Shown here in pieces: positions 1 to 64,000 of a stretch of 64,000 nucleotides of DNA. The notes below the pieces were generated by a model. That model searched no databases and was not told the DNA's origin. It was given only the letters and a program-made list of their open reading frames with translations. The position numbers and the translations under genes are program-made. The stretch's first letter is position 1. The number at the start of each line of letters is the position of its first letter. Origin of the DNA: Cordylochernes scorpioides (lineage: Eukaryota > Arthropoda > Arachnida > Pseudoscorpiones > Chernetidae); the NCBI GenBank assembly GCA_030710605.1, contig CP092886.1:52774305-52838304 (forward strand), read 5' to 3'.

Positions 1-284
1 TGTTATCTTAGTTGTGTGAAACATACATTTGATTATTATAATTCTTCAAGAGCTGAGGTTGTCTTCTGTCAATGTTCAAGTATGTTCGTTGCCAGAGGTT
101 AACTCCCTCGAGGTTTGGAAAGAGGGCGTTAAATCTAACCACATTTTTCAGCAATTGACGTTCGTTCTTTTGGATTGTTCTGATGAGAATTTAATGGCAT
201 CTTCAAAAGAGATATTTATTCATTGAGTTATCAAATATAAATATGCTTCATATCGACGTTTAGGCGATTCGCTGTCCATTTTCC

Positions 285-515
285 CAGGAGAAAACAGCAC
301 TCAAGGACAAAACTTAAGAAAGTGAATGTCTTTGTTTTCACCGGTCGTCTGTTTTTTGAAGGAGGCAGATGCAATTTTTTTTCACACTTGGTTTTCTCAG
401 GTGTATTAAATAAAGGTTTTTATTATCAAATATCTTTCAGAGTTATTTTCTGAATCCCGATATGATTCTCAAAAGGTACAATTTCCTCAAGTTTTGTCCA
501 TGAGTGTATTAAAAT
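285..515 (+). repeat. Dispersed repeat family P, copy 1
   Basis: This block is a diverged copy of the one at 1719-1932. Both share ACCGGTCGTCT, a GGAGnCAGANGCAATTTT stretch, a TTCACA-CNTGGTTT-CTCAGG segment, AATAAAGGT, and the ending TTTTGTCCATGAGTGTATTA. The 3' half also recurs around 24826-25865, where another element interrupts it. No coding capacity was found and the class is unknown. Confidence 0.6.
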
Positions 516-1718
516 AAGGTTTTTTTATTGTCAATTTAGGAATGAATTATATAACATCTCACAATATTGGCAACAAATAAAACATATAAATTAATTCTAC
601 TTGAAACACCTAAATAAAAATTTTGAAAAGATTAAGTTAATCATTTATAACTCAATTATAAATCCAAGACATCTATAAAAAGGTTTTATTTCTATAATTT
701 TGAAAATATGTTGAGATCTAAGAATTTAATATTTCTATTAATATTTCTGATATTAGTATTTTTTACAATTCGCATCTGGAATATAAAAATGTGATTATTA
801 AATGTAATTTCTATATTTGTTCTCGGCAAACACTTGGAGAAATATTCCGATCGTGTGTAGATCGCATTTTCATAAGAGCAGTATGATAAATATTGAAAAT
901 ATATTAGCATTCCATCTTGTAAATAGATGTATAAGGAATATTTTGTATTTAAATAATATATAACTCAGAAATAGTTTATATATCTCGTAAAAAGATTTTT
1001 TTCTTTTTCTTTTCAGAAATGTTTTTTATGTGTGCATATCAATTTGTAATTTATAGATATTGTTGAGAAATTACTATTTATGTCTTTAGGCTATTTGTTG
1101 GGCCTTCTTGAAAATACCAAATTTATCAAAATTTCATGTTCAATAAGTATATTATGGTCTATAATAATTATATACCACAGAATACCTAACAAATAAAAGA
1201 TCACACAAAGACAATCAATAGAAAAAAAAAATTCAAAATTATAACCAGTAGAGAATTTTATAGACAGCACATTCTATTTTATCAAAAGCGGTACAAACAA
1301 AAGACGAAGTATAAATAAAATAAGTTATATTTGAAAATATAAAACATTTTGAACCTTAAAATATATTTTATTAAGAATATAAATATTAGTAAACCTAGAA
1401 CACATATCACCATCTCTATGTTCAAAATGGATTTATTCAGCGCATCTTTTTTATCATGTAGGACGAATTTCGACAACTAGGGAATTAAGATTAAAAGGAT
1501 TTGAAAAGTCTTGGCGCTACAATGATGAACGTTCCTATCCATGACACCACCGATGATCAAAGACCTACCAAATCTTATCCATCTTTAGTTGATTAATTCT
1601 TTAAATTCTATCCTAAGTATGATTCAAAGAAATTGCTCTAATAATTCTTAACCAAAAAATCGCCTATATTCATAAAGAAAGTATATTTTCATATATTATA
1701 TCCATATACATTTATAGA
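516..1718. other. AT-rich sequence with nothing recognised
   Basis: The sequence is very AT-rich with short scattered open frames on both strands. None shows a recognisable motif or repeats elsewhere in the window. Confidence 0.6.
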
Positions 1719-1932
1719 CAAAATTTAAGGAAATGGAAAGTCTTTATTGCCGCCGGTCGTCTTTTTCTTTTTTTTGACGGAGACAGAGGCAATTTTGTTC
1801 ACATTCGGTTTACTCAGGCGTCTTCAATAAAGGTAATAGTGATTCAAATAATTTCCGGAGTTATTGTTTGAATCTCGATATACATGATAAAAGGTACAAC
1901 CTTCTTGTGTTTTGTCCATGAGTGTATTATAT
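1719..1932 (+). repeat. Dispersed repeat family P, copy 2
   Basis: This is the second copy of the family at 285-515, in the same orientation, with many substitutions and small indels. It is followed by AT-rich DNA containing TATATA runs. Confidence 0.6.
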
Positions 1933-2914
1933 ATAGAAATATAATAATATAATGTACATAGACATCTAAAAAGTCTATATATATACATATATATATGTGT
2001 ACGGAAGTACAGAATGTGAAATAATAGTACATATAGAGAGATTATTGGTATATCCAATTCTTTGACAATACGACCTATTGTATTTGTAGAAATCATTTTT
2101 ATCGCCGGTAAAATACCTTGTTTTCTATACATGCCAGAGAAGGAAAGCGAACAGAAATACACTTTAAAACGAATAATAATAGAAAGCTTTGACACAAGGG
2201 TTTTGCCGCCGCTCCAGAAAAATGTATTTTATTGAATGCAAGGAGAGAGAGAGATACATTTTATCAAATAAAATCCACAGTTCGGGTTACAAATAAGACT
2301 CCCTTTCAAATAATCTCGCTTTAAGGCCTTCCTCTAATCCCAATCTTCGACGGATAATCGCATTTTAAAAAATGGCTAGGAAATTATTGTTTTTAAATAT
2401 CTATCCACGTTCGCTAAATTATAATTTGAATTAAAGGGGTGAATATATTTAATATAATAATTTAATATATGAAAATTGATATGTATATATATACAATATA
2501 TTTGTCATATATTTTATTATTATATTAAAGATATATGTGTCTGTTATGTTATCTGATTGTTCATGATAAACCTTTTTATCATTATCTATTATTATTTATT
2601 ATCATTTATTAATATCTGATTGTTGTAGAAATATCATATTTTAATTTTGTTGATCATACAAGAGCTCGTTTGATTATTATCTTCTGATTTAATTTTCAAA
2701 TATTAGAGAGAAATTTAAAGATATGATAGAAACCCCATATAAAAGGGTCACTCCAAAGGGTTTTTCAATCACTTATTTTATTAAAGCTGCAACTTTCAAA
2801 TTTTTACAGTGTCTCAATATATTCACCCCTAAAACCTATGCAAGGTTTCATTCGCGAAAAAAAAAATACCGAAGCACTTACACCAGTCATCTTAGGGGAT
2901 GGAATTTACGGCAT
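1933..2914. other. AT-rich sequence with nothing recognised
   Basis: The block contains short GA and TA microsatellite tracts and ATTATTATT-like low complexity near 2580-2620. Its right end (about 2720-2914) may be the 3' flank of the reverse-strand mariner remnant, but no terminal inverted repeat was found. Confidence 0.45.
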
Positions 2915-3720
2915 TGATAAAAGCTTGCAGTGCGTCATCATCAGTGTCAAATTGTATTTATTTCAAAAATAACTTAACTTTTGGAAATAAAAAAGTCACA
3001 AGGTACAAAGTCTGGTGAATATGATGGATGAGTGACTAATTGGACACCAGAGTTGGATAAAAAGTCTTATAATAATAATAAAGAAACTCTGCAAATATTT
3101 TTAAATGTATTTAATTCAATTAAAAAAGTCCTATGTTTGGGATGTGCGGTCTTGCATTGTCATTGTGAAGAAGGACTCCTCTAAGTTGAGCTCTTGGTCT
3201 GCTTCACTTGATTTTTTCAAATACTGCTGGAAGCATTTTGTTGTATACCAGTCACTATTAACTGTCTTTCGATCTTCTAGCTTCACAATATCAATGAAAC
3301 CACTTTTTTTCTGAAAAACAAGCGACCATTTGTTTTCAAACACTGCGCGCTCTGCGAACTTTCCTAGGAGGAGGTGATTTTGTAGAGCACCAAAAAGTAT
3401 ATTGCCGTTTTGTTTCTGGATTAAAAATTTAAATCCAAGTTTCATCACCTGTAATAATATTAAAAATAGCTTTTGATTTGCCTTCATGAAATTTTTTCAA
3501 CATGAAAATATGCCATTTAACGCGACCATGTTTTTGGTCACTAACAAGTTTTCTTAATTTTAAATGATCATTAATAATGGTATTGATTGCAGCCGATCCA
3601 ATGTCCACACCTTCCTCTAACTGCTGATATGTAATTCTTCAATCTTCTCAAAAAAAAAATTTACCAGCTCAATATTCCTTGGGTCGCTTTTCAAATTAAA
3701 CCAAATGAAATCTGCACTAA
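2915..3720 (-). pseudogene. mariner-type transposase pseudogene
   Basis: Read on the reverse strand, about 3487-3131 encodes a mariner catalytic core. A stretch like the 'ENK-W-SLVFQKKSGFIDIV' region is followed by TVNSDWYTTKCFQQYLKK and then MQDRTSQT, where mariner transposases carry the second catalytic aspartate in an H-D-N-A-R-P-H context. In another frame at about 3036-2989 lies HPSYSPDFVPCDFF, the conserved block with the third catalytic aspartate. The more N-terminal part, up to about 3720, is broken by A-runs and stops. The protein is normally about 340-350 residues in one frame, whereas here the longest piece is 118. Known for the family: DDE/D cut-and-paste transposase of a short TIR element. 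I saw no clear TIRs. This copy is dead. Confidence 0.8.
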
Positions 3721-3731
3721 TAGAAGGATCT

Positions 3732-3734
<3 letters not shown>

Positions 3735-3767
<33 letters not shown>
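3735..3767. repeat. (CT)n microsatellite
   Basis: About 16 uninterrupted TC/CT repeats follow TTTA. They lie between the mariner remnant and the non-LTR fragment. Confidence 0.95.
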
Positions 3768-3769
<2 letters not shown>

Positions 3770-3904
3770 AAGCTTTCATATAATTAAGTTGAGGAAACGG
3801 TGGTAAAGACCAGCATCTACTAGATTTCTCTATGAGTGGGGCACTGTATTGAAAGAGTCGTTTACATATCCAGGACAAACGTGTAGTATATTATACTCTC
3901 TTTA

Positions 3905-4345
3905 GACTTAGATTAATTTGAATCAGGGATAATAGAATAAATATATGATCTTGACACAATACTTACTGCCTCTGAAGATCGCCTGATTCTCTGGAACATT
4001 ATCTCTCCTTTTGATCAAACTGCCTAAACCAGATTTGTGAGGTTTGATGTGAATAGTTTTGCTATATTGCTTAAGAGTTCGATGCCTCGATAGAAAAGAC
4101 GGATCGTCTCGATCACCATTCTTAAAAATTGGTTGGATGACTGATATTAACCATGTTTTTGGAAATTCAGATATTCTCAGGATTCCAGAGAAATGCTTCA
4201 GAGAAATCAAATATTCTTTAGGAAGCGTCTTTATTGCTTCATTCATTATGCTATCAAAACCAATCGCCTTATCACATCTCATCTTAAATTTTCTCTATTT
4301 ATTTCGTTCGTTGGTGTTCATCATTTCAATCTCTTCAGGGATTAA
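3905..4345 (-). pseudogene. Non-LTR retrotransposon reverse transcriptase fragment
   Basis: On the reverse strand the frame from about 4340 reads an EEIEMMNTNERNK-like lead, a stop, and then KAIGFDSIMNEAIKTLPKEY, followed by EFPKTWLISVIQPIFKNGDR and DDPSFLSRHRTLKQYSK. This is the 'KAxGxDxIxNExxK' to 'W--s-i-pIfKkGd-ddps-yR-i' block of LINE reverse transcriptases of the Jockey/CR1/RTE group. It sits N-terminal to the YxDD catalytic motif, which is absent here. A later stretch resembles the 'W--krd-iPENQAgFR' block (RRDNVPENQAIFRG). Only about 130 residues remain, with no endonuclease domain and no 3' tail, so this is a truncated, dead fragment. Confidence 0.75.
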
Positions 4346-4559
4346 TAATGAATGTCATAAATATACATGTAGCTAATTCGTCAAATGTTAATCTCTATAA
4401 AAACACGTTCTTAGCAATTAATAGGCCAAATAACCGTAATATTAAACAGAAGGTATGTTAGAAATTAAGTTTGTCCTATAATCACAGAATTCATTCCTTT
4501 ATATATAAGAAAAAAGAAATTAAATTGGAGATATCACCATGTCAAATAGAGTGAAGAAT

Positions 4560-5070
4560 GTTGTCGGAAGTAAATCTTGGAGCGTACCTTAATTATTCAG
4601 AACGCGGCTCTCGAGGCCAAGGGCGACCAATCAATGTGTCGCCGCCAAAGTTTACTTTCTGTCGGCAGATACCTTCTGTTAAATGGGTGTATTTGCAACG
4701 TTCGCCTATTTTCTACAACACATTCGCATTTTTGTTCGAATTCTTCCCAATATTTATTGTTTAATTATTTTAATACATAAATGGCCTTTTGAAAAAGGCA
4801 TTTCACCTATCATTTTGCCCATATCATTATTCATCAAGAGAGATAGCGAAAGCTGGTCTCTTCTACATAATATTTATCATAGGTTCTCCTTCAACTCATT
4901 CCGATATTCTCAGGTATATGTTGTTGTCGTGTCCAATGAAGAGCCTCAGATGTCTCTATGCATCTCTATCACACCAGCAGCAATGTCCACTATCTTGGGT
5001 GTGTAAAGCTGCTGTTCTGGGTCCATGTCAATTTTCTGCAATGCTGTGGCCATTGCTGGGTATGATATAT
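4560..5070 (-). other. Possible unidentified gene or transposon remnant
   Basis: This block is less AT-rich than its neighbours. On the reverse strand a 33-codon frame from ATG (about 5050) to TGA (about 4947) has ordinary protein-like composition and contains MDPEQQLYTPKIVDIAAGVI. Continuations in other frames are broken. I recognise no family. Several overlapping forward open frames cover the same region, and none has a known motif. It may be a decayed exon or transposon piece. Confidence 0.25.
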
Positions 5071-5399
5071 ATATGAATATGTTATATATATGTATATGTG
5101 ATGGGTATTATAAGAAATATAAACTCACCTATAAATATATGAATGAAGACAAAAATTAATGATGACATGATGATTTTTTGATCCAAGGATGAAAACCTGC
5201 CGCCGATTTTATTGTTATTTTATACTGAATAACTCAAGCAAACTAACTTTTAAACATAAAATACTAGCGATCCAAAAAAAAAATGTTGAGGAAAATATAA
5301 AATTAAAAAAAGCAAAACAATACATATTCAATTAAAATTTAAATAGGTTTAGCATTATTTTGTAAATATTAACAGAATGATGATCAAAGCCTTAGAATA

Positions 5400-5515
5400 T
5401 TATTTATCGCAATAAGGATAGTAGAAGTTCTCTCTTTTATGTATAAAAGAAACATTCAGGCTTTAATGCTTTCATTTCCTATACATAGATGGCGTGTTAT
5501 TGCTTCACATTAATT
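5400..5515 (+). repeat. Solo end of the 'GCAGTAAGGACAGTAGAA' repeat superfamily (family F)
   Basis: The order CGCAATAAGGATAGTAGAAG, TCTTTTATGTATAAAAGAAA, CATTC.., then ATAGATGGCGTGTTATTGCTT matches the right-hand ends of the fold-back elements at 27538-27689 and 46470-46600. Only one arm is present. Confidence 0.6.
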
Positions 5516-5828
5516 AACAAAACGATCTATACATTTAAAAACAGACAACACACATAAATAGAGAGAGAGTTACGGAGTTAATACAAATCTTTAAAATGAT
5601 TTTTAAATAAAATTTACTACAAATATGCTTATATTTGATTTGAGATAACATACATTTTATTTTTAAATAACAATCAAATAATCCTATTAATAGAGTTAAT
5701 TTATTTATCGCGTTATATATATATATTAATACAGTTATCAGCGTCATAATCAAGCGACAATTCTTAATTCTGTAACCGTTTGCTCTGTGAATGAAATAAA
5801 TACCCAAATATGGCCATTTCTCATAACT

Positions 5829-5853
5829 ATCGGTGGTTCAGTGGTAGAATGCT
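5829..5853 (+). pseudogene. tRNA-Gly 5'-half fragment
   Basis: The 25 bases contain ATCGGTGGTTCAGTGG followed by TAGAATGCT. They are identical to the 5' half (acceptor from position 3, D arm and box A) of animal tRNA-Gly as I know it. The match stops in the anticodon stem. It is followed at once by a perfect 20-bp palindrome (TTCAATATATATATATTGAA), and no 3' half follows. It is not a functional tRNA gene, though it may be a retroposed tRNA half. Confidence 0.5.
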
Positions 5854-5859
5854 TTTCAA

Positions 5860-6770
5860 TATATATATATTGAATATAGAGAAATCCATAATATATTTTT
5901 AAAATAAGGCTTATTTTGCATTTTTGCCGTGAAACACGCAGCAAGTCGCGTGCCACCGACGTCTAGTGGCTCACCTGGGATATATTTTTATTAAATATAT
6001 TTTAAAGATAATTCTTATGAAGAAGTTACAATATAAGGGTGGAATGAGAGAACACGTGGGCAGCCGGGATATGTTGCACCCTAGAGTGCTACCGTGAACA
6101 AACGATCGGAACATTGAGAAATGGCCCAATATTGGAAACTCTGCGCTAAAGTAATTTCAAAAGATAATAGATCTATTAATGGACTTAAATTTCTTGTGTG
6201 GGTAATCCATAAAAGACGGAGAAATTCAATTAGGAATTGAGGGAGAGTTGGCTTTAATGGCGAGTAGATGAGACTTCTCCAGATTTCCAAATCTATTAAA
6301 TGTACCACTTCCTCACATCAGAGCTTTTCCTTCCACGACCGAAATCATACAGATAGCAGTGAATATTTACAAATTCTCTTTTTTTCTAAGGGTATATGTT
6401 TTATTATGAATATATTATTGAGATTTATATCCCTTAAATTTTTTAACAGCTCCAATTGATTTTAAAATATAAAGTTTCATTCAATAAATTATTGAAGATA
6501 GATTTTTTGAAATTTTATCATTAAAATGTTTCTATATATCATTCGCAGAAGATTTAATCAGGTTATATTTCGGTCTATATATATTTGCCAATGGCTTCAA
6601 CTTATTTTCCGGAGCTATCGCATTATCGTTATATGCGCGATTCATTATTTTTTTTTATCGCCCTTCCCTATTCGCAAAAACAGTAATTTCACTCATTCGG
6701 TCATTTTTTAATCTTTCTTTTTAGGTAGTTAAAGAGACCTATCCATATATTAAAATATAAAAACGAACTC
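5860..6770. other. Unannotated AT-rich stretch
   Basis: Short open frames on both strands show no recognisable domain. A slightly GC-richer patch at 5930-5975 (CACGCAGCAAGTCGCGTGCC) and the 6040-6310 segment do not recur in the window. Confidence 0.5.
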
Positions 6771-6772
6771 TA

Positions 6773-8049
6773 CCAAGGGGGTCCAAAGTAATGTTTGTTT
6801 GCCTTTTACTCTAATAATATATTTAATATATTTTATTTGGATTTTAATAAGTTATTAAAAGTAAATCCCTATCTGATAAATATCTACTTTGATTTCAGAT
6901 ATGTTGAGTAAAAGTATGGAATCAAGACATAAACGAAGAGCCGTTATTTAAGTTTTGGAAATGGATGGACGATAAACTTTATAGATTTACCAGAGACTGA
7001 AAAATGTATTGAAAGAAGACACAATTGATGTAGGCAATGTGAAAAGATGGATGAAAAGATTCCGAAATAGTGAGATTTCTTTGGAGAGAAACCACGAAGT
7101 GGGAGGCCACATTAACAGCAACCAACCCTGAAAATAAAGACAAGGTTGATGACCTTATCCTTCATGATCGAAGAATAACTATCAGAGAGTTGTGTGATAT
7201 ACTGAATTTTGGATATAATGGAATAGGGAAACGATAATTGAACATCTAGGTTATAGAAAAAGTTCAAAATTTGTTCCAATAAATCTAACCTCTGATTTCA
7301 ACAACGAGGTTTCAAGTATGCTAAGAGCTACTGGATCACTATGATGATCAAAAAGGCACTTTTTCATAAATATTGATTGGAGATTAAACATGGACATACA
7401 TTTATGGCACAGAAAATAAGGCACAATCATTAAAATGGCATCATCCCAGCTCATTTAAGAAAGAAATTCAAAGTGCAGAGGTCATCCAAAAAGGTGATGG
7501 CAACTGTCTTTTGGAACATGAGCGAGGTATAATACTGATAGGATTTCTAGACGAAGATATCACTGTGAATAGTTCTCCTTTTTCTAACTTTAAGAAAGAT
7601 TAAGTAATGTATTTAAAAAATACGAAGATTCCTTTTAAATCCGTCAAATCACACCAAGACAATAAATGCACGGCCTCTTTCCATACCTCAGATGCTATTG
7701 TAAAAATGGCTGGTTACTGGTTCCACAACCCCCATACAGCCAGGATTTGGTACCTTGTGACTTCTATTTATTCTCCCCAATAAAAAGTCCGAAGGGACAA
7801 ATATTTTAAGACCTCAGGAAGTAAAACGGGCCATAAAGACATGGTTGAAAAAACAATGTCCAGCATATTTCCAAAGCGGATTTAAGTGCAGATTCAACGC
7901 TGGAGGAAATGTATAGACTCTTAAAATATTTTGAATGATTCCATTCTATCCACAAATATTTATGATTTATATGTTTACACAAAACTTAAAATAAAAATAA
8001 TCAGTCATTTTCGAGTTTTGGTCAAACAAGCATTACTTTTCGAACAATC
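6773..8049 (+). mobile_element. Near-complete mariner element with both terminal inverted repeats
   Basis: The left end carries CCAAAGTAATGTTTGTTTG within GGGGGTCCAAAG..TTTTACTC. The right end read on the reverse strand carries TTCGAAAAGTAATGCTTGTT followed by TGACCAAAACTCG, aligning over about 32 bp with a few mismatches. A TA dinucleotide flanks each end (6771-6772 and 8050-8051), which is the expected mariner target duplication. The length of about 1.28 kb is normal for mariner. The internal coding region is decayed (see the transposase entry). Confidence 0.85.
6901..7930 (+). pseudogene. mariner transposase pseudogene
   Basis: The reading starts at an ATG (MLSKSMESRHKRRAVI) and runs through an N-terminal helix-turn-helix-like segment (VKRWMKRFRNSEISLERN). 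It passes a central WHHPSSFKKEIQSAEVIQK piece with nearby MATVFWNMSEV, and ends in a 'HPPYSQDLVPCDFYLFSP'-like block at about 7725-7780, the third catalytic aspartate region. Before it, NARPLSIPQM corresponds to the second-aspartate HDNARPH block, with the aspartate lost. The frame changes many times and contains many stops. The coding span fits a family protein of about 340 residues. The copy cannot produce transposase. Confidence 0.8.
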
Positions 8050-8059
8050 TATGTATTTA

Positions 8060-8550
8060 GGTTTTTAATACTTTATATTTTAAGAAATATTGATTATTCG
8101 GGAAGTAAATCGCTTTTAATTATCAAATATATTATGAAAGTACAAATATATTTTGTATTTAACATCATATTTACCTGCACCTGGCAAAGACGCTTCGTTT
8201 TTCAAAATGTTATTCATAAAAAAGTGAAGCTATTCCTTTCGAAATATTAATTCTTTAAATAAATTCCATATTAATACAAAATCAGTATAATGATTTTTGT
8301 TATTGTTAGCTTTGTGAAAGTTGCATCGGCAAATTCTGAAAAATTAACATATTTACGTTCTTTAATTTCTTCATCGTATATACAACGGACAACCAAGATT
8401 CCCTAATATTCCCCAATATTTGGTATAGGTACAACATACCACTCTTATGATCACCAATGGAACATTAGTGCTATTTACTTTGTGTTTAGCACAGCATTGT
8501 GGTGGATCTTCATGAATACTCACATATTCACAGGAGTAAGAAACGTATAT
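8060..8550. other. Unannotated AT-rich stretch
   Basis: No repeat matches or protein motifs were found, apart from the AT-rich lead into the family F copy that follows. Confidence 0.5.
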
Positions 8551-8559
8551 ATATATTAT

Positions 8560-8865
8560 ATATTTATAATTGTATGTAATTCTGCTGTCCTCAAAGCTTA
8601 TGTCCATAGTTAATATAAAAAACCCATTCCAAGAGTTTAGCATCAGTATCATTATAAAAGGAAGATCGAAAATGCAATATTACAGCGGTATGGTAGATTA
8701 TACTGGCGAAACCGCTGGGAGGGTTCACCACTGATGAGCCAGGCCCTTCCATTAATTTATCCATTTCAGTAAGGACAGTAGAAATTGTTTAATTTTTAAA
8801 AGGAATCATACGTGTCTATAATAGTTTAGAATTTTCAGGACAGATGGCGCGCTAATGCATCATAT
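8560..8865 (+). repeat. Family F element, full-length-like monomer (diverged)
   Basis: In order this copy carries TAATTCTGCTGTCCTCAAAG, CTTATGTCCATAGTT, AAGGAAGATCGAAAATGCAA, GGCGAAACCGCTGGGAGGG, TTCACCACTGATGAGCCAGG, CAGTAAGGACAGTAGAAATT and ends with CAGATGGCGCGCTAATGCAT. The same order recurs at 25313-25740 and 38750-39140. It is non-coding. The monomer is roughly 300-410 bp depending on where its end is placed. Confidence 0.7.
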
Positions 8866-9199
8866 TATATTATACTAAAATATTTGTCGAGGCTTATATA
8901 CTGTTGCCTTAGATTTGATATAGAAATTATTAAGCATTGAGAATACACAAGTATCATGGTATTGTGCTATGCAGTATATGACTACTTTATGGTATTGTAG
9001 TCATGGTAAAAAAATAATGAAAACAGTTGTAATCATATTTGCTATAATTGTGCTGATAGACATAATTAAGGAGGTAATATAAAATACAATTTGAATGTAC
9101 TACCTAATTTAGGGCGAGTAGAATAAAGAAAGCAAAAGACGTATTTACGTAATTACAAAATATTTGAACCGGCCAACGTAAAAAAACATCAACAACACC

Positions 9200-9600
9200 A
9201 GATGGCTCTTTGCCATCTAAAAGTTCATGTGAACGTGGAGAATATTTATGCCTTTTTGATTTTAATAACAAACACCTGACCTTTTTATTATTTTTTCACA
9301 TGTTTAGAGTATTAACGCAAATTTGGCCTTAAATACCTATTTCTTGATATCTCAGTAAGCCTCTGGGATCAAAATATTTTTGGTCGTAGAGGTACAGTCT
9401 ACACCGCACTTACGAAGGCCAACAGCCCGAAACGCGTTCGTGGTTGACTTTTCTTGATTTATCAAGAAAATATGTTGGCCAAATATCAGGGAACAGGCTA
9501 AGTTAACATTTATTTGATTTCTGTTACACTAAATGGCGCTCGGCCATCTAAATCTTCACATGAACGTGATCAAGATATGCCTTCTTCGATTTTAATAACA
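9200..9600 (+). mobile_element. Hammerhead-bearing repeat unit, about 330 bp, with repeated ends (retrozyme-like)
   Basis: The segment starting GATGGCTCTTTGCCATCTAA and continuing through a CATGTGAACGTG block is repeated in direct orientation 331 bp later (ATGGCGCTCGGCCATCTAAA...CATGAACGTG). A hammerhead-like motif lies between the repeats at 9403-9444. A short AACAA repeat flanks the whole block in repeat R, consistent with a target duplication. About 1.2 tandem copies of a non-coding unit with one ribozyme per unit is the organisation described for retrozymes and for Penelope-type terminal repeats. A related cluster is at 60870-61346. Confidence 0.6.
9403..9444 (+). ncRNA. Degenerate hammerhead ribozyme motif
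   Basis: Stem I is ACCGCA against CGTGGT (five pairs with a G-U, one mismatch). The first core strand is CTTACGA (consensus CUGANGA, with G5 changed to U). Stem II is AGGC..GCCC around CAACA, then GAAA. A two-pair stem III (ACGCGT) leads to a predicted cut after GTT and before CGTGGT. The G5 change should cripple it. It is homologous to the motif at 61182-61215. Confidence 0.6.
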
Positions 9601-9689
9601 ATAAGTTTATATAGGGAAACTCGCGACATCTGGCGGACGACTCTTTACAGAGTAGTTTGATTTTAAAGTTATGGATTTAAAATAAAAAA

Positions 9690-10286
9690 ATGATTTTACA
9701 TAACATATATATATAACTGAACAATACTGTTATTATCTGATATCTTCAATATCAAATATTGATGATTGAATAATAAAAAAACTATTTATTTTTGAAAATA
9801 TATAACGTATTTCTACACAATTAGTAAACCGAAGTTGAAAAATATTTGGGAAGGAGTCAAGTTCATCATGGTTCCAGTGATTCCGTCAATTCATTCTACC
9901 AGATCGCCATAACTTGTGTTCATTCGTCTTATATAATCTGCATTTGAAGGTATATTTTAATAATAGTTTTGACGATATATTATCGACATTATTTTTCTTT
10001 AATTGTCGAAATATCGAATATAGAGCATCAAACATGTACTATAAAGTTAGTTTATATTGATTTATATATCGAAAGAATGATCTTTCGAAGTTTATTTAAA
10101 ATTGTACTTATCGAAAATTATTAAAATTTCTATCTCTCTTTATGTAGAGTTTAAATCGAATATATAATAAAGAACGATTTAAATATAATATAATATAGAT
10201 TTTTTCCGATTTTACACTTTGATTTAATTAATAAGGAATCAAAAGTTTCGTTTATTTTCTTAATTTTCTTATTTCTCTAACTTTCA
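9690..10286. other. AT-rich sequence upstream of the candidate exon
   Basis: No motif was found. The last 40 bases form a strong pyrimidine-rich tract (TTAATTTTCTTATTTCTCTAA followed by CTTTCAG) that would serve as a splice acceptor region. Confidence 0.4.
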
Positions 10287-10287
10287 G

Positions 10288-10367
10288 CCCAAAATGCCCT
10301 TCAACACGGAGATCCTGAAATACAAGTGAAGGGAAAGGACATGTTGGCCAGGAAGATCAAGGAATAA
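10288..10367 (+). CDS. Candidate terminal coding exon of an unidentified host gene
   Basis: A pyrimidine-rich tract ending CTTTCAG sits directly before position 10288. The frame in which the first two bases finish a split codon runs 25 codons to TAA at 10365-10367. It encodes a charged, ordinary-looking C-terminus, beginning QNALQHGDPEIQVKGK and ending KIKE. AATAAA overlaps the stop (10363-10368) and could be the polyadenylation signal. A second frame from the ATG at about 10294 gives only 11 codons. No upstream exon can be picked out by eye in 8-10 kb, where the sequence is repeat-derived. I do not recognise the protein. This is the only segment of the window that looks like a host coding exon, and it could be chance. 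Confidence 0.35.
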
Positions 10368-10369
10368 AA

Positions 10370-11410
10370 GAAATAAGAAAAGAAACCCTTAATTTCTTAT
10401 TGATTAAATCAAAACATAACATACTGCTTATTGTTTGTATGATGTCCATGCTATTCTTGCTGATTGATTCCTCTGCTTTCCAGAATTTTATAGCGGATGA
10501 TTTATTCACTTTCGTTCACCGTTTTTATGAGAGGAGCGGAGTTAAAGGACACAGCTGTGTCAGCTCGGTGGAGGGTACACGAGTTGACTACCTAGGTGTT
10601 ACGCGAGTTCGCTGGCTAAGTGTAGAGATGGCGCCATGTTTCAAAGAAATTGGGTGAAAAATAAATATTTAATTCCAATTTGTGAAGCTAAGTGTCGCTA
10701 CTAAATATCACTCTACTGTTATTTGTTTTCAAGCTTTAAGTGACTTCAACCGTATCATTAAGCCATCATTATGCCAACACAAACGGGTATCTGCCTCAAT
10801 CTACGACTGGTAGAATGCAGGAGAACAAGCATCAAGTCTGTCCCTACAAGAGCACTTGTGTGGTCATCAATGTAAAATGACCTTCCAGAACGATTGCATG
10901 GTTTTTAACCACGTATCGAATGAAATATCCAACCAGAAACCCTATAATTATATTATCCACAGAGTCGATTCATTCCCGGAAGACCTGACATCATTATATG
11001 AACGAGTGGAGATAAAAAAAAGCCAGAATATATTAAAATTATAGATGTATATATAGGTTTAACATATTGTTCAGTAATATTTGAAATGCTCCATCGTATG
11101 TGCAAAGAGGTAATACATATGCTAATATTTTTCCAGTTTGAATATCCTCGAATTTATTTGTCGTAGGTGTGATAGGATAAGGTGCTAATGTTGAATATTT
11201 GGGATAAATATTTAAGATGTTAATATACGAAACTTCTAGACACGTGCTGCTAAGGCTAAAATAGTAAGTGGTTATTGTTTTTTAAACAGTGAATCATTTA
11301 CCAATTTGTATTAAATAATTTATTATTTCGAAAATATTTTACATAAAAAATATGCCTTGTATATTTACCTAAATAAATTACATTAAAAGAACAGAATAAA
11401 TATTTCAGAT
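10370..11410. other. Unannotated stretch; orphan 85-codon frame at 10400-10657
   Basis: An 85-codon forward frame (10400-10657) begins with a hydrophobic, signal-peptide-like segment (HNILLIVCMMSMLFLLI). Its end overlaps a GATGGCGCCATGTTT segment typical of local repeats, so I do not call it a gene. The 10740-11040 part is less AT-rich and has broken frames with no recognised motif. Confidence 0.35.
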
Positions 11411-11414
11411 ACCG

Positions 11415-11635
11415 CTATTATTGAACAATTAGATCTATAAGAGAGTAAATTAAAAGCCGCGGGAGGGACGACCATCGTATATTGAGTGAATAGTAGTGAA
11501 TAGGTAAAATATTTGATGAAAATAAAAACCTTATCAGTTGCTGCCATTAAATCGCTAAAAGATTAAAATTCATGATGATTCTTCCTCGCCGCTTTTAGTT
11601 TAATTCATATAAATCAAATATTTCAATGGAGATAG
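11415..11635. mobile_element. Fold-back MITE family M, copy 1
   Basis: The left arm (TTGAACAATTAGATCTATAA, then GTAAATTAAAAGCCGCGGGA) is roughly complementary to the right arm (CGCCGCTTTTAGTTTAATTC, then ATATAAATCAAATATTTCAA). A second copy lies at 15945-16165. Both have TTGAAC-type ends and a GCGGCG inner edge. Non-coding. Confidence 0.6.
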
Positions 11636-11639
11636 CTGA

Positions 11640-12550
11640 AATATTTTCTCATTTTAGTGCATTTTTGAAGCTTTTTGATAAGCACATTATTATTAATTTA
11701 TTTATCTTTTAGTAATCAATTCTATATTTGAAATTTTATCACACACATAGCCAAATGATTTATAAATTTACAAAACATCATCTGGACAGACATCGATGGC
11801 AGTTGTATTTTAGTTATAATTTATCCTATAAACGGTGAATTTTAATATTTATATTTTATCTCCTATAGGTTAGCCCTGGACGAAACAGACCTATTACATA
11901 CCTGTTACAGACCTATAGCTACGTTATAATCAATCAATTAATATAGTTACGTTTGTTTAATAAATGTCTAGCTCAGAGTAGCAGCTGATTAACACAGCTA
12001 CAAGTCAAGAGAGATGTCGATAGAAAACAAGTTGTTTATTCCGCTACGCTAACCTGGAGAGATTAACAAAGACATCCGAATGGTTCGGGGAGAGATAAAC
12101 CGAGGATTAATATAAGTGCGCTTTGAGATTCCCTGGAGACTTTCTTCTGTTTTTCAGTTTCTCATGAAGATTATTTTGGGAGTTTCTCCAGAGAGTTGGA
12201 AGAATCTTAGAAACGCACACTTTGTTCATTTCTAAAATTAATTAATAAGTAGCTTCAAACATTAAGACGATTAGATATAATAGATAGAGGAATATTTTCA
12301 TTTGATATTTAGCAAAACGATATAATTTTTGGAGGCCCATTCTTTCCTCGATATGTATTTCTCAAACCTGTGTTTTTTCTTTGACAGATTTAAAGGAATT
12401 GATTGAGTGTCGAACTTATCTATAAGACTGCTTGTTGTTTCATTGAAAGTTTCGATCGAATATATTCATCACAATAGATAGTATATCATAATATATTAAT
12501 ATGTAATTTATTTTAACACTCTCTGATTATATCTCTTTCACAAAACAATG
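11640..12550. other. Unannotated AT-rich stretch
   Basis: No recognised gene. A modestly GC-richer patch at 11870-12180 contains imperfect repetition (GACCTATTACATACCTGTTA, CAGACCTATAGC) but no protein motif. Confidence 0.45.
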
Positions 12551-12554
12551 TATG

Positions 12555-12590
12555 ATTTTCTTCTTCTTTCTTATCTCCACTCAATCATAT
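12555..12590 (-). repeat. 3' tail fragment of the same non-LTR element as 50561-50680
   Basis: The reverse strand contains GTGGAGATAAGAAAGAAGAA, a 20-base exact match to the 3' end at about 50654-50673. The GAA-rich tail points to an old, 5'-truncated insertion. Confidence 0.45.
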
Positions 12591-13260
12591 TAGGATATCA
12601 AGCTTGTAAAGCTTGAGACTTTTGATGGTGTCTACCGGGGAAGAGTAGAGCTCATCAATGGATGAGTCAATACACCCAATAATATGTTTCACAATACATG
12701 ATAAATATATACAATCCATTTTCCAATCTGATACTTTAAGGCTTTATAGTAATTATCGTCTTTAGTAGAAAGAGAGAAACAAGAAACATATTCTTTTAAA
12801 CGTTTGTCCTTGCTTCTCGTTCCTATGTGAAGAAGTGTCACATAAGAGGTGTATCGATAAGGATGTTGAAATAGAGAAATTAAATTCTGATAACGTGTTC
12901 CACATATCAGAATAAATGAAATTTCTAATCAATTATATAAATATCATTGTTGAATGAGATTAATTACTATGTTGGTATAAGAAATAGCGTAATTTTTCTG
13001 TATACTTCTTTTATATAATGTATATAAATTAACTTCTTATATATATATTGGAACAAATTGCAAATTATAAGAATGATTGAATTTAAGAGGATTTGACATA
13101 TCGGACCATTCCATATATAATTTGTTGGAGTGTGTTTTATTGAGCGATTCAATTGGTTCTCTCCTTGTCTTTAATAAAGTTTTCGAAACCGCTTATTGCA
13201 ATTTGAAATAATGTCTTCTCTCTCTCTTTATGAGAACTTCAGTGAAACTATCTAATGATC
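12591..13260. other. Unannotated AT-rich stretch ending at an assembly gap
   Basis: Some reverse-strand bases next to the tail at 12555-12590 may belong to the same retrotransposon. No coding motif was found. Confidence 0.4.
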
Positions 13261-13360
13261 NNNNNNNNNNNNNNNNNNNNNNNNNNNNNNNNNNNNNNNN
13301 NNNNNNNNNNNNNNNNNNNNNNNNNNNNNNNNNNNNNNNNNNNNNNNNNNNNNNNNNNNN
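13261..13360. other. Assembly gap of 100 N
   Basis: Exactly 100 N, the usual placeholder for a scaffold join of unknown size. Sequence just right of it leads into a mariner pseudogene. No allelic duplication was seen across this gap. Confidence 0.98.
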
Positions 13361-13689
13361 AAGTTAAAGAATAAATAAGGCTTTCAGGGAGGAAATTATA
13401 TTTCGAGTCCATTTAGCCTTGGAAAGTAACTGCCTTGAATTTATCTCTTCGCTCAGTTGATGGACGGAACCTTTACCTAGTAGAGGAGGAAGGACAACTT
13501 GTGCCACAAAACCATATTTTTGCCTCGTTAACCATATAACAATTCAGAGAAGTTTCGAGAAAAAGAAGAGTGTCATTTGCGACATGCCATTCGAATATTC
13601 TTGATGATATGACCTTAAAAAAAAAAGATATTGTTAGGTTGTCCCTCGGATATTAACTCTGGAGTAGAAAGATATACGCAAAGATATTA

Positions 13690-14360
13690 GCAAAACCTTG
13701 TCTAAATCAGCATACAAGACCAAATGTGGCAATATAAAATGATAACAGGGCAAGTAATATGTGTTTACGGCTACGATCCTGGGAAAAAACGCCAATCAAG
13801 TCAATGGTTGATAGATGACGAAGCGAGACCCAAAAAAGACCATGATGTAAAAGTCAAAAACGAAAATTCTGCTCGTCACTTTCTTCGACACAACAAATAA
13901 CTCGTATATAATGAATTCATATCAACTGAGACGATAATTAATTAATAATCATATATTGCTATTTTGAAAATTTTCAGGTGGCTGTGCTAAAGAAACGTCC
14001 AGAAAATTGACAGAGTAAGAAATAGAACGGCCACATATGGTTCTTTTGGTGTTCGCTTATTTGAAAAAAAAAAACTTTTGTTACTACGCCATGAATATTC
14101 CCCTGGTTTAGCATATTTAATCAATATATATTTATTCAAAAATGACACTTAAACGTCATTGTTTTGACAAGTTACAGGTCAATAAAGATTAATCGTTCAA
14201 CGCATTTTCCACGTGTTTCCAAAATTGGAAAAAAAGATGCTAAAGGTGCATTGAGATGCAGGAGTGCTTTATTTTGAAAACTATTTTTCATTTCCTTTTG
14301 TATTTATATGAATAAAGATATAGTCTCAGTGCGGGATCTTTTTGATCATACCTTGTATAT
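13690..14360 (+). pseudogene. mariner transposase pseudogene (C-terminal half)
   Basis: At about 13740-13860 the translation reads ITGQVICVYGYDPGKKRQSS, then QWLIDDEARPKKDH. This is the 'TGDExWVYGYDPExKxQSSQW' block of mariner transposases, but the first catalytic aspartate is replaced (GDE to GQV). At about 14080-14110 LRHEYSPGLA corresponds to the third-aspartate block and has also lost its aspartate. Further on, a 'PKLEKKM-KVH-DAGVLYFEN' reading matches the usual C-terminus. A 3' end GTGCGGGATCTTTTTGATCA at about 14331 resembles a mariner TIR. The N-terminal half is too degraded to read or lies in the gap. Confidence 0.75.
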
Positions 14361-14559
14361 TTATTTATTTATATTGAGTGCTCAAAATGGCTTTTTAAAT
14401 TGAAAAAAATATATATTTTGCGTAAACTAACTTCTACCTATTGTTTCATTTTGCATCTAATTTCGCGTCCTAAACAATAGCTATTCATATGTGATACTTG
14501 ATATAAAACTTGTGCGTATTTTATTTTAGGCTTCTTAGATATCTACCTTTGTTCCTTGA

Positions 14560-15240
14560 AAATCTTATTTGCGGGAAACCTTGCTTTTCATTTTCAACCT
14601 TAAGAAAAGCAAAACCGAATCTCATCCAATTCTCCATAACAACTATGGCATCATTTCTCCTTCATTAAGAACCTGTGAAGCAAGAATTAAGCTATTTAAA
14701 TCTGGATATTTTGACGTCGACGACAAGGAACACGCCAAAAAGGTTCGAGGATGAAGAACTTCAGCAATTATTGGATAAAAACAATTCTCAAGCACAAGAA
14801 CAGTTAGTGGATTTTCTCGAAATCACTCGACATGCTGTTTAATATCGTTCGCATGATATGGGAAAGATCCAGAAGGATGGATTTTTTTGCCTCACGATTT
14901 GGGTGAAAAGAACAAGAAAAATCGAAAAACGATATCTTAAATTCTGCTGGAAAGGTTTCAAAGAAATTCATTTTAATGTCGTATTGTGATTGGGGATGGT
15001 AAATGGGTGTTTTTGACAATCCGAAATGCAAGAAATCATAGGTAAGCATAGGACAGCCGACAAATTTGACCACAAAAATCCCCGGCAAAAATATTTCTTA
15101 GCATCTGGTTATACGGCAGACCTTACTGCGAAATTCTGCAACCAGAGAAAACAGCCACTGCTAATCGCTATCAACAACAATTAGCGCAGTTAGGCTGTGA
15201 GTGTGGAAATAGACGAGATATGAGAATTTCTTTTCAAACG
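14560..15240 (+). pseudogene. mariner transposase pseudogene, N-terminal two thirds
   Basis: Frames in order: IKLFKSGYFDVDDKEHAKKV (helix-turn-helix linker region) at about 14680-14745. Then FLPHDLGEKNKKNRKTISNS, matching the 'W-PHeLtekn--rR' block, at about 14880-14945. Then IVIGDGKWVF, which retains the first catalytic aspartate, FDNPKCKKS at about 15010-15035, and ILQPEKTATANRYQQQL at about 15130-15185. The order and spacing match a mariner of the lineage that fused to SET domains in primates. The frames are broken several times, and the second and third aspartate blocks are missing. It differs from the mariner next to it at 13690-14360. Confidence 0.8.
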
Positions 15241-15884
15241 AACAACAATAGTCGCAGTCATTTCTTTGGCGTAATAGCGGCTAGAGTTTCATAAAAATGT
15301 GTTCGGGACTCTCTGAAATAATTTCTATATTTCCTTTCAATGCTTGTAATCAAGTTTTAGTATGCTTACAGACCTAAAATATAACTCTACAATTGTGTAC
15401 ATTTGCTCAATCCCACTAACAATCAAAGTCTACAGAATATAACACTTTTGGGTTGTCGGGATTGGACTAATTTCTATATTTATTCTCAAATATTTTGATC
15501 AAATCTAACATATCTCTAGACCACGTAGATTTTAAAGGTTTTTTACACTTACAACTCAAGTTAATGACATATGTGTACACATAAAATATTAGACTTATAG
15601 GTGGTCGCGATGGTTAGGAATAGACTATAGAACAGATAATTTTTATATCAAAAGGAGAAAATAGGTACAACCGTTTGTGGCGTAATGAACTAAAAAATAT
15701 CGGTAGTATAAACTAGAGTTATATAAATAACTGTGAGATATTGTCAGGAGAGTTTATATATATTATGATTTATATATAATATAATTAAAATAAAAAATAA
15801 TCATATAAAAATTAGCAATATAATGATAAATTTGAACATTTAGAATTAAACGCTATAATTATTTAGGAAAATAGTTTCAATTAA
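15241..15884. other. Unannotated AT-rich stretch
   Basis: The first part may be the decayed end of the preceding mariner. No other motif was found. Confidence 0.4.
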
Positions 15885-15902
15885 GGGGGGGGGGGGGGGG
15901 GG
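15885..15902 (+). repeat. G homopolymer of 18
   Basis: Eighteen consecutive G in AT-rich flanks. The length in the assembly may be unreliable. Confidence 0.9.
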
Positions 15903-15944
15903 CTTTTATTAGAATGCATTAAAAAGAAGAAAATAAATAGCTTC

Positions 15945-16165
15945 CGGTTATTGAACAATTAGATCTATATGAGAGTCAAATTTAAAAGCGGCGGGGAAGA
16001 TTATCAAGTATTTCGAACTTAATGATTCAATATAAAGCAACTGATTATCAAGTTTTTATGTATCTTTCTTTTCTCTTCGATCAATATACGATGTTGGTCT
16101 CCAACGCTTTTATTTTAACTCGTATAGCTCTATTGTTAAATGGCTGAAAAGCTGAATTTTTTAAT
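15945..16165. mobile_element. Fold-back MITE family M, copy 2
   Basis: The left arm TTGAACAATTAGATCTATAT with AAAAGCGGCGG shares its first 18 bases with copy 1. The right arm (CAACGCTTTTATTTTAACTC...ATTGTTAAA) is its inverted partner. The interior is unrelated to copy 1 except near the arms. Confidence 0.6.
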
Positions 16166-16229
16166 TTCTCTTTTTATAGTGCACTTTAATAAAGTATATT
16201 TAGAAACTATTCTTCATTGATTTATGAAA

Positions 16230-16345
16230 AAGACATCTCTTGACCGTGCAACAGAAATGGTCTTTTAGTTGTACGATCAGGAGATGCCTTTTGTCTTAAT
16301 TTATCCAACTGATCTTAGTACAAATTCACGTTTGTATTATTATTA
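16230..16345 (+). repeat. Fragment of the 60.9-61.3 kb hammerhead-unit family
   Basis: TTAGTTGTACGATCAGGAGA and TTATCCAACTGATCTTAGTA match TTAGTTGCACGATCAGGAAA and TTATCCACCTGATCCTAGTG in the cluster at 60870-61346. No ribozyme core is present in this fragment. Confidence 0.6.
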
Positions 16346-16429
16346 ATATATTTTATATTAATAAAGTATATATTAATAAAATGATTTTCATACAATATAG
16401 GATATAAAATAAGTCTATATTTGTGTTGC

Positions 16430-16860
16430 GCACGATCCTCGGTAAAAAGCCAGCCGCCAGCGGTCAGATAAATGTCCTTCAAGCAAATGGTGGAAAGAAT
16501 ATAAGCGGAACTGATTGTGAAGGCCTAGCATTAGTCACAGGGTAAAAAGCGATTCAGGAACTGATCCAATATTCATCACCGCTCTGTAGGAATGCGCGCG
16601 TTCCTAATTGTTTTGTAATTAAGACGCGGGAATGGAAGCGGAGAAAAACGCCGCTAGCCCTGAACATTATTGGCGTGCGTGAGGCGAAGGCCGCTTTTTG
16701 TGGACGCCACTTGTGATGCAACATTTGGAGCAGGAAAACATTATGTGAACCCTTGTAAACATTGTTCCTTTCGATGTCAATAGCACTTCTTACCCTCGGC
16801 TTTCGACACCGTCTGTTGTAGGATGTGTGAGCGGGTTAACGTATTTATTGTGATCAATAT
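16430..16860. other. GC-richer block of unknown origin
   Basis: Base composition is clearly different from the surroundings (for example AATGCGCGCGTTCCTAATTG and GTGCGTGAGGCGAAGGCCGC). Frames on both strands are broken. No family is recognised and it has no copy elsewhere in the window. Confidence 0.4.
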
Positions 16861-17279
16861 TAGGTCCAATAATTTATTATTCCTATGTTAGAAATTTCGA
16901 ATATTTACTTCTGCTGCTTTAATATTTATGGAATATAAAATCTATATATATAGAGATATCAAATAATATATATACTCTATTTAGTAATAAATTGAAAAAA
17001 TAATCTCTAATTGAATTGTTATTCTGGATTAGAAATAATGCTGTTTTTATTAGGACCAATGTCCGTAGTATTAGCTAAAAGCTAGTATATCCCTAGCTTT
17101 ATGTTGAATCAATGATAATTTCTTGCAAACTAGGAGCGAGATTCAAAGTAGTGGGGACAGGTGAACCTCTCCACTTGATTGGATATTTGTAAATCTAGAT
17201 TAGCAGTCTGACCTTGCCTGTTAGATTGGTAGCCTGATAGCAAAGAAATTTCGGGAAAATACATCATGCTTCAAACTCG
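16861..17279. other. Unannotated AT-rich stretch
   Basis: Nothing recognised. Confidence 0.4.
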
Positions 17280-17720
17280 AGGGAGATCCTAGTGGTGCCT
17301 GGGTCACCCACACCCTTCCTACATTTCTACACCCGTTAGCAGGCCGCCTGCTGGACCTGCCTCGCATTGCTGCCTTATCCAACTCCTATAGAGATGTTGA
17401 GATACCCCCACGAATGTATCCGCGACCGGCGTAGAGTGGTCAATCCTCAGGCTTTGTAGCTTATTGGGGATTGATGCAGACATGGCGATCCATTTGCCCT
17501 GCATTCTTTACCTATCTCTGCACATCCGGTTTCTTTCCAGGAGTCCTGCATATCCTGTGGCTCCTATGATCAATAGCTTATCCACCGGTGATAGTTCTGT
17601 CTCTACGTCAGCCCTCTCATCAGGAAGCCAATCACCATCACTTAACTGCCTCCCGATCTGCAGGGCCGGCTTTTCGAGCAAAGGCTGGATGAAGACAACT
17701 TATTCCCGCGTCAACTAAGG
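17280..17720 (-). pseudogene. Unidentified coding-like remnant, reverse strand
   Basis: This block is near balanced composition. On the reverse strand one frame gives LSDGDWLPDERADVETEL and SPVDKLLIIGATGYAGLLER (about 17650-17530). A single stop then leads into MQGKWIAMSASIPNKLQSLR (from 17504 down), ending near 17319. Continuity over about 110 residues with one stop suggests a decayed protein-coding sequence, more likely transposon-derived than host. I do not recognise the family. Confidence 0.35.
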
Positions 17721-18317
17721 CGTATATATACACTAGCGTAAATATATACGCTAGTGTTTTAGCCTTCAGGTAATGGAGTTAACGAGACCTCTTGTGTCAT
17801 AAATATTTCTCCATTATGTAAATAGATATTTGCATTTTTTCTATTTTTTTTTTACGTTTATAAAAGGGGATCTGCCTGTGCCGGTAGAAAATCACGTGGC
17901 TCGTGGTTTAAGGAGAGCGCGCCACTTGCTGATGGAATAAACATAACTTTTTTGCAAGTTATTTAAAGACTCAACGTCTAAGTTAATTCTGGAGTGTTCA
18001 GTTTTTGAAACATTTCAAGGCGAGTTTTCAGTGGTACAGACTTCTCGGGGTATATCTCCTCGACACCTTGAATATTTGATGTCAGACTCCTGGTCTTTGG
18101 GGAAAACCCCCCATACTGTTCCTATTTGTACTTAATCTCGACTATAGTTCCTCATTAATTTCTCAAGTTAATGTGGCGTTGCAGTTGAAAGATGTCAATA
18201 AAAATGTTTTGATATCTAAGATCTAATTCGGATGACTAATTCTCCACAATTGGTCTCATTTCCTTTGAAAACCAACCACCTATCTTATTTTTAAAAAATG
18301 AAAGTGCGATGAAGATC
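17721..18317. other. Unannotated stretch with a short hairpin
   Basis: A near-perfect inverted repeat (ACACTAGCGTA / TACGCTAGTGT, spacer 6) sits at about 17730-17757. The rest shows no motif. Confidence 0.45.
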
Positions 18318-18429
18318 AACATTGAATATAATAGCTATTTCAAAAACCAAATATCTTAGTCATAATTGGTATGCATAATAAAAAACTGCTGATATAAACC
18401 AGAATAATGTAAATAATATGAACAACCCA

Positions 18430-18640
18430 AAGAAAGAGAAAGCCGAGATGTATAATTTCCATATGTTAGAGCGGAACCAGTGGTCACGAAAGAAGTGGCA
18501 ACCCCCAATTTGCCTACGTCAAGAAAAAACACGCGCTGCGGGGCGGGCGGACGGACCTTGGGGCTGACAACTTGCTGGCCTCGGTCGAAGGCATTGTTCG
18601 CCAGGGGTTGCCTGGATTTCTCAGCTTCTTCATGCAATAT
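18430..18640 (-). pseudogene. GC-rich coding-like fragment (haplotype 1)
   Basis: On the reverse strand the reading LHEEAEKSRQPLANNAFDRG, then QQVVSPKVRPPAPQRVFFL, is open, and it is open again in the other allele at 33130-33340 with few changes. The composition is far GC-richer than its flanks. It is probably a fragment of a retrotransposon open frame. The family is not recognised. Confidence 0.35.
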
Positions 18641-19030
18641 TAGATATATCACTGTACCTACACTGTATTTATTACTAAACACACAACATTTCCTGGAATA
18701 CTCACTCATTAGAGGCAATGATAGATATACCACTGCACGCACACTGTGTTTATTAACAAACACACCAGGTGTTTCCCGAATTTTTTACTGATTGCAGGCA
18801 ATGATAGATATACCAATGCACGCACACTGTGTTTATTAACACACACACCAGGTGTTGTCCGAATTTCTTACTGATTGCAGGCAATGATAAATATACCACT
18901 GTACAGTGCGCACTGTGTCTATTACTACAGACTTCAGGTATTGCCTAGATTTCTCACTCATTACAGTTAATGATAGGTATTCCATTGTACGTACATTGTG
19001 ACCGACTTTACATACACCAGGCACTGCTTG
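18630..19030 (+). repeat. 83-bp minisatellite (haplotype 1, about five units)
   Basis: GCAATGATAGATATACCA recurs at 18715, 18798 and 18881, a period of 83. Each unit contains CGCACACTGTGTTTATTA and CACCAGGTGTT. Outer units are more diverged. The other allele (33340-33645) has one unit fewer. Confidence 0.85.
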
Positions 19031-19279
19031 TTTATCTTAGTACCATTTCAGCCATAGGTAGAAATCTCTCCGTGTGCACACATAATGTCCCATTCTAAAT
19101 ATTAGGTGTAGCCTAGAATAATTATTAGCCTTCATGCAATTGTAAATATACCACTGTGTAGATATACAACCTGTATATAAAGTATTGCAGTGTGAGTATA
19201 TAATCAAATATAATGTGATAACACTTGTTACCTTTAAAATATATAGTATTTTTTAAATTTTAAATTTTCGAATAAAACA

Positions 19280-19400
19280 GCTTAATTCTTCACTGCAATG
19301 GGAAAATATTGGCAGGACCTGCTAATCAGTGGTGAATCTCTCAGTGGTTCGCCAGTTAAATCTACCAAGCCGCTGTAATGTTACATTGGGTTGTTATATG
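19280..19400 (+). repeat. Diverged family F fragment (haplotype 1)
   Basis: CACTGCAATGGGAAAATATT, GCTAATCAGTGGTGAA and CAGTGGTTCGCCAGTT parallel the family F core. The allele is at 33895-34015. Confidence 0.6.
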
Positions 19401-20744
19401 TCCGTCTCATTAGTGATATTCTTGGCTGTGGGATATTTAAAGAAACTGAGCTTAAGTATTGTTGAAGCCCCAGTATATTAAAATATCCATCGAACATTGC
19501 CTTTCCGAAAACAATCTAGTTAGGCCTAAACCAAATATAAGGCGTACCACACATCTATATAAAAGAAACGAAATAATTTTAGCGTGTAGTTCTTATTTAA
19601 ATAAAACATGCTAGTGTCCTTACTGCGGTGTAAAATATTATGTAAGAAAAATATTAAAGACAATAGGAATATTTGCATTCATAAATAGAGAAGAAAAATC
19701 GCGCTAAATCCTTATGCTTAATTAGTTATCGATGTTATTCTACTCTTTGGTACTATGGTACTACTGGTGATACATGAACTTTATCATTTTTTAAAATATT
19801 TAAATCCTATATTCAATTCTATTGAAGAATAAATTTATAATCATATTATGATATCCAATTAATCTCGTTATTAAAAACATATTTTCATTAATCCTGATAA
19901 TTCCAATGACAGAAATGTACACACTGCACTTTATAGTATACATTTTGAAATCAGTTTTCTGACGTTGACGGTGCATCCTTACTTTCCCCTGTCAGTATCG
20001 CTATCAGACTTTGTGTCATTTAGTCACCTTACTTATGTCACATAAGCAAATTATAAATAGGCCCATCTCATATTGCGATGTTGATTTCACTTCATTGAAA
20101 CCATTTTATTTTAAAACTTATTTAATTGATTAATTTTATTGTGGTTGTCAAGTTGAATTGATAAAAGGTTACAACACTTTATAGTGTAATAACCAATATC
20201 AGTATTACCACAGATAATTTACTCAGCAACAAATATAGAAGTTTCAAATTCGAGATTCTATCCTGCTATATTTAGGTAAAATAAATAAATAGTGAAACAC
20301 CAAAAACCAAACTTACAACATCAAGTGAAATATTTCATTTAGAACCCTATTTCACTCGAAAGAATTTAAACCCTTCTAATCTATAGGATTTTTAAGTCCC
20401 TTTTAATTTGTTATAAGACATTTTTCTTGTCTACGAAGTTATAGTTTAATATAAGAAACATAAGGTCTTAAAATCAACTCTAGTCTATCTTACTATAAAA
20501 GAAAACAATACCTTTCTCAATATAAGATTATGTAAATAATGTTTACAATCCGACAACATCAGGTGTGTAATGGGATTATGGGTAGAAAGTCCGGAGTTGC
20601 GACCAGCTCTCCCCGTTACCGACAGAACGGGGGGAAGATTCAATTAGCTCAAATCTTGTTAAGGATAACGGTTTGGGTAGAACCTCTGTTTCAAGGATTT
20701 ATATACAGAAGGTGTTCCATTTTTAAAACAGCGAATTTATTGAT
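19401..20744. other. Non-coding AT-rich stretch (haplotype 1)
   Basis: No motif. The 20160-20400 part is one of the most diverged intervals between the two alleles. Confidence 0.5.
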
Positions 20745-21640
20745 TTATTGAAAATAATTTACAAATGTTTTTACAATTTATTGGTGTAAGGTGCGGCCTA
20801 GACCTTTATGCCCGCATCAATGTTTCCAGACAATAAGGTTTCGTTTTAGAATATTTTAAATAGAACATTACAACAGACTTTAACGACTTTCCGAAGACCC
20901 TCCAGATTTCTTCGGTTTTATATATCTAAGAGCAGGTTCCAGCAAGCCAAAAAGATAAAAACCCATAAGGGTCAAGTCTGGGTATTTGGAATAAATGTTC
21001 TTAAAAGAGATGTACAAAATCATGATTTCATTTCTCTTTTCGACGAGGTATCGACGCGTTGAATGTGAAGTATTTAGTCACTCGGAAACAAATGTGGGAC
21101 TTCTTTTAGTGAATAATGGATATAAGACATGTATTTTGGTAAATTTTAGAATTTTATCTTGACATTTGGGTCTCCTCTTTATAGGAAGCTTCCCATTGTA
21201 GTTGAAACCTGCAACAATCATGAAGTATTTTAAGAACCTTTCCTTGCATTGTTGATCCAGTTATTAAAGGTGTTTATTTGAAAGTTAGCGTAGTAATTGC
21301 CACGGGGTTGATTGCTATCATTGAGGTAAACCAATGCCTCGTCCACTGTAACAACATTCTTTCAATTTCATCTTCTAGGTACGTTTATTAATCAGGGCCC
21401 TGTTGGAGTTATTGCATCCCTCGATATATAGTGCGACTTGAGAACACGATCTTTCGCCTTTCTACGTTTTTAAAGCTGGTTTTCCTGATAATACGGTTAA
21501 CGGTAAAAGTTGGTTATTATGGAAATGTTCCTTTGAGAAGGTGGATTCTCTCTGACAACCATTGCCTTCATCTTTCTTTCGGTTGGAGGTAAAGGTTTCT
21601 TCAGGCACCTTTTTTCATATTTTCGTTCAATTCTATATAT
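20745..21640 (-). pseudogene. mariner-like transposase pseudogene (haplotype 1)
   Basis: On the reverse strand, ETFTSNRKKDEGN and a VRENPP-like helix-turn-helix lead at about 21600-21520 are followed by VTVDEALVYLNDSNQP (first catalytic aspartate kept) at about 21345-21300. Next come KILHD and a YNGKLPIK-like segment with frame changes at about 21230-21170. The last block is YPDLTLMGFYLFGLLEPAL at about 20990-20935, where the family has 'SPDVSPMDF-aFGLLK', so the third catalytic aspartate is glycine. This lineage, with 'VAGFSYNGKLKI', is a common animal mariner group. Multiple stops make it non-functional. The allele is at 35345-36250. Confidence 0.75.
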
Positions 21641-22028
21641 TTAAAATATTTTAATTTACTCTTTTATTGTGTGCACTTAGTAAAAAGAAGTAGCAACATT
21701 ATTTTATTTTATAATTTTGATAATTTAGGTACACGAGTTAATATATTTCTCCTAGGAATGTCTGAAAACGTAACCTTTTACAAAATTACTTATTATTCTA
21801 GGCATTTTGAAAATTTAAAAATATTTTTATTGGATATTAATCAACACTTGCTTTTTCGAATAAATAAAACATTACTCGGATCGTGCGCTTCTTTCGCGAA
21901 CTGCATATTTAAAAATCTTTCTTTTAAAAATAGAACACTCTCTGTATTTATCGCAAATATTTAAATTATGTAAATAATAATTTGTATATAAAAATAGTAT
22001 TTATTATTAATTTATTAGCGTGATACTC

Positions 22029-22054
22029 CTGTTGAAGGACTGACAAGTCCGAAA
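22029..22054 (+). ncRNA. Hammerhead-like core of a Penelope-type 3' end (haplotype 1)
   Basis: CTGTTGA is followed by stem II AGGAC/GTCC with loop TGACAA and then GAAA. It is followed by TCTTGAAAATAAAAGG. The same block occurs at 36665-36690 and at the 3' end of the Penelope-like element at 62923-62948. The core has U at position 6 instead of A, so activity is doubtful. Confidence 0.5.
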
Positions 22055-22354
22055 TCTTGAAAATAAAAGGTTTGTACAAGAAACTTAGCTCTGGAAGCTT
22101 TATTTATTTTATAATAATTTATCCCAAATATTAGCAAATTTATAAAACCCTTGGATATGTAGTACCCGTGAGACCATATACAAACTAATATATATTAATA
22201 ATATAAAAAAGGTATAAGGTTACATTCTGAATACTAAAAAGAGGCATATTAGAGCCTATTAACACCGCGGTTATAAAAAAACAGTACATTGATTTACATC
22301 AAGTTGATGATTGTTTGTTTTTAATTTAATCTCTGGAAATAGAGATTCAGTTAA

Positions 22355-22517
22355 CCCTGTCTATAGCGCCCCCTCTTGGGACTCATCAAAATAGGGTGCA
22401 AAAGAGTGGGGGTGCTGTAGACAGGTCACTTTTAATGCAAATCGCATCATACTTCGTATTTAATATCGAGCGCTATAGAGAGGGAGGCGCTATGTAGAGG
22501 GGGCGCTATAGACAGGT
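22355..22517. mobile_element. piggyBac-like MITE, haplotype 1 only
   Basis: The 163-bp element is flanked on both sides by TTAA (22351-22354 and 22518-22521). Its ends are 21-bp inverted repeats with one mismatch: CCCTGTCTATAGCGCCCCCT at the left, and ACCTGTCTATAGCGCCCCCT when the right end is read on the reverse strand. TTAA target duplication with CCC-type ends is the piggyBac signature. It has no coding capacity. The other allele lacks it, together with about 35 adjacent bases, so the empty site is not exact. Confidence 0.8.
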
Positions 22518-22879
22518 TTAATTGTATGTATATTCAATGGTATCCAAATTAATTTATCACCTCATAATTACATGTTTAAGGACCTTCGAATATATATATA
22601 TATAATTTTATTTATTTATATAGAGGCTAATTCATAATAAATAGACTAAAATGTTTAAGAATGCCTGCTAGAAAAACATTCAAAAAACAACCTATATATA
22701 TAGGAAATGATACATTTATATCGTAAAATATCAAAATATAGTTAGTGATTGATGTATATCAGCTATACAAATATATATTTATATTATAAAAAGAAAAGAG
22801 ATTCTGTTTGATTTTTGGAATTAGGTTGATATATTGAATTATTATTAATTGTTGCTTGATTTTGGTATCCATGAGTATC

Positions 22880-23175
22880 ATTATGATATTGTTCTGCAGT
22901 CGTGGCAATAATAATCTTGAAAATATAAAGTCTGAAAATAGTTTTGATCAGAGATTTATTTTATTGATCTAAAGGAATATATAAAAAAACATGGTTTGAT
23001 AAAAGTACTGCCTGGCTTAAGGCGTAAGAATAAAAACATGAAATACTTATTTACATAATGTACAAAAGGTTGAGCCAGCCATTGGAATAAAACAACAACG
23101 AGTTTTTATAGGGGAAGAGTGACCTCTGGCGGTCGATTTAGCAGAATATTTGAATCTATGAAAATATGATTTTAA
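22880..23175 (+). repeat. Repeat family R, copy 2, haplotype 1 only
   Basis: TTTGATAAAAGTACTGCCTG, GCTTAAGGCGTAAGAATAA, GTTGAGCCAGCCA, AACAACAACGAGTTTTTATA and GACCTCTGGCGGT match the copy at 63660-64000. The allele near 37195 goes directly from an AT repeat to the downstream flank. Confidence 0.7.
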
Positions 23176-23910
23176 ATAACATTTAATAAAAACTAGAAAG
23201 TATATTAAAGGGTCGATTATGGATACTTTTTTAAATAAAGAAATTAGGCAAAAAATATATTTAGGAATATAAAATATAGAAAAACCACTATTGAATGATA
23301 TTGTAGCGTAGAAATCAAGTCTTGGAATATCTTAAGATGTGAAAGTATTTATTGATGACGTCGGTACGACAGGTCGACAATTATCAACAAATCAACCAAT
23401 CTACAGCTAGAGAATATCGAGAAAGCAAGCTAGACAACATTTATGATGATTTTACAAATATTAAGTAATAAATCTGTTTTAAATATTTCCATTGAAAAAT
23501 TAAATTGATTAATAAAATATAAATTATTTCTTCACCACAATATATTATAAATATCACTTTATTAAAACTAGACAAACTCAATTTTGAGGAGTGGTAAGGC
23601 GCAATTGAACAAAATTTCCTTGCGATGGCGCCAAGTAAATGGTTACCTTTTACGCCGACAGATGGCAGACACAAGCTATAGCGCTTCACTATTCCTCCCT
23701 CACCTCTAGTTCCTAAATCCCACCAAATTGAATGACTAAACACAATATAAAGGTAAAGACTCTTCTAGTAAGGTATATCGATTAAGGAGGATCAGAAGAT
23801 GAGTTTCTTTTATTGTATAAATGCTACGAGCTTTCGGGCAAAAGCCCTTCGACAGGCAAAAAAAATAACTATACAAAGAAAGATAAATAACGATTTATAT
23901 ATCAAATCCA

Positions 23911-24371
23911 CATGTATGATCCCATTCTCTTCCCTCTCAGTTAACCTTTCCCGTTTCCTCAAACCCTTTGGCATCCGTACCTTTTTTACTAACACACCTA
24001 ACCTCCACTCACTCCTTAGGCATCCCATCACAAAAACCGACTCCTCCACTGATCCTCTAACATCTTCTGGAGCAGTCTACTCGGTCTCGTGCCAACAGTG
24101 TCCTGCCACCTATGTGGGGGAGACCGGTAGAACCATCGCCATCAGAATGACCGAACACACACGCAACATCACCAACCGAGATACCCGTTCCCTTATTTTC
24201 CAACACATTGCATCTTCTGGCCATTCCTTTGACACTGCTAACCCAACCATTCACTACAAAAATATCTCCAACCTACACCAGAGATTGGTTCTAGAATCCA
24301 TAGTTTCATCCAAGCTACACAGCATAAATAGAAAAATAGACATCCCCGCAGCCTACACAAACTACATTTAA
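23911..24371 (+). pseudogene. Penelope-like C-terminal GIY-YIG endonuclease domain (truncated)
   Basis: The open frame extends from an ATG at 23799 to TAA at 24371 (190 codons), but about the first 35 codons are antisense of the inverted arm, so the real coding part starts about 23905. It opens with MIPFSSLSVNLSRFLKPFGI, the linker preceding the endonuclease in Penelope-like proteins. In the 190-codon numbering, VYSVS is at 93-97, CQQC at 98-101, TYVG at 104-107, arginine at 111 and EH at 119-120, which together form the GIY-YIG fold with its cysteine pair. The reverse transcriptase domain is missing. The domain itself is uninterrupted, which fits a young insertion, but it has no proper start. 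Confidence 0.85.
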
Positions 24372-24528
24372 ACCTCACACATGTTTATTTCAATAGCCCA
24401 AACCATGCGCCGTCTCGTGGTCTCAGACAGCAGATTTAATATTTACTTTATTCAAAATCGGTTTTCAGTTAAGATTAACATATATATAAATCGTTATTTA
24501 TCTTTCTTTGTATAGTTATTTTTTTTGC

Positions 24529-24552
24529 CTGTCGAAGGGCTTTTGCCCGAAA
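24529..24552 (+). ncRNA. Hammerhead-like core in the Penelope-like 3' arm
   Basis: CTGTCGA, then stem II AGGGC/GCCC with loop TTTT, then GAAA. A GCTCGTAGC hairpin that could be stem III follows. The inverted copy lies on the reverse strand in the left arm, at about 23832-23855. Consensus is CUGANGA, so position 6 is U rather than A. Confidence 0.5.
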
Positions 24553-24689
24553 GCTCGTAGCATTTATACAATAAAGGAAACTCATCTTCTGATCCTCCTT
24601 AATCGATAAACACAATATATTATAGAACGAAAATTTACAATTATACCGGAAATGTTTCTTTTTAACGAAAAATCGAAATTTATTTTAAG

Positions 24690-24785
24690 GAGATATAACG
24701 ATTATTTCTAACCTTAGGGATGAGTATGATAGGATGAATTGTGATGAGTAATTATAAACGGAAAAATAAAGTGTCCAGGGATGGG
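24690..24785 (-). repeat. Fragment of the tRNA-like 352-bp repeat family
   Basis: AAACGGAAAAATAAAGTGTC then CAGGGATGGGA, with a preceding GATGAGTA segment, parallels GAACGGAAAAATAAAAGTGT then CCAGGGGCGGGA at 58725-58757. The allele is at 37850-37955. The match ends inside the tRNA-like part. Confidence 0.55.
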
Positions 24786-24825
24786 ACATCCCATAATCGT
24801 AAATCGCATTATATTGTATCACACT

Positions 24826-25865
24826 AAATAATGTTCACACTTGGTTATCTCAATGTCTTTAATAAAGGTCAGTGTTATCAAAATTAGAAACTATTTTAGA
24901 CGCGTAAGATTCTTTTTGAAATTAAACAATTTCTTCTGCACTTACTGCAATGGAAAAATTAATGGGAGGGTCTGGCTCATCAGTGGTGAACCCTCCCAGC
25001 GGTTTCATCAGTTTATTCTACCATACTGCTGTTATATTGCATTTTTTCGATCTTCCTTTTATAGTGATACTTTTGTTAGACTCTTGGAATGTGTATTTTA
25101 GATTAACTATGGACATAATCTTTGAGGGCAGCAGAATTACATACAATTATAGAAATATATAATATGATTCGAGCAATCGCTCTTCCGCAAATATCAAATC
25201 GAGTATTTTATTAGAACATTTATATTACGATGCACTATTGCAGTAAGGGCAGTAGAAATTGTTTAATTTCAAAAAGAATCTTACGCGTCTAAAATAGTTT
25301 CAAATTTTCATAACAGATGGCGCTCTAGTGTATCGTAATATAAATGTTCTAATAAAAGACTCGATTTGATATTTGCGGAAGAGCGATTGCTCGATGCATA
25401 TTATATATTTATAATTTTATGTAATTCTACTGTCCTCAAAGCTTATGTCCATAGTTCATCTAAAATACCCATTCCAAGAGTCTAACAACAGAATCACTAT
25501 AAAAGGAAGATCGAAAAATGCAATATATGTAGAAGGCGGAATAATTGTTACGAAAAAATGCAATATAACAGCGGTATGGTATATTAAACTGGCGAAACCG
25601 CTGGGAGGGTTCACCACTGATGAGCCAGGCCCTCCCATTAATTTTTCCATTGCAGTAAGGGCAGTAGAAATTGTTTAATTTCAAAAAGAATCTTACGCGT
25701 CTAAAATAGTTTCTAATTTTAATAACAGATGGCGCGCTAGTTCATCGTAATATAAAAGGTCACTGTGTATCAAATATATTTTAGAATTATTATCTGAATC
25801 GTGATTTACATGCTAAAAAGTAAAACTCCCTTTAGAGTCGTCCATCAGTGTATTGGTCCAACAAA
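24826..25865 (+). repeat. Repeat family P, copy 3, split by a family F insertion (haplotype 1)
   Basis: The left part (TTCACACTTGGTTATCTCAA...AATAAAGGT) and the right part (GAATCGTGATTTACATGCT...CCATCAGTGTATT) correspond to the continuous sequence at 285-515. The two halves are separated by 24883-25754. The allele begins near 37986. Confidence 0.65.
24883..25754. mobile_element. Family F fold-back element with about 19-bp target duplication
   Basis: AAAGGTCAGTGTTATCAAA at 24864-24882 is repeated as AAAGGTCACTGTGTATCAAA at 25755-25774, with one substitution and one indel. The ends are long inverted repeats (24885-25160 against about 25430-25735) containing GCACTTACTGCAATGGAAAA and CTGATGAGCCAGGCCCTCCC. 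A second nested inverted pair (25172-25232 against 25343-25400; TCTTCCGCAAATATCAAATC) brackets another copy of the right-hand end. Non-coding. The allele carries the same element with a further Penelope-like insertion. Confidence 0.7.
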
Positions 25866-26734
25866 AATAACCAAAACCATATAGAAATTTTCATATTGTA
25901 AAATTATGAACGCTTTTGCAGTAGTGCATGATGCCTCTTTACGATTTCGAGTAAATTCTAATATCTTTATACATATTTAGAACAGATTTTATTTTCAAGT
26001 AGAATATAATAGTAAGCAAATTAATATGTGATAGAATATGCTTTGGAAGACCTTATATGAATCCTCTAAAATATCATTTTTTCTATCCATTAACTGTTTT
26101 GTTAAATGTATAGGTGAAGTATAGACCTTTTGTGCGACAATCCTAAGAATCGTGCGATGAATTAAAAAATAAAATTAAAAAATCTAATTCATCAAGTTGG
26201 AAGTTAAGAGGTGGATTTAAGTTTTCGCCGTCTTTAAGGAGTGGATTAAGGAATAACTTTGTTGCCTCTCAAGAGTTGAAGTAATTCTAGAGCTTAGCGG
26301 TCTAGCAGCCGTCAGCACATCTTGGAGAGATTCCCTGGAAGCCACTGAGGACAAATCCTCAACATCTCGCGAGTAATTAAACTCCGAACTCTCATTAACT
26401 CTAATTTCTCAGCGCGTGGATTTTATGGCTTTCACCTAGTTAAACAACACAATTATTCCAAGACTCTCCTAATGAAATTTAAATCCATTAAATACTCTCT
26501 AAAAAAGTTGATGGAAACTGACGAATTCTTTGAAGCTAAAGCTTTGTGCAGATAAAAACGCCGATTTAATTATTCGAACGGGAAAATAGAAATCGAATGT
26601 AATAGAATTTGGAAAATATTTTACTTGAAAGCATGTTATTGCATATGCAAAGAAAACTTGAAAAGTAAAATATAGAATAATGTCTACTCTAGGCCTAACT
26701 TGAAACAAATATGGCCGCATTGCAGACCAAGATT
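25866..26734. other. Non-coding stretch (haplotype 1)
   Basis: Nothing recognised. About 100 bp near 25865-25965 is missing from the other allele (junction at about 39248). Confidence 0.45.
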
Positions 26735-27040
26735 CTACACCCTACACATTAAGTAATTCAGCCTAACTTATTTAGTTACATGTAATCTACATTTATTAAT
26801 ATAAACCTAGTATAGACTTACATATCTGATTGACAAATGTTTAGTTCAACTTAATCTATGATATTCATGCAATCTATACACAACATTTCTTAATTAAAAC
26901 CTCATATAGGCTTACATATGTGATTGACCGCTGCATAGTTCAACCTGACCTAGAGTCTACATGCGTAATCTATATTCAACATTTCTTCATTCAAGCCCCG
27001 TATATAAGCCACATATATGATTGCCCATTACATATTCTTT
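26735..27040 (+). repeat. 96-bp tandem repeat (haplotype 1, about three units)
   Basis: ATTGAC..TAGTTCAAC starts at 26829 and 26925, a period of 96. Units contain TAATCTATATTCAACATTTC and ACTTACATATNTGATTG. The other allele (40050-40450) has one more unit, nearly identical to its neighbour. Confidence 0.8.
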
Positions 27041-27244
27041 GAATATTCCTCATATTGAGGTTTATAAGAATTTAAGAAATTAATTTCTCTAGTGTACGGA
27101 TTCTATGGAAGAAATAGTCCACTTCCCTACCGATTAACGAATTAACACGCGGCTAAATTTCGCTAATATATGAATATGAAAGGAAGCGCAAACATATATA
27201 TATATATATATTACGATGTACTAGAGCGCCATCTGTTATCAAAT

Positions 27245-27423
27245 TATAAAACTATTTTAGAGGCGTAATATTCTTTTTAAAATAAAACAATTTCTACTGT
27301 CCTTACTGCGATGGAAAAATTAAAGGGAGGGCCTGGCTCATCAGTTAATTTTTCCATCGCAGTAAGGACAGTAGAAATTGTTTTATTTTAAAAAGAATAT
27401 TACGCCTCTAAAATAGTTTTATA
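27245..27423. repeat. Family F palindrome, 79-bp arms
   Basis: Arms at 27245-27323 and 27345-27423 are close to perfect inverted copies, separated by a 21-bp loop containing GGGAGGGCCTGGCTCATC. Each arm ends inward with TTTCTACTGTCCTTACTGCG then ATGGAAAAATTAA. Confidence 0.85.
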
Positions 27424-27537
27424 AAATATATATATATATTAGAAACAAAAGATCCATATCCTGACCAGGCTCACACGAGCATTTCTAGATGGCAGAGCGC
27501 AATCTAGTGGAACAAAAAACTACTAAACATTTATTTA

Positions 27538-27689
27538 ATATAAAACAAAAGGATCTAAAAGCGTGAATGTTTCTTTTATACATAAAACGAACTTCTACTG
27601 TCCTTCTACTGTCATCGCAGTAAGGACAGTAGAAGTTCGTTTTATGTATAAAAGAAACATTCGCGCTTTTAGGTCCTTTTGTTTTATAT
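27538..27689. repeat. Family F-related palindrome, 68-bp arms
   Basis: Arms at 27538-27605 and 27622-27689 match at 66 of 68 positions by my count, with spacer CTACTGTCATCGCAGT. The outer part CTTTTATACATAAAACGAAC links it to the solo end at 5400-5515. Confidence 0.85.
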
Positions 27690-27724
27690 GTATAGATGGC
27701 GCGTTATTGCTTTGTGTTGAATTA

Positions 27725-27728
<4 letters not shown>

Positions 27729-27767
<39 letters not shown>
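27729..27767. repeat. (TA)n microsatellite
   Basis: About 19 TA repeats. Confidence 0.95.
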
Positions 27768-27768
<1 letters not shown>

Positions 27769-27829
27769 AAAATGTTCCCGATTATTGTAAATTTCTTGAA
27801 ACTAATAAAGTTAAAGTAAGGCTGACGTC

Positions 27830-28025
27830 CCCAGAAATAGCCGTGACAACCTGGCGCCACATGACTTCACCACAGGAAAGGTCCGAACTTTGACCCCGGT
27901 AGAGGGAGAAGCTCCAAAGCCGGGGCTGTTAGAAGACAATTGGAAGAAAGAGTTCAAAGTAAATGCGGTCGTACTGGGCAGTCTCATTGCCGGAGCCATG
28001 TAAACACGTCTGTTTCTAGGAAGTT
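27830..28025. other. GC-richer coding-like fragment of unknown origin
   Basis: This segment (for example GACCCCGGTAGAGGGAGAAG) is shared with the other allele at 40800-41035. Reverse-strand readings such as MAPAMRLPSTTAFTLNSFFQ are open in both but differ in length. No family is recognised. Confidence 0.35.
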
Positions 28026-28243
28026 GTCTTCTTGTCGCTACTAACCTCTGTAATGTTCATTCCCATATACATTTATATTATTTTATAGTTTTACATATAT
28101 TATATACAATATTAACAAATAATTTTTATTAAAAAAAAATGTTTTAATATTTATCAAAACCTTTTAACACATTATATATATTTGAAGTAAACAAATCAAA
28201 TGTATATAACTGTCTCTCGTGAATCAAATGTTTCATTTTTTGC

Positions 28244-28270
28244 CTGTAGAAGGGCGGCTCCAGCCCGAAA
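28244..28270 (+). ncRNA. Hammerhead-like core of a solo Penelope-type 3' end
   Basis: CTGTAGA, then AGGGC..GCCC around GGCTCCA, then GAAA, then GCTCGTGC and ATAATAAAAGAAACTT. This matches the 3' arm layout at 24529-24590. It is absent from the corresponding place in the other allele. No coding remnant is attached. Confidence 0.5.
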
Positions 28271-28827
28271 GCTCGTGCATATCATAATAAAAGAAACTTA
28301 TTGCGAAAGGTTGTAGTTTTATTTTAACATTATATATATATAACAATATATATAATCAACAGTTAAATGAACTCTTATCAAATTTAAAGAGGAAGCCTTC
28401 TTTCGTGTTGAAAACAAAATACCTCCGGGAGCATAGGTACTAAACGTTTCGGATAGGTGGCTTGTAAACTGATTATTATTTCTGACACTCTGATGAATTC
28501 CTCGGAATCAATAGAATAATATATATAATAATGCAAACAAATCGATGGGCTAGAAATGTATTGTTAAGAGGGTTTAAGGAATATAATTATATAGATTTGA
28601 ATACACCCGAGATATACCGAATATGTTTGATAGAATATTACTCTGAACAATTTCTAGCTGTCAGAGGCATATCACATCAGGTCTCTGCCTCTAGGCGGAT
28701 ACACACAGGTCTACCATAGAATTATAACAGAGATCCAGCTATTGTAAAACGTAGTCTAGATAATTACAAGGTGCCATCTACATAATTGTAAAATATTTTA
28801 GCGATATCAAAGATAAACACAACTCCC

Positions 28828-28930
28828 TAATCAAAATTCGAAACTATTATAGACGCATATGATTATTTTTTTTTAAATAAACAATTTCTACTGTCCTTAC
28901 TGTATTGAAAAAATTAATGGGAGAGCATCA
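28828..28930 (+). repeat. Diverged family F left-end fragment (haplotype 1)
   Basis: AAATTCGAAACTATTATAGA, TTTCTACTGTCCTTACTGTA and AAATTAATGGGAG match the element's left arm. The allele is at 41768-41872. Confidence 0.6.
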
Positions 28931-31440
28931 TAATAATGCTTTCAGAGAACAATATAAGAAATATATATAAAGGAAGGGCCATCGTAGTGAATTGTTCATT
29001 CATAGCAATAAACCTACCCGTTTCAATAGTACCTAAGTTTGAATATAGATGGCGCGTAATTCTTTGGGATTAAATGCTTCCAAAAGACTTTTAATTTGTG
29101 AATAGCAAGTACTTTAATTAAATTCCCGGAATAATATAATTTTTGAAAAATATGAGCCTTGCTAAAAAAAGGAGAACGCATTTACAATTCGTGAACCATA
29201 AACCTCAATCTTCAACAAGTAATATTTTCTATATATTCTTACGTTCTCTTAATTTATTAATATTGGTTTTATATCAGCATGTTATTGGGTATTTTAGGAT
29301 GCCTTTAATTTCCTAACAACAAATACTCATTCGTTTCTAAAATTCCATTTCCAGAAACGTTCATAATTTTTAGAATGGGATATTCGGAGAGACATCCTTA
29401 AGGAAACCGCAGTTGGTAGAGCCGCTTTAAGATTTGCGAAAAAAGCTTATTCCAAAATGATTTAAGAGTCGGAAAACCTATCAATAAATAAAATAAAATT
29501 GCAGAATATTTGCATATAGTAACTTTCGAAGATAACGGGTCTTTAAATGGAATAATTCATTCTGTTATTTGCGACAATCTGAAATTGGAAAATAAAATCG
29601 GATATTTTCGTGTTTAAAATCAACGCCATTGTCCTATACTCACTTGGAGTTAAACCAAATGACTTTTTATATGTAGCAAACTATCTCTTAAATATCGCAG
29701 CGATATGAGTCACACGAGGAGTCATAATAGAAAAATTTCCTCACACCGTCTTAAAAGAATACTATTATAAAAATGTAACGAAAGAAATCAGAAGCAATAT
29801 GGAATAGGTGTTTAGATCTTTATTTTGATTTTCTCAAATTCCCGGAATTTAATGAAAGTACCTTGTATTAGCTGAAGTGCAATTGTCGATGCAATATTTT
29901 ATATTTTCCTACTTTTCTTCAAGGCTTAAAGGTCCAGAATCTCCTTGACACCAAGAATTCCATTTTATTGCCGGATATATGTATAAGCAAAACAGTCAAA
30001 CATATAATATTAGGGAAGTTGGGTAGATGCTAAAATCGCTGGGAGGTTTTATCACTAATGTGAGTGTTAGCTAAGCCCTTTCAATATTTTTGTCATTATG
30101 ATAAGGAGATAAGGATTTGTTAATTTTTTAAAAGACACTTATTCACTTTAAAAAAGTTTATATTGAGAATGCGCAGGTGATAGAAGCCCTATATTTCATG
30201 TGAGACAATCGAATCAGAACAACACTAGAAATGCTATTTGATTAAATGTTCGATAAGGAACCTATAGTACATAGGATAAAAATAATAAGAAAACCAAAAG
30301 GACAGTGGTATCGATTTCTCGAGCCCTGAACAATAATTCTATATCACTTCCCTTATATACTTATAATAGAAAGTTCTCCTTGTTAGAGAATTTACAATAT
30401 CCACTCGTCTGATTATCTCCATCAAGGAAAATCAAGAATAAATAGCTTTAAGAAGTAGCCATAAATGTATATTGACAACATGAGTTAGTGTGATAAGATT
30501 TGATGCAAATGTTGCATTTCTTTTGTTTTCCATAGTAAAGCATGAGATATGATTCATATCATATTCCTTCTGTGCTAAGCCTAATAAAAAGGCTCGCTTT
30601 TTTAGAAACCTATCCTCAAAGCACGTTAAAACAGATTGATAGGGAAAATTTCCATGACAAAAATTCACAAACCTTTATTTTGGCCGCATTCTTAAAAGGT
30701 TCACGCAGATATTAATTTTTGAGAAAAATATTAAAATTAGAATTCGCCAGATATGTTTAATATATAAGGTAAAAATCAACTTACACTTTTTGCAGAAAAA
30801 TTCACTTATTATAATTAAGAGCTTACTAAAAAACTGCTTTACATACTATATTAAATACAAGTTACATAAATGTAGGTATTTTCGCTAATGGCAAATGTAA
30901 TCTAAAAATCAAAGAAACATAATATACTATTTTAAATCCTAATTCAAACGCCAAACTGGACTATGAAAGACCAATAAAACAATTACAATAGAAATATTTA
31001 TAATAGGAATGGAAAAGGTTTTCCAGTGTATTGTCTGGATAGAGGATAAAGATGTACGGTTCTCTAATTAAAAGCCTATTTTCAGGTAATTACTCGCGAT
31101 TTTAGAATTCCACAATAGGATTTATTTAAAGTCGGAGCATTTAAATTTGACAAATTATAGCTGAAGCCAACTTTTTATTTGTCTCCGGCATGCATCCCGG
31201 AAACCCGAGAAGATAAAAGAAGAATTCTAAAAGTGGATTAAAGTGTCAGTAATTAGAGCTTGCTAATTGGAAAATAGTTCCTAAATTCTAAAGCGATAAA
31301 TTCATAGAAGGATTGAGCTCATAATTGCTAATTAATCAATGTTTGTTCTTTGCTTCTGATTCTAAAAAAATAATCATAGAAAAAAAAAAAACTTGCTGTT
31401 CTCTTTTTTTACATATTTGAAACTAAATATCTTTGTAGCG
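28931..31440. other. Non-coding stretch with a low-divergence island (haplotype 1)
   Basis: No gene recognised. Between 30122 and 30825 I see only about two differences from the other allele. A 78-codon reverse frame (30668-30432) lies in the island and is open in both alleles, but it has no known motif. See findings. Confidence 0.45.
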
Positions 31441-31604
31441 CTAGACAGCCGTCAGCCTTATTTAAAATTTGTACATAAAATAATTATGCCTATAGGTAAA
31501 TTAAATGTGAAAGGCTTAAACGGGGCTTGAATAATGTGAATATCCTCTGATGTGTTTTGAATTGATGTAAAGAGAAACTTTGTGACAAATACTCTCCTCA
31601 AAAC

Positions 31605-31860
31605 TTGTCTACACGGAGAATGGCGATAGAGAGAGAGAAGAGAATCTTCCTGCCCTGGTTCCACTTATCGTGTGACTTGGAAGTTTCCAAACTGAGGCAA
31701 CAAGGGGATTACCTCCTTGTTGACTTTCCTGTCGCTCCGGACTTATTCCCGACCAGCTTTGACTTAATTACAAGCCTGATAAAGATCAGTAGAGTAAAGC
31801 CTCAGTCTATTAGATATTCAGAACATCCACAACATAGAGAAAACTAGGAAATATCTATTT
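31605..31860 (+). other. Open frame shared by both alleles, not called a gene
   Basis: The frame here (31605-31847) and its allele (44604-44804) both read FHLSCDLEVSKLRQQGDYLL and end SEHPQHREN or SEHPQYREN. The start regions differ by a 2-bp indel in a GA repeat. Most coding differences change an amino acid (D/N, T/I, S/N, H/Y), which is not the pattern of a constrained protein. No domain recognised. Confidence 0.3.
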
Positions 31861-32713
31861 AAGACTTCTTCAACATACAGGAGTTTTGATTTACTTTTAA
31901 ATAACAATATTTGAACACCGCTGGGCATAAATCTACGCATTTTGGCGGTATTACATTTTTAAAGGCTACTTTTCGAAACACCTTTTAACATTAAAATTTA
32001 AATGTTTTAATTATCTTCACAAATAATATCAGTTTTGTGAGGGGTTAAAATTTAAGGCTTCCCCCCCCCCCCCTCCACGAAAATATAATGAATTAATTTT
32101 CATATATTTAAAATATATGAAGAAATATACTTACGTTTCCGAATTCACAAAAAGAAATAAAATAAAATAAAATCAATAGAATTCGATGGTTCAGAAAAGA
32201 TATAAATTCTAATTTGTACGTAACTGACAGGAAAGAAGTATAGTTCCATCAAGTTCATTACGGACCGTTAGGAGTTAACACACCATGAATTACATGGCTC
32301 TCACACACATAATCAAATAAAACAGGAATTTATAAAATTCCTTTATCAATAATCTTTTCCAATTCGCCTGATAATGCTCTTATGCATTTATGTGCTTTAT
32401 ACTATTGTAATTCTGAGAAAAGGAGATATGAATATTTGAAGGATTCAGGTAAAATATCTAATTTCAAACTAACACTGATGTCGGTATATTTTTAATGTTC
32501 AAGAAGTACCATATATTTAACAAGAGACATTATATTAAATATTTAAAATAAATATTTATGGTGTTTTCCAAATTCTTTATTTTAAAAGTGATTCTTTACC
32601 TATTATATTTCAAATCATAACATATAATGAAGTTGAATTTATTTGGCGATCTCTAGGGATCACAAAATTAAACTATCGGTGTGCCCATGTACAGATCCAG
32701 GTTCACCTCTATC
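31861..32713. other. Non-coding stretch up to the insertion point (haplotype 1)
   Basis: Contains a run of 13 C at 32061-32073, against 20 C at 45027-45046 in the other allele. Nothing else recognised. Confidence 0.5.
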
Positions 32714-32728
32714 ATTATCCACAGGTTA
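32714..32728 (+). repeat. Left 15-bp target duplication of the split insertion
   Basis: ATTATCCACAGGTTA. The same 15 bases occur at 50681-50695. A version with one difference (ATTATCCATAGGTTA) occurs once at 45762-45776 in the uninterrupted allele. Confidence 0.85.
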
Positions 32729-32911
32729 ACTCCGCCTTTGCCGGTCCCAAGCCCGGATAAAAAAGGAGGAGGAAGAGCAATAACAAGCTCACCAAAAACC
32801 CTGGGTTCAGCTGGCCCAGCTGATAGTACCCTGTAAGGGCTTCTAATCCAGGGATACAGGATTTGTACTCCATGTTAGGAGCGGCTGCACATGGCGTCTG
32901 TTCCTCATGTC
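32729..32911 (+). mobile_element. 5' end of a non-LTR-type retrotransposon, cut by an assembly gap
   Basis: The GC-richer sequence starts directly after the target duplication (ACTCCGCCTTTGCCGGTCCC) and runs into the N gap. No allele of it exists in 33012-50460. Its 3' end is at 50561-50680, on the far side of the misplaced contig. The orientation is inferred from the GAA-rich tail at the other end. Too little is present to name the family. Confidence 0.6.
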
Positions 32912-33011
32912 NNNNNNNNNNNNNNNNNNNNNNNNNNNNNNNNNNNNNNNNNNNNNNNNNNNNNNNNNNNNNNNNNNNNNNNNNNNNNNNNNNNNNNNNN
33001 NNNNNNNNNNN
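32912..33011. other. Assembly gap of 100 N
   Basis: Exactly 100 N. It separates haplotype 1, inside its retrotransposon, from the start of the haplotype 2 contig. Confidence 0.98.
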
Positions 33012-33129
33012 CAACTTTGAATATAATAGCTATTTCAAAAAGCAAATATCTGAGCCATAATTGGTATGCATAATAAAAAAACTGCTGATATAAACCAGAA
33101 TAATGTAAATAATATGAACAACCCAAAGA

Positions 33130-33340
33130 AAGAGAAAGCCGAGATGTATAATTTCCATATGTTAGAGCGAAACCAGTGGTCACGAAAGAAGTGGCAACCC
33201 CCAATTTGCCTACGCCAAGAAAAAACACGCGCTGCGGGGCGGGCGGACGGACCTTGGGGCTGACAACTTGCTGGCCTCGGTCGAAGGCATTGTTCGCCAG
33301 GGGTTGCCTGGCTTTCTCAGCTTCTTCATGCAATATTAGA
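33130..33340 (-). pseudogene. GC-rich coding-like fragment (haplotype 2)
   Basis: This is the allele of 18430-18640. The reverse-strand reading contains HEEAEKARQPLANNAFDRG and is open. It has one S/A difference from the other allele in that part. Confidence 0.35.
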
Positions 33341-33645
33341 TATATCACTGTACCTACACTGTATTTATTACTAAACACACAACATTTCCTGGAATACTCA
33401 CTCATTAGAGGCAATGATAGATATACCAATGCACGCACACTGTGTTTATTAACACACACACCAGGTGTTGTCCGAATTTCTTACTGATTGCAGGCAATGA
33501 TAGATATACCACTGTACAGTGCGCACTGTCTCTATTACTACAGACATCAGGTATTGCCTAGATTTCTCACTCATTACAGTTAATGATAGATTTTTCATTG
33601 TACGTACATTGTGACCGACTTTACATACACCAGGCACTGCTTGTT
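33340..33645 (+). repeat. 83-bp minisatellite (haplotype 2, about four units)
   Basis: This is the allele of 18630-19030 with one unit fewer. The missing unit corresponds to the segment at about 18722-18804. Confidence 0.8.
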
Positions 33646-35344
33646 TATCTTAGTACCATTTCAGCCATAGGTAGAAATGTCTCCGTGTGTACACATAATA
33701 TCCCATTCTAAATAACAGGTTTTATCTAGAATTATTATTAGCCGTCATGCAATTGTAAATATACCACTTGTGTAGATATACAACCTGTATGTAAAGTATT
33801 GCAGTGTGATTATATAATCAAATATAATGTGATAACACTTGTTACCTTTAAAATATATAGTATTTTTTAAATTTTAATTTTTCGAATAAAACAGCTTAAT
33901 TCTTCATTGCAATGGAAAAATATTGGCAGGACCTGCTAATCAGTGGCGAATCTCTCAGTGGTTCGCCAGTTTATTCTACCACGCCGCTGTAATTATTGCA
34001 TTGGGTTGTTATATGTCCGGCTCATTAGTGAAATTCTTGGCTGTGGGATATTTAAAGAAACTATGAGTATAAGTATTGTTGAAGCCCCAGTATATTAAAA
34101 CATCCATCGAACATTGCCTTTCCAAAACAATCTAGTTATGCCTAAACTAAATATAAGGCGTACCATCTATATAAAAGAAATGAAACAATTTTAGCGCGTA
34201 GTTTTTATTTAAATAAAACATTCTAGTGTCCTTACTGCGATGTAAAATATTATGTAAGAAAAATATTAAGGACAATAGGAATTTTTGCATTCATAAATAG
34301 AGAAGAAAAATCGCGCTAAATCCTTATGCTTAATTAGTTATCGATGTTATTCTACTCTTTGGTACTATGGTACTACTGGTGATACATGAACTTTATCATT
34401 TTTTTAAATATTTAAATCCTATATTCAATTCTATTGAAGAATAAATTTATAATCATATTATGATATATCCAATTAATATCGTTATTAAAAACATATTTTC
34501 ATTAATCCTGATAATTCCAATGACAGAGAAGTACACACACAACACTTTATAGTATACATTTTGAAATCAGTTTTCTGACGTTCACGGTGCATCCTTACTT
34601 TCCTCTGTCAGTATCGCTATCAGACTTTGTGTCATTTAGTCACCTTACTTATGTTACATAAGCAAGATTATAAATAGGCCCATCTCATATTGCGATGTTG
34701 ATTTCACTTCATTGAAACCATTTTATTTAAAACTTATTTAATTGCTTAATTTTTATTGTTGCTGTTAAGTTGAATTGATGAAAGGTTACAACACTTTATA
34801 GTGTAATAACCAATATCAGTATTTTCACAGATATTTACTCAACAAAATAAAGAAGTTTCAAATTCAAGATTCTACCCTACTATTTTCAAGTGAAATAAAT
34901 CAAAAGTAAAACCCCAAAAACGAAATCTTCAACTCCAACTGGAATATTTCATTCAGAACCCCATTTCACTCGGAAGAATTGAAACCCTTCTAATCTATAG
35001 GATTTCTAAGTTCCTTTTAATTTGTTATAAGACATTTTTCTTGTCTACGAAGTTATAGTTTAATATAAGAAACATAAGGTCTTAAAAACAACTCTAGACT
35101 ATCTTACTATAAAAGAAAACAATACCTTTCTCAATATAAGATTATGTAAATAATGTTTACAATCCGAAAACATCAGGTGTGTAATGGGATTATGGGTAGA
35201 AAGTCCGGAGTTGCGACCAGCTCTCCCCGTTACCGACAGAACGGGGGGGAGATTCAATTAGCTCAAATCTTGTTAGGGATAACGGTTTGGGTAGAACCTC
35301 TGTTTCAAGGATTTATATACAGAGGGTGTTACATTTTTAAAAGA

Positions 35345-36250
35345 GCATATTTATTGCTTTATTCAAAATAATTTACAATTTTTTTTTACAACTTATTGGT
35401 GTAAGGCGTAATCCTTGACGTTTATACCCGCATCAATGTTTCCAGATATAAGGTTTCGTTTTAGAATATTTTAAATAGATCATTACAACAGTCCTTAACG
35501 ACTTTCCAAAGACCCTCCAGTTTTCCTCGGTTATATATATTTATAAGCAGTTTACAGCAAGCTAAAAAAGATAAAATTCCATAATGGTAAAGTCTGAGTA
35601 TTTGGAAGAAATGTTCTTAAAAGAAATGTACGAAATGCCGCTTCCATTCCTCTTTTTGCCTAGGTATCGACGCGTTAAACGTGAGGTATTGAGTCACTTG
35701 GATACAAATATGGGACCTTTTTGTGAATAATTGGTATAATACAAGTATTTTGGTAGATTTTCGAATTTTATCTTGACATTTGGGTCTACTTTTTATAGGG
35801 AGCTTCCCATTGTAGCAGAAATCTGCAACAATCATAAAGTATTTTAAGAACCTTTCCTTGCATTGCTTGATCAAGTTATTAAAGGTGTTTATTTGAAAGT
35901 TAGCGTAGTAAATGGCACGGGGTTGGTTGCTATCCTTGAGGTAAACTAATGCCTCGTCCACTGTTATAACATTCTTTCAATTTCAATTTTAGGTACTTTT
36001 CATAAAGGTCCCTGATGAAGTTCTTTCATTCTTAGATATATAGTGCCACTTGAGAATATGTCTTAAGCCTTTCTACGTATTTTAAACCGGATTTCCTGAT
36101 AATATGGTTAACGGTATAAAATGGAACGTTAATTATTATGGAAATGTTGTTTTGAGAAGGTGGATTCTCTCTTACAATAATAAATACAATGAATACATTT
36201 CCTTTATCTTTCTTTCGGTTGGAGGTAAAGGTTTCTTCAGGCACCTTTTT
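35345..36250 (-). pseudogene. mariner-like transposase pseudogene (haplotype 2)
   Basis: This is the allele of 20745-21640. On the reverse strand, ETFTSNRKKDKGN, IVRENPPSQNNISIIINVPF and FYTVNHIIRKSGLK form the N-terminal helix-turn-helix. A 114-codon frame (35961-35617) follows with DEALVYLKDSNQP, CKERFLKYFMIVADFCYNGK and LPIKSRPKCQDKIRKS. These match the first catalytic aspartate block and the 'VAGFSYNGKLKI' block. The last block has glutamate in place of the third aspartate (MEFYLF). It preserves longer frames than the haplotype 1 allele but is still dead. Confidence 0.8.
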
Positions 36251-36664
36251 TCATATTTTTCGTTTAATTTTATATCTTTCAAATATTTTAATTTCCTTTA
36301 TTATTGTGTGCACCTAGTAAAGAAAAGTAGCAATATTATATTATTTTATAATTTTAATAATTAAGGTACACGAGTATATATATTTCTCCTAGGATTGTCT
36401 GAAAACGTAACCTTTTACAAAATACTTATTATTCTAGGCATTTTGAATATTTAAAAATATTTTTATTGAATATTAATCAACGCTTGTTTTTTCGAATAAA
36501 TAAAACATTACTCGGATCGTGCGCTTCTTTCGCGAACTACATATTTAAAAATCTTTCTTTTAAAAATAGAACCCTCTCTGTATTTATCGCAAATATTCAA
36601 ATTATGTAAATAATAATTTGTATATAAAAATAGTATATATCATCAATTTATTAACGTGATACTC

Positions 36665-36690
36665 CTGTTGAAGGACTGACAAGTCCGAAA
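36665..36690 (+). ncRNA. Hammerhead-like core of a Penelope-type 3' end (haplotype 2)
   Basis: This is the allele of 22029-22054, with the same CTGTTGA, AGGAC/GTCC stem and GAAA. Confidence 0.5.
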
Positions 36691-38074
36691 TCTTGAAAAT
36701 AAAAAGTTGTACAAGAAACTTAACCCTGGAAGCTTTGTTTTATTTTTCTTATAATAATTTATCCCAAATATTAGCAAATTTATAAAACCCTTGGATATGG
36801 AGTACCCGTGAGACCATATACAAACGAATATATATTATATATATATTAATAATATAAAAAAGGTATAAGGTTACATTGTGAATACTACAAAGATGCACAT
36901 TAAATCTATTAACACCGCGGTTATAAAAAACAGCACATTGATTTACACCAAGTTAATGATTGTTGATTTTTAATTTAATATATCTGGAAAGAGAAATTTT
37001 TCACCTTATAAATATATGTCTAGGGACCTTCAAGTATATATATTTATATAGAGGCTACCTTATAATAAATAGACTAAAATGTTGGAGAATGGCTTCTAGA
37101 AAACCATTTCAAAAAGCTACCTATATATATAGGAAATGATACATTTATCTCGTTAAATAGAAAATATATTTAGCGATTGATGTATATGTATATATATATA
37201 TTAGGAGAGCTTATAGAAAAACATTTAATGAAATCTAGAAAGTTTATTAAAGGGTCGATTAATGAGACTTTTTAAATAAATAAATTAGGCAAAAAATATA
37301 TATTTAGGAATATAAAATACAGAAAAAACACTATTGAATGATATTGTAGCGTAGAAATCAAGTCTTGGAATATCTTAAGATGTAAAAGTATTTATTGATG
37401 ACGTCAGTACGACTAGTCGACAATTATCAACCAAACTATCTACAGAATATCGAGCAAGCAAGCTAGGCAACATATATGATGATTTCATAAATATAAAGTA
37501 ATAAATCTGTTTTAAATATTTTTTCATTGAAAATTTTAATTAAATAATAAATTATTTTTTCGCCACAATATATTATAAAGATCGCTTTATTAGAACTAGA
37601 CGATCATAATTTTGAGGAGTGGTCAGGTGCAGTTGAACCTTGATTTCCTCGCGATGGCGTCAAGTAAATGGTTACCTTTTACGCCGACAGATGGCAGACA
37701 CTAGCTATAGCACTTCACTATTCCTCCCTCACCTCTAGTTCCTAAATCCCACCAAATTGAATGACTAAACACAATATATTATAGAACGAAAATTGACAAT
37801 TATACCGGAAATGTTTCTTTTGAACGAAAAATCGAAATTTATTTTAAGGAGAAATAACGATTATTTCTAACCTTAGGGATGAGTATGATAGGATGAATTG
37901 TGAAGAGTAATGATAAACGGAAAAATAAATTGTCCAGGGATGGGACATCCCAATCGTAAACCGCATTATATTGTATCACAATATATAATGTTTACACTTG
38001 GTTATCTCAATGTCTTTAATAAAGGTCAGTGTTATGAAAATTATAAACTATTTTAGACACGTAAGATTCTTTTT

Positions 38075-38347
38075 ATGTGAGCAATAGTTACCGAGAAATT
38101 ATTTGAAAAAGTAAAAATTGAATCAGGTAAAAGTTTCTTTTAATTTATATTCGCTAGCTTTCGAGCAAATTAACTGCTCTTCGACGGGCTGATATTCTTT
38201 GTACAAACTCAAAAAAATATTCATACTCAAATAAAATTGAGTTTGTACAAAGAATATCAGCCCGTCGAAGAGCAGTTAATTTGCTCGAAAGCTAGCGAAT
38301 ATAAATAAAAAGAAACTTTTTACCTGATTCAATTTTTACTTTTTCAA
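38075..38347. mobile_element. Penelope-like fold-back insertion, haplotype 2 only
   Basis: Flanked by AAGATTCTTTTT at 38063-38074 and 38348-38359. The other allele has it once at 24906-24917. The insert is almost entirely one inverted repeat: arms about 38102-38212 and 38237-38348, loop about 24 bp. Each arm carries a hammerhead-like block (CGTCGA, GAGCA/TGCTC, GAAAGC) and the AAATAAAAAGAAACTTTTTA tail type of Penelope-like 3' ends. No coding sequence. The architecture matches the outer parts of 23750-24607 without the endonuclease core. Confidence 0.8.
38262..38290 (+). ncRNA. Hammerhead-like core, right arm of the fold-back insertion
   Basis: CCGTCGA, stem II around AGAGCA/TGCTC, then GAAA. 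Its mirror image is on the reverse strand at about 38158-38186. The core departs from CUGANGA at two positions. Confidence 0.45.
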
Positions 38348-40023
38348 AAGATTCTTTTTGAAATTAAACAATTTCTTCTGCACTTACTGCAATGGAAAAA
38401 TTAATGGGAGGGTCTGGCTCATCAGTGGTGAACCCTCCCAGCGGTTTCACCAGTTTATTCTACCATACCGCTGTTATATTGCATTTTTTCGATCTTCCTT
38501 TTATAGTGATACTTTTGTTAGACTCTTGGAATGTGTATTTTAGATTAACTATGGACAGAATATTTGAGGGCAGCAGAATTACATACTATTATAAATATAT
38601 AATATGCTTCGAGCCATCGCTCTTCCGCAAATATCAATCGAGTCTTTTATTAGAACATTTATATTACGATGCACTATTGCAGTAAGGGCAGTAGAAATTG
38701 TTTAATTTCAAAAAGAATCTCACGCGTCTAAAATAGTTTCAAATTTTCATAACAGATGGCGCGCTAGTGTATCGTAATATAAATGTTCTAATAAAAGACT
38801 CGATTTGATATTTGCGGAAGAGCGATTGCTCGAAGCATATTATATATTTATAATATTATGTAATTCTACTGTCCTCAAAGCTTATGTCCATAGTTCATCT
38901 AAAATACCCATTCCAAGAGTCTAACAACAGAATCACTATAAAAGGAAGATCGAAAAATGCAATATAACAGCGGTATGGTATATTAAACTGGCGAAACCGG
39001 TGGGAGGGTTCACCACTGATGAGCCAGGCCCTCCCATTAATTTTTCCATTGCAGTAAGGGCAGTATAAATTGTTTAATTTCAAAAAGAATCTTACGCGTC
39101 TAAAATAGTTTCTAATTTTAATAACAGATGACGCGCTAGTGCATCGTAATATAAAAGGTCACTGTGTATCAAATATCTTTTAGAATTATTATCTGAATCG
39201 TGGTTTACATGCTAAAAAGTAAAACTCCCTTTAGAGTCGTCCATCAGTTTCGAGTAAATTCTAATATCTCTATATTTAGAACAGATTTTATTTTCAAGTA
39301 GAATATAATACTAAGCAAATTAATATAACGATAGAATATGCTTTGGAAGACCTTATATGAATCCTCTAAAATATCATTTGTTCTATCCATTAACTGTTTT
39401 GTTAAATGTTTAGGTGAAGTATAGAACTTTTGTGCGACAATCCTAGGAATCGTGCGATGAATTAAAACATAAAATTAAAAAATCTAATTCATCAAGTTGG
39501 AAGTTAAGAGGTGGATTTAAGTTTTCGCCGTCTTTAAGGAGTGGATTAAGGAATAACTTTGTTGCTTCTCAAGAGTTGAAGTAATTCTAGAGCTTAGCGG
39601 TCTAGCAGCCGTCAGCACATCTTGGAGAGATTCCCTGGAAGCCACTGAGGACAAATCCTCAACATCTCGCGAGTAATTAAACTCCGAACTCTCATTAACT
39701 CTAATTTCTCAGCGCGTGGATTTTATGGCTTTCACCTAGTTAAACAACACAATTATTCCAAGACTCTCCTAATGAAATTTAAATCCATTAAATACTCTCT
39801 AAAAAAGTTGATGGAGACTGACGAATTCTTTGAAGCCTAAGCTTTGTGCAGATAAAAACGCGATTTAATTATTCGAACGGGAAAATAGAAATCAAATGTA
39901 ATAGAATTTGGAAAATATTTTACTTGAAAGTTTGTTATTGCATATGCCAAGATAACTTGAAGAGTAAATATAGAATAATGTCTATTCTAGGCCTAACTTG
40001 AAACAAATATGGCCGCATTGCAG

Positions 40024-40043
40024 CCCCCCCCCCCCCCCCCCCC
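40024..40043 (+). repeat. C homopolymer of 20, haplotype 2 only
   Basis: The other allele reads GCAGACCAAGA at this place (about 26721). The expansion replaced or followed a short ACC. Confidence 0.9.
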
Positions 40044-40049
40044 AAGAGT

Positions 40050-40450
40050 CTAAACCTTACACATTGAGTAATTCAGTCTAACCCACTAAGTTACAAGTAA
40101 TCTACATTTATTAATATAAACTTAGTATAGACTTACATATATCTGATTGACAAATGTTTAGTTCAACTTAATCTATGGTATTCATGCAATCTATACACAA
40201 CATTTCTTAATTGAACCTCATATAGGCTAACATATGTGATTGACCGCTGCATAGTTCAACCTGACCTAGAGTCTACATGTGTAATCTATATTCAATATTT
40301 CTTTATTCAAGCCCCTGATATAAGCCACATATGGGTTTGACCGCTGCATAGTTCAACCTGACCTAGAGTCTACATGTGTAATCTATATTCAATATTTCTT
40401 TATTCAAGCCCCTGATATAAGTCACATATATGATTGCCCATTACATATTC
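40050..40450 (+). repeat. 96-bp tandem repeat (haplotype 2, about four units)
   Basis: Allele of 26735-27040. The repeated starts at 40239 and 40336 are 97 apart. The last two units are almost identical, indicating a recent duplication. Confidence 0.8.
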
Positions 40451-41035
40451 TGTGAATATTCTTCAAATTGAGGTTTATAAGAATTTAAGAAAATAATTTT
40501 TCTCTGGTGTAGGATTCCACAAAAGAAAGAGTCCACTGTTCTACCGAGTAACGATTTAACACACGGCTAGATTCCGCTAATATATGAACATGAAAGGGAG
40601 CGCAAACGACTTCTCAGTATCAAAACACAAATTTAACACAACACACACAGACACTTTACTAATTGAAAATACTTTTTAAAAAGTATTTTCATCCAGGATT
40701 TATTGTGAGAAAAAATGTATATATATAATATAATAAAGCAAAATGTTCCCTATTATTATAACTTGTTTGAAACTAATAAATTTAAAGAAAGGCTCACGTC
40801 CCCAGAATTAGCCGTAACAAACTGGCGCCACATGAATTCACAACAGGAAAACAGGGAACAGGAAAGGTACGAACTTTGGCCCCGGTAGAGGGAGAAGCTC
40901 CAAAGCCAGAGCTGTTATAAGACAGTTGGAAGGAAAAGTTCAAAGTAGATGCGGCCGTACTGGGCAGTCTCATTGCTGGAGCCATGTAAACACGTCTGTT
41001 TCTAGGAAGTTGTCTTCTTGTCGTCACTAACCTCT

Positions 41036-43000
41036 GTAATGTTCATTCCCATATATATATAAACAAAAGAGGCATATCCTGACCAGGCTCACATGAGCTT
41101 TTCTAACACCTGACCTATTTTATATATTTATTTTCTTTTTATTTTCACATATATTCATATATATATTTGCTGTATATTAGATGTATATATACTGAATGTA
41201 ATATTTGAATCAAAGATAAATTTCTTTCGTTGATCTGGTAGAACAAGAGTGGTGTACGCGTGCTCATATGTTTTAGTGAAAAACACAAACATCCTCGATA
41301 AAGAGAGGCGAGTTGCCCCTCAAAATATTGGAACAATAAAATACTTATAAATCCAATATATGCAATCTATTTTGAATATATATATTAATTATGGTATTAT
41401 GTTTGTAAAGTAATTTTTTTTTCACACTCTGATAAATTCCTCGGAATCAATAGAAGAATATATAGAATAAGGCAAACAAATCGATGCGCTAGAAATGTAT
41501 TGTTAAGAGGGTTTAAGAAATATAATTATATATATTTGAATACCCGAGAGATATACCGAATATAATCTGTTGGAATATCTCTCTAAACAATTTCAAGCTG
41601 TCAGAGGCACCTCACATCAGGTCTCTGCCTCTAGGCGGATACACAGAGGTCTACCATAGAATTATAACAGAGGTCCAGCTATTGTAAAACGTAGTCTAGA
41701 TAATTACAAGGTGCCATCTACATAATTGTAAACTATTCTAGCGATTTCAAACATAAACACAACTCCCTAATCAAAATTCGAAACTATTATAGACGCATAT
41801 GAATATTTTTTTTAAATAAGCAATTTCTACTGTCCTTACTGTATTGAAAAAATTAATGGGAGAGCATCATAATAATGCTTTCAGAGAACAATATAAGAAA
41901 TATATATATAGGAAGGGCCATCGTAATGAATTGTTCATTCATAGCAATAAACCTACCCGTTTCAATAGTACCTAAGTTTGAATATAGATGGCGCGCTAAT
42001 TCTTTGGGATTAAATGCTTCCAAAAGACTTTTAATTTGTGAATAGAAGTACTTTAATTAAATTCCCGGAATTAAATGATATTTGAAAAATATGAGCCTTG
42101 CTAAAAAAAGGAGAACGCATTTACAATTCGTGAACCATAAACCTCAATCCACTTCAACAAGTAATCTTTTCTATATATTCTTACGTTCTCTTAATTTATT
42201 AATGTTAGTTTTATATCAGCATGTTATTGGGTATTTTAGAATGCCTTTGATTTCCTAACAACAAATACTCATTCGTTTCTGTATAAAAAATAAAATTCCA
42301 GTTCCATAAATATTCATAATTTTTAGAATGGGATATTCGGAGAGACATCCTTAAGGAAACCGCAGTTTATGAATGGTAGAGCCGCTTTAAAATTTGCGAA
42401 AAAAGCTCATTCCAAAATGAATAAAAAGTGGGAAGACCTATCAATAAAATGAAATTGCAGAATATTGGCATATAGTACTTTCGAAGATAACGGGTCTTTA
42501 AATGTAATAATTCATTCTGTTATTTGCGACAATCTGAAATTGGAAAATAAAATCGGATATTTTCGTGTTTAAAATCAACGCCATTGTCCTATACTCACTT
42601 GGAGTTAAACCAAATGACTTTTTTATATGTAGCAAACTATCTCTTAAATATCGCAGCGATATGAGTCACACGAGGAGTCATAATAGAAAAATTTCCTCAC
42701 ACCGTCTTAAAAGAATACTATTATAAAAATGTAACGAAAGAAATCAGAAGCAATATGGAATAGGTGTTTAGATCTTTATTTTGATTTTCTCAAATTCCCG
42801 GAATTTAATGAAAGTACCTTGTATTAGCTGAAGTGCAATTGTCGATGCAATATTTTATATTTTCCTACTTTTCTTCAAAGCTTAAAGGTCCAGAATCTCC
42901 TTGACACCAAGAATTCCATTTTATTGCCGGATATATGTATAAGCAAAACAGTCAAACATATAATATTAGGGAGGAAGGGTAGATTGCCCAAATCGCTGGG
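41036..43000. other. Non-coding stretch (haplotype 2)
   Basis: 41060-41400 differs entirely from haplotype 1 at the same place (28050-28400). From 41440 the alleles align again. No gene recognised. Confidence 0.45.
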
Positions 43001-45026
43001 AGGGTTTATCACTAATGTGAGTGTTAGCTAAGCCCTTTCAATATTTTTGTCATTATGATAAGGAGATAAGGAATTGTTAATTTTTTAAAAGACACTTATT
43101 CACTTTAAAAAAGTTTATATTGAGAATGCGCAGGTGATAGAAGCCCTATATTTCATGTGAGACAATCGAATCAGAACAACACTAGAAATGCTATTTGATT
43201 AAATGTTCGATAAGGAACCTATAGTACATAGGATAAAAATAATAAGAAAACCAAAAGGACAGTGGTATCGATTTCTCGAGCCCTGAACAATAATTCTATA
43301 TCACTTCCCTTATATACTTATAATAGAAAGTTCTCCTTGTTAGAGAATTTACAATATCCACTCGTCTGATTATCTCCATCAAGGAAAATCAAGAATAATT
43401 AGCTTTAAGAAGTAACCATAAATGTATATTGACAACATGAGTTAGTGTGATAAGATTTGATGCAAATGTTGCATTTCTTTTGTTTTCCATAGTAAAGCAT
43501 GAGATATGATTCATATCATATTCCTTCTGTGCTAAGCCTAATAAAAAGGCTCGCTTTTTTAGAAACCTATCCTCAAAGCACGTTAAAACAGATTGATAGG
43601 GAAAATTTCCATGACAAAAATTCACAAACCTTTATTTTGGCCGCATTCTTAAAAGGTTCACGCAGATATTAATTTTTGAGAAAAATATTAAAATTAGAAT
43701 TCGCCAGATATGTTTAATATATAAGGTAAAAATCAACTTACACTTTTTGCAGAAAAATTCACTTATTATAATTAAGAGCTTACTAAAAAATTGCTTTACA
43801 TACTATATTATATACAAGTTACATAAATTTAGGTATTTCCGCTAATGGCAAATATAATCTAAAAATCAAAGAAACATAATATACTATTATATATCCTATT
43901 TCAAACGCCAAACTGGACTATAAAAGACCAATAAAACAATTACAATAGAAATATTTATAATAGGAATGGAAAAGGTTTTCTAGCAGTTGTATTGTCTGGA
44001 TAGAGGATAAAGATGTACGGTTCTCTAATTAAAAGCCTATTTTCAGGTAATTACTCGCGATTTTAGAATTCCACAATAGGATTTATTTAAAGTCGGAGCA
44101 TTTAAATTTGACAAATTATAGCTGAAGCCAACTTTTTATTTGTCTCCGGCATGCATCCCGGAAACCCGAGAAGATAAAAGAAGAATTCTAAAAGTGGATT
44201 AAAGTGTCAGTAATTAGAGCTTGCTAATTGGAAAATAGTTCCTAAATTTTAAAGCGATAAATTCATAGAAGGATTGAGCTCATAATTGCTAATTAATCAA
44301 TGTTTGTTCTTTGCTTCCGATTCTAAAAAAATAATCATCGAAATAAAAACTTGCTGTTTTCTTTTTTTTACATATTTGAAACTAAATATCTCCGTAGTGC
44401 TAGACCTTAATTTAGAGACGCCAGACCTATATATAATGTACACATAAAAAATTAAGCCTATTAAATGTGAAAGGCTTAAACGGGGCTTGATAATGTAGAT
44501 ATCCTCTGATGTGTTTTGAATTGATGTAAAGAGAAACTTTGTGACAAATACTCTCCTCAAAACTTGTCTACACGGAGAATGGCGATAGAGAGAGAAGAGA
44601 ATCTTGCTGCCCTGGTTCCACTTATCGTGTGACTTGGAAGTTTCCAAACTGAGGCAACAAGGGGATTACCTCCTTGTTGACTTTCCCGTCGCTCCGAACC
44701 TATTCCCGATCAACTTTGACTTAATTACAAGCCTGATAAAGATCAGTAGAGTAAAGCCTCAGTCTATTAGATATTCAGAACATCCACAATATAGAGAAAA
44801 CTAGGAAATATCTATTTAAGACTTCTTCAACATACAGGAGTTTTGATTTACTTTTAAATAACAATATTTGAACACCGCTGGGCATAAATCGTACGCATTT
44901 TTGGCGGTATTACATTTTTAAAGGCCACTTTTCGAAACACCTTTTAACATTAAAATCGAAATATTTTAATTATCTTCAAAAATAATATCAGTTTTGTGAG
45001 AGGTTATAATTTATGGCTCCCCACCT

Positions 45027-45046
45027 CCCCCCCCCCCCCCCCCCCC
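45027..45046 (+). repeat. C homopolymer of 20
   Basis: Allele of the 13-C run at 32061-32073. Confidence 0.9.
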
Positions 45047-45280
45047 ACACGAAAATATAATGAATTAATTATCATATATTTAAAATATATGAAGAAATAT
45101 ACTTACGTTTCCAAATTCACAAAAAGAAATAAAATAAAAGAAAATCAATAGAATTCGATGGTTCAGAAAAGATATATATTCTAATTTGTACGTAAATGAC
45201 AGGAAAGAAGTATATTTCCATCAAGTTCATTACGGACCGTTAGGAGTTAACACACCATGAATTACATGGCTCTCACACAC

Positions 45281-45368
45281 ATAATCAAATAAAACAGGAA
45301 TTTATAAAATTCATTTATCAATAATTATTGATAAATGAATTTTATAAATTCCTGTTTTATTTGATTAT
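45281..45368. repeat. Perfect 88-bp palindrome, haplotype 2 only
   Basis: Arms 45281-45324 and 45325-45368 are exact inverted copies with no spacer. The left arm (ATAATCAAATAAAACAGGAA...) is present in haplotype 1 at about 32311-32354, but the right arm is absent. A second small palindrome (GAAAGGGATTATAATCCCTT) follows at about 45388-45410. Confidence 0.9.
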
Positions 45369-45761
45369 TTGAAAGGGATTATATGAAAGGGATTATAATC
45401 CCTTTCAATTCGCCTGATAATGCTCTTATGAATTTATGTGCGTTTATACTATTGGAAACCCTGAGAAAAGGAGATATGAATATTTGAAGAATTCTGGTGA
45501 AATCTCTAATTTCAAACTAACACCGATGTCGGTATATTTTTAATGTTCAATAGGCACCATATATTTAACAAGAGACATTATATTAAATATTTAAAATAAA
45601 TATTTATGGTGTTTTCCAAATTATTTATTTTAAAAGTGATTCTTTACCTATTATATTTCAAATCATAACATATATTGAATTTGAATTTAATTGGAGATCT
45701 CTAGTGATCAGAAAATTAGATTATCAGTGTGCCCATGTACCGTTCCAGGTTCACCTCTTTC

Positions 45762-45776
45762 ATTATCCATAGGTTA
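45762..45776 (+). other. Uninterrupted (empty) target site of the retrotransposon
   Basis: ATTATCCATAGGTTA joins the sequences that flank the retrotransposon in haplotype 1 (left flank before 32714, right flank after 50695). Confidence 0.85.
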
Positions 45777-46429
45777 AATTCTTAAAACCGCTAAAAGGGT
45801 TCATCACTAAATAACTTTCACGGTGTTAACATGGCACTATATTGACTGTCACTCAATAACGCTAAAACATTATGTTACGAAAATGCGTTTTGGGAGATAG
45901 CTCTACAACCATTAACCCTTCCACTGCTCACAACACACGCGCTTATATTGTTAGCCAGTGCCAGCTACCATATGAGTAGATTTACCCTAGGTGCTGGCAT
46001 TCTTTTTAAACACACAGTTTTCCTAATAAAAATAAAGCCTATATATATATATATAAAGAAGGCAAAACCAAGGTCATTGAAAACTAGTAAAAGCGCGTTC
46101 ACTATCCCTGATACCATCAAATGTGGGTAAATTTCAATGCTAAATGTGACAGAAAAATAGATGATAGATTCGGATAACACGCTAGCGCTTTGGAAGCAGC
46201 TGAACAAAGGCTAAATATCACACGCTGGCGGTTTATGGCCCCTCAGTAATGGCCTAATACAACTCCCAGGGGTGTGGTTGGTAGAGAAAGGGTTAAAATT
46301 CAGCCTTGCTGGATTCGGACATGGAATTTTCTTATTAGCATAATTAGAGGCGTCAACCGTTGCTCCACGCCAACTAGGCTGTGCGAGGGTGGTACAATAG
46401 AGATTTAATCTGACCCTCCGAGATACAAG

Positions 46430-46925
46430 CTAGGAATGTTCACCACTGAAGTGTCAAGCATTCCCAAAAATTCTTTGATCGCAGTAGGAATAGTATTTTT
46501 TTAGCTGTAATAGAAACATTCGTGCGTACATTTTAATTCCTTTAATTTTTATATTAATATGACGCGTTATTGATTTATATTAATTTATGCCTAACTGGAC
46601 TTGTAATTATTGTTAACGGAAGGGCATTGTCCGATGATAATACTTATATGTAATTCTAATGTCCTAAAAGCTTCTTTCCATAGTTTGCTTTAATACCATT
46701 TTCAGGATTCGACCCTTCAGTGCGCATATTATATAAGCAGAATCGTCCGATACAGTATTAGAGCTCTAAGAAGCGTTCTGGTGGATTAAATTGGCGAAAC
46801 CGCTGGGAGGGTTCACCACTGATGAACCAAGTACCCCCAATGATATTTTTTTCTTTTAAGTGTAAAAGAAACATTTGTGCTTTAATGTTTTTATTTCCTA
46901 TATATATTGTGCGTTATTGTAATAT
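46430..46925 (+). repeat. Family F-related ends (haplotype 2)
   Basis: Two pieces: GTTCACCACTGAAGTGTCAA ... CGCAGTAGGAATAGTA ... GACGCGTTATTG (about 46438-46572), and GGCGAAACCGCTGGGAGGG, TTCACCACTGATGAACCAAG (about 46795-46835). The allele is at 51340-51830. Confidence 0.6.
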
Positions 46926-46935
46926 ATAGACAATT

Positions 46936-47117
46936 CATGGTAAGCAGTTTGCGGATTTCTTTTATTTTTCTTTTCTTTTATTTTATTTTATATTAAAAAC
47001 GATATATAATCTCTCCTTGTTTGTACACTATAATTAGCTGAAGAAGGGCTTGCCCGAAAGCTTCCTTAATCGCGTTAATAAAAAGAGTTGCGGCGATATA
47101 TGATTCCCTCTTTCTAA
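46936..47117 (+). mobile_element. Penelope-type solo 3' end insertion, haplotype 2 only
   Basis: The 182-bp insertion is flanked by ATATAGACAATT (46924-46935 and 47118-47129). The other allele has the 12 bases once at 51832-51843. It contains a hammerhead-like core and a TTAATAAAAAGAGTTGC tail but no coding sequence. Confidence 0.8.
47038..47059 (+). ncRNA. Hammerhead ribozyme core with intact conserved bases
   Basis: CTGAAGA fits CUGANGA exactly. It is followed by stem II AGGGC/GCCC closed by TT and then GAAA. All core bases known to be needed in these two strands are present. Stems I and III are short and not clear by eye (GCTTCCTTAATC downstream), as is typical of Penelope-type hammerheads, so activity cannot be judged. 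Confidence 0.6.
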
Positions 47118-47712
47118 ATATAGACAATTGTTTATCTGAGAAACACATTTTTTCTTCTTTACATAACTCCTCACCATATCAATAAAAATATTCTCTAATT
47201 TCTCTCTCATTGATGAATGTGTGCTCTGTAAAAGTGTACTATGTCTTCTAATTATGACTCTGAGGTAGTAATAAGAGAATTGTAGAGGTGGGGTAACTTT
47301 ATCTTGTAACCATCTCAGGTAGAAATGATAGTCTTGTAGAAGTCGGAACCTTGTCTTATATTCAGGACTCTGAGGTATAAACGAAGGCTTTGGAAAGTAG
47401 GAAGGTTTTTATTGTAACCAAGGACTCTGAGGTAGAAGTCAGGGTCTTAATATTAAAACATTTTCTGCCAAAAAGACACGAATATTAGACAAAAGAAAGT
47501 TTTTAAAATAGAACATCGAGTTAATATTAGGGAATATCAATATTTTCTAACCACAGGGTGTCTGCTTGCTATTTTGCAATTCCAGAATTGTGCGAGAAAG
47601 CCTCGTCTTAAAGGAGCTTGACACCTTTGGGCAAATATTCTCTCCGGAAATATTTAATTGATCTTTTATTGTTGTAACAAACTTTTAAATAATATTCTTT
47701 ATTTGTTTAACC

Positions 47713-47883
47713 CACCAGCGAGTGCAAGTAACCAAACGGGGCTCTGGCACATTTGTAAGTGCAAAGTCGAACTGCTTTCACATGTGTAGACATGTGGTGC
47801 GCTTACAGTAAAAAGCAGTCGCTAACTACCCACCATGATTATCATGGCCTGTACCACGTGTACTAGGGATAAGCAAAAAAAAA
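47713..47883 (+). mobile_element. SINE-like retroposed element, haplotype 2 only
   Basis: The 171-bp insertion begins CACCAGCGAGTGCAAGTAAC and ends TAGGGATAAGC followed by nine A. It is flanked by TTTGTTTAACC at 47702-47712 and 47884-47894. The other allele has the site once (52386-52396, one base different). A poly(A) end and target duplication indicate LINE-driven retroposition. No clear tRNA, 7SL or 5S promoter is seen. Two small hairpins (CATGTGTAGACATG, CCATGATTATCATGG) are visible. Source RNA unknown. Confidence 0.75.
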
Positions 47884-48062
47884 TTTGTTTAACCATTAGT
47901 AGGTGAGATAGGCCAACATGAACTATATTTTCTATCCCAAAAATGTTATTATTTATATTATTTATATATATAAAAATTATTTTAATATGTATCTCAATTA
48001 GAAAAATATATCAAAGTTTAAAAAATTATAAAAGCAGCAGATAATTATTAGCCGCATGCAAT

Positions 48063-48560
48063 AGTATTAAATAGACCAGAAGTATGGAAAAAATACAGAG
48101 AAGAAAAACAGATAAGAAAATCAGAATGTGCAAAAGTATCCAAAAATCCAGGTGACATAGAGAAAGAGCATTTGCCATGTTTTCACTTTCAAATTTAGTA
48201 TGTAAATGGAGCTAAAGTGGGGTCCATGGGGAGTCCTTGTCATGGGACGGAGTTCCCGCTGAGAAGTGTCGCTTTATTTAGATATTCCTTTCATTGATCC
48301 AAAACAAAATTGGAATAATTAGCGCTATATAAGTGTCATAGGGTCAGCAGCTTTTGTCTCTCGCAGAAATAATTATAATAGTAAGTATATACGTTTTATT
48401 TTAATAAAATATCCTTTGTTATTATATCACGTTTAAAATACTTTATTCTAAGACATTTTTGGATATATATATAGCTCCCAACTTTGTTTCATTCTTTGAC
48501 GTGATGTTCAGATGATGTGGTTTTTGACTTATATCCCATGTGGATATACATATATACGTA
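48063..48560 (+). promoter_or_regulatory. Low-divergence block with TATA-like box and splice-donor-like site
   Basis: This block and its allele (52559-53055) differ at about eight positions, while both flanks differ much more. It contains CGCTATATAAGTG (TATA box-like, 48326-48332), then GTCAGCAGCTTTTGTCTCTC, and TATAATA with GTAAGT (48381-48386; GTATGT in the other allele), which resembles a 5' splice site. This could be a promoter with a first non-coding exon, but no downstream coding exon is recognised. Confidence 0.25.
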
Positions 48561-48735
48561 TATATTAAAATATCAACATAACTGATGTGTCCGGGCAAGT
48601 TAAAAATGTTGCTAAATTAAATTTCTGTTTACCATGAGCCTACATATTATTATTATCTCAATTTTGGGAGTTGAGAAACATTTCTACCTGACATATAAAA
48701 AGGTGCCTAAATTTTATCGTTGAGGTAGAGCCTGT

Positions 48736-48769
48736 ACCACGCTAACGAGTATCAACTGCCCTAAAAACG
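48736..48769 (+). ncRNA. Decayed hammerhead motif (haplotype 2)
   Basis: TACCACGCTAACGAGTATCA then ACTGCCCTAAAAACG lines up with CACCACGCTGACGAG..CCCGAAAACG at 61181-61205, with G5 and the GAAA altered. The allele is at about 53236-53269. Confidence 0.45.
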
Positions 48770-49212
48770 TTTATTCAAATTTTTCTAATAATTTGAAAAT
48801 TGTTATCAGTATCTCGGACTTGAGACCAGGAGAAGCTGATAATTCAGTTTGCCCCAGGCTTCTCTAAAATGTACGCGGAGGTTGCTTTTTATATTCCAAT
48901 TGAACCATAGGTATCGTAGTTATCTATAGACTTTACGCTCAATCTATCCTGAATCACCTTTTTTCAGGAGCATTTAGGACTTCGATATAGCTATCCGTGA
49001 CCTCGCCTAAAATATCAGTATATGTGAAGAGATCTAGCTAAATATAAACGCTAGGATGTCTTTATTTTACGGGTTATATGAGACCGCACCGTTCTTTCTA
49101 ACTCCAAATATAGCTGACCATTCAGAGGTAGGAGAGTACTTCGCTATTCCTAAATTCAACCCATATCTATCTAAATATTCGGAGTAAGTGGAGAAGTGTA
49201 GGCTGTATCTAG

Positions 49213-50150
49213 CCTTAAATATGCCAAACTTCCGTAGTATGAGAGAAGGTTTCTATATCTAACCTCAACTATGCCTAAAACTTCCTTGGTATGTGAGAAG
49301 GTATCTATATCTAACGTCAACTATGCCTAAAACTTCCGTGGTATGCGAGAAGGTTTCTATATCTAAAGTCAACTATGCCTAAAACTACCGTAGTATGTGA
49401 GAAGGTATCTATATCTAACGCAACTATGCCTAAAACTTCCGTGGTATGTGAGAAGGTATCTATATCTAACCTCAACTATGCCTAAAACTTCCGTGGTATG
49501 TGAGAAGGTATCTATATATAACGTCAACTATGCCTAAAACTTCCGTGGTATTTGAGAAAGTATCTATATCTAACGTCAAATATGCCTAAAACCTCCGTAG
49601 TATGTGAGAAGGTATCTATATCTAACGTCAACTATGCCTAAAACCTCCGTGGTATGCGAGAAGGTTTCTATATCTAACGTCAACTATGCTTAAAACTTCC
49701 ATGGTATGTGAGAAGGTATCTATATCTAACGTCAACTATGCCAAACACTTCCGTGATATGTGAGAAGGTGTCTATATCTAACGTCAACTATGCCTAAAAC
49801 CTCCGTGGTATGTGAGAAGGTTTCTATATCTAACGTCAACTATGCCTAAAACTTCCGTGGTATGTGAGAAGGTATCTATATCTAACGCAACTATGCCTAA
49901 AACTTCCGTGATATGTGAGAAGATATCTATATCTAACGTCAATTCTGCCTAAAACTTCCGTGGTATGTGAGAAGGTATCTATATCTAACGTCAACTATGC
50001 CTAAAACATCCGTAGTATGTGAGAAGGTATCTATATCTAACGTCAACTATGCCTAAAACTTCCGTGGTATGTGAGAAGGTATCTATATCTAACCTCAACT
50101 ATGCCTAAAACTTCCGGGGTAGTTGAGTACGTTGTATAACTAACTTTAAC
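49213..50150 (+). repeat. 52-bp minisatellite, about 18 units (haplotype 2)
   Basis: The unit contains TATATCTAACGTCAACTATG, CCTAAAACTTCCGTGGTATG and TGAGAAGG. The period of 52 was checked by the spacing of CGTCAACTAT (49989 to 50041). Variants (GTC/CTC, CTTCC/CCTCC, GTGG/GTAG) are distributed through the array. Degenerate units extend upstream to about 48950. No spacers, so this is not a CRISPR array. Confidence 0.9.
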
Positions 50151-50460
50151 TATGCCTGAGATTTGCGGGGTATGTGAGAATGTCCCTTTATCTATTTCTA
50201 ATTATATATTTTTTCATGCTCTAATGGGCAGATTCCTATATTTGACCGCCCACGCACGCTATAGGTGAATTATATAATATTTTCGGAAATTTTAAAACTT
50301 TATTTAGGCTATATAACATACTTTAAGTTGCTAAGATATATGGAAATTCTGATAAATTTCACCACATCAATTATAAACAGAACGTCCTTAAAGTGTGCCA
50401 AGAAATTGAAATGACATTTTTATGACAGCTCAATGAGACATTCAAATATTAAAATATTTG

Positions 50461-50560
50461 NNNNNNNNNNNNNNNNNNNNNNNNNNNNNNNNNNNNNNNN
50501 NNNNNNNNNNNNNNNNNNNNNNNNNNNNNNNNNNNNNNNNNNNNNNNNNNNNNNNNNNNN
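50461..50560. other. Assembly gap of 100 N
   Basis: Exactly 100 N at the end of the haplotype 2 contig. The next contig starts inside the retrotransposon. Confidence 0.98.
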
Positions 50561-50680
50561 AGAGGTGGCCATTTTTTGGAGCTAAGTCGGCCTGCCACTG
50601 AGTAGTGCTCCCAGTCTTGATGACAAATACAGACGCATTCTACTTCACCCAGTGTGGAGATAAGAAAGAAGAAAAAGAAG
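50561..50680 (+). mobile_element. 3' end of the split non-LTR-type retrotransposon
   Basis: GTCGGCCTGCCACTGAGTAG ... GTGGAGATAAGAAAGAAGAA ending in AAAAGAAG directly before the 15-bp target duplication. The GAA-rich tail and its second copy at 12555-12590 support a LINE-type 3' end. The 5' end is at 32729-32911. Confidence 0.65.
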
Positions 50681-50695
50681 ATTATCCACAGGTTA
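50681..50695 (+). repeat. Right 15-bp target duplication of the split insertion
   Basis: ATTATCCACAGGTTA, identical to 32714-32728. Confidence 0.85.
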
Positions 50696-51339
50696 TATTC
50701 TAAAAACCTCTAAATAGGTTCACCACCAATGAGCTTCCACGGTTTTAACAAAGCACTAATATGACTGGTTCACAATAACGTTAAGTCACTATGTTACGCA
50801 AATGCGTTTTGGGCGAAAGCTCTACAACCATTAACCCTTTCACTGCTCAACGTACGTGCTTATATTGTTAGCTAGTGCCATACACCATATGGGTAGATTT
50901 ACTCTAGGTCATTATTTTAAAACACAGAGTTTGTCTAATAAATAAACGCTGTATATATACAAAAACTGCCAAATCACGGTCATTGAAAACTAATAACAGC
51001 GCGTTTGCTATCCTTGATACCATCAATTTCGGGTAAATTTCAATGCTGAATAACAGAAAAATTAATGATAGATAACGCGCTAGCGCTTCGGAAGCAGCTG
51101 AATAAAGACTAAATATCACACGCTGGCGGTTTATGGTACCTCAGTAATGGCCTAATACAACTCCCAGGCGTGTGATTGGCAGAGAAAGGGTTAAAATTTA
51201 GCCTTGCAGGATTCGAACATGGAATCTTCTTATTAGCATAATTAAAGGCGTCAACCGTTGCTCCACGCCAACTACGCTGTGCGAGGGTGGGTTCAATAGA
51301 GATTTAGTCAGACCCTCCGAGATACAAGCTGGGAATGTT

Positions 51340-51830
51340 CACCACTGAAGTTTCAAGCATTCCCAAAAATTCTTTCGTCGCAGTAAGGATAGTAGAAGTT
51401 TGATTAAGGTTTAAAAGAAACATTCGTGATTTAATTCCTTTAATTTCTATATTAATATGGCGCGTTATTGATTTATATTAATTTATGCTTAACTGGACTT
51501 GTCATTATTGTTTGCGGAAGAGCATTGTCCTATGCAAATATTTATATGTATTTATACTGTCCTAAAAGCTTCTGTCTATAGTTTTCTTTAATACCATTTA
51601 TAGGATTCCATCATTCAGTGTAGCATATATAAGCAGAATAGTCCAATACAGTATTAGAGCTCTAAGAAGCGATTTGGTAGATTAAATTGGCGAAACCGCT
51701 GGGAAGATCCAACACTGATGATCCCAGCACCCCCAATAATAATTTCATCGCAGTATTTTTTTGATGTTTAAAATAAACATTCGTGCTTTAATGCCTCCAT
51801 TTTCTATATATAGAAGGCGCGTTATTGAAT
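51340..51830 (+). repeat. Family F-related ends (haplotype 1)
   Basis: Allele of 46430-46925. GTCGCAGTAAGGATAGTAGA and GGCGAAACCGCTGGGAAGA are present. Confidence 0.6.
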
Positions 51831-53702
51831 TATATAGACAATTGTTTCTTCTTTGCATAGCTCCACACCATACCACTCTAAATATTCTCTCGTTTCTCTC
51901 TCATCGATGAATGAGTGCTTTGTAGAATTGTAAGAACTTTGTATTCTAATTATAACTCTGAGGTTGTAATAAAGGTCTTGTAGAGGTGAGGGAACATTGT
52001 CTTGTAACCAGGTCTCTCAGGTAGAAATGATAATCTTGTAGAAGTCGGAACCTTGTCTCATAATAGGAAGTTGTTCGGAAAGTAGAAAAGTTTATATTGT
52101 AACCAAGGACTCTGAGGTAGAAGTCAGGGTCTCAATATTAAAACATTTTCTGCCAAAAAGGCACGAATATTAGACAAAAGAAAATTTTAATATATAAAAT
52201 CGAGTTAATATTAGGGAATATCAATATTTTCTAGCCACAGGGCGTCTGTTTGCTATCTTGCAATTCCAGAATTGTGCGAGAAAGCCTCGTCTTAAAGGAG
52301 CTTGACTCCTTTTAGTACATATTCGCTCCGGAAATATTTAATTGATATTTTATTGTTGTAACAAACTTTTAAGTAATATTCTTTATATGTTTAACCCTTA
52401 GTAGGTGAGATAGGCCGACATGACTTATATTTTCTATCCCGAAAATGTTATTATTTAAAATATTTATATATTATAATTACTTTTATATGTCTCAATTAGA
52501 AAAATATTCTCAAAGTATACAAAAATTATAAAAGCAGCAGACAATTATTAGCCACATGCAATAGTATTAAATAGACCAGAAGTATGTAAGAAATACAGAG
52601 AAGAAAAACAGATAAGAAAATCAGAATGTGCAAAAGTATCCAAAAATCCAGGTGACATAGAGAAAGAGCATTTGCCATGTTTTCACTTTCAAATTTAGTA
52701 TGTAAATGGAGCTAAAGTGGGGTCCATGGGGAGTCCTTGTCATGGGGCGGAATTCCCGCTGAGAAGTGTCGCTTTATTTAGATATTCCTTTCATTGATCC
52801 AAAACAAAATTGGAATAATTAGCGCTATATAAGTGTCATAGGGTCAGCAGCTTTTGTCTCTCGCAGAAATAATTATAATAGTATGTATATACGTTTTATT
52901 TTAATAAAATATCCTTTGTTATTATATCACGTTCAAAATACTTTATTCTAAGACATTTTTGGATATATATATAGCTTCCAACTTTGTTTCATTCTTTGAC
53001 GTGATGTTCAGATGATGTGGTTTTTGACTTATATCCCATGTGGATATACATATATACCTATATATTAAAATATCAACATAACTGATGTGTCCGGGCAAGT
53101 TAAAAATGTAACTAAATTAACGTCCCGTTTACCCTAATCCTACATATTATTAACTCAAATTTGGGAGTTGAAGAACATTTATACATGACATAAAAAGTCG
53201 CCTATATTTCATCGTTGAGGTAGTTCCTGTACCACGCTAACGAGTATCAACTGCCCTAAAAACGTTTATACAAAATTTTCCAATGATTGCAAATTGTTAT
53301 CAGTATCACGGACTTGAGACAAGGAGAAGCTGATAATTCAGTTTGCTCCAGGCTTCTCTAAAATGTACGCGGAGGCGGCTTTTTATATTTCATTTGAACC
53401 ATAGGTATCGTGGTTATCTATAGATTTTGCGCTCAATCTATCCTGAATCACTTTTTTTTCAGGAGCATTTAGGACTTCGATATAGCTATCCGTGACCTTG
53501 CCTAAAATATCAATATATGTGAAGAGATCTAGCTAAATATAAACGCTAGGATGTCTTTATTTTACGGGTTATATGAGACCGCACTGTTCTTTCTAACTCC
53601 AAATATAGCTGACCATTCAGAGGTAGGAGAGTACTTCGCTATTCCTAAATTCAACCCATATCTATCTAAATATTCGGAGTAAGTGGAGAAGTGGAGGCTG
53701 TA

Positions 53703-54640
53703 TCTAGCCTTAAATATGCCAAACTTCCGTAGAATGAGAGAAAGTTTCTATATCTAACCTCAACTATGCCTAAAACTTCCTTGGTATGTGAGAAGGTATC
53801 TATATCTAACGTCAACTATGCCTAAATCTTCCGTGGTATGTTAGAAAGTATCTATATATAACGTCAACTAAGCCTAAAACTTCCGTGGTATGTGAGAAGG
53901 TATCTATATCTAACGTCAACTATGCCTAAAACCTCCGTGGTATGTGAGAAAGTATCTATATATAACGTCAACTAAGCCTAAAACTTCCGTGGTATGTGAG
54001 AAGGTATCTATATCTAACCTCAACTATGCCTAAAACCTCCGTGGCATGTGTGAAGGTATCTATATCTAACGTCAACTATGCCTAAAACCTCCGTGGTATG
54101 TGAGAAGGTATCTATATCTAACGTCAACTATGCCTAAAACTTCCGTGGTATGTGAGAAGGTATCTATATCTAACGTCAACTATGCCTAAAACTTCCGTAG
54201 TATGTGAGAAGGTGTCTATATCTAACGTAAACTATGCCTAAAACTTCCGTGGTATGTGAGAAGGTATTTATATCTAACCTCAACTATGCCTAAAACTTCC
54301 GTGGTATATGAGAAGTTATCTATATCTAACGTCAACTATGCCTAAAACTTCCGTAGTATGTGATAAGGTATCTATATCTAACCTCAACTATGCCTAAAAC
54401 TTCCGTAGTATGTGATAAGGTATCTATATCTAACGTCAACTATTCCTAAAACTTCCGTGGTATATGAGAAGTTATCTATATCTAACGTCAACTATGCCTA
54501 AAACTTCCGTAGTATGTGATAAGGTATCTATATCTAACCTCAACTATGCCTAAAACTTCCGTGGTAGGTGAGAAGGTATTTATATCTAACCTCAACTATG
54601 CCTAAAACTTCCGGGGTAATTGAGTACGTTGTATAACTAA
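53703..54640 (+). repeat. 52-bp minisatellite, about 18 units (haplotype 1)
   Basis: Allele of 49213-50150. The variant order differs, with local higher-order repetition: TATATGAGAAGTTATC units at 54301 and 54457 are 156 apart (three units), and AACTAAGCC units near 53868 and 53972 are 104 apart (two units). Confidence 0.9.
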
Positions 54641-54945
54641 CTTTAACTATGCCTGAGATTTCCGGGGTATGTGAGAATGTCCCTTTATATTATTTCTAAC
54701 TATATATTTTTTCATGTTCTAATGGGCAGATTCCTATATTTGACCGCCCACACACGCTATAATATATTCGGAAATTTTAAAATATTATTTAGGCTATATA
54801 ACATACTTTAAGTTGCTAAGTTATATGGAAATTCTGATAGATTTCACCACATCATTTACAAGCAGAACGTCCTTAAAGTGTGCCAAGAAATTGAAATGAC
54901 ATTTTTATGACAGCTCAATGAGACATTTAAATATTAAAATATTTG

Positions 54946-55860
54946 AAAGAAAGACAGCGAATACATTTCTTGGAATTGATCATAAACTGGTTAGTCGTGA
55001 AAAAAGCTATTTTGTGGAACGTCATGAATTTGGGCGGTGAGCTGACCTTATCCAAGAATGGAATCCGTTTAATAATCCCGCTCCAGTAAAAAGTTATTTC
55101 CTCATACGCCACCACGCGACCTTGCCACCAGGCACCGCCCTCCTTTGTCCCACTTCCATTGTTGCCTGCTATTACCCGCTCGAATTACTCTCCGCCCTGC
55201 ACCACTTAGAGACGTCTTCACTCGCTCTCTAAGGCTTTAGAGCACTTAAAGTACCTACTTTCTGAAAACGTGAAATTGAAAACTGCCAACCGAGATAACT
55301 CTAGTAAGCTATTCTTGAACATGAAATAGGAGAAAACTTAGTGTTATGTGAGATGTTATTATAAAATAATATTACGATTTGTTAATATCTTTTTAAGTAT
55401 ATGTAGTGATTTGAATGGCAGTTTAAGTGAAAGAGTGGCGAAATCTACACACAGTAAGCTGGACTCCAGGGAAAGCACCTGCACGGAGTAGCCAGAGAGG
55501 AGATAAGGTCTGAGTTCCAGCAAAGGTCAGACTATGGTAGGGACGGCATCGAAGAGATCTTCCCTCCAAAATTGAATCCGGAGCTTTTTATATTCTTCAC
55601 AGTGAGTGGGGCTAGGGCGATTAACTCTTTAATACCCAGAATTCAATGACCTTTATCTAATAAACTACGTGTGTGGGTGTTAGATAACGTGGTCAGATAA
55701 GGCCAACTTCTTTCTATTTGGGGCTTTCTATCTCCTGTTTATAAATCCTTAACATCACAGGTGATTTTAATAAAAATCTTCGTTTTAAGGTACAGCTTCT
55801 GTGTACGATTCTCAATATATGACACATGCCCGCATATATAGTCATATTTCTGGGAGGAAA
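54946..55860. other. Unannotated stretch with GC-richer patches
   Basis: 55115-55240 (CACGCGACCTTGCCACCAGG) and 55430-55640 are less AT-rich and unrelated to other parts of the window. No protein motif seen. Confidence 0.45.
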
Positions 55861-55867
55861 TTATTCA

Positions 55868-55990
55868 ATAAAAATAAATATAGGTATCGTCTCTCTCGTC
55901 AAAATAGGCGTTAAAACTAAGCCCCATCTATTGACCGTCTCTGCAAACTGGCGGGCTCAGGTCGGTGACAAGGCGACCATCAATGGCATC
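55868..55990 (+). repeat. Fragment of the 63-kb hammerhead-unit family
   Basis: CCATCTATTGACCGTC, GCAAACTGGCGGGCTC and GGTCGGTGACAAGGCG match the units at 63034-63640. The ribozyme part is absent. Confidence 0.65.
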
Positions 55991-56935
55991 TAACAATATA
56001 CCTTTCCTTACGTCAACTCAGTTCATTGATATCTTTTCTCGGATTCATATTGAGAATAACCTATTTTTATTATTTAATGTTAAATTAGACCGATGTGAAA
56101 GGTTCAAGGAGTAATGCATCTGTCAATATTTTGAAACCAAAACGCCTAAAAATATTTATGTACGCTTTGAAACCTTGCGAGTTTTGGAGCCCTATTTTTC
56201 ACTTTCAACCAGTTTCATTCAAATGGACTGAATTTGGACTGGAAGGTAAATGATAGAAATCAAAAAGTTTCCCAATATACTCCTAGCTAGAATATAAATT
56301 TCTACCAGAGATAAACACAAATATTATATGACACCTCAACTGGGAGATAAAGTATGAAGAAGATTCGTATGAATTATATAAAATTGGAAAAAAAAACACA
56401 TCAATATAATTTAATCTATCTAATTGGGAATAAAAATAAATAACATTAAAATTGTCAGAAATATTCAACGTTATTTTAATAAATGTACAGAAAAGGGGGG
56501 CACTTCTCCGCAATCTTGTATATTATATATGTTTGCACCAAAATATTTACAGAAGAACCTGCTGGTTGATAATATGCTTAGTATCCACTTCACGGTTAAG
56601 TGAGTAACACTAATTTGGTTTCTACTCACTTTTAAAGTTTAATTTGAGTGTTTGCAGTGATGTTTTATGGCTTCATTAGGTCGTGCTAACCTAAAGCTAA
56701 ATTAACTAAGCAATAAAGCAGAACTAAGGATTAAATTGTACAACTGCCAACAATCAGCAACGTAGGGAGTTATGTTTTACCACCAAAGCTTTAGCCTTAG
56801 TGAGGACACATTTTCAAATCATTTCAAATTTGATTTTAGAAAGGTGGGAGACACTTGTATGCTCCGTTTAAAAGTCTGCATCATTGCATTCAACAATTCT
56901 CCTTTCCTAAATTCACTTCAATATGAAATATTAAA
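55991..56935. other. Unannotated AT-rich stretch
   Basis: No motif. Forward and reverse short frames are not similar to known families. Confidence 0.45.
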
Positions 56936-56939
56936 AGTA

Positions 56940-57035
56940 TTATATATGGCATGGCTCATCAGTGGCAAACCCTCTCAGCATTTGAATCATTTAACGGTAA
57001 GGTTCACTACTGATGAGCTATGACCTCCTCTTTAC
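56940..57035. repeat. Diverged family F palindrome
   Basis: ATGGCTCATCAGTGGCAAAC is mirrored by GGTTCACTACTGATGAGCTAT about 40 bp later. Confidence 0.6.
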
Positions 57036-57750
57036 AATTCTGTTGAAACAAGAACTGAAAATTAGAATGGTAGAAGACGCTAAGCTGATATATTGTTATA
57101 TATCGATTCTCTTTAGAGAATAAGCTACGCTGCCTGGAGTACAGAAGCACCATCTATGATTCCTTTCTTCCTGTGGTGAATCTGTATAAGACCTGTGGTC
57201 TTAATAAACCTTTGTGTTTGTGTTATTTAGTTTAATGAGTACCAAATGCATCCATTATAATTCGAAAATAAATTAGAAAAAATATATACGAAATTTGGCA
57301 AAATATAGAGATAGTATTTCTCAGCTATATAAATCTCTAGATAGTCCGATAAACAAAAATCACAATAACCCAATCGCCAATTAAATTTTAACATAAACCC
57401 TCGGTTATATTTAGAAGTATTTTTCAACATGAGAGAACAAGGAGGATATATAATCCTTATAATATTTACAATAATATTTGACCCAGGAACACGTCCAAGT
57501 GTTATCAATTAGATTTACAAAACGCCAATCTCAAATAGAAGGTCGTTATTTATTCTGGGAGCCTTTGATGGCTCAACCTAAATGTTGAGTTTAATTATCG
57601 AAAATTGCTTTTAAGGAAATTGAGGCGTGTCTAGGGCTCGGGATGAGCGCAGTCCTCTGAGAATTCTGAAAATAAGAATAATAACTGAATCTTTGAAACC
57701 TCTAGCAAAACAAACCTACAAATTATAATTTATGTGATGCACTAGCGCAC
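57036..57750. other. Unannotated AT-rich stretch
   Basis: Nothing recognised. Confidence 0.4.
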
Positions 57751-57985
57751 CATCTGTTATCAAAATTCGAAATTATTTTAAAGGCGTAAGCTTCTTTTTG
57801 AAAATAAACAATTTCTACTGCCCTTACTGCAATGGAAAAATTAATGGGAGGGCCTGGCTCATCAGTGGCGAACCCTCCCAGCGGTTTCGCCAGTTTAATC
57901 TACCAATTAATTTTTCCATTGCAGTAAGGGCAGTAGAAATTGTTTATTTTCTAAAAGAATCATACGCCTTTAAAATAATTTCGAA
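57751..57985. mobile_element. Family F fold-back element
   Basis: Arms at about 57765-57846 and 57903-57985 are inverted copies (TTTCTACTGCCCTTACTGCA then ATGGAAAAATTAATGG). The loop holds GGGCCTGGCTCATCAGTGGC and CCCTCCCAGCGGTTTCGCCA. The ATCTGTTATC edge on the left is the usual outer end. Confidence 0.8.
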
Positions 57986-58525
57986 TTATAATCTATGTAT
58001 TATTGCGTCGATTTTTTTAAACATTATAAAAATTGAAAGGAAACCAATTAAGTTATATTAACCTTATTTCATATAAAGAGATTTGGCTAGTGAGTAAAAT
58101 ACAATTACATGGAAGAGTAGGATATTCTCTGCCGAAGGCAAGGCAACGTGCTTGTTAGAGAAGGTCAAGGAAATAGAAAAAACCTGACCTCCATTAGATT
58201 AATTGATGTTTTATTTGTCATTCAGGGCGTTACGCTTTAAGATGGGAGTCAATTGAGCCATATATCACTTTGAAATATTTGTGAAAATTCAAAGTAAATA
58301 AATTATCCCTCCAGAAACAAGTATGCAGGAAGCTTTACAATTATTCGACATCACAAGGCTTTGTTATTCGGATTTCTTATCTCGTATCCTCAAATTTGTT
58401 ATTCTTGAAAGGAATAACTTATAGAACTAGTTTCTTTTCGCTTAAAATGAGTTTTTTTCTATAGAAAAATAAATTCTAAAGTCAAAAATTTTCAATATAA
58501 AATGTGTTGTGAATGTTTCGAGATA
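57986..58525. other. Unannotated AT-rich stretch
   Basis: Nothing recognised. Confidence 0.4.
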
Positions 58526-58744
58526 TAAATTTATTATAAAGCAATACTTAAAGTTTAACCGCATAAGTTTATTTTTATTTGTAAAAAATCAATTTTAATT
58601 TCAAAGAGAAATATCTAATATTTCAAACTTTTTGGATTACGTATGAAAAGGTTGAATATATGAAGAGTGATGGTCTATATATGATTGGATATGGTATGGA
58701 AGGGTGAAAATATGAAGAGTAATGGCGAACGGAAAAATAAAAGT

Positions 58745-58817
58745 GTCCAGGGGCGGGAATCGAACCCACAACCTTCTGCTTACCGGGCAGGTGCCATGTC
58801 CACTAGGCTACCCTGGA
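58745..58817 (-). pseudogene. tRNA-like sequence 1
   Basis: Reverse strand: acceptor TCCAGGG/CCCTGGA, T8, D arm GCC..GGC with TAGTGGACAT, anticodon stem around loop CCGGTAA, and T arm GTGGG-TTCGATT-CCCGC. Boxes A and B are good. Position 33 is C instead of the near-universal U, the anticodon would be GGT, and one anticodon-stem pair is mismatched. Better seen as a tRNA-derived repeat part than a working tRNA gene. Confidence 0.6.
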
Positions 58818-59188
58818 CGTATTTCTCCGTTCGTAACTAATACTTAAAGTAACTTATAAAACATTATAAATGACTGCGGCGTATGATTATAAAGCAATAC
58901 TTAAAGTTTAACCGCATAAGTTTATTTTTATTTGTGAAAAATCAATTTTAATTTCAAAGAGAAATATCTAATATTTCTAACTTTTTGGATGACGTATGAA
59001 AAGGTTGAATATATGAAGAGTGATGGTCTATATATGATTGGATGACGTATGGAAGGGTGAAAATATGAAGAGTAATGGCGAACGGAAAATGCGGTTAAAC
59101 TTTAAGTATTGCTTTATAATCATACGCCGCAGTCATTTATAATGTATTATAAGTTACTTTAAGTATTAGTTACAAACGGAGAAATACG

Positions 59189-59260
59189 TCCAGGGTAGCT
59201 AGTGGACATGGCACCTGCTCGGTAAGCAGAAGGTTGTGGGTTCGATTCCCGCCCCTGGAC
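59189..59260 (+). pseudogene. tRNA-like sequence 2
   Basis: As copy 1, but one C is lost in the D stem (TAGCTAGTGG) and the loop is TCGGTAA. Box B GGTTCGATTCC is intact. Confidence 0.6.
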
Positions 59261-59540
59261 ACTTTTATTTTTCCGTTCGCCATTACTCTTCATATTTTCA
59301 CCCTTCCATACGTCATCCAATCATATATAGACCATCACTCTTCATATATTCAACCTTTTCATACGTCATCCAAAAAGTTAGAAATATTAGATATTTCTCT
59401 TTGAAATTAAAATTGATTTTTCACAAATAAAAATAAACTTATGCGGTTAAACTTTAAGTATTGCTTTATAATCATGCGCCGCAGTCATTTATAATGTATT
59501 ATAAGTTACTTTAAGTATTAGTTACGAACGGAGAAATACG

Positions 59541-59612
59541 TCCAGGGTAGCCTAGTGGACATGGCACCTGCCCGGTAAGCAGAAGGTTGTGGGTTCGATT
59601 CCCGCCCTGGAC
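59541..59612 (+). pseudogene. tRNA-like sequence 3
   Basis: As copy 1 with a one-base deletion between T stem and acceptor (CCCGCCCTGGA). Confidence 0.6.
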
Positions 59613-59853
59613 ACTTTTTTTTTCCGTTCGCCATTACTCTTCATATATTTCACCTTTCCATACGTCATCCAATCATATATAGACCATCACTCTTCATATA
59701 TTCAACCTTTTCATACGTCATCCGAAAAGTTAGAAATATTAGATATTTCTCTTTGAAATTAAAATTGATTTTTCACAAATAAAAAGAAACTTATGCGGTT
59801 AAACTTTAAGTATTGCTTTATAATCATACGCCGCAGTCATTTATAATGTATTA

Positions 59854-60189
59854 TAAATTTATTAGTTTATAATTTTGTAATGGTTTAGAGAAAGTTTAAC
59901 TCATTCGTCTTTGGAAGCATTCAAGACAAGTAGAAAATCATTTTTAAATATGTATTAATTGAATTGATTTTAGTCCAATCAGTTTCAATTTGATATATAT
60001 TTCAATACATATGAAAAATAATATTTAATATATTTTTAAAAAATTGTTTAGTCTCAAATGCCGTCACTACAGGTTAAAGCACTCTTTGTGAAAAAATTAA
60101 ATTGAATATCAGAATCTGCCACTGAAGTTCTACGAGTGTTCCATACCTATAAATATATTAAAAGCGGCACATAACCCTTGAACTGTTCT
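59854..60189. other. Unannotated AT-rich stretch
   Basis: Nothing recognised. Confidence 0.4.
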
Positions 60190-60450
60190 CTATAAGGCGA
60201 ATGATAATGAGAAGACTGGATCTCTGGAAGTAAAACCTCGGAGTAGAGGACCATCGACATACAAGTCAGCGACTGTTACGGTTTGCCTCAAGTTGAAGCT
60301 ATTGAAACGTCATTCAGGTATGGAGAAGTAAGTGCTCGACAAGTTTCTCGACTACCGAATATTTCGTAGGGAACAGTTTGTAGAGAATTAGGAATTCTTC
60401 TTTAAAAAATAACGTACAAAATTCAAATATTTCAGGAGCTGAAAAATCAG
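60190..60450 (+). pseudogene. N-terminal transposase fragment (mariner/Tc1 type helix-turn-helix)
   Basis: Forward frames read VKPRSRGPSTYKSAT, then VSARQVSRLPNIS, a stop, and GTVCRELGILL, then TYKIQIFQELKN. This order matches the paired-type DNA-binding region of a common arthropod mariner/Tc1 lineage: 'GRP-T', a short S-R--a recognition helix, 'tV-riL--l-l-pYKiQ-vQeLk'. No catalytic domain follows. Confidence 0.55.
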
Positions 60451-60869
60451 AGATTTTTAGTATCTCTCTTTCTATCTCTCTCTCGTCAAAATTCGCTGCA
60501 TGGGTTTCAGGTAAACCGATATTTATGAAAACTAGCCGTCGAATGTTCTATTGATAAATGAAGTACAGGGGTTATTAAACGTAGTACAGGGGTAAGGTGA
60601 AAGGTTCCCGGTCTGACACAGAGATTGCATTCCAATCGGCAAAATATTAAGTTTCCGCCCTGCGCGCGCATATCGTTAGTTCGTAGGACAAGTTTCAACT
60701 TGTTCATGAAAGCAATTAAAATAAACGAGTCTTTGCAGTATACGTCTTGCACAGGTATATAATAAGAATATCAATAGAACAATATCTATTCAGAATTATC
60801 AAGTGAAAAATACACTCTTCTCAAACACAAGCCACTATAAACACCTAATAATGACACTGCTCTGGATCA
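60451..60869. other. Unannotated stretch
   Basis: CT-rich run at about 60465-60485 and a CGCGCGCAT patch. No gene recognised. Confidence 0.4.
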
Positions 60870-61346
60870 ACGATTAGGTGGATAAACGAAGAAAAAAAAG
60901 GCATTTCCTTATCGTGAAACTATAAGTTTCTGATGGCTTGCGCCATTTATCGGAATACGTATAATCTAATAGATGGCGAAAGCCATCAGCAACTTCTAGT
61001 TGCACGATCAGGAAATGATTTTTTTCTTCATTTATCCACCTGATCCTAGTGCAAATTCGATTTTGTACGATTTTTTCACATTTATTGGCCTTCTCACGTC
61101 ATTCCGATCCAAATACCTGTATCATGGTTTTTGAAGATGTCCCAAAGACCAGCTCTTTTTGGTCATTGAGTTACAGCTTACACCACGCTGACGAGCCCGA
61201 AAACGCGTACGTGGTTAGCATATCTTGATTAATAAAGACACGGAATAATTAAAAATCAACGATTAGATTATATTTATTCCGATAGATGGCGCAAGGCATT
61301 AGCAACTTTTAGTTGCACGATCAGGAAATGCCGTTTTTCTTCATAT
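60870..61346. mobile_element. Hammerhead-bearing unit cluster, 313-bp direct period plus inverted copy
   Basis: AGATGGCGAAAGCCATCAGC followed by a TTGCACGATCAGGAAATG block starts at 60971 and again at 61284 (period 313). A partial inverted copy (60877-60960, TTTCTGATGGCTTGCGCCAT) faces the first. The hammerhead motif at 61182-61215 lies between the direct repeats. Same family as 9200-9600 (shared CCCGAAA..CGCGTNCGTGGTT) and 16230-16345. Non-coding. Confidence 0.65.
61182..61215 (+). ncRNA. Hammerhead ribozyme motif with reduced stem II
   Basis: Stem I is ACCACG/CGTGGT (six pairs). The core CTGACGA is intact, followed by only GCCC before GAAA, then ACGCGTA with a predicted cut after GTA. Stem II appears to have lost one strand compared with 9416-9428. 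The core is right, but the ribozyme is probably weak or inactive. Confidence 0.65.
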
Positions 61347-61377
61347 ATATATATATATAATTTGTAACAGCTTTTCT

Positions 61378-62690
61378 ACAGCCCATAATCAATAGTAAGT
61401 CCTTTCCATTGCCAATTTCTAAAATACCGAAATTTATAAATGAAATACCTAACCTTGAAATACACAATAACCACATACTAGTTTCGTTTGATGTAGAAGC
61501 ATTTTATCCCCGTCTCCCTCACGAATTAATTATAGAAAACACTAGAACCTTTTTAATTGAAAATAACACAGATTTCTCAATTATTGAAAAAAATAATTGA
61601 TTTAATATCGTTATGTTCAAAAATAAACCTGTTCACATTTAATTCAAAAACATATAAACAGGTTAAAGGATCCCCCATGGGAAGCCCGTTATCCTCCCCT
61701 ACAGCTTAAATAGTTATGCGTGCTATAGACACGTGGATTACATCTCTATATCCTGAAGACATTATTATATATAGAAAATATATAGACGATATTTTTTGCA
61801 TATGTACAGACAGCCAACTTTCCCATATCCTAGCCTCCTTGAATAGTCATCATCCAAATATTAATTTTACAGTAGAAAAGGAGAATAATGAGTTCCTTTC
61901 TTTTTTAGATATTGAAATCATGAGAAGAGAAGATAAATACAGGTGTATATTATAAGCCATCCTTTATCCCAAACTACATTAAATATTCTTCATTCTGTCC
62001 TCTTAGCCATAAGATCAATACTATAAAAACATTATCTAAAATAATATTCACACATTGTTCTTTACCTCAATTAAAAACAGAAGAAACCAAAAATATTGTT
62101 AAAACTCTATTATCATCAGGTTACCCAAAATCCTTCATCCTAAGACATTCTATCAGACTGCAGAAAACACCAATTCAATAACCCAAAAGTCAGAAATTCA
62201 TAAAGCATTATTCATCATTCCATATTCCCTTCAATCAGTATCCATAGCTAGAACACTTAGAAAATATGGTATCAAAACTATGTACAATAAATCTCTAAAT
62301 TTAGGTAATATGATTAGAAACCCATTAACAAAGAATCAATCCAATATTCCACTTAATAAAAAAGAAACTATCTACTCCATATCTTGCAATAACTGTAGTT
62401 CTAAATATGTAGGGGAGATTGGGAGAAAAGTCCATAATAGAATAGCCGAACATAATAGCCGAACATAGGAATATTATCAATAGTGACCCAGATTTTTAAT
62501 AGTTCAACACATAAAGAAACAGGTCATACATTTAACTTATCTCAACCGATAGTGTATTATGACAATATTCATAGTAAATACAAAAGACCTTTAATAGAAT
62601 CTATGATAATCAAACAGCAAAAAAGCATAAACAGATGTATTGAAATATGAGAAACATACGAAACAATATTGGCAAATACTCGCCCATAGA
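61378..62690 (+). pseudogene. Penelope-like retroelement, reverse transcriptase and GIY-YIG endonuclease, decayed
   Basis: Order on the forward strand: LVSFDVEAFYPRLPHELI (reverse transcriptase motif A, about 61480-61530). After a shift at an A-run at about 61590, KQVKGSPMGSPLSSPTA (motif B, about 61650-61707) and one stop. Then YRKYIDDIFCICTD (YxDD motif, about 61759-61810) and FLSFLDIEI (about 61895-61920). Next, in another frame, YKPSFIPNYI and SSGYPKSFILRHS (thumb region, to about 62155). Finally IYSISCNNCSSKYVGEIGRK with RIAEHN (GIY-YIG, about 62370-62455) and a short shifted remainder to about 62650. The N-terminus is missing. Frameshifts and stops make it dead. It differs clearly in sequence from 23911-24371, so two Penelope-like lineages are present. 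Confidence 0.9.
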
Positions 62691-62922
62691 TTTAGGCACT
62701 CTTCTATATACAACACAATAGTTCATGAATTTATTTAATTTGAAGTCTCGAGATATTGTTCAACAAGCACGTATCATCCATCCACCACGCACGTATATTT
62801 CCAAAATATTTTGATTTTCCGACAGAAATAATGTAGTATATTTTTCTCTCATTATATAGTAGGGGTTTTCAAACTATATATATAAAAAATGTATTTAATA
62901 TTAAATTGTTAAAGTGATAATC

Positions 62923-62948
62923 CTGTTGAAGGACTGACAAGTCCGAAA
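62923..62948 (+). ncRNA. Hammerhead-like core at the Penelope-like element's 3' end
   Basis: CTGTTGA, AGGAC/GTCC with TGACAA loop, GAAA, then GCTTGAAAATGAAAGTTG. It lies about 260 bp past the endonuclease remnant. It is the same block as 22029-22054 and 36665-36690, which ties those solo ends to this Penelope lineage. Confidence 0.55.
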
Positions 62949-62982
62949 GCTTGAAAATGAAAGTTGTACAGCTTCATTTATT

Positions 62983-62987
<5 letters not shown>

Positions 62988-63033
<46 letters not shown>
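62988..63033. repeat. (TA)n microsatellite
   Basis: About 23 TA repeats at the boundary between the Penelope-like 3' end and the next repeat cluster. Confidence 0.95.
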
Positions 63034-63037
<4 letters not shown>

Positions 63038-63640
63038 AGACAAAGGTCGCCTCTCCCGTCAAAATAGACGTCAAAACTAGACGCCATCTATTGACCGTCA
63101 CCGCAAACTAGCGGTCTCGGGTCGGTGACAAAGCCACAACACCAGCTTTGGCAAACTGAAAAAGCGTCCACCTAAAGACCATGGTTTCGGGCTAATGGCC
63201 CTTGTCAGTCTAGGGCGGACTTTATTCCCTGAGATCCACACGGGATCTAATGGAATCTTGACAATCTGCCAAAGAGGTGTTTAGCTGGCAAAGTGGCTGG
63301 GCCAAATCTATGCCTAAAATATAGATGGAAATTTTGCCGGGAGGATATTGATCTAAAGAGACAAAGGTCGCCTCTCCCGTCAAAATAGACGTCAAAAACT
63401 AGACTCCATCTATTGACCGTCACCGCAAACTAAAGGTCTCGGGTCGGTGACAAAGCCACAACACTCTCTAGGTGGACGCTTTTCAGTTTGCCAAAGCTGG
63501 TGTTATGGCTTTGTCACCGACCCGAGACCGCTAGTTTGCGGTGACGGTCAATAGATGGCGTCTAGTTTTGACGTCTATTTTGACGGGAGAGGCGACCTTT
63601 GTCTCTTTAGATCAATATCCTCCCGGCAAAATTTCCATCC
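63034..63640. mobile_element. Hammerhead-bearing 321-bp unit cluster, direct plus inverted copies
   Basis: AAAGAGACAAAGGTCGCCTC starts at 63034 and 63355 (period 321). The second unit is cut at about 63474 and joined to an inverted partial unit (63475-63640) that ends ATCCTCCCGGCAAAATTTCC. Unit 1 carries a hammerhead on the reverse strand. The inverted copy starts within about 2 bases of the predicted ribozyme cut. Non-coding. A fragment is at 55868-55990. Confidence 0.75.
63166..63220 (-). ncRNA. Hammerhead ribozyme with full secondary structure but mutated G8
   Basis: Reverse strand: stem I GTCCGCC(C)TAGA pairs with TTTAGGTGGAC (eleven pairs, one bulged C, two G-U). The core is CTGACAA, stem II GGGC/GCCC with loop CATTA (reverse strand), then GAA. 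Stem III is ACC/GGT with loop AT, and the cut would follow GGTC. All three stems and the second core strand are right. The general-acid position G8 is A, so this copy should be inactive. Confidence 0.75.
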
Positions 63641-63659
63641 ATATATAAATATGTTATAA

Positions 63660-64000
63660 AGAAAAATATTGAGAGATTTTCTGCTTGTTTGAATTTTTGA
63701 TCATGTTGAGAATTATGGTAATGGTGATGCAGTCGTGGTTAAATCTTGAAATAAAAATAATAATGGTTTGATCAGAGGTTGCTTTAATTGAACCCATGGA
63801 ATATATATTAAAAAAAAAAACAATTTGATAAAAGTAATGTCTGGCTTAAGGCGAGTAGAATAAGGAAAACAAAAGATTATTCACATAATTTAAAAAAGTT
63901 TTGAGCCGGCCACCGGGAAACAACAACAAGGAGTTTTTATAAGGGAAGTCCCGACATCTGATGGTAGATATAAACAAATATTTGAATCTATGAAATATAT
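63660..64000 (+). repeat. Repeat family R, copy 3 (runs off the window)
   Basis: Contains GTCTGGCTTAAGGCGAGTAG, TTTTGAGCCGGCCACCGGGA, CAACAACAAGGAGTTTTTAT and GACATCTGATGG. Related to 22880-23175 and 8960-9680. Confidence 0.7.

Follow-up and report, generated by a model that had tools for sequence, protein, structure and literature searches.

The apparent large duplication in this part of the Cordylochernes scorpioides genome is most likely an assembly error, as indicated by collinear copies, base-exact joints between contigs, a short repeat divided between two of them, limits of homology that fall at contig ends, and local doubling elsewhere in the assembly. Very probably, it is a false duplication in which two haplotypes of one X-chromosome locus have been cut and interleaved in a single scaffold. 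The window, that is, the whole stretch of 64,000 nucleotides analysed, is C24:52774305-52838304 in an assembly of 2.62 Gb and 24 scaffolds, of which C24 has exactly 180,100,396 bases. A window coordinate c corresponds to C24 coordinate 52774304 + c, with zero and negative values lying upstream, and a further 100 kb was read on either side, giving 264 kb in total for this contig pair. Two transposon frames used as protein queries matched C. scorpioides records best, and because five listed proteins of the scaffold bear LAZ67_X locus tags, C24 is chromosome X.

Five contigs are concerned, in the scaffold order Z, P1, P2, B and C, and every joint among them is a 100-N gap. Contig Z lies upstream and ends at -24589, 24.6 kb before the window. 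P1 starts outside the window at -24488 and ends at 13260, the gap at 13261-13360 separates it from P2 (also called A, 13361-32911), B occupies 33012-50460 and C occupies 50561-64000; these four contigs, like the repeats, arrays and target sites given below, are read on the plus strand. The remaining gaps, at 32912-33011 and 50461-50560, are false joins of A to B and of B to C, and each has exactly 100 N, in agreement with an earlier note on this DNA that had placed both junctions at such gaps.

The alignments described in that note, of B first with A and then with C, were reproduced: B 33012-45777 runs in order with 18317-32729, the start differing trivially from the 18318 given before, and B 45762-50460 runs in order with 50681-54945. 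Chance similarity is excluded, because single blocks of 2.6, 3.7 and 3.9 kb follow in order at 90-95% identity. About 1.4 kb of the 17,449 bases of B is uncovered by alignments, in seven pieces of 15-364 bases (sum of intervals), and a 52-bp tandem array of 18.7 copies in B (49226-50194) has its partner, of 18.4 copies, in C (53721-54677). In matched blocks the mismatch is 5.3% between A and B and 8.1% between C and B. Per 500-bp window of a global alignment it ranges from 0.4% to 15.6%, apart from two insertion-rich stretches of A, 23546-25138 and 27725-28783, which show 22.6-34.8% and are partly unaligned in the block alignment. The longest open frames of the doubled stretch (at least 95 codons, among those listed) resemble transposon pieces by eye.

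Insertions distinguish the versions on both sides, with transposon marks in 5 of the 14 examined, and transposon-like insertions with target duplications and inverted ends occur on either copy. Differences of this sort go beyond scattered read errors and speak against a homotype false duplication, in which the same haplotype would have been assembled twice from error-rich reads; although gaps and side-by-side copies would equally be expected from such an event, it deserves next to no credence here.

The flanking contigs end and begin inside an insertion with a 15-bp target duplication around it, just as had been noticed before. On the left, ATTATCCACAGGTTA at 32714-32728 is followed by the first 183 bp of an interspersed repeat (32729-32911), recognized from its matches throughout the genome, at which A ends; beyond B, contig C opens with the last 120 bp of the same repeat (50561-50680), and ATTATCCACAGGTTA stands again at 50681-50695. 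The middle contig has the single, uninterrupted site, ATTATCCATAGGTTA at 45762-45776, identical in 14 of 15 bases with one mismatch, all three sites being read directly from the letters. The insertion is thus polymorphic, with a target-site duplication on A and C and a matching empty site on B. The piece 32729-32911 has 3189 candidates genome-wide, of which the best 40, the window itself among them, were scored, and in each of the 11 other copies retrieved (from the 39 others among the matches listed) the base matching 32911 adjoins the base matching 50561. The element is therefore 303 bp long, and A and C belong to a single contig that was severed between neighbouring bases. The large retrotransposon interior that the earlier note had supposed to lie between them is accordingly discarded, since 50561 directly continues 32911 with nothing missing. 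The repeat resembles a short interspersed, non-autonomous retroelement in its 303-bp length, its 3189 candidates, its 15-bp target duplication and its A/G-rich 3' end, and differs in that the 3' ends vary among its other copies; no tRNA-type head was found in scans of the window, where the gap splits the element.

Doubling is not limited to 18318-54945, as had first been supposed, because window 1 to 18316 is doubled as well, by contig Z, which B directly continues. From -75185 to its end, Z is collinear with -24488 to 13260 and 13361 to 18316; the chain with P1, covering Z from -75185 to -30358, has 4.8% mismatch over 33,054 aligned bases. Z is uninterrupted across the first gap of the window, where 13260 pairs with -30358 and 13361 with -30357, so that this cut involved no loss of bases. 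Likewise, the last base of Z pairs with 18316 and the first base of B with 18317, which marks 18316/18317 as the point in A homologous to the cut between Z and B. As Z and B adjoin at homologous bases, together they are one haplotype, haplotype 2, and the proper place of B is directly after Z. Haplotype 1 consists of 1-13260, 13361-32911 and 50561 onward, with a counterpart in B up to 54945. Z and B amount to 68.0 kb, and P1, P2 and C to 54945 amount to 61.7 kb; over the 53,482 aligned bases of both haplotypes there are 2,793 mismatches, or 5.2%.

All three internal joints are base-exact. Contig ends that arose independently would hardly give such a fit, whereas cuts give it readily, and cutting is therefore the likeliest origin of the joints. 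With the bracketing target duplication, these joints bear out the order proposed earlier, A and then C; together with the ending of homology at contig ends, they also uphold the proposal of one locus with B as an alternate haplotype lodged between A and C. Presumably, two overlapping contigs were assembled, each comprising one flank and one haplotype, the left flank with Z and B (haplotype 2) in one, and P1, P2 and C with the right flank (haplotype 1) in the other. A scaffolding step would then have cut the haplotype 2 contig once and the haplotype 1 contig twice, after which the five pieces would have been ordered Z, P1, P2, B, C with 100-N gaps between them. The 303-bp repeat would have been inserted on haplotype 1 only, and one cut may have fallen inside it by chance. 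The cuts were probably the work of a scaffolder; a GATC site is present at two of the three cuts, differing by one base in cut position, and is lacking at the third, and as GATC occurs once per 479 bases we draw no conclusion from these sites about a scaffolder signature.

The outer limits of homology coincide with contig ends, and no duplication breakpoint was found in gap-free sequence, within any contig, over the 264 kb that were read here. A second copy was found neither directly beyond the right end (query 54946-56500; 40 of 3016 candidates scored) nor 1.1-1.8 kb beyond the left end (40 of 2531 candidates scored), and judged from these searches the flanks are likely to lack one. These limits bear on the idea of a real segmental duplication, with the locus present twice on one X chromosome and its junctions hidden by gaps. 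The 5-8% mismatch is within the range of older paralogues, and the copies do stand side by side in the scaffold, but a real duplication needs the break in the Z-B copy to coincide with the very point at which homology changes over from Z to B, needs B to sit within a 303-bp repeat whose two parts fit together without a missing base, and needs homology to stop at contig ends, while local doubling is also seen at conserved genes on several chromosomes. It is thus highly improbable, and a false duplication of two haplotypes remains the preferred reading.

Some points weigh against this preferred reading. For alleles, a mismatch of 5-8% is high, with 500-bp windows reaching 15.6% even where the alignment is good, and inbred animals were used in the earlier C. 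scorpioides genome project, according to the available portion of PMC8136511. The accessible text of PMC5088348 describes X0 males as the ancestral state in pseudoscorpions and singles out C. scorpioides for its exceptional X morphology. Should its males be X0, a lone male would never be heterozygous on the X, and the sample must therefore have been a female or a pool; the copies would then be alleles or pooled haplotypes. For the same reason, that the sequence is an X chromosome, the test by half coverage on both copies that the earlier note suggested needs care.

Doubling is also found outside this locus. Beyond the right end of the window, 125298-143582 has an inverted counterpart in 164000-144350 across a 100-N gap, with 3.1% mismatch over 17,499 bases. 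A continuation of the inverted copy to the right of the gap at 144250 into the partner of B's right end was considered and is unsupported, in view of the search with 54946-56500. Members of the MCM, chaperonin and proteasome families are each expected in a single copy. When exon matches were grouped into loci by eye, 3 of 8 MCM loci were doubled or tripled, as were doubled 2 of 8 chaperonin loci (leaving out fragments on C23, at C17:61.8 Mb and, five of them, on C15) and 3 of 13 loci of proteasome subunits (12 without a stop-riddled match on C24). Altogether, 8 of 29 loci are doubled, with 38 copies, and the members of each pair share a chromosome and are no more than about 165 kb apart; the MCM pair on chromosome 7 is inverted around a 100-N gap.

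Homeobox genes, for which the best 150 of 332 candidates were scored, gave 141 copies after 9 further homeodomain matches inside multi-homeodomain frames had been dropped, and 32 of 107 loci are doubled by the rule of equal score and the same profile span within 250 kb. Among these best 150 candidates, the equal-scoring homeodomain pairs that share a chromosome are separated by no more than 250 kb in 36 cases and by more in 1; some such neighbours could be true tandem genes. By locus, doubling affects 11 of 15 on the X and 21 of 92 on autosomes (Fisher p = 0.0002, from the same best 150 of 332, with loci treated as independent even though several X loci belong to one Hox row). A looser rule gives 11 of 15 and 25 of 87, and a tighter one 10 of 16 and 17 of 96.

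An MCM gene on chromosome 3 is present in three local copies, as are homeobox loci on chromosomes 5 and X, and this favours a pool because a single diploid animal has at most two alleles. The same artefact would then have drawn its second haplotype from other individuals in a pooled sample, with more than two haplotypes, instead of from a single female with her two X chromosomes. In its available part, PMC8136511 reports that the earlier project pooled 12 inbred individuals for mate-pair libraries. On the other side, no description of the sample behind the chromosome-level assembly was found in the literature searched, a third copy could also stem from genuine duplication nearby or from a repeat in the assembly, and the copies on chromosome 3 are only 0.3-0.6% apart. 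A pool has somewhat less than an even chance of being the source; as a special case of the preferred reading, its probability overlaps with that of the whole.

Doubled pairs differ by 5.2% and 3.1% on the X, by 2.1% on chromosome 13 and by the 0.3-0.6% already given on chromosome 3 (both including coding exons), and by 2.9-7.6% on chromosome 7 (five blocks of at least 300 bases, some likely repeats); the values for X and autosomes are few and their ranges overlap. Old, diverged X haplotypes, about 5% apart here, might explain why doubling is concentrated on the X, in which case retained haplotigs would mark real X polymorphism, arising perhaps because recombination was suppressed, because the X carries an inversion or because cryptic lineages had been mixed in the laboratory stock; this explanation is unlikely.

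What is at stake is illustrated by the Hox genes, whose classes on chromosome 1 and the X are assigned by comparison with known homeodomain sequences. Chromosome 1 has, at 48.4-52.1 Mb, a row that runs in the order AbdB, a second AbdB-like gene, abdA, Ubx, Antp, ftz, Scr, Dfd, Hox3, pb and lab, and the X has, at 4.5-8.7 Mb, a second row of abdA, Ubx, Antp, Scr, ftz, Dfd and pb; no AbdB, Hox3 or lab turned up on the X among the homeodomain matches scored (best 150 of 332). Two Hox rows on different chromosomes are to be expected if pseudoscorpions share a genome duplication with spiders and scorpions. Five of the seven X genes (abdA, Ubx, ftz, Dfd and pb) are themselves doubled locally, ftz and Dfd with homeodomains identical between the two copies, and a raw count therefore mixes real duplicates with haplotypes. 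The case for an ancient genome duplication in arachnids has drawn on an earlier C. scorpioides draft genome, which was too fragmented for its Hox clusters to be counted, as stated in the accessible sections of PMC8136511. Since a later review, in the part available of PMC12576392, cites macrosynteny support that includes a pseudoscorpion, the two-row finding is not claimed as new. The chromosome-level assembly is the natural place to test this duplication further. If double counting affects some 30% of loci, it inflates the sizes of gene families, the number of tandem duplications, the genome size and the gene content of the X, and among homeobox loci the effect is strongest on the X; the simple remedy is haplotig purging ahead of counting.

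False heterotype duplication, or the retention of haplotigs, is a known kind of assembly error (in the available text of PMC9516828 and PMC8081667). As the former portrays it in that text, diverged haplotypes are assembled as paralogues on one scaffold, with gaps between the copies and inflated gene counts, and the present locus has such gaps between copies on one scaffold and, by a criterion of our own, collinear copies whose outer homology ends lie at contig ends. It differs in that the contigs of both haplotypes were, in addition, divided and interleaved, and in that inverted pieces occur elsewhere. The same excerpts of PMC9516828 put falsely duplicated sequence in older vertebrate assemblies at 4-16%, and the rates here (8 of 29 and 32 of 107 loci examined) are higher, although fractions of loci and of sequence are different measures. 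With a real tandem segmental duplication the locus shares two similar, adjoining copies, but no breakpoint was found in the contiguous sequence read, and it has base-exact contig cuts and the order of interleaved, overlapping contigs.

Among the homeobox loci of the whole genome, with 150 of the 332 candidates scored, local doubling, defined as equal scores and the same profile span within 250 kb, was found at 11 of 15 loci on the X chromosome (scaffold C24), compared with 21 of 92 on the autosomes. Hox rows lie on two chromosomes, at 48.45-52.09 Mb of C1 (chromosome 1) and at 4.49-8.65 Mb of C24. In the row on the X, five of the seven genes are locally doubled.

In the downstream flank of the window, the stretch 125298-164000 holds a near-copy in inverted orientation about the 100-N gap 144250-144349, with a mismatch of 3.1% between the two arms, and it is probably another haplotype piece put in the wrong place. 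Immediately beyond the window, 5,557 bases (64001-69557) are given as N, a run different from the 100-N scaffold gaps. Within the window, a partly inverted repeat array at 58533-59859, with units ~97% alike, carries three tRNA-Thr genes (GGT anticodon).

A GATC site is present at two of the three contig cuts, namely that between 13260 and 13361 in haplotype 1 and that between the haplotype-2 contigs Z and B, which matches haplotype-1 positions 18316 and 18317. GATC occurs here once per 479 bases. These sites may have been left by the enzyme used for Hi-C, or may be there by chance.

At three loci, C3:172.91-172.98 Mb, C5:129.02-129.09 Mb and C24:3.91-4.03 Mb, a gene is found in three local copies with equal scores, which is more than the alleles of one diploid and suggests pooled DNA or a genuine additional copy.
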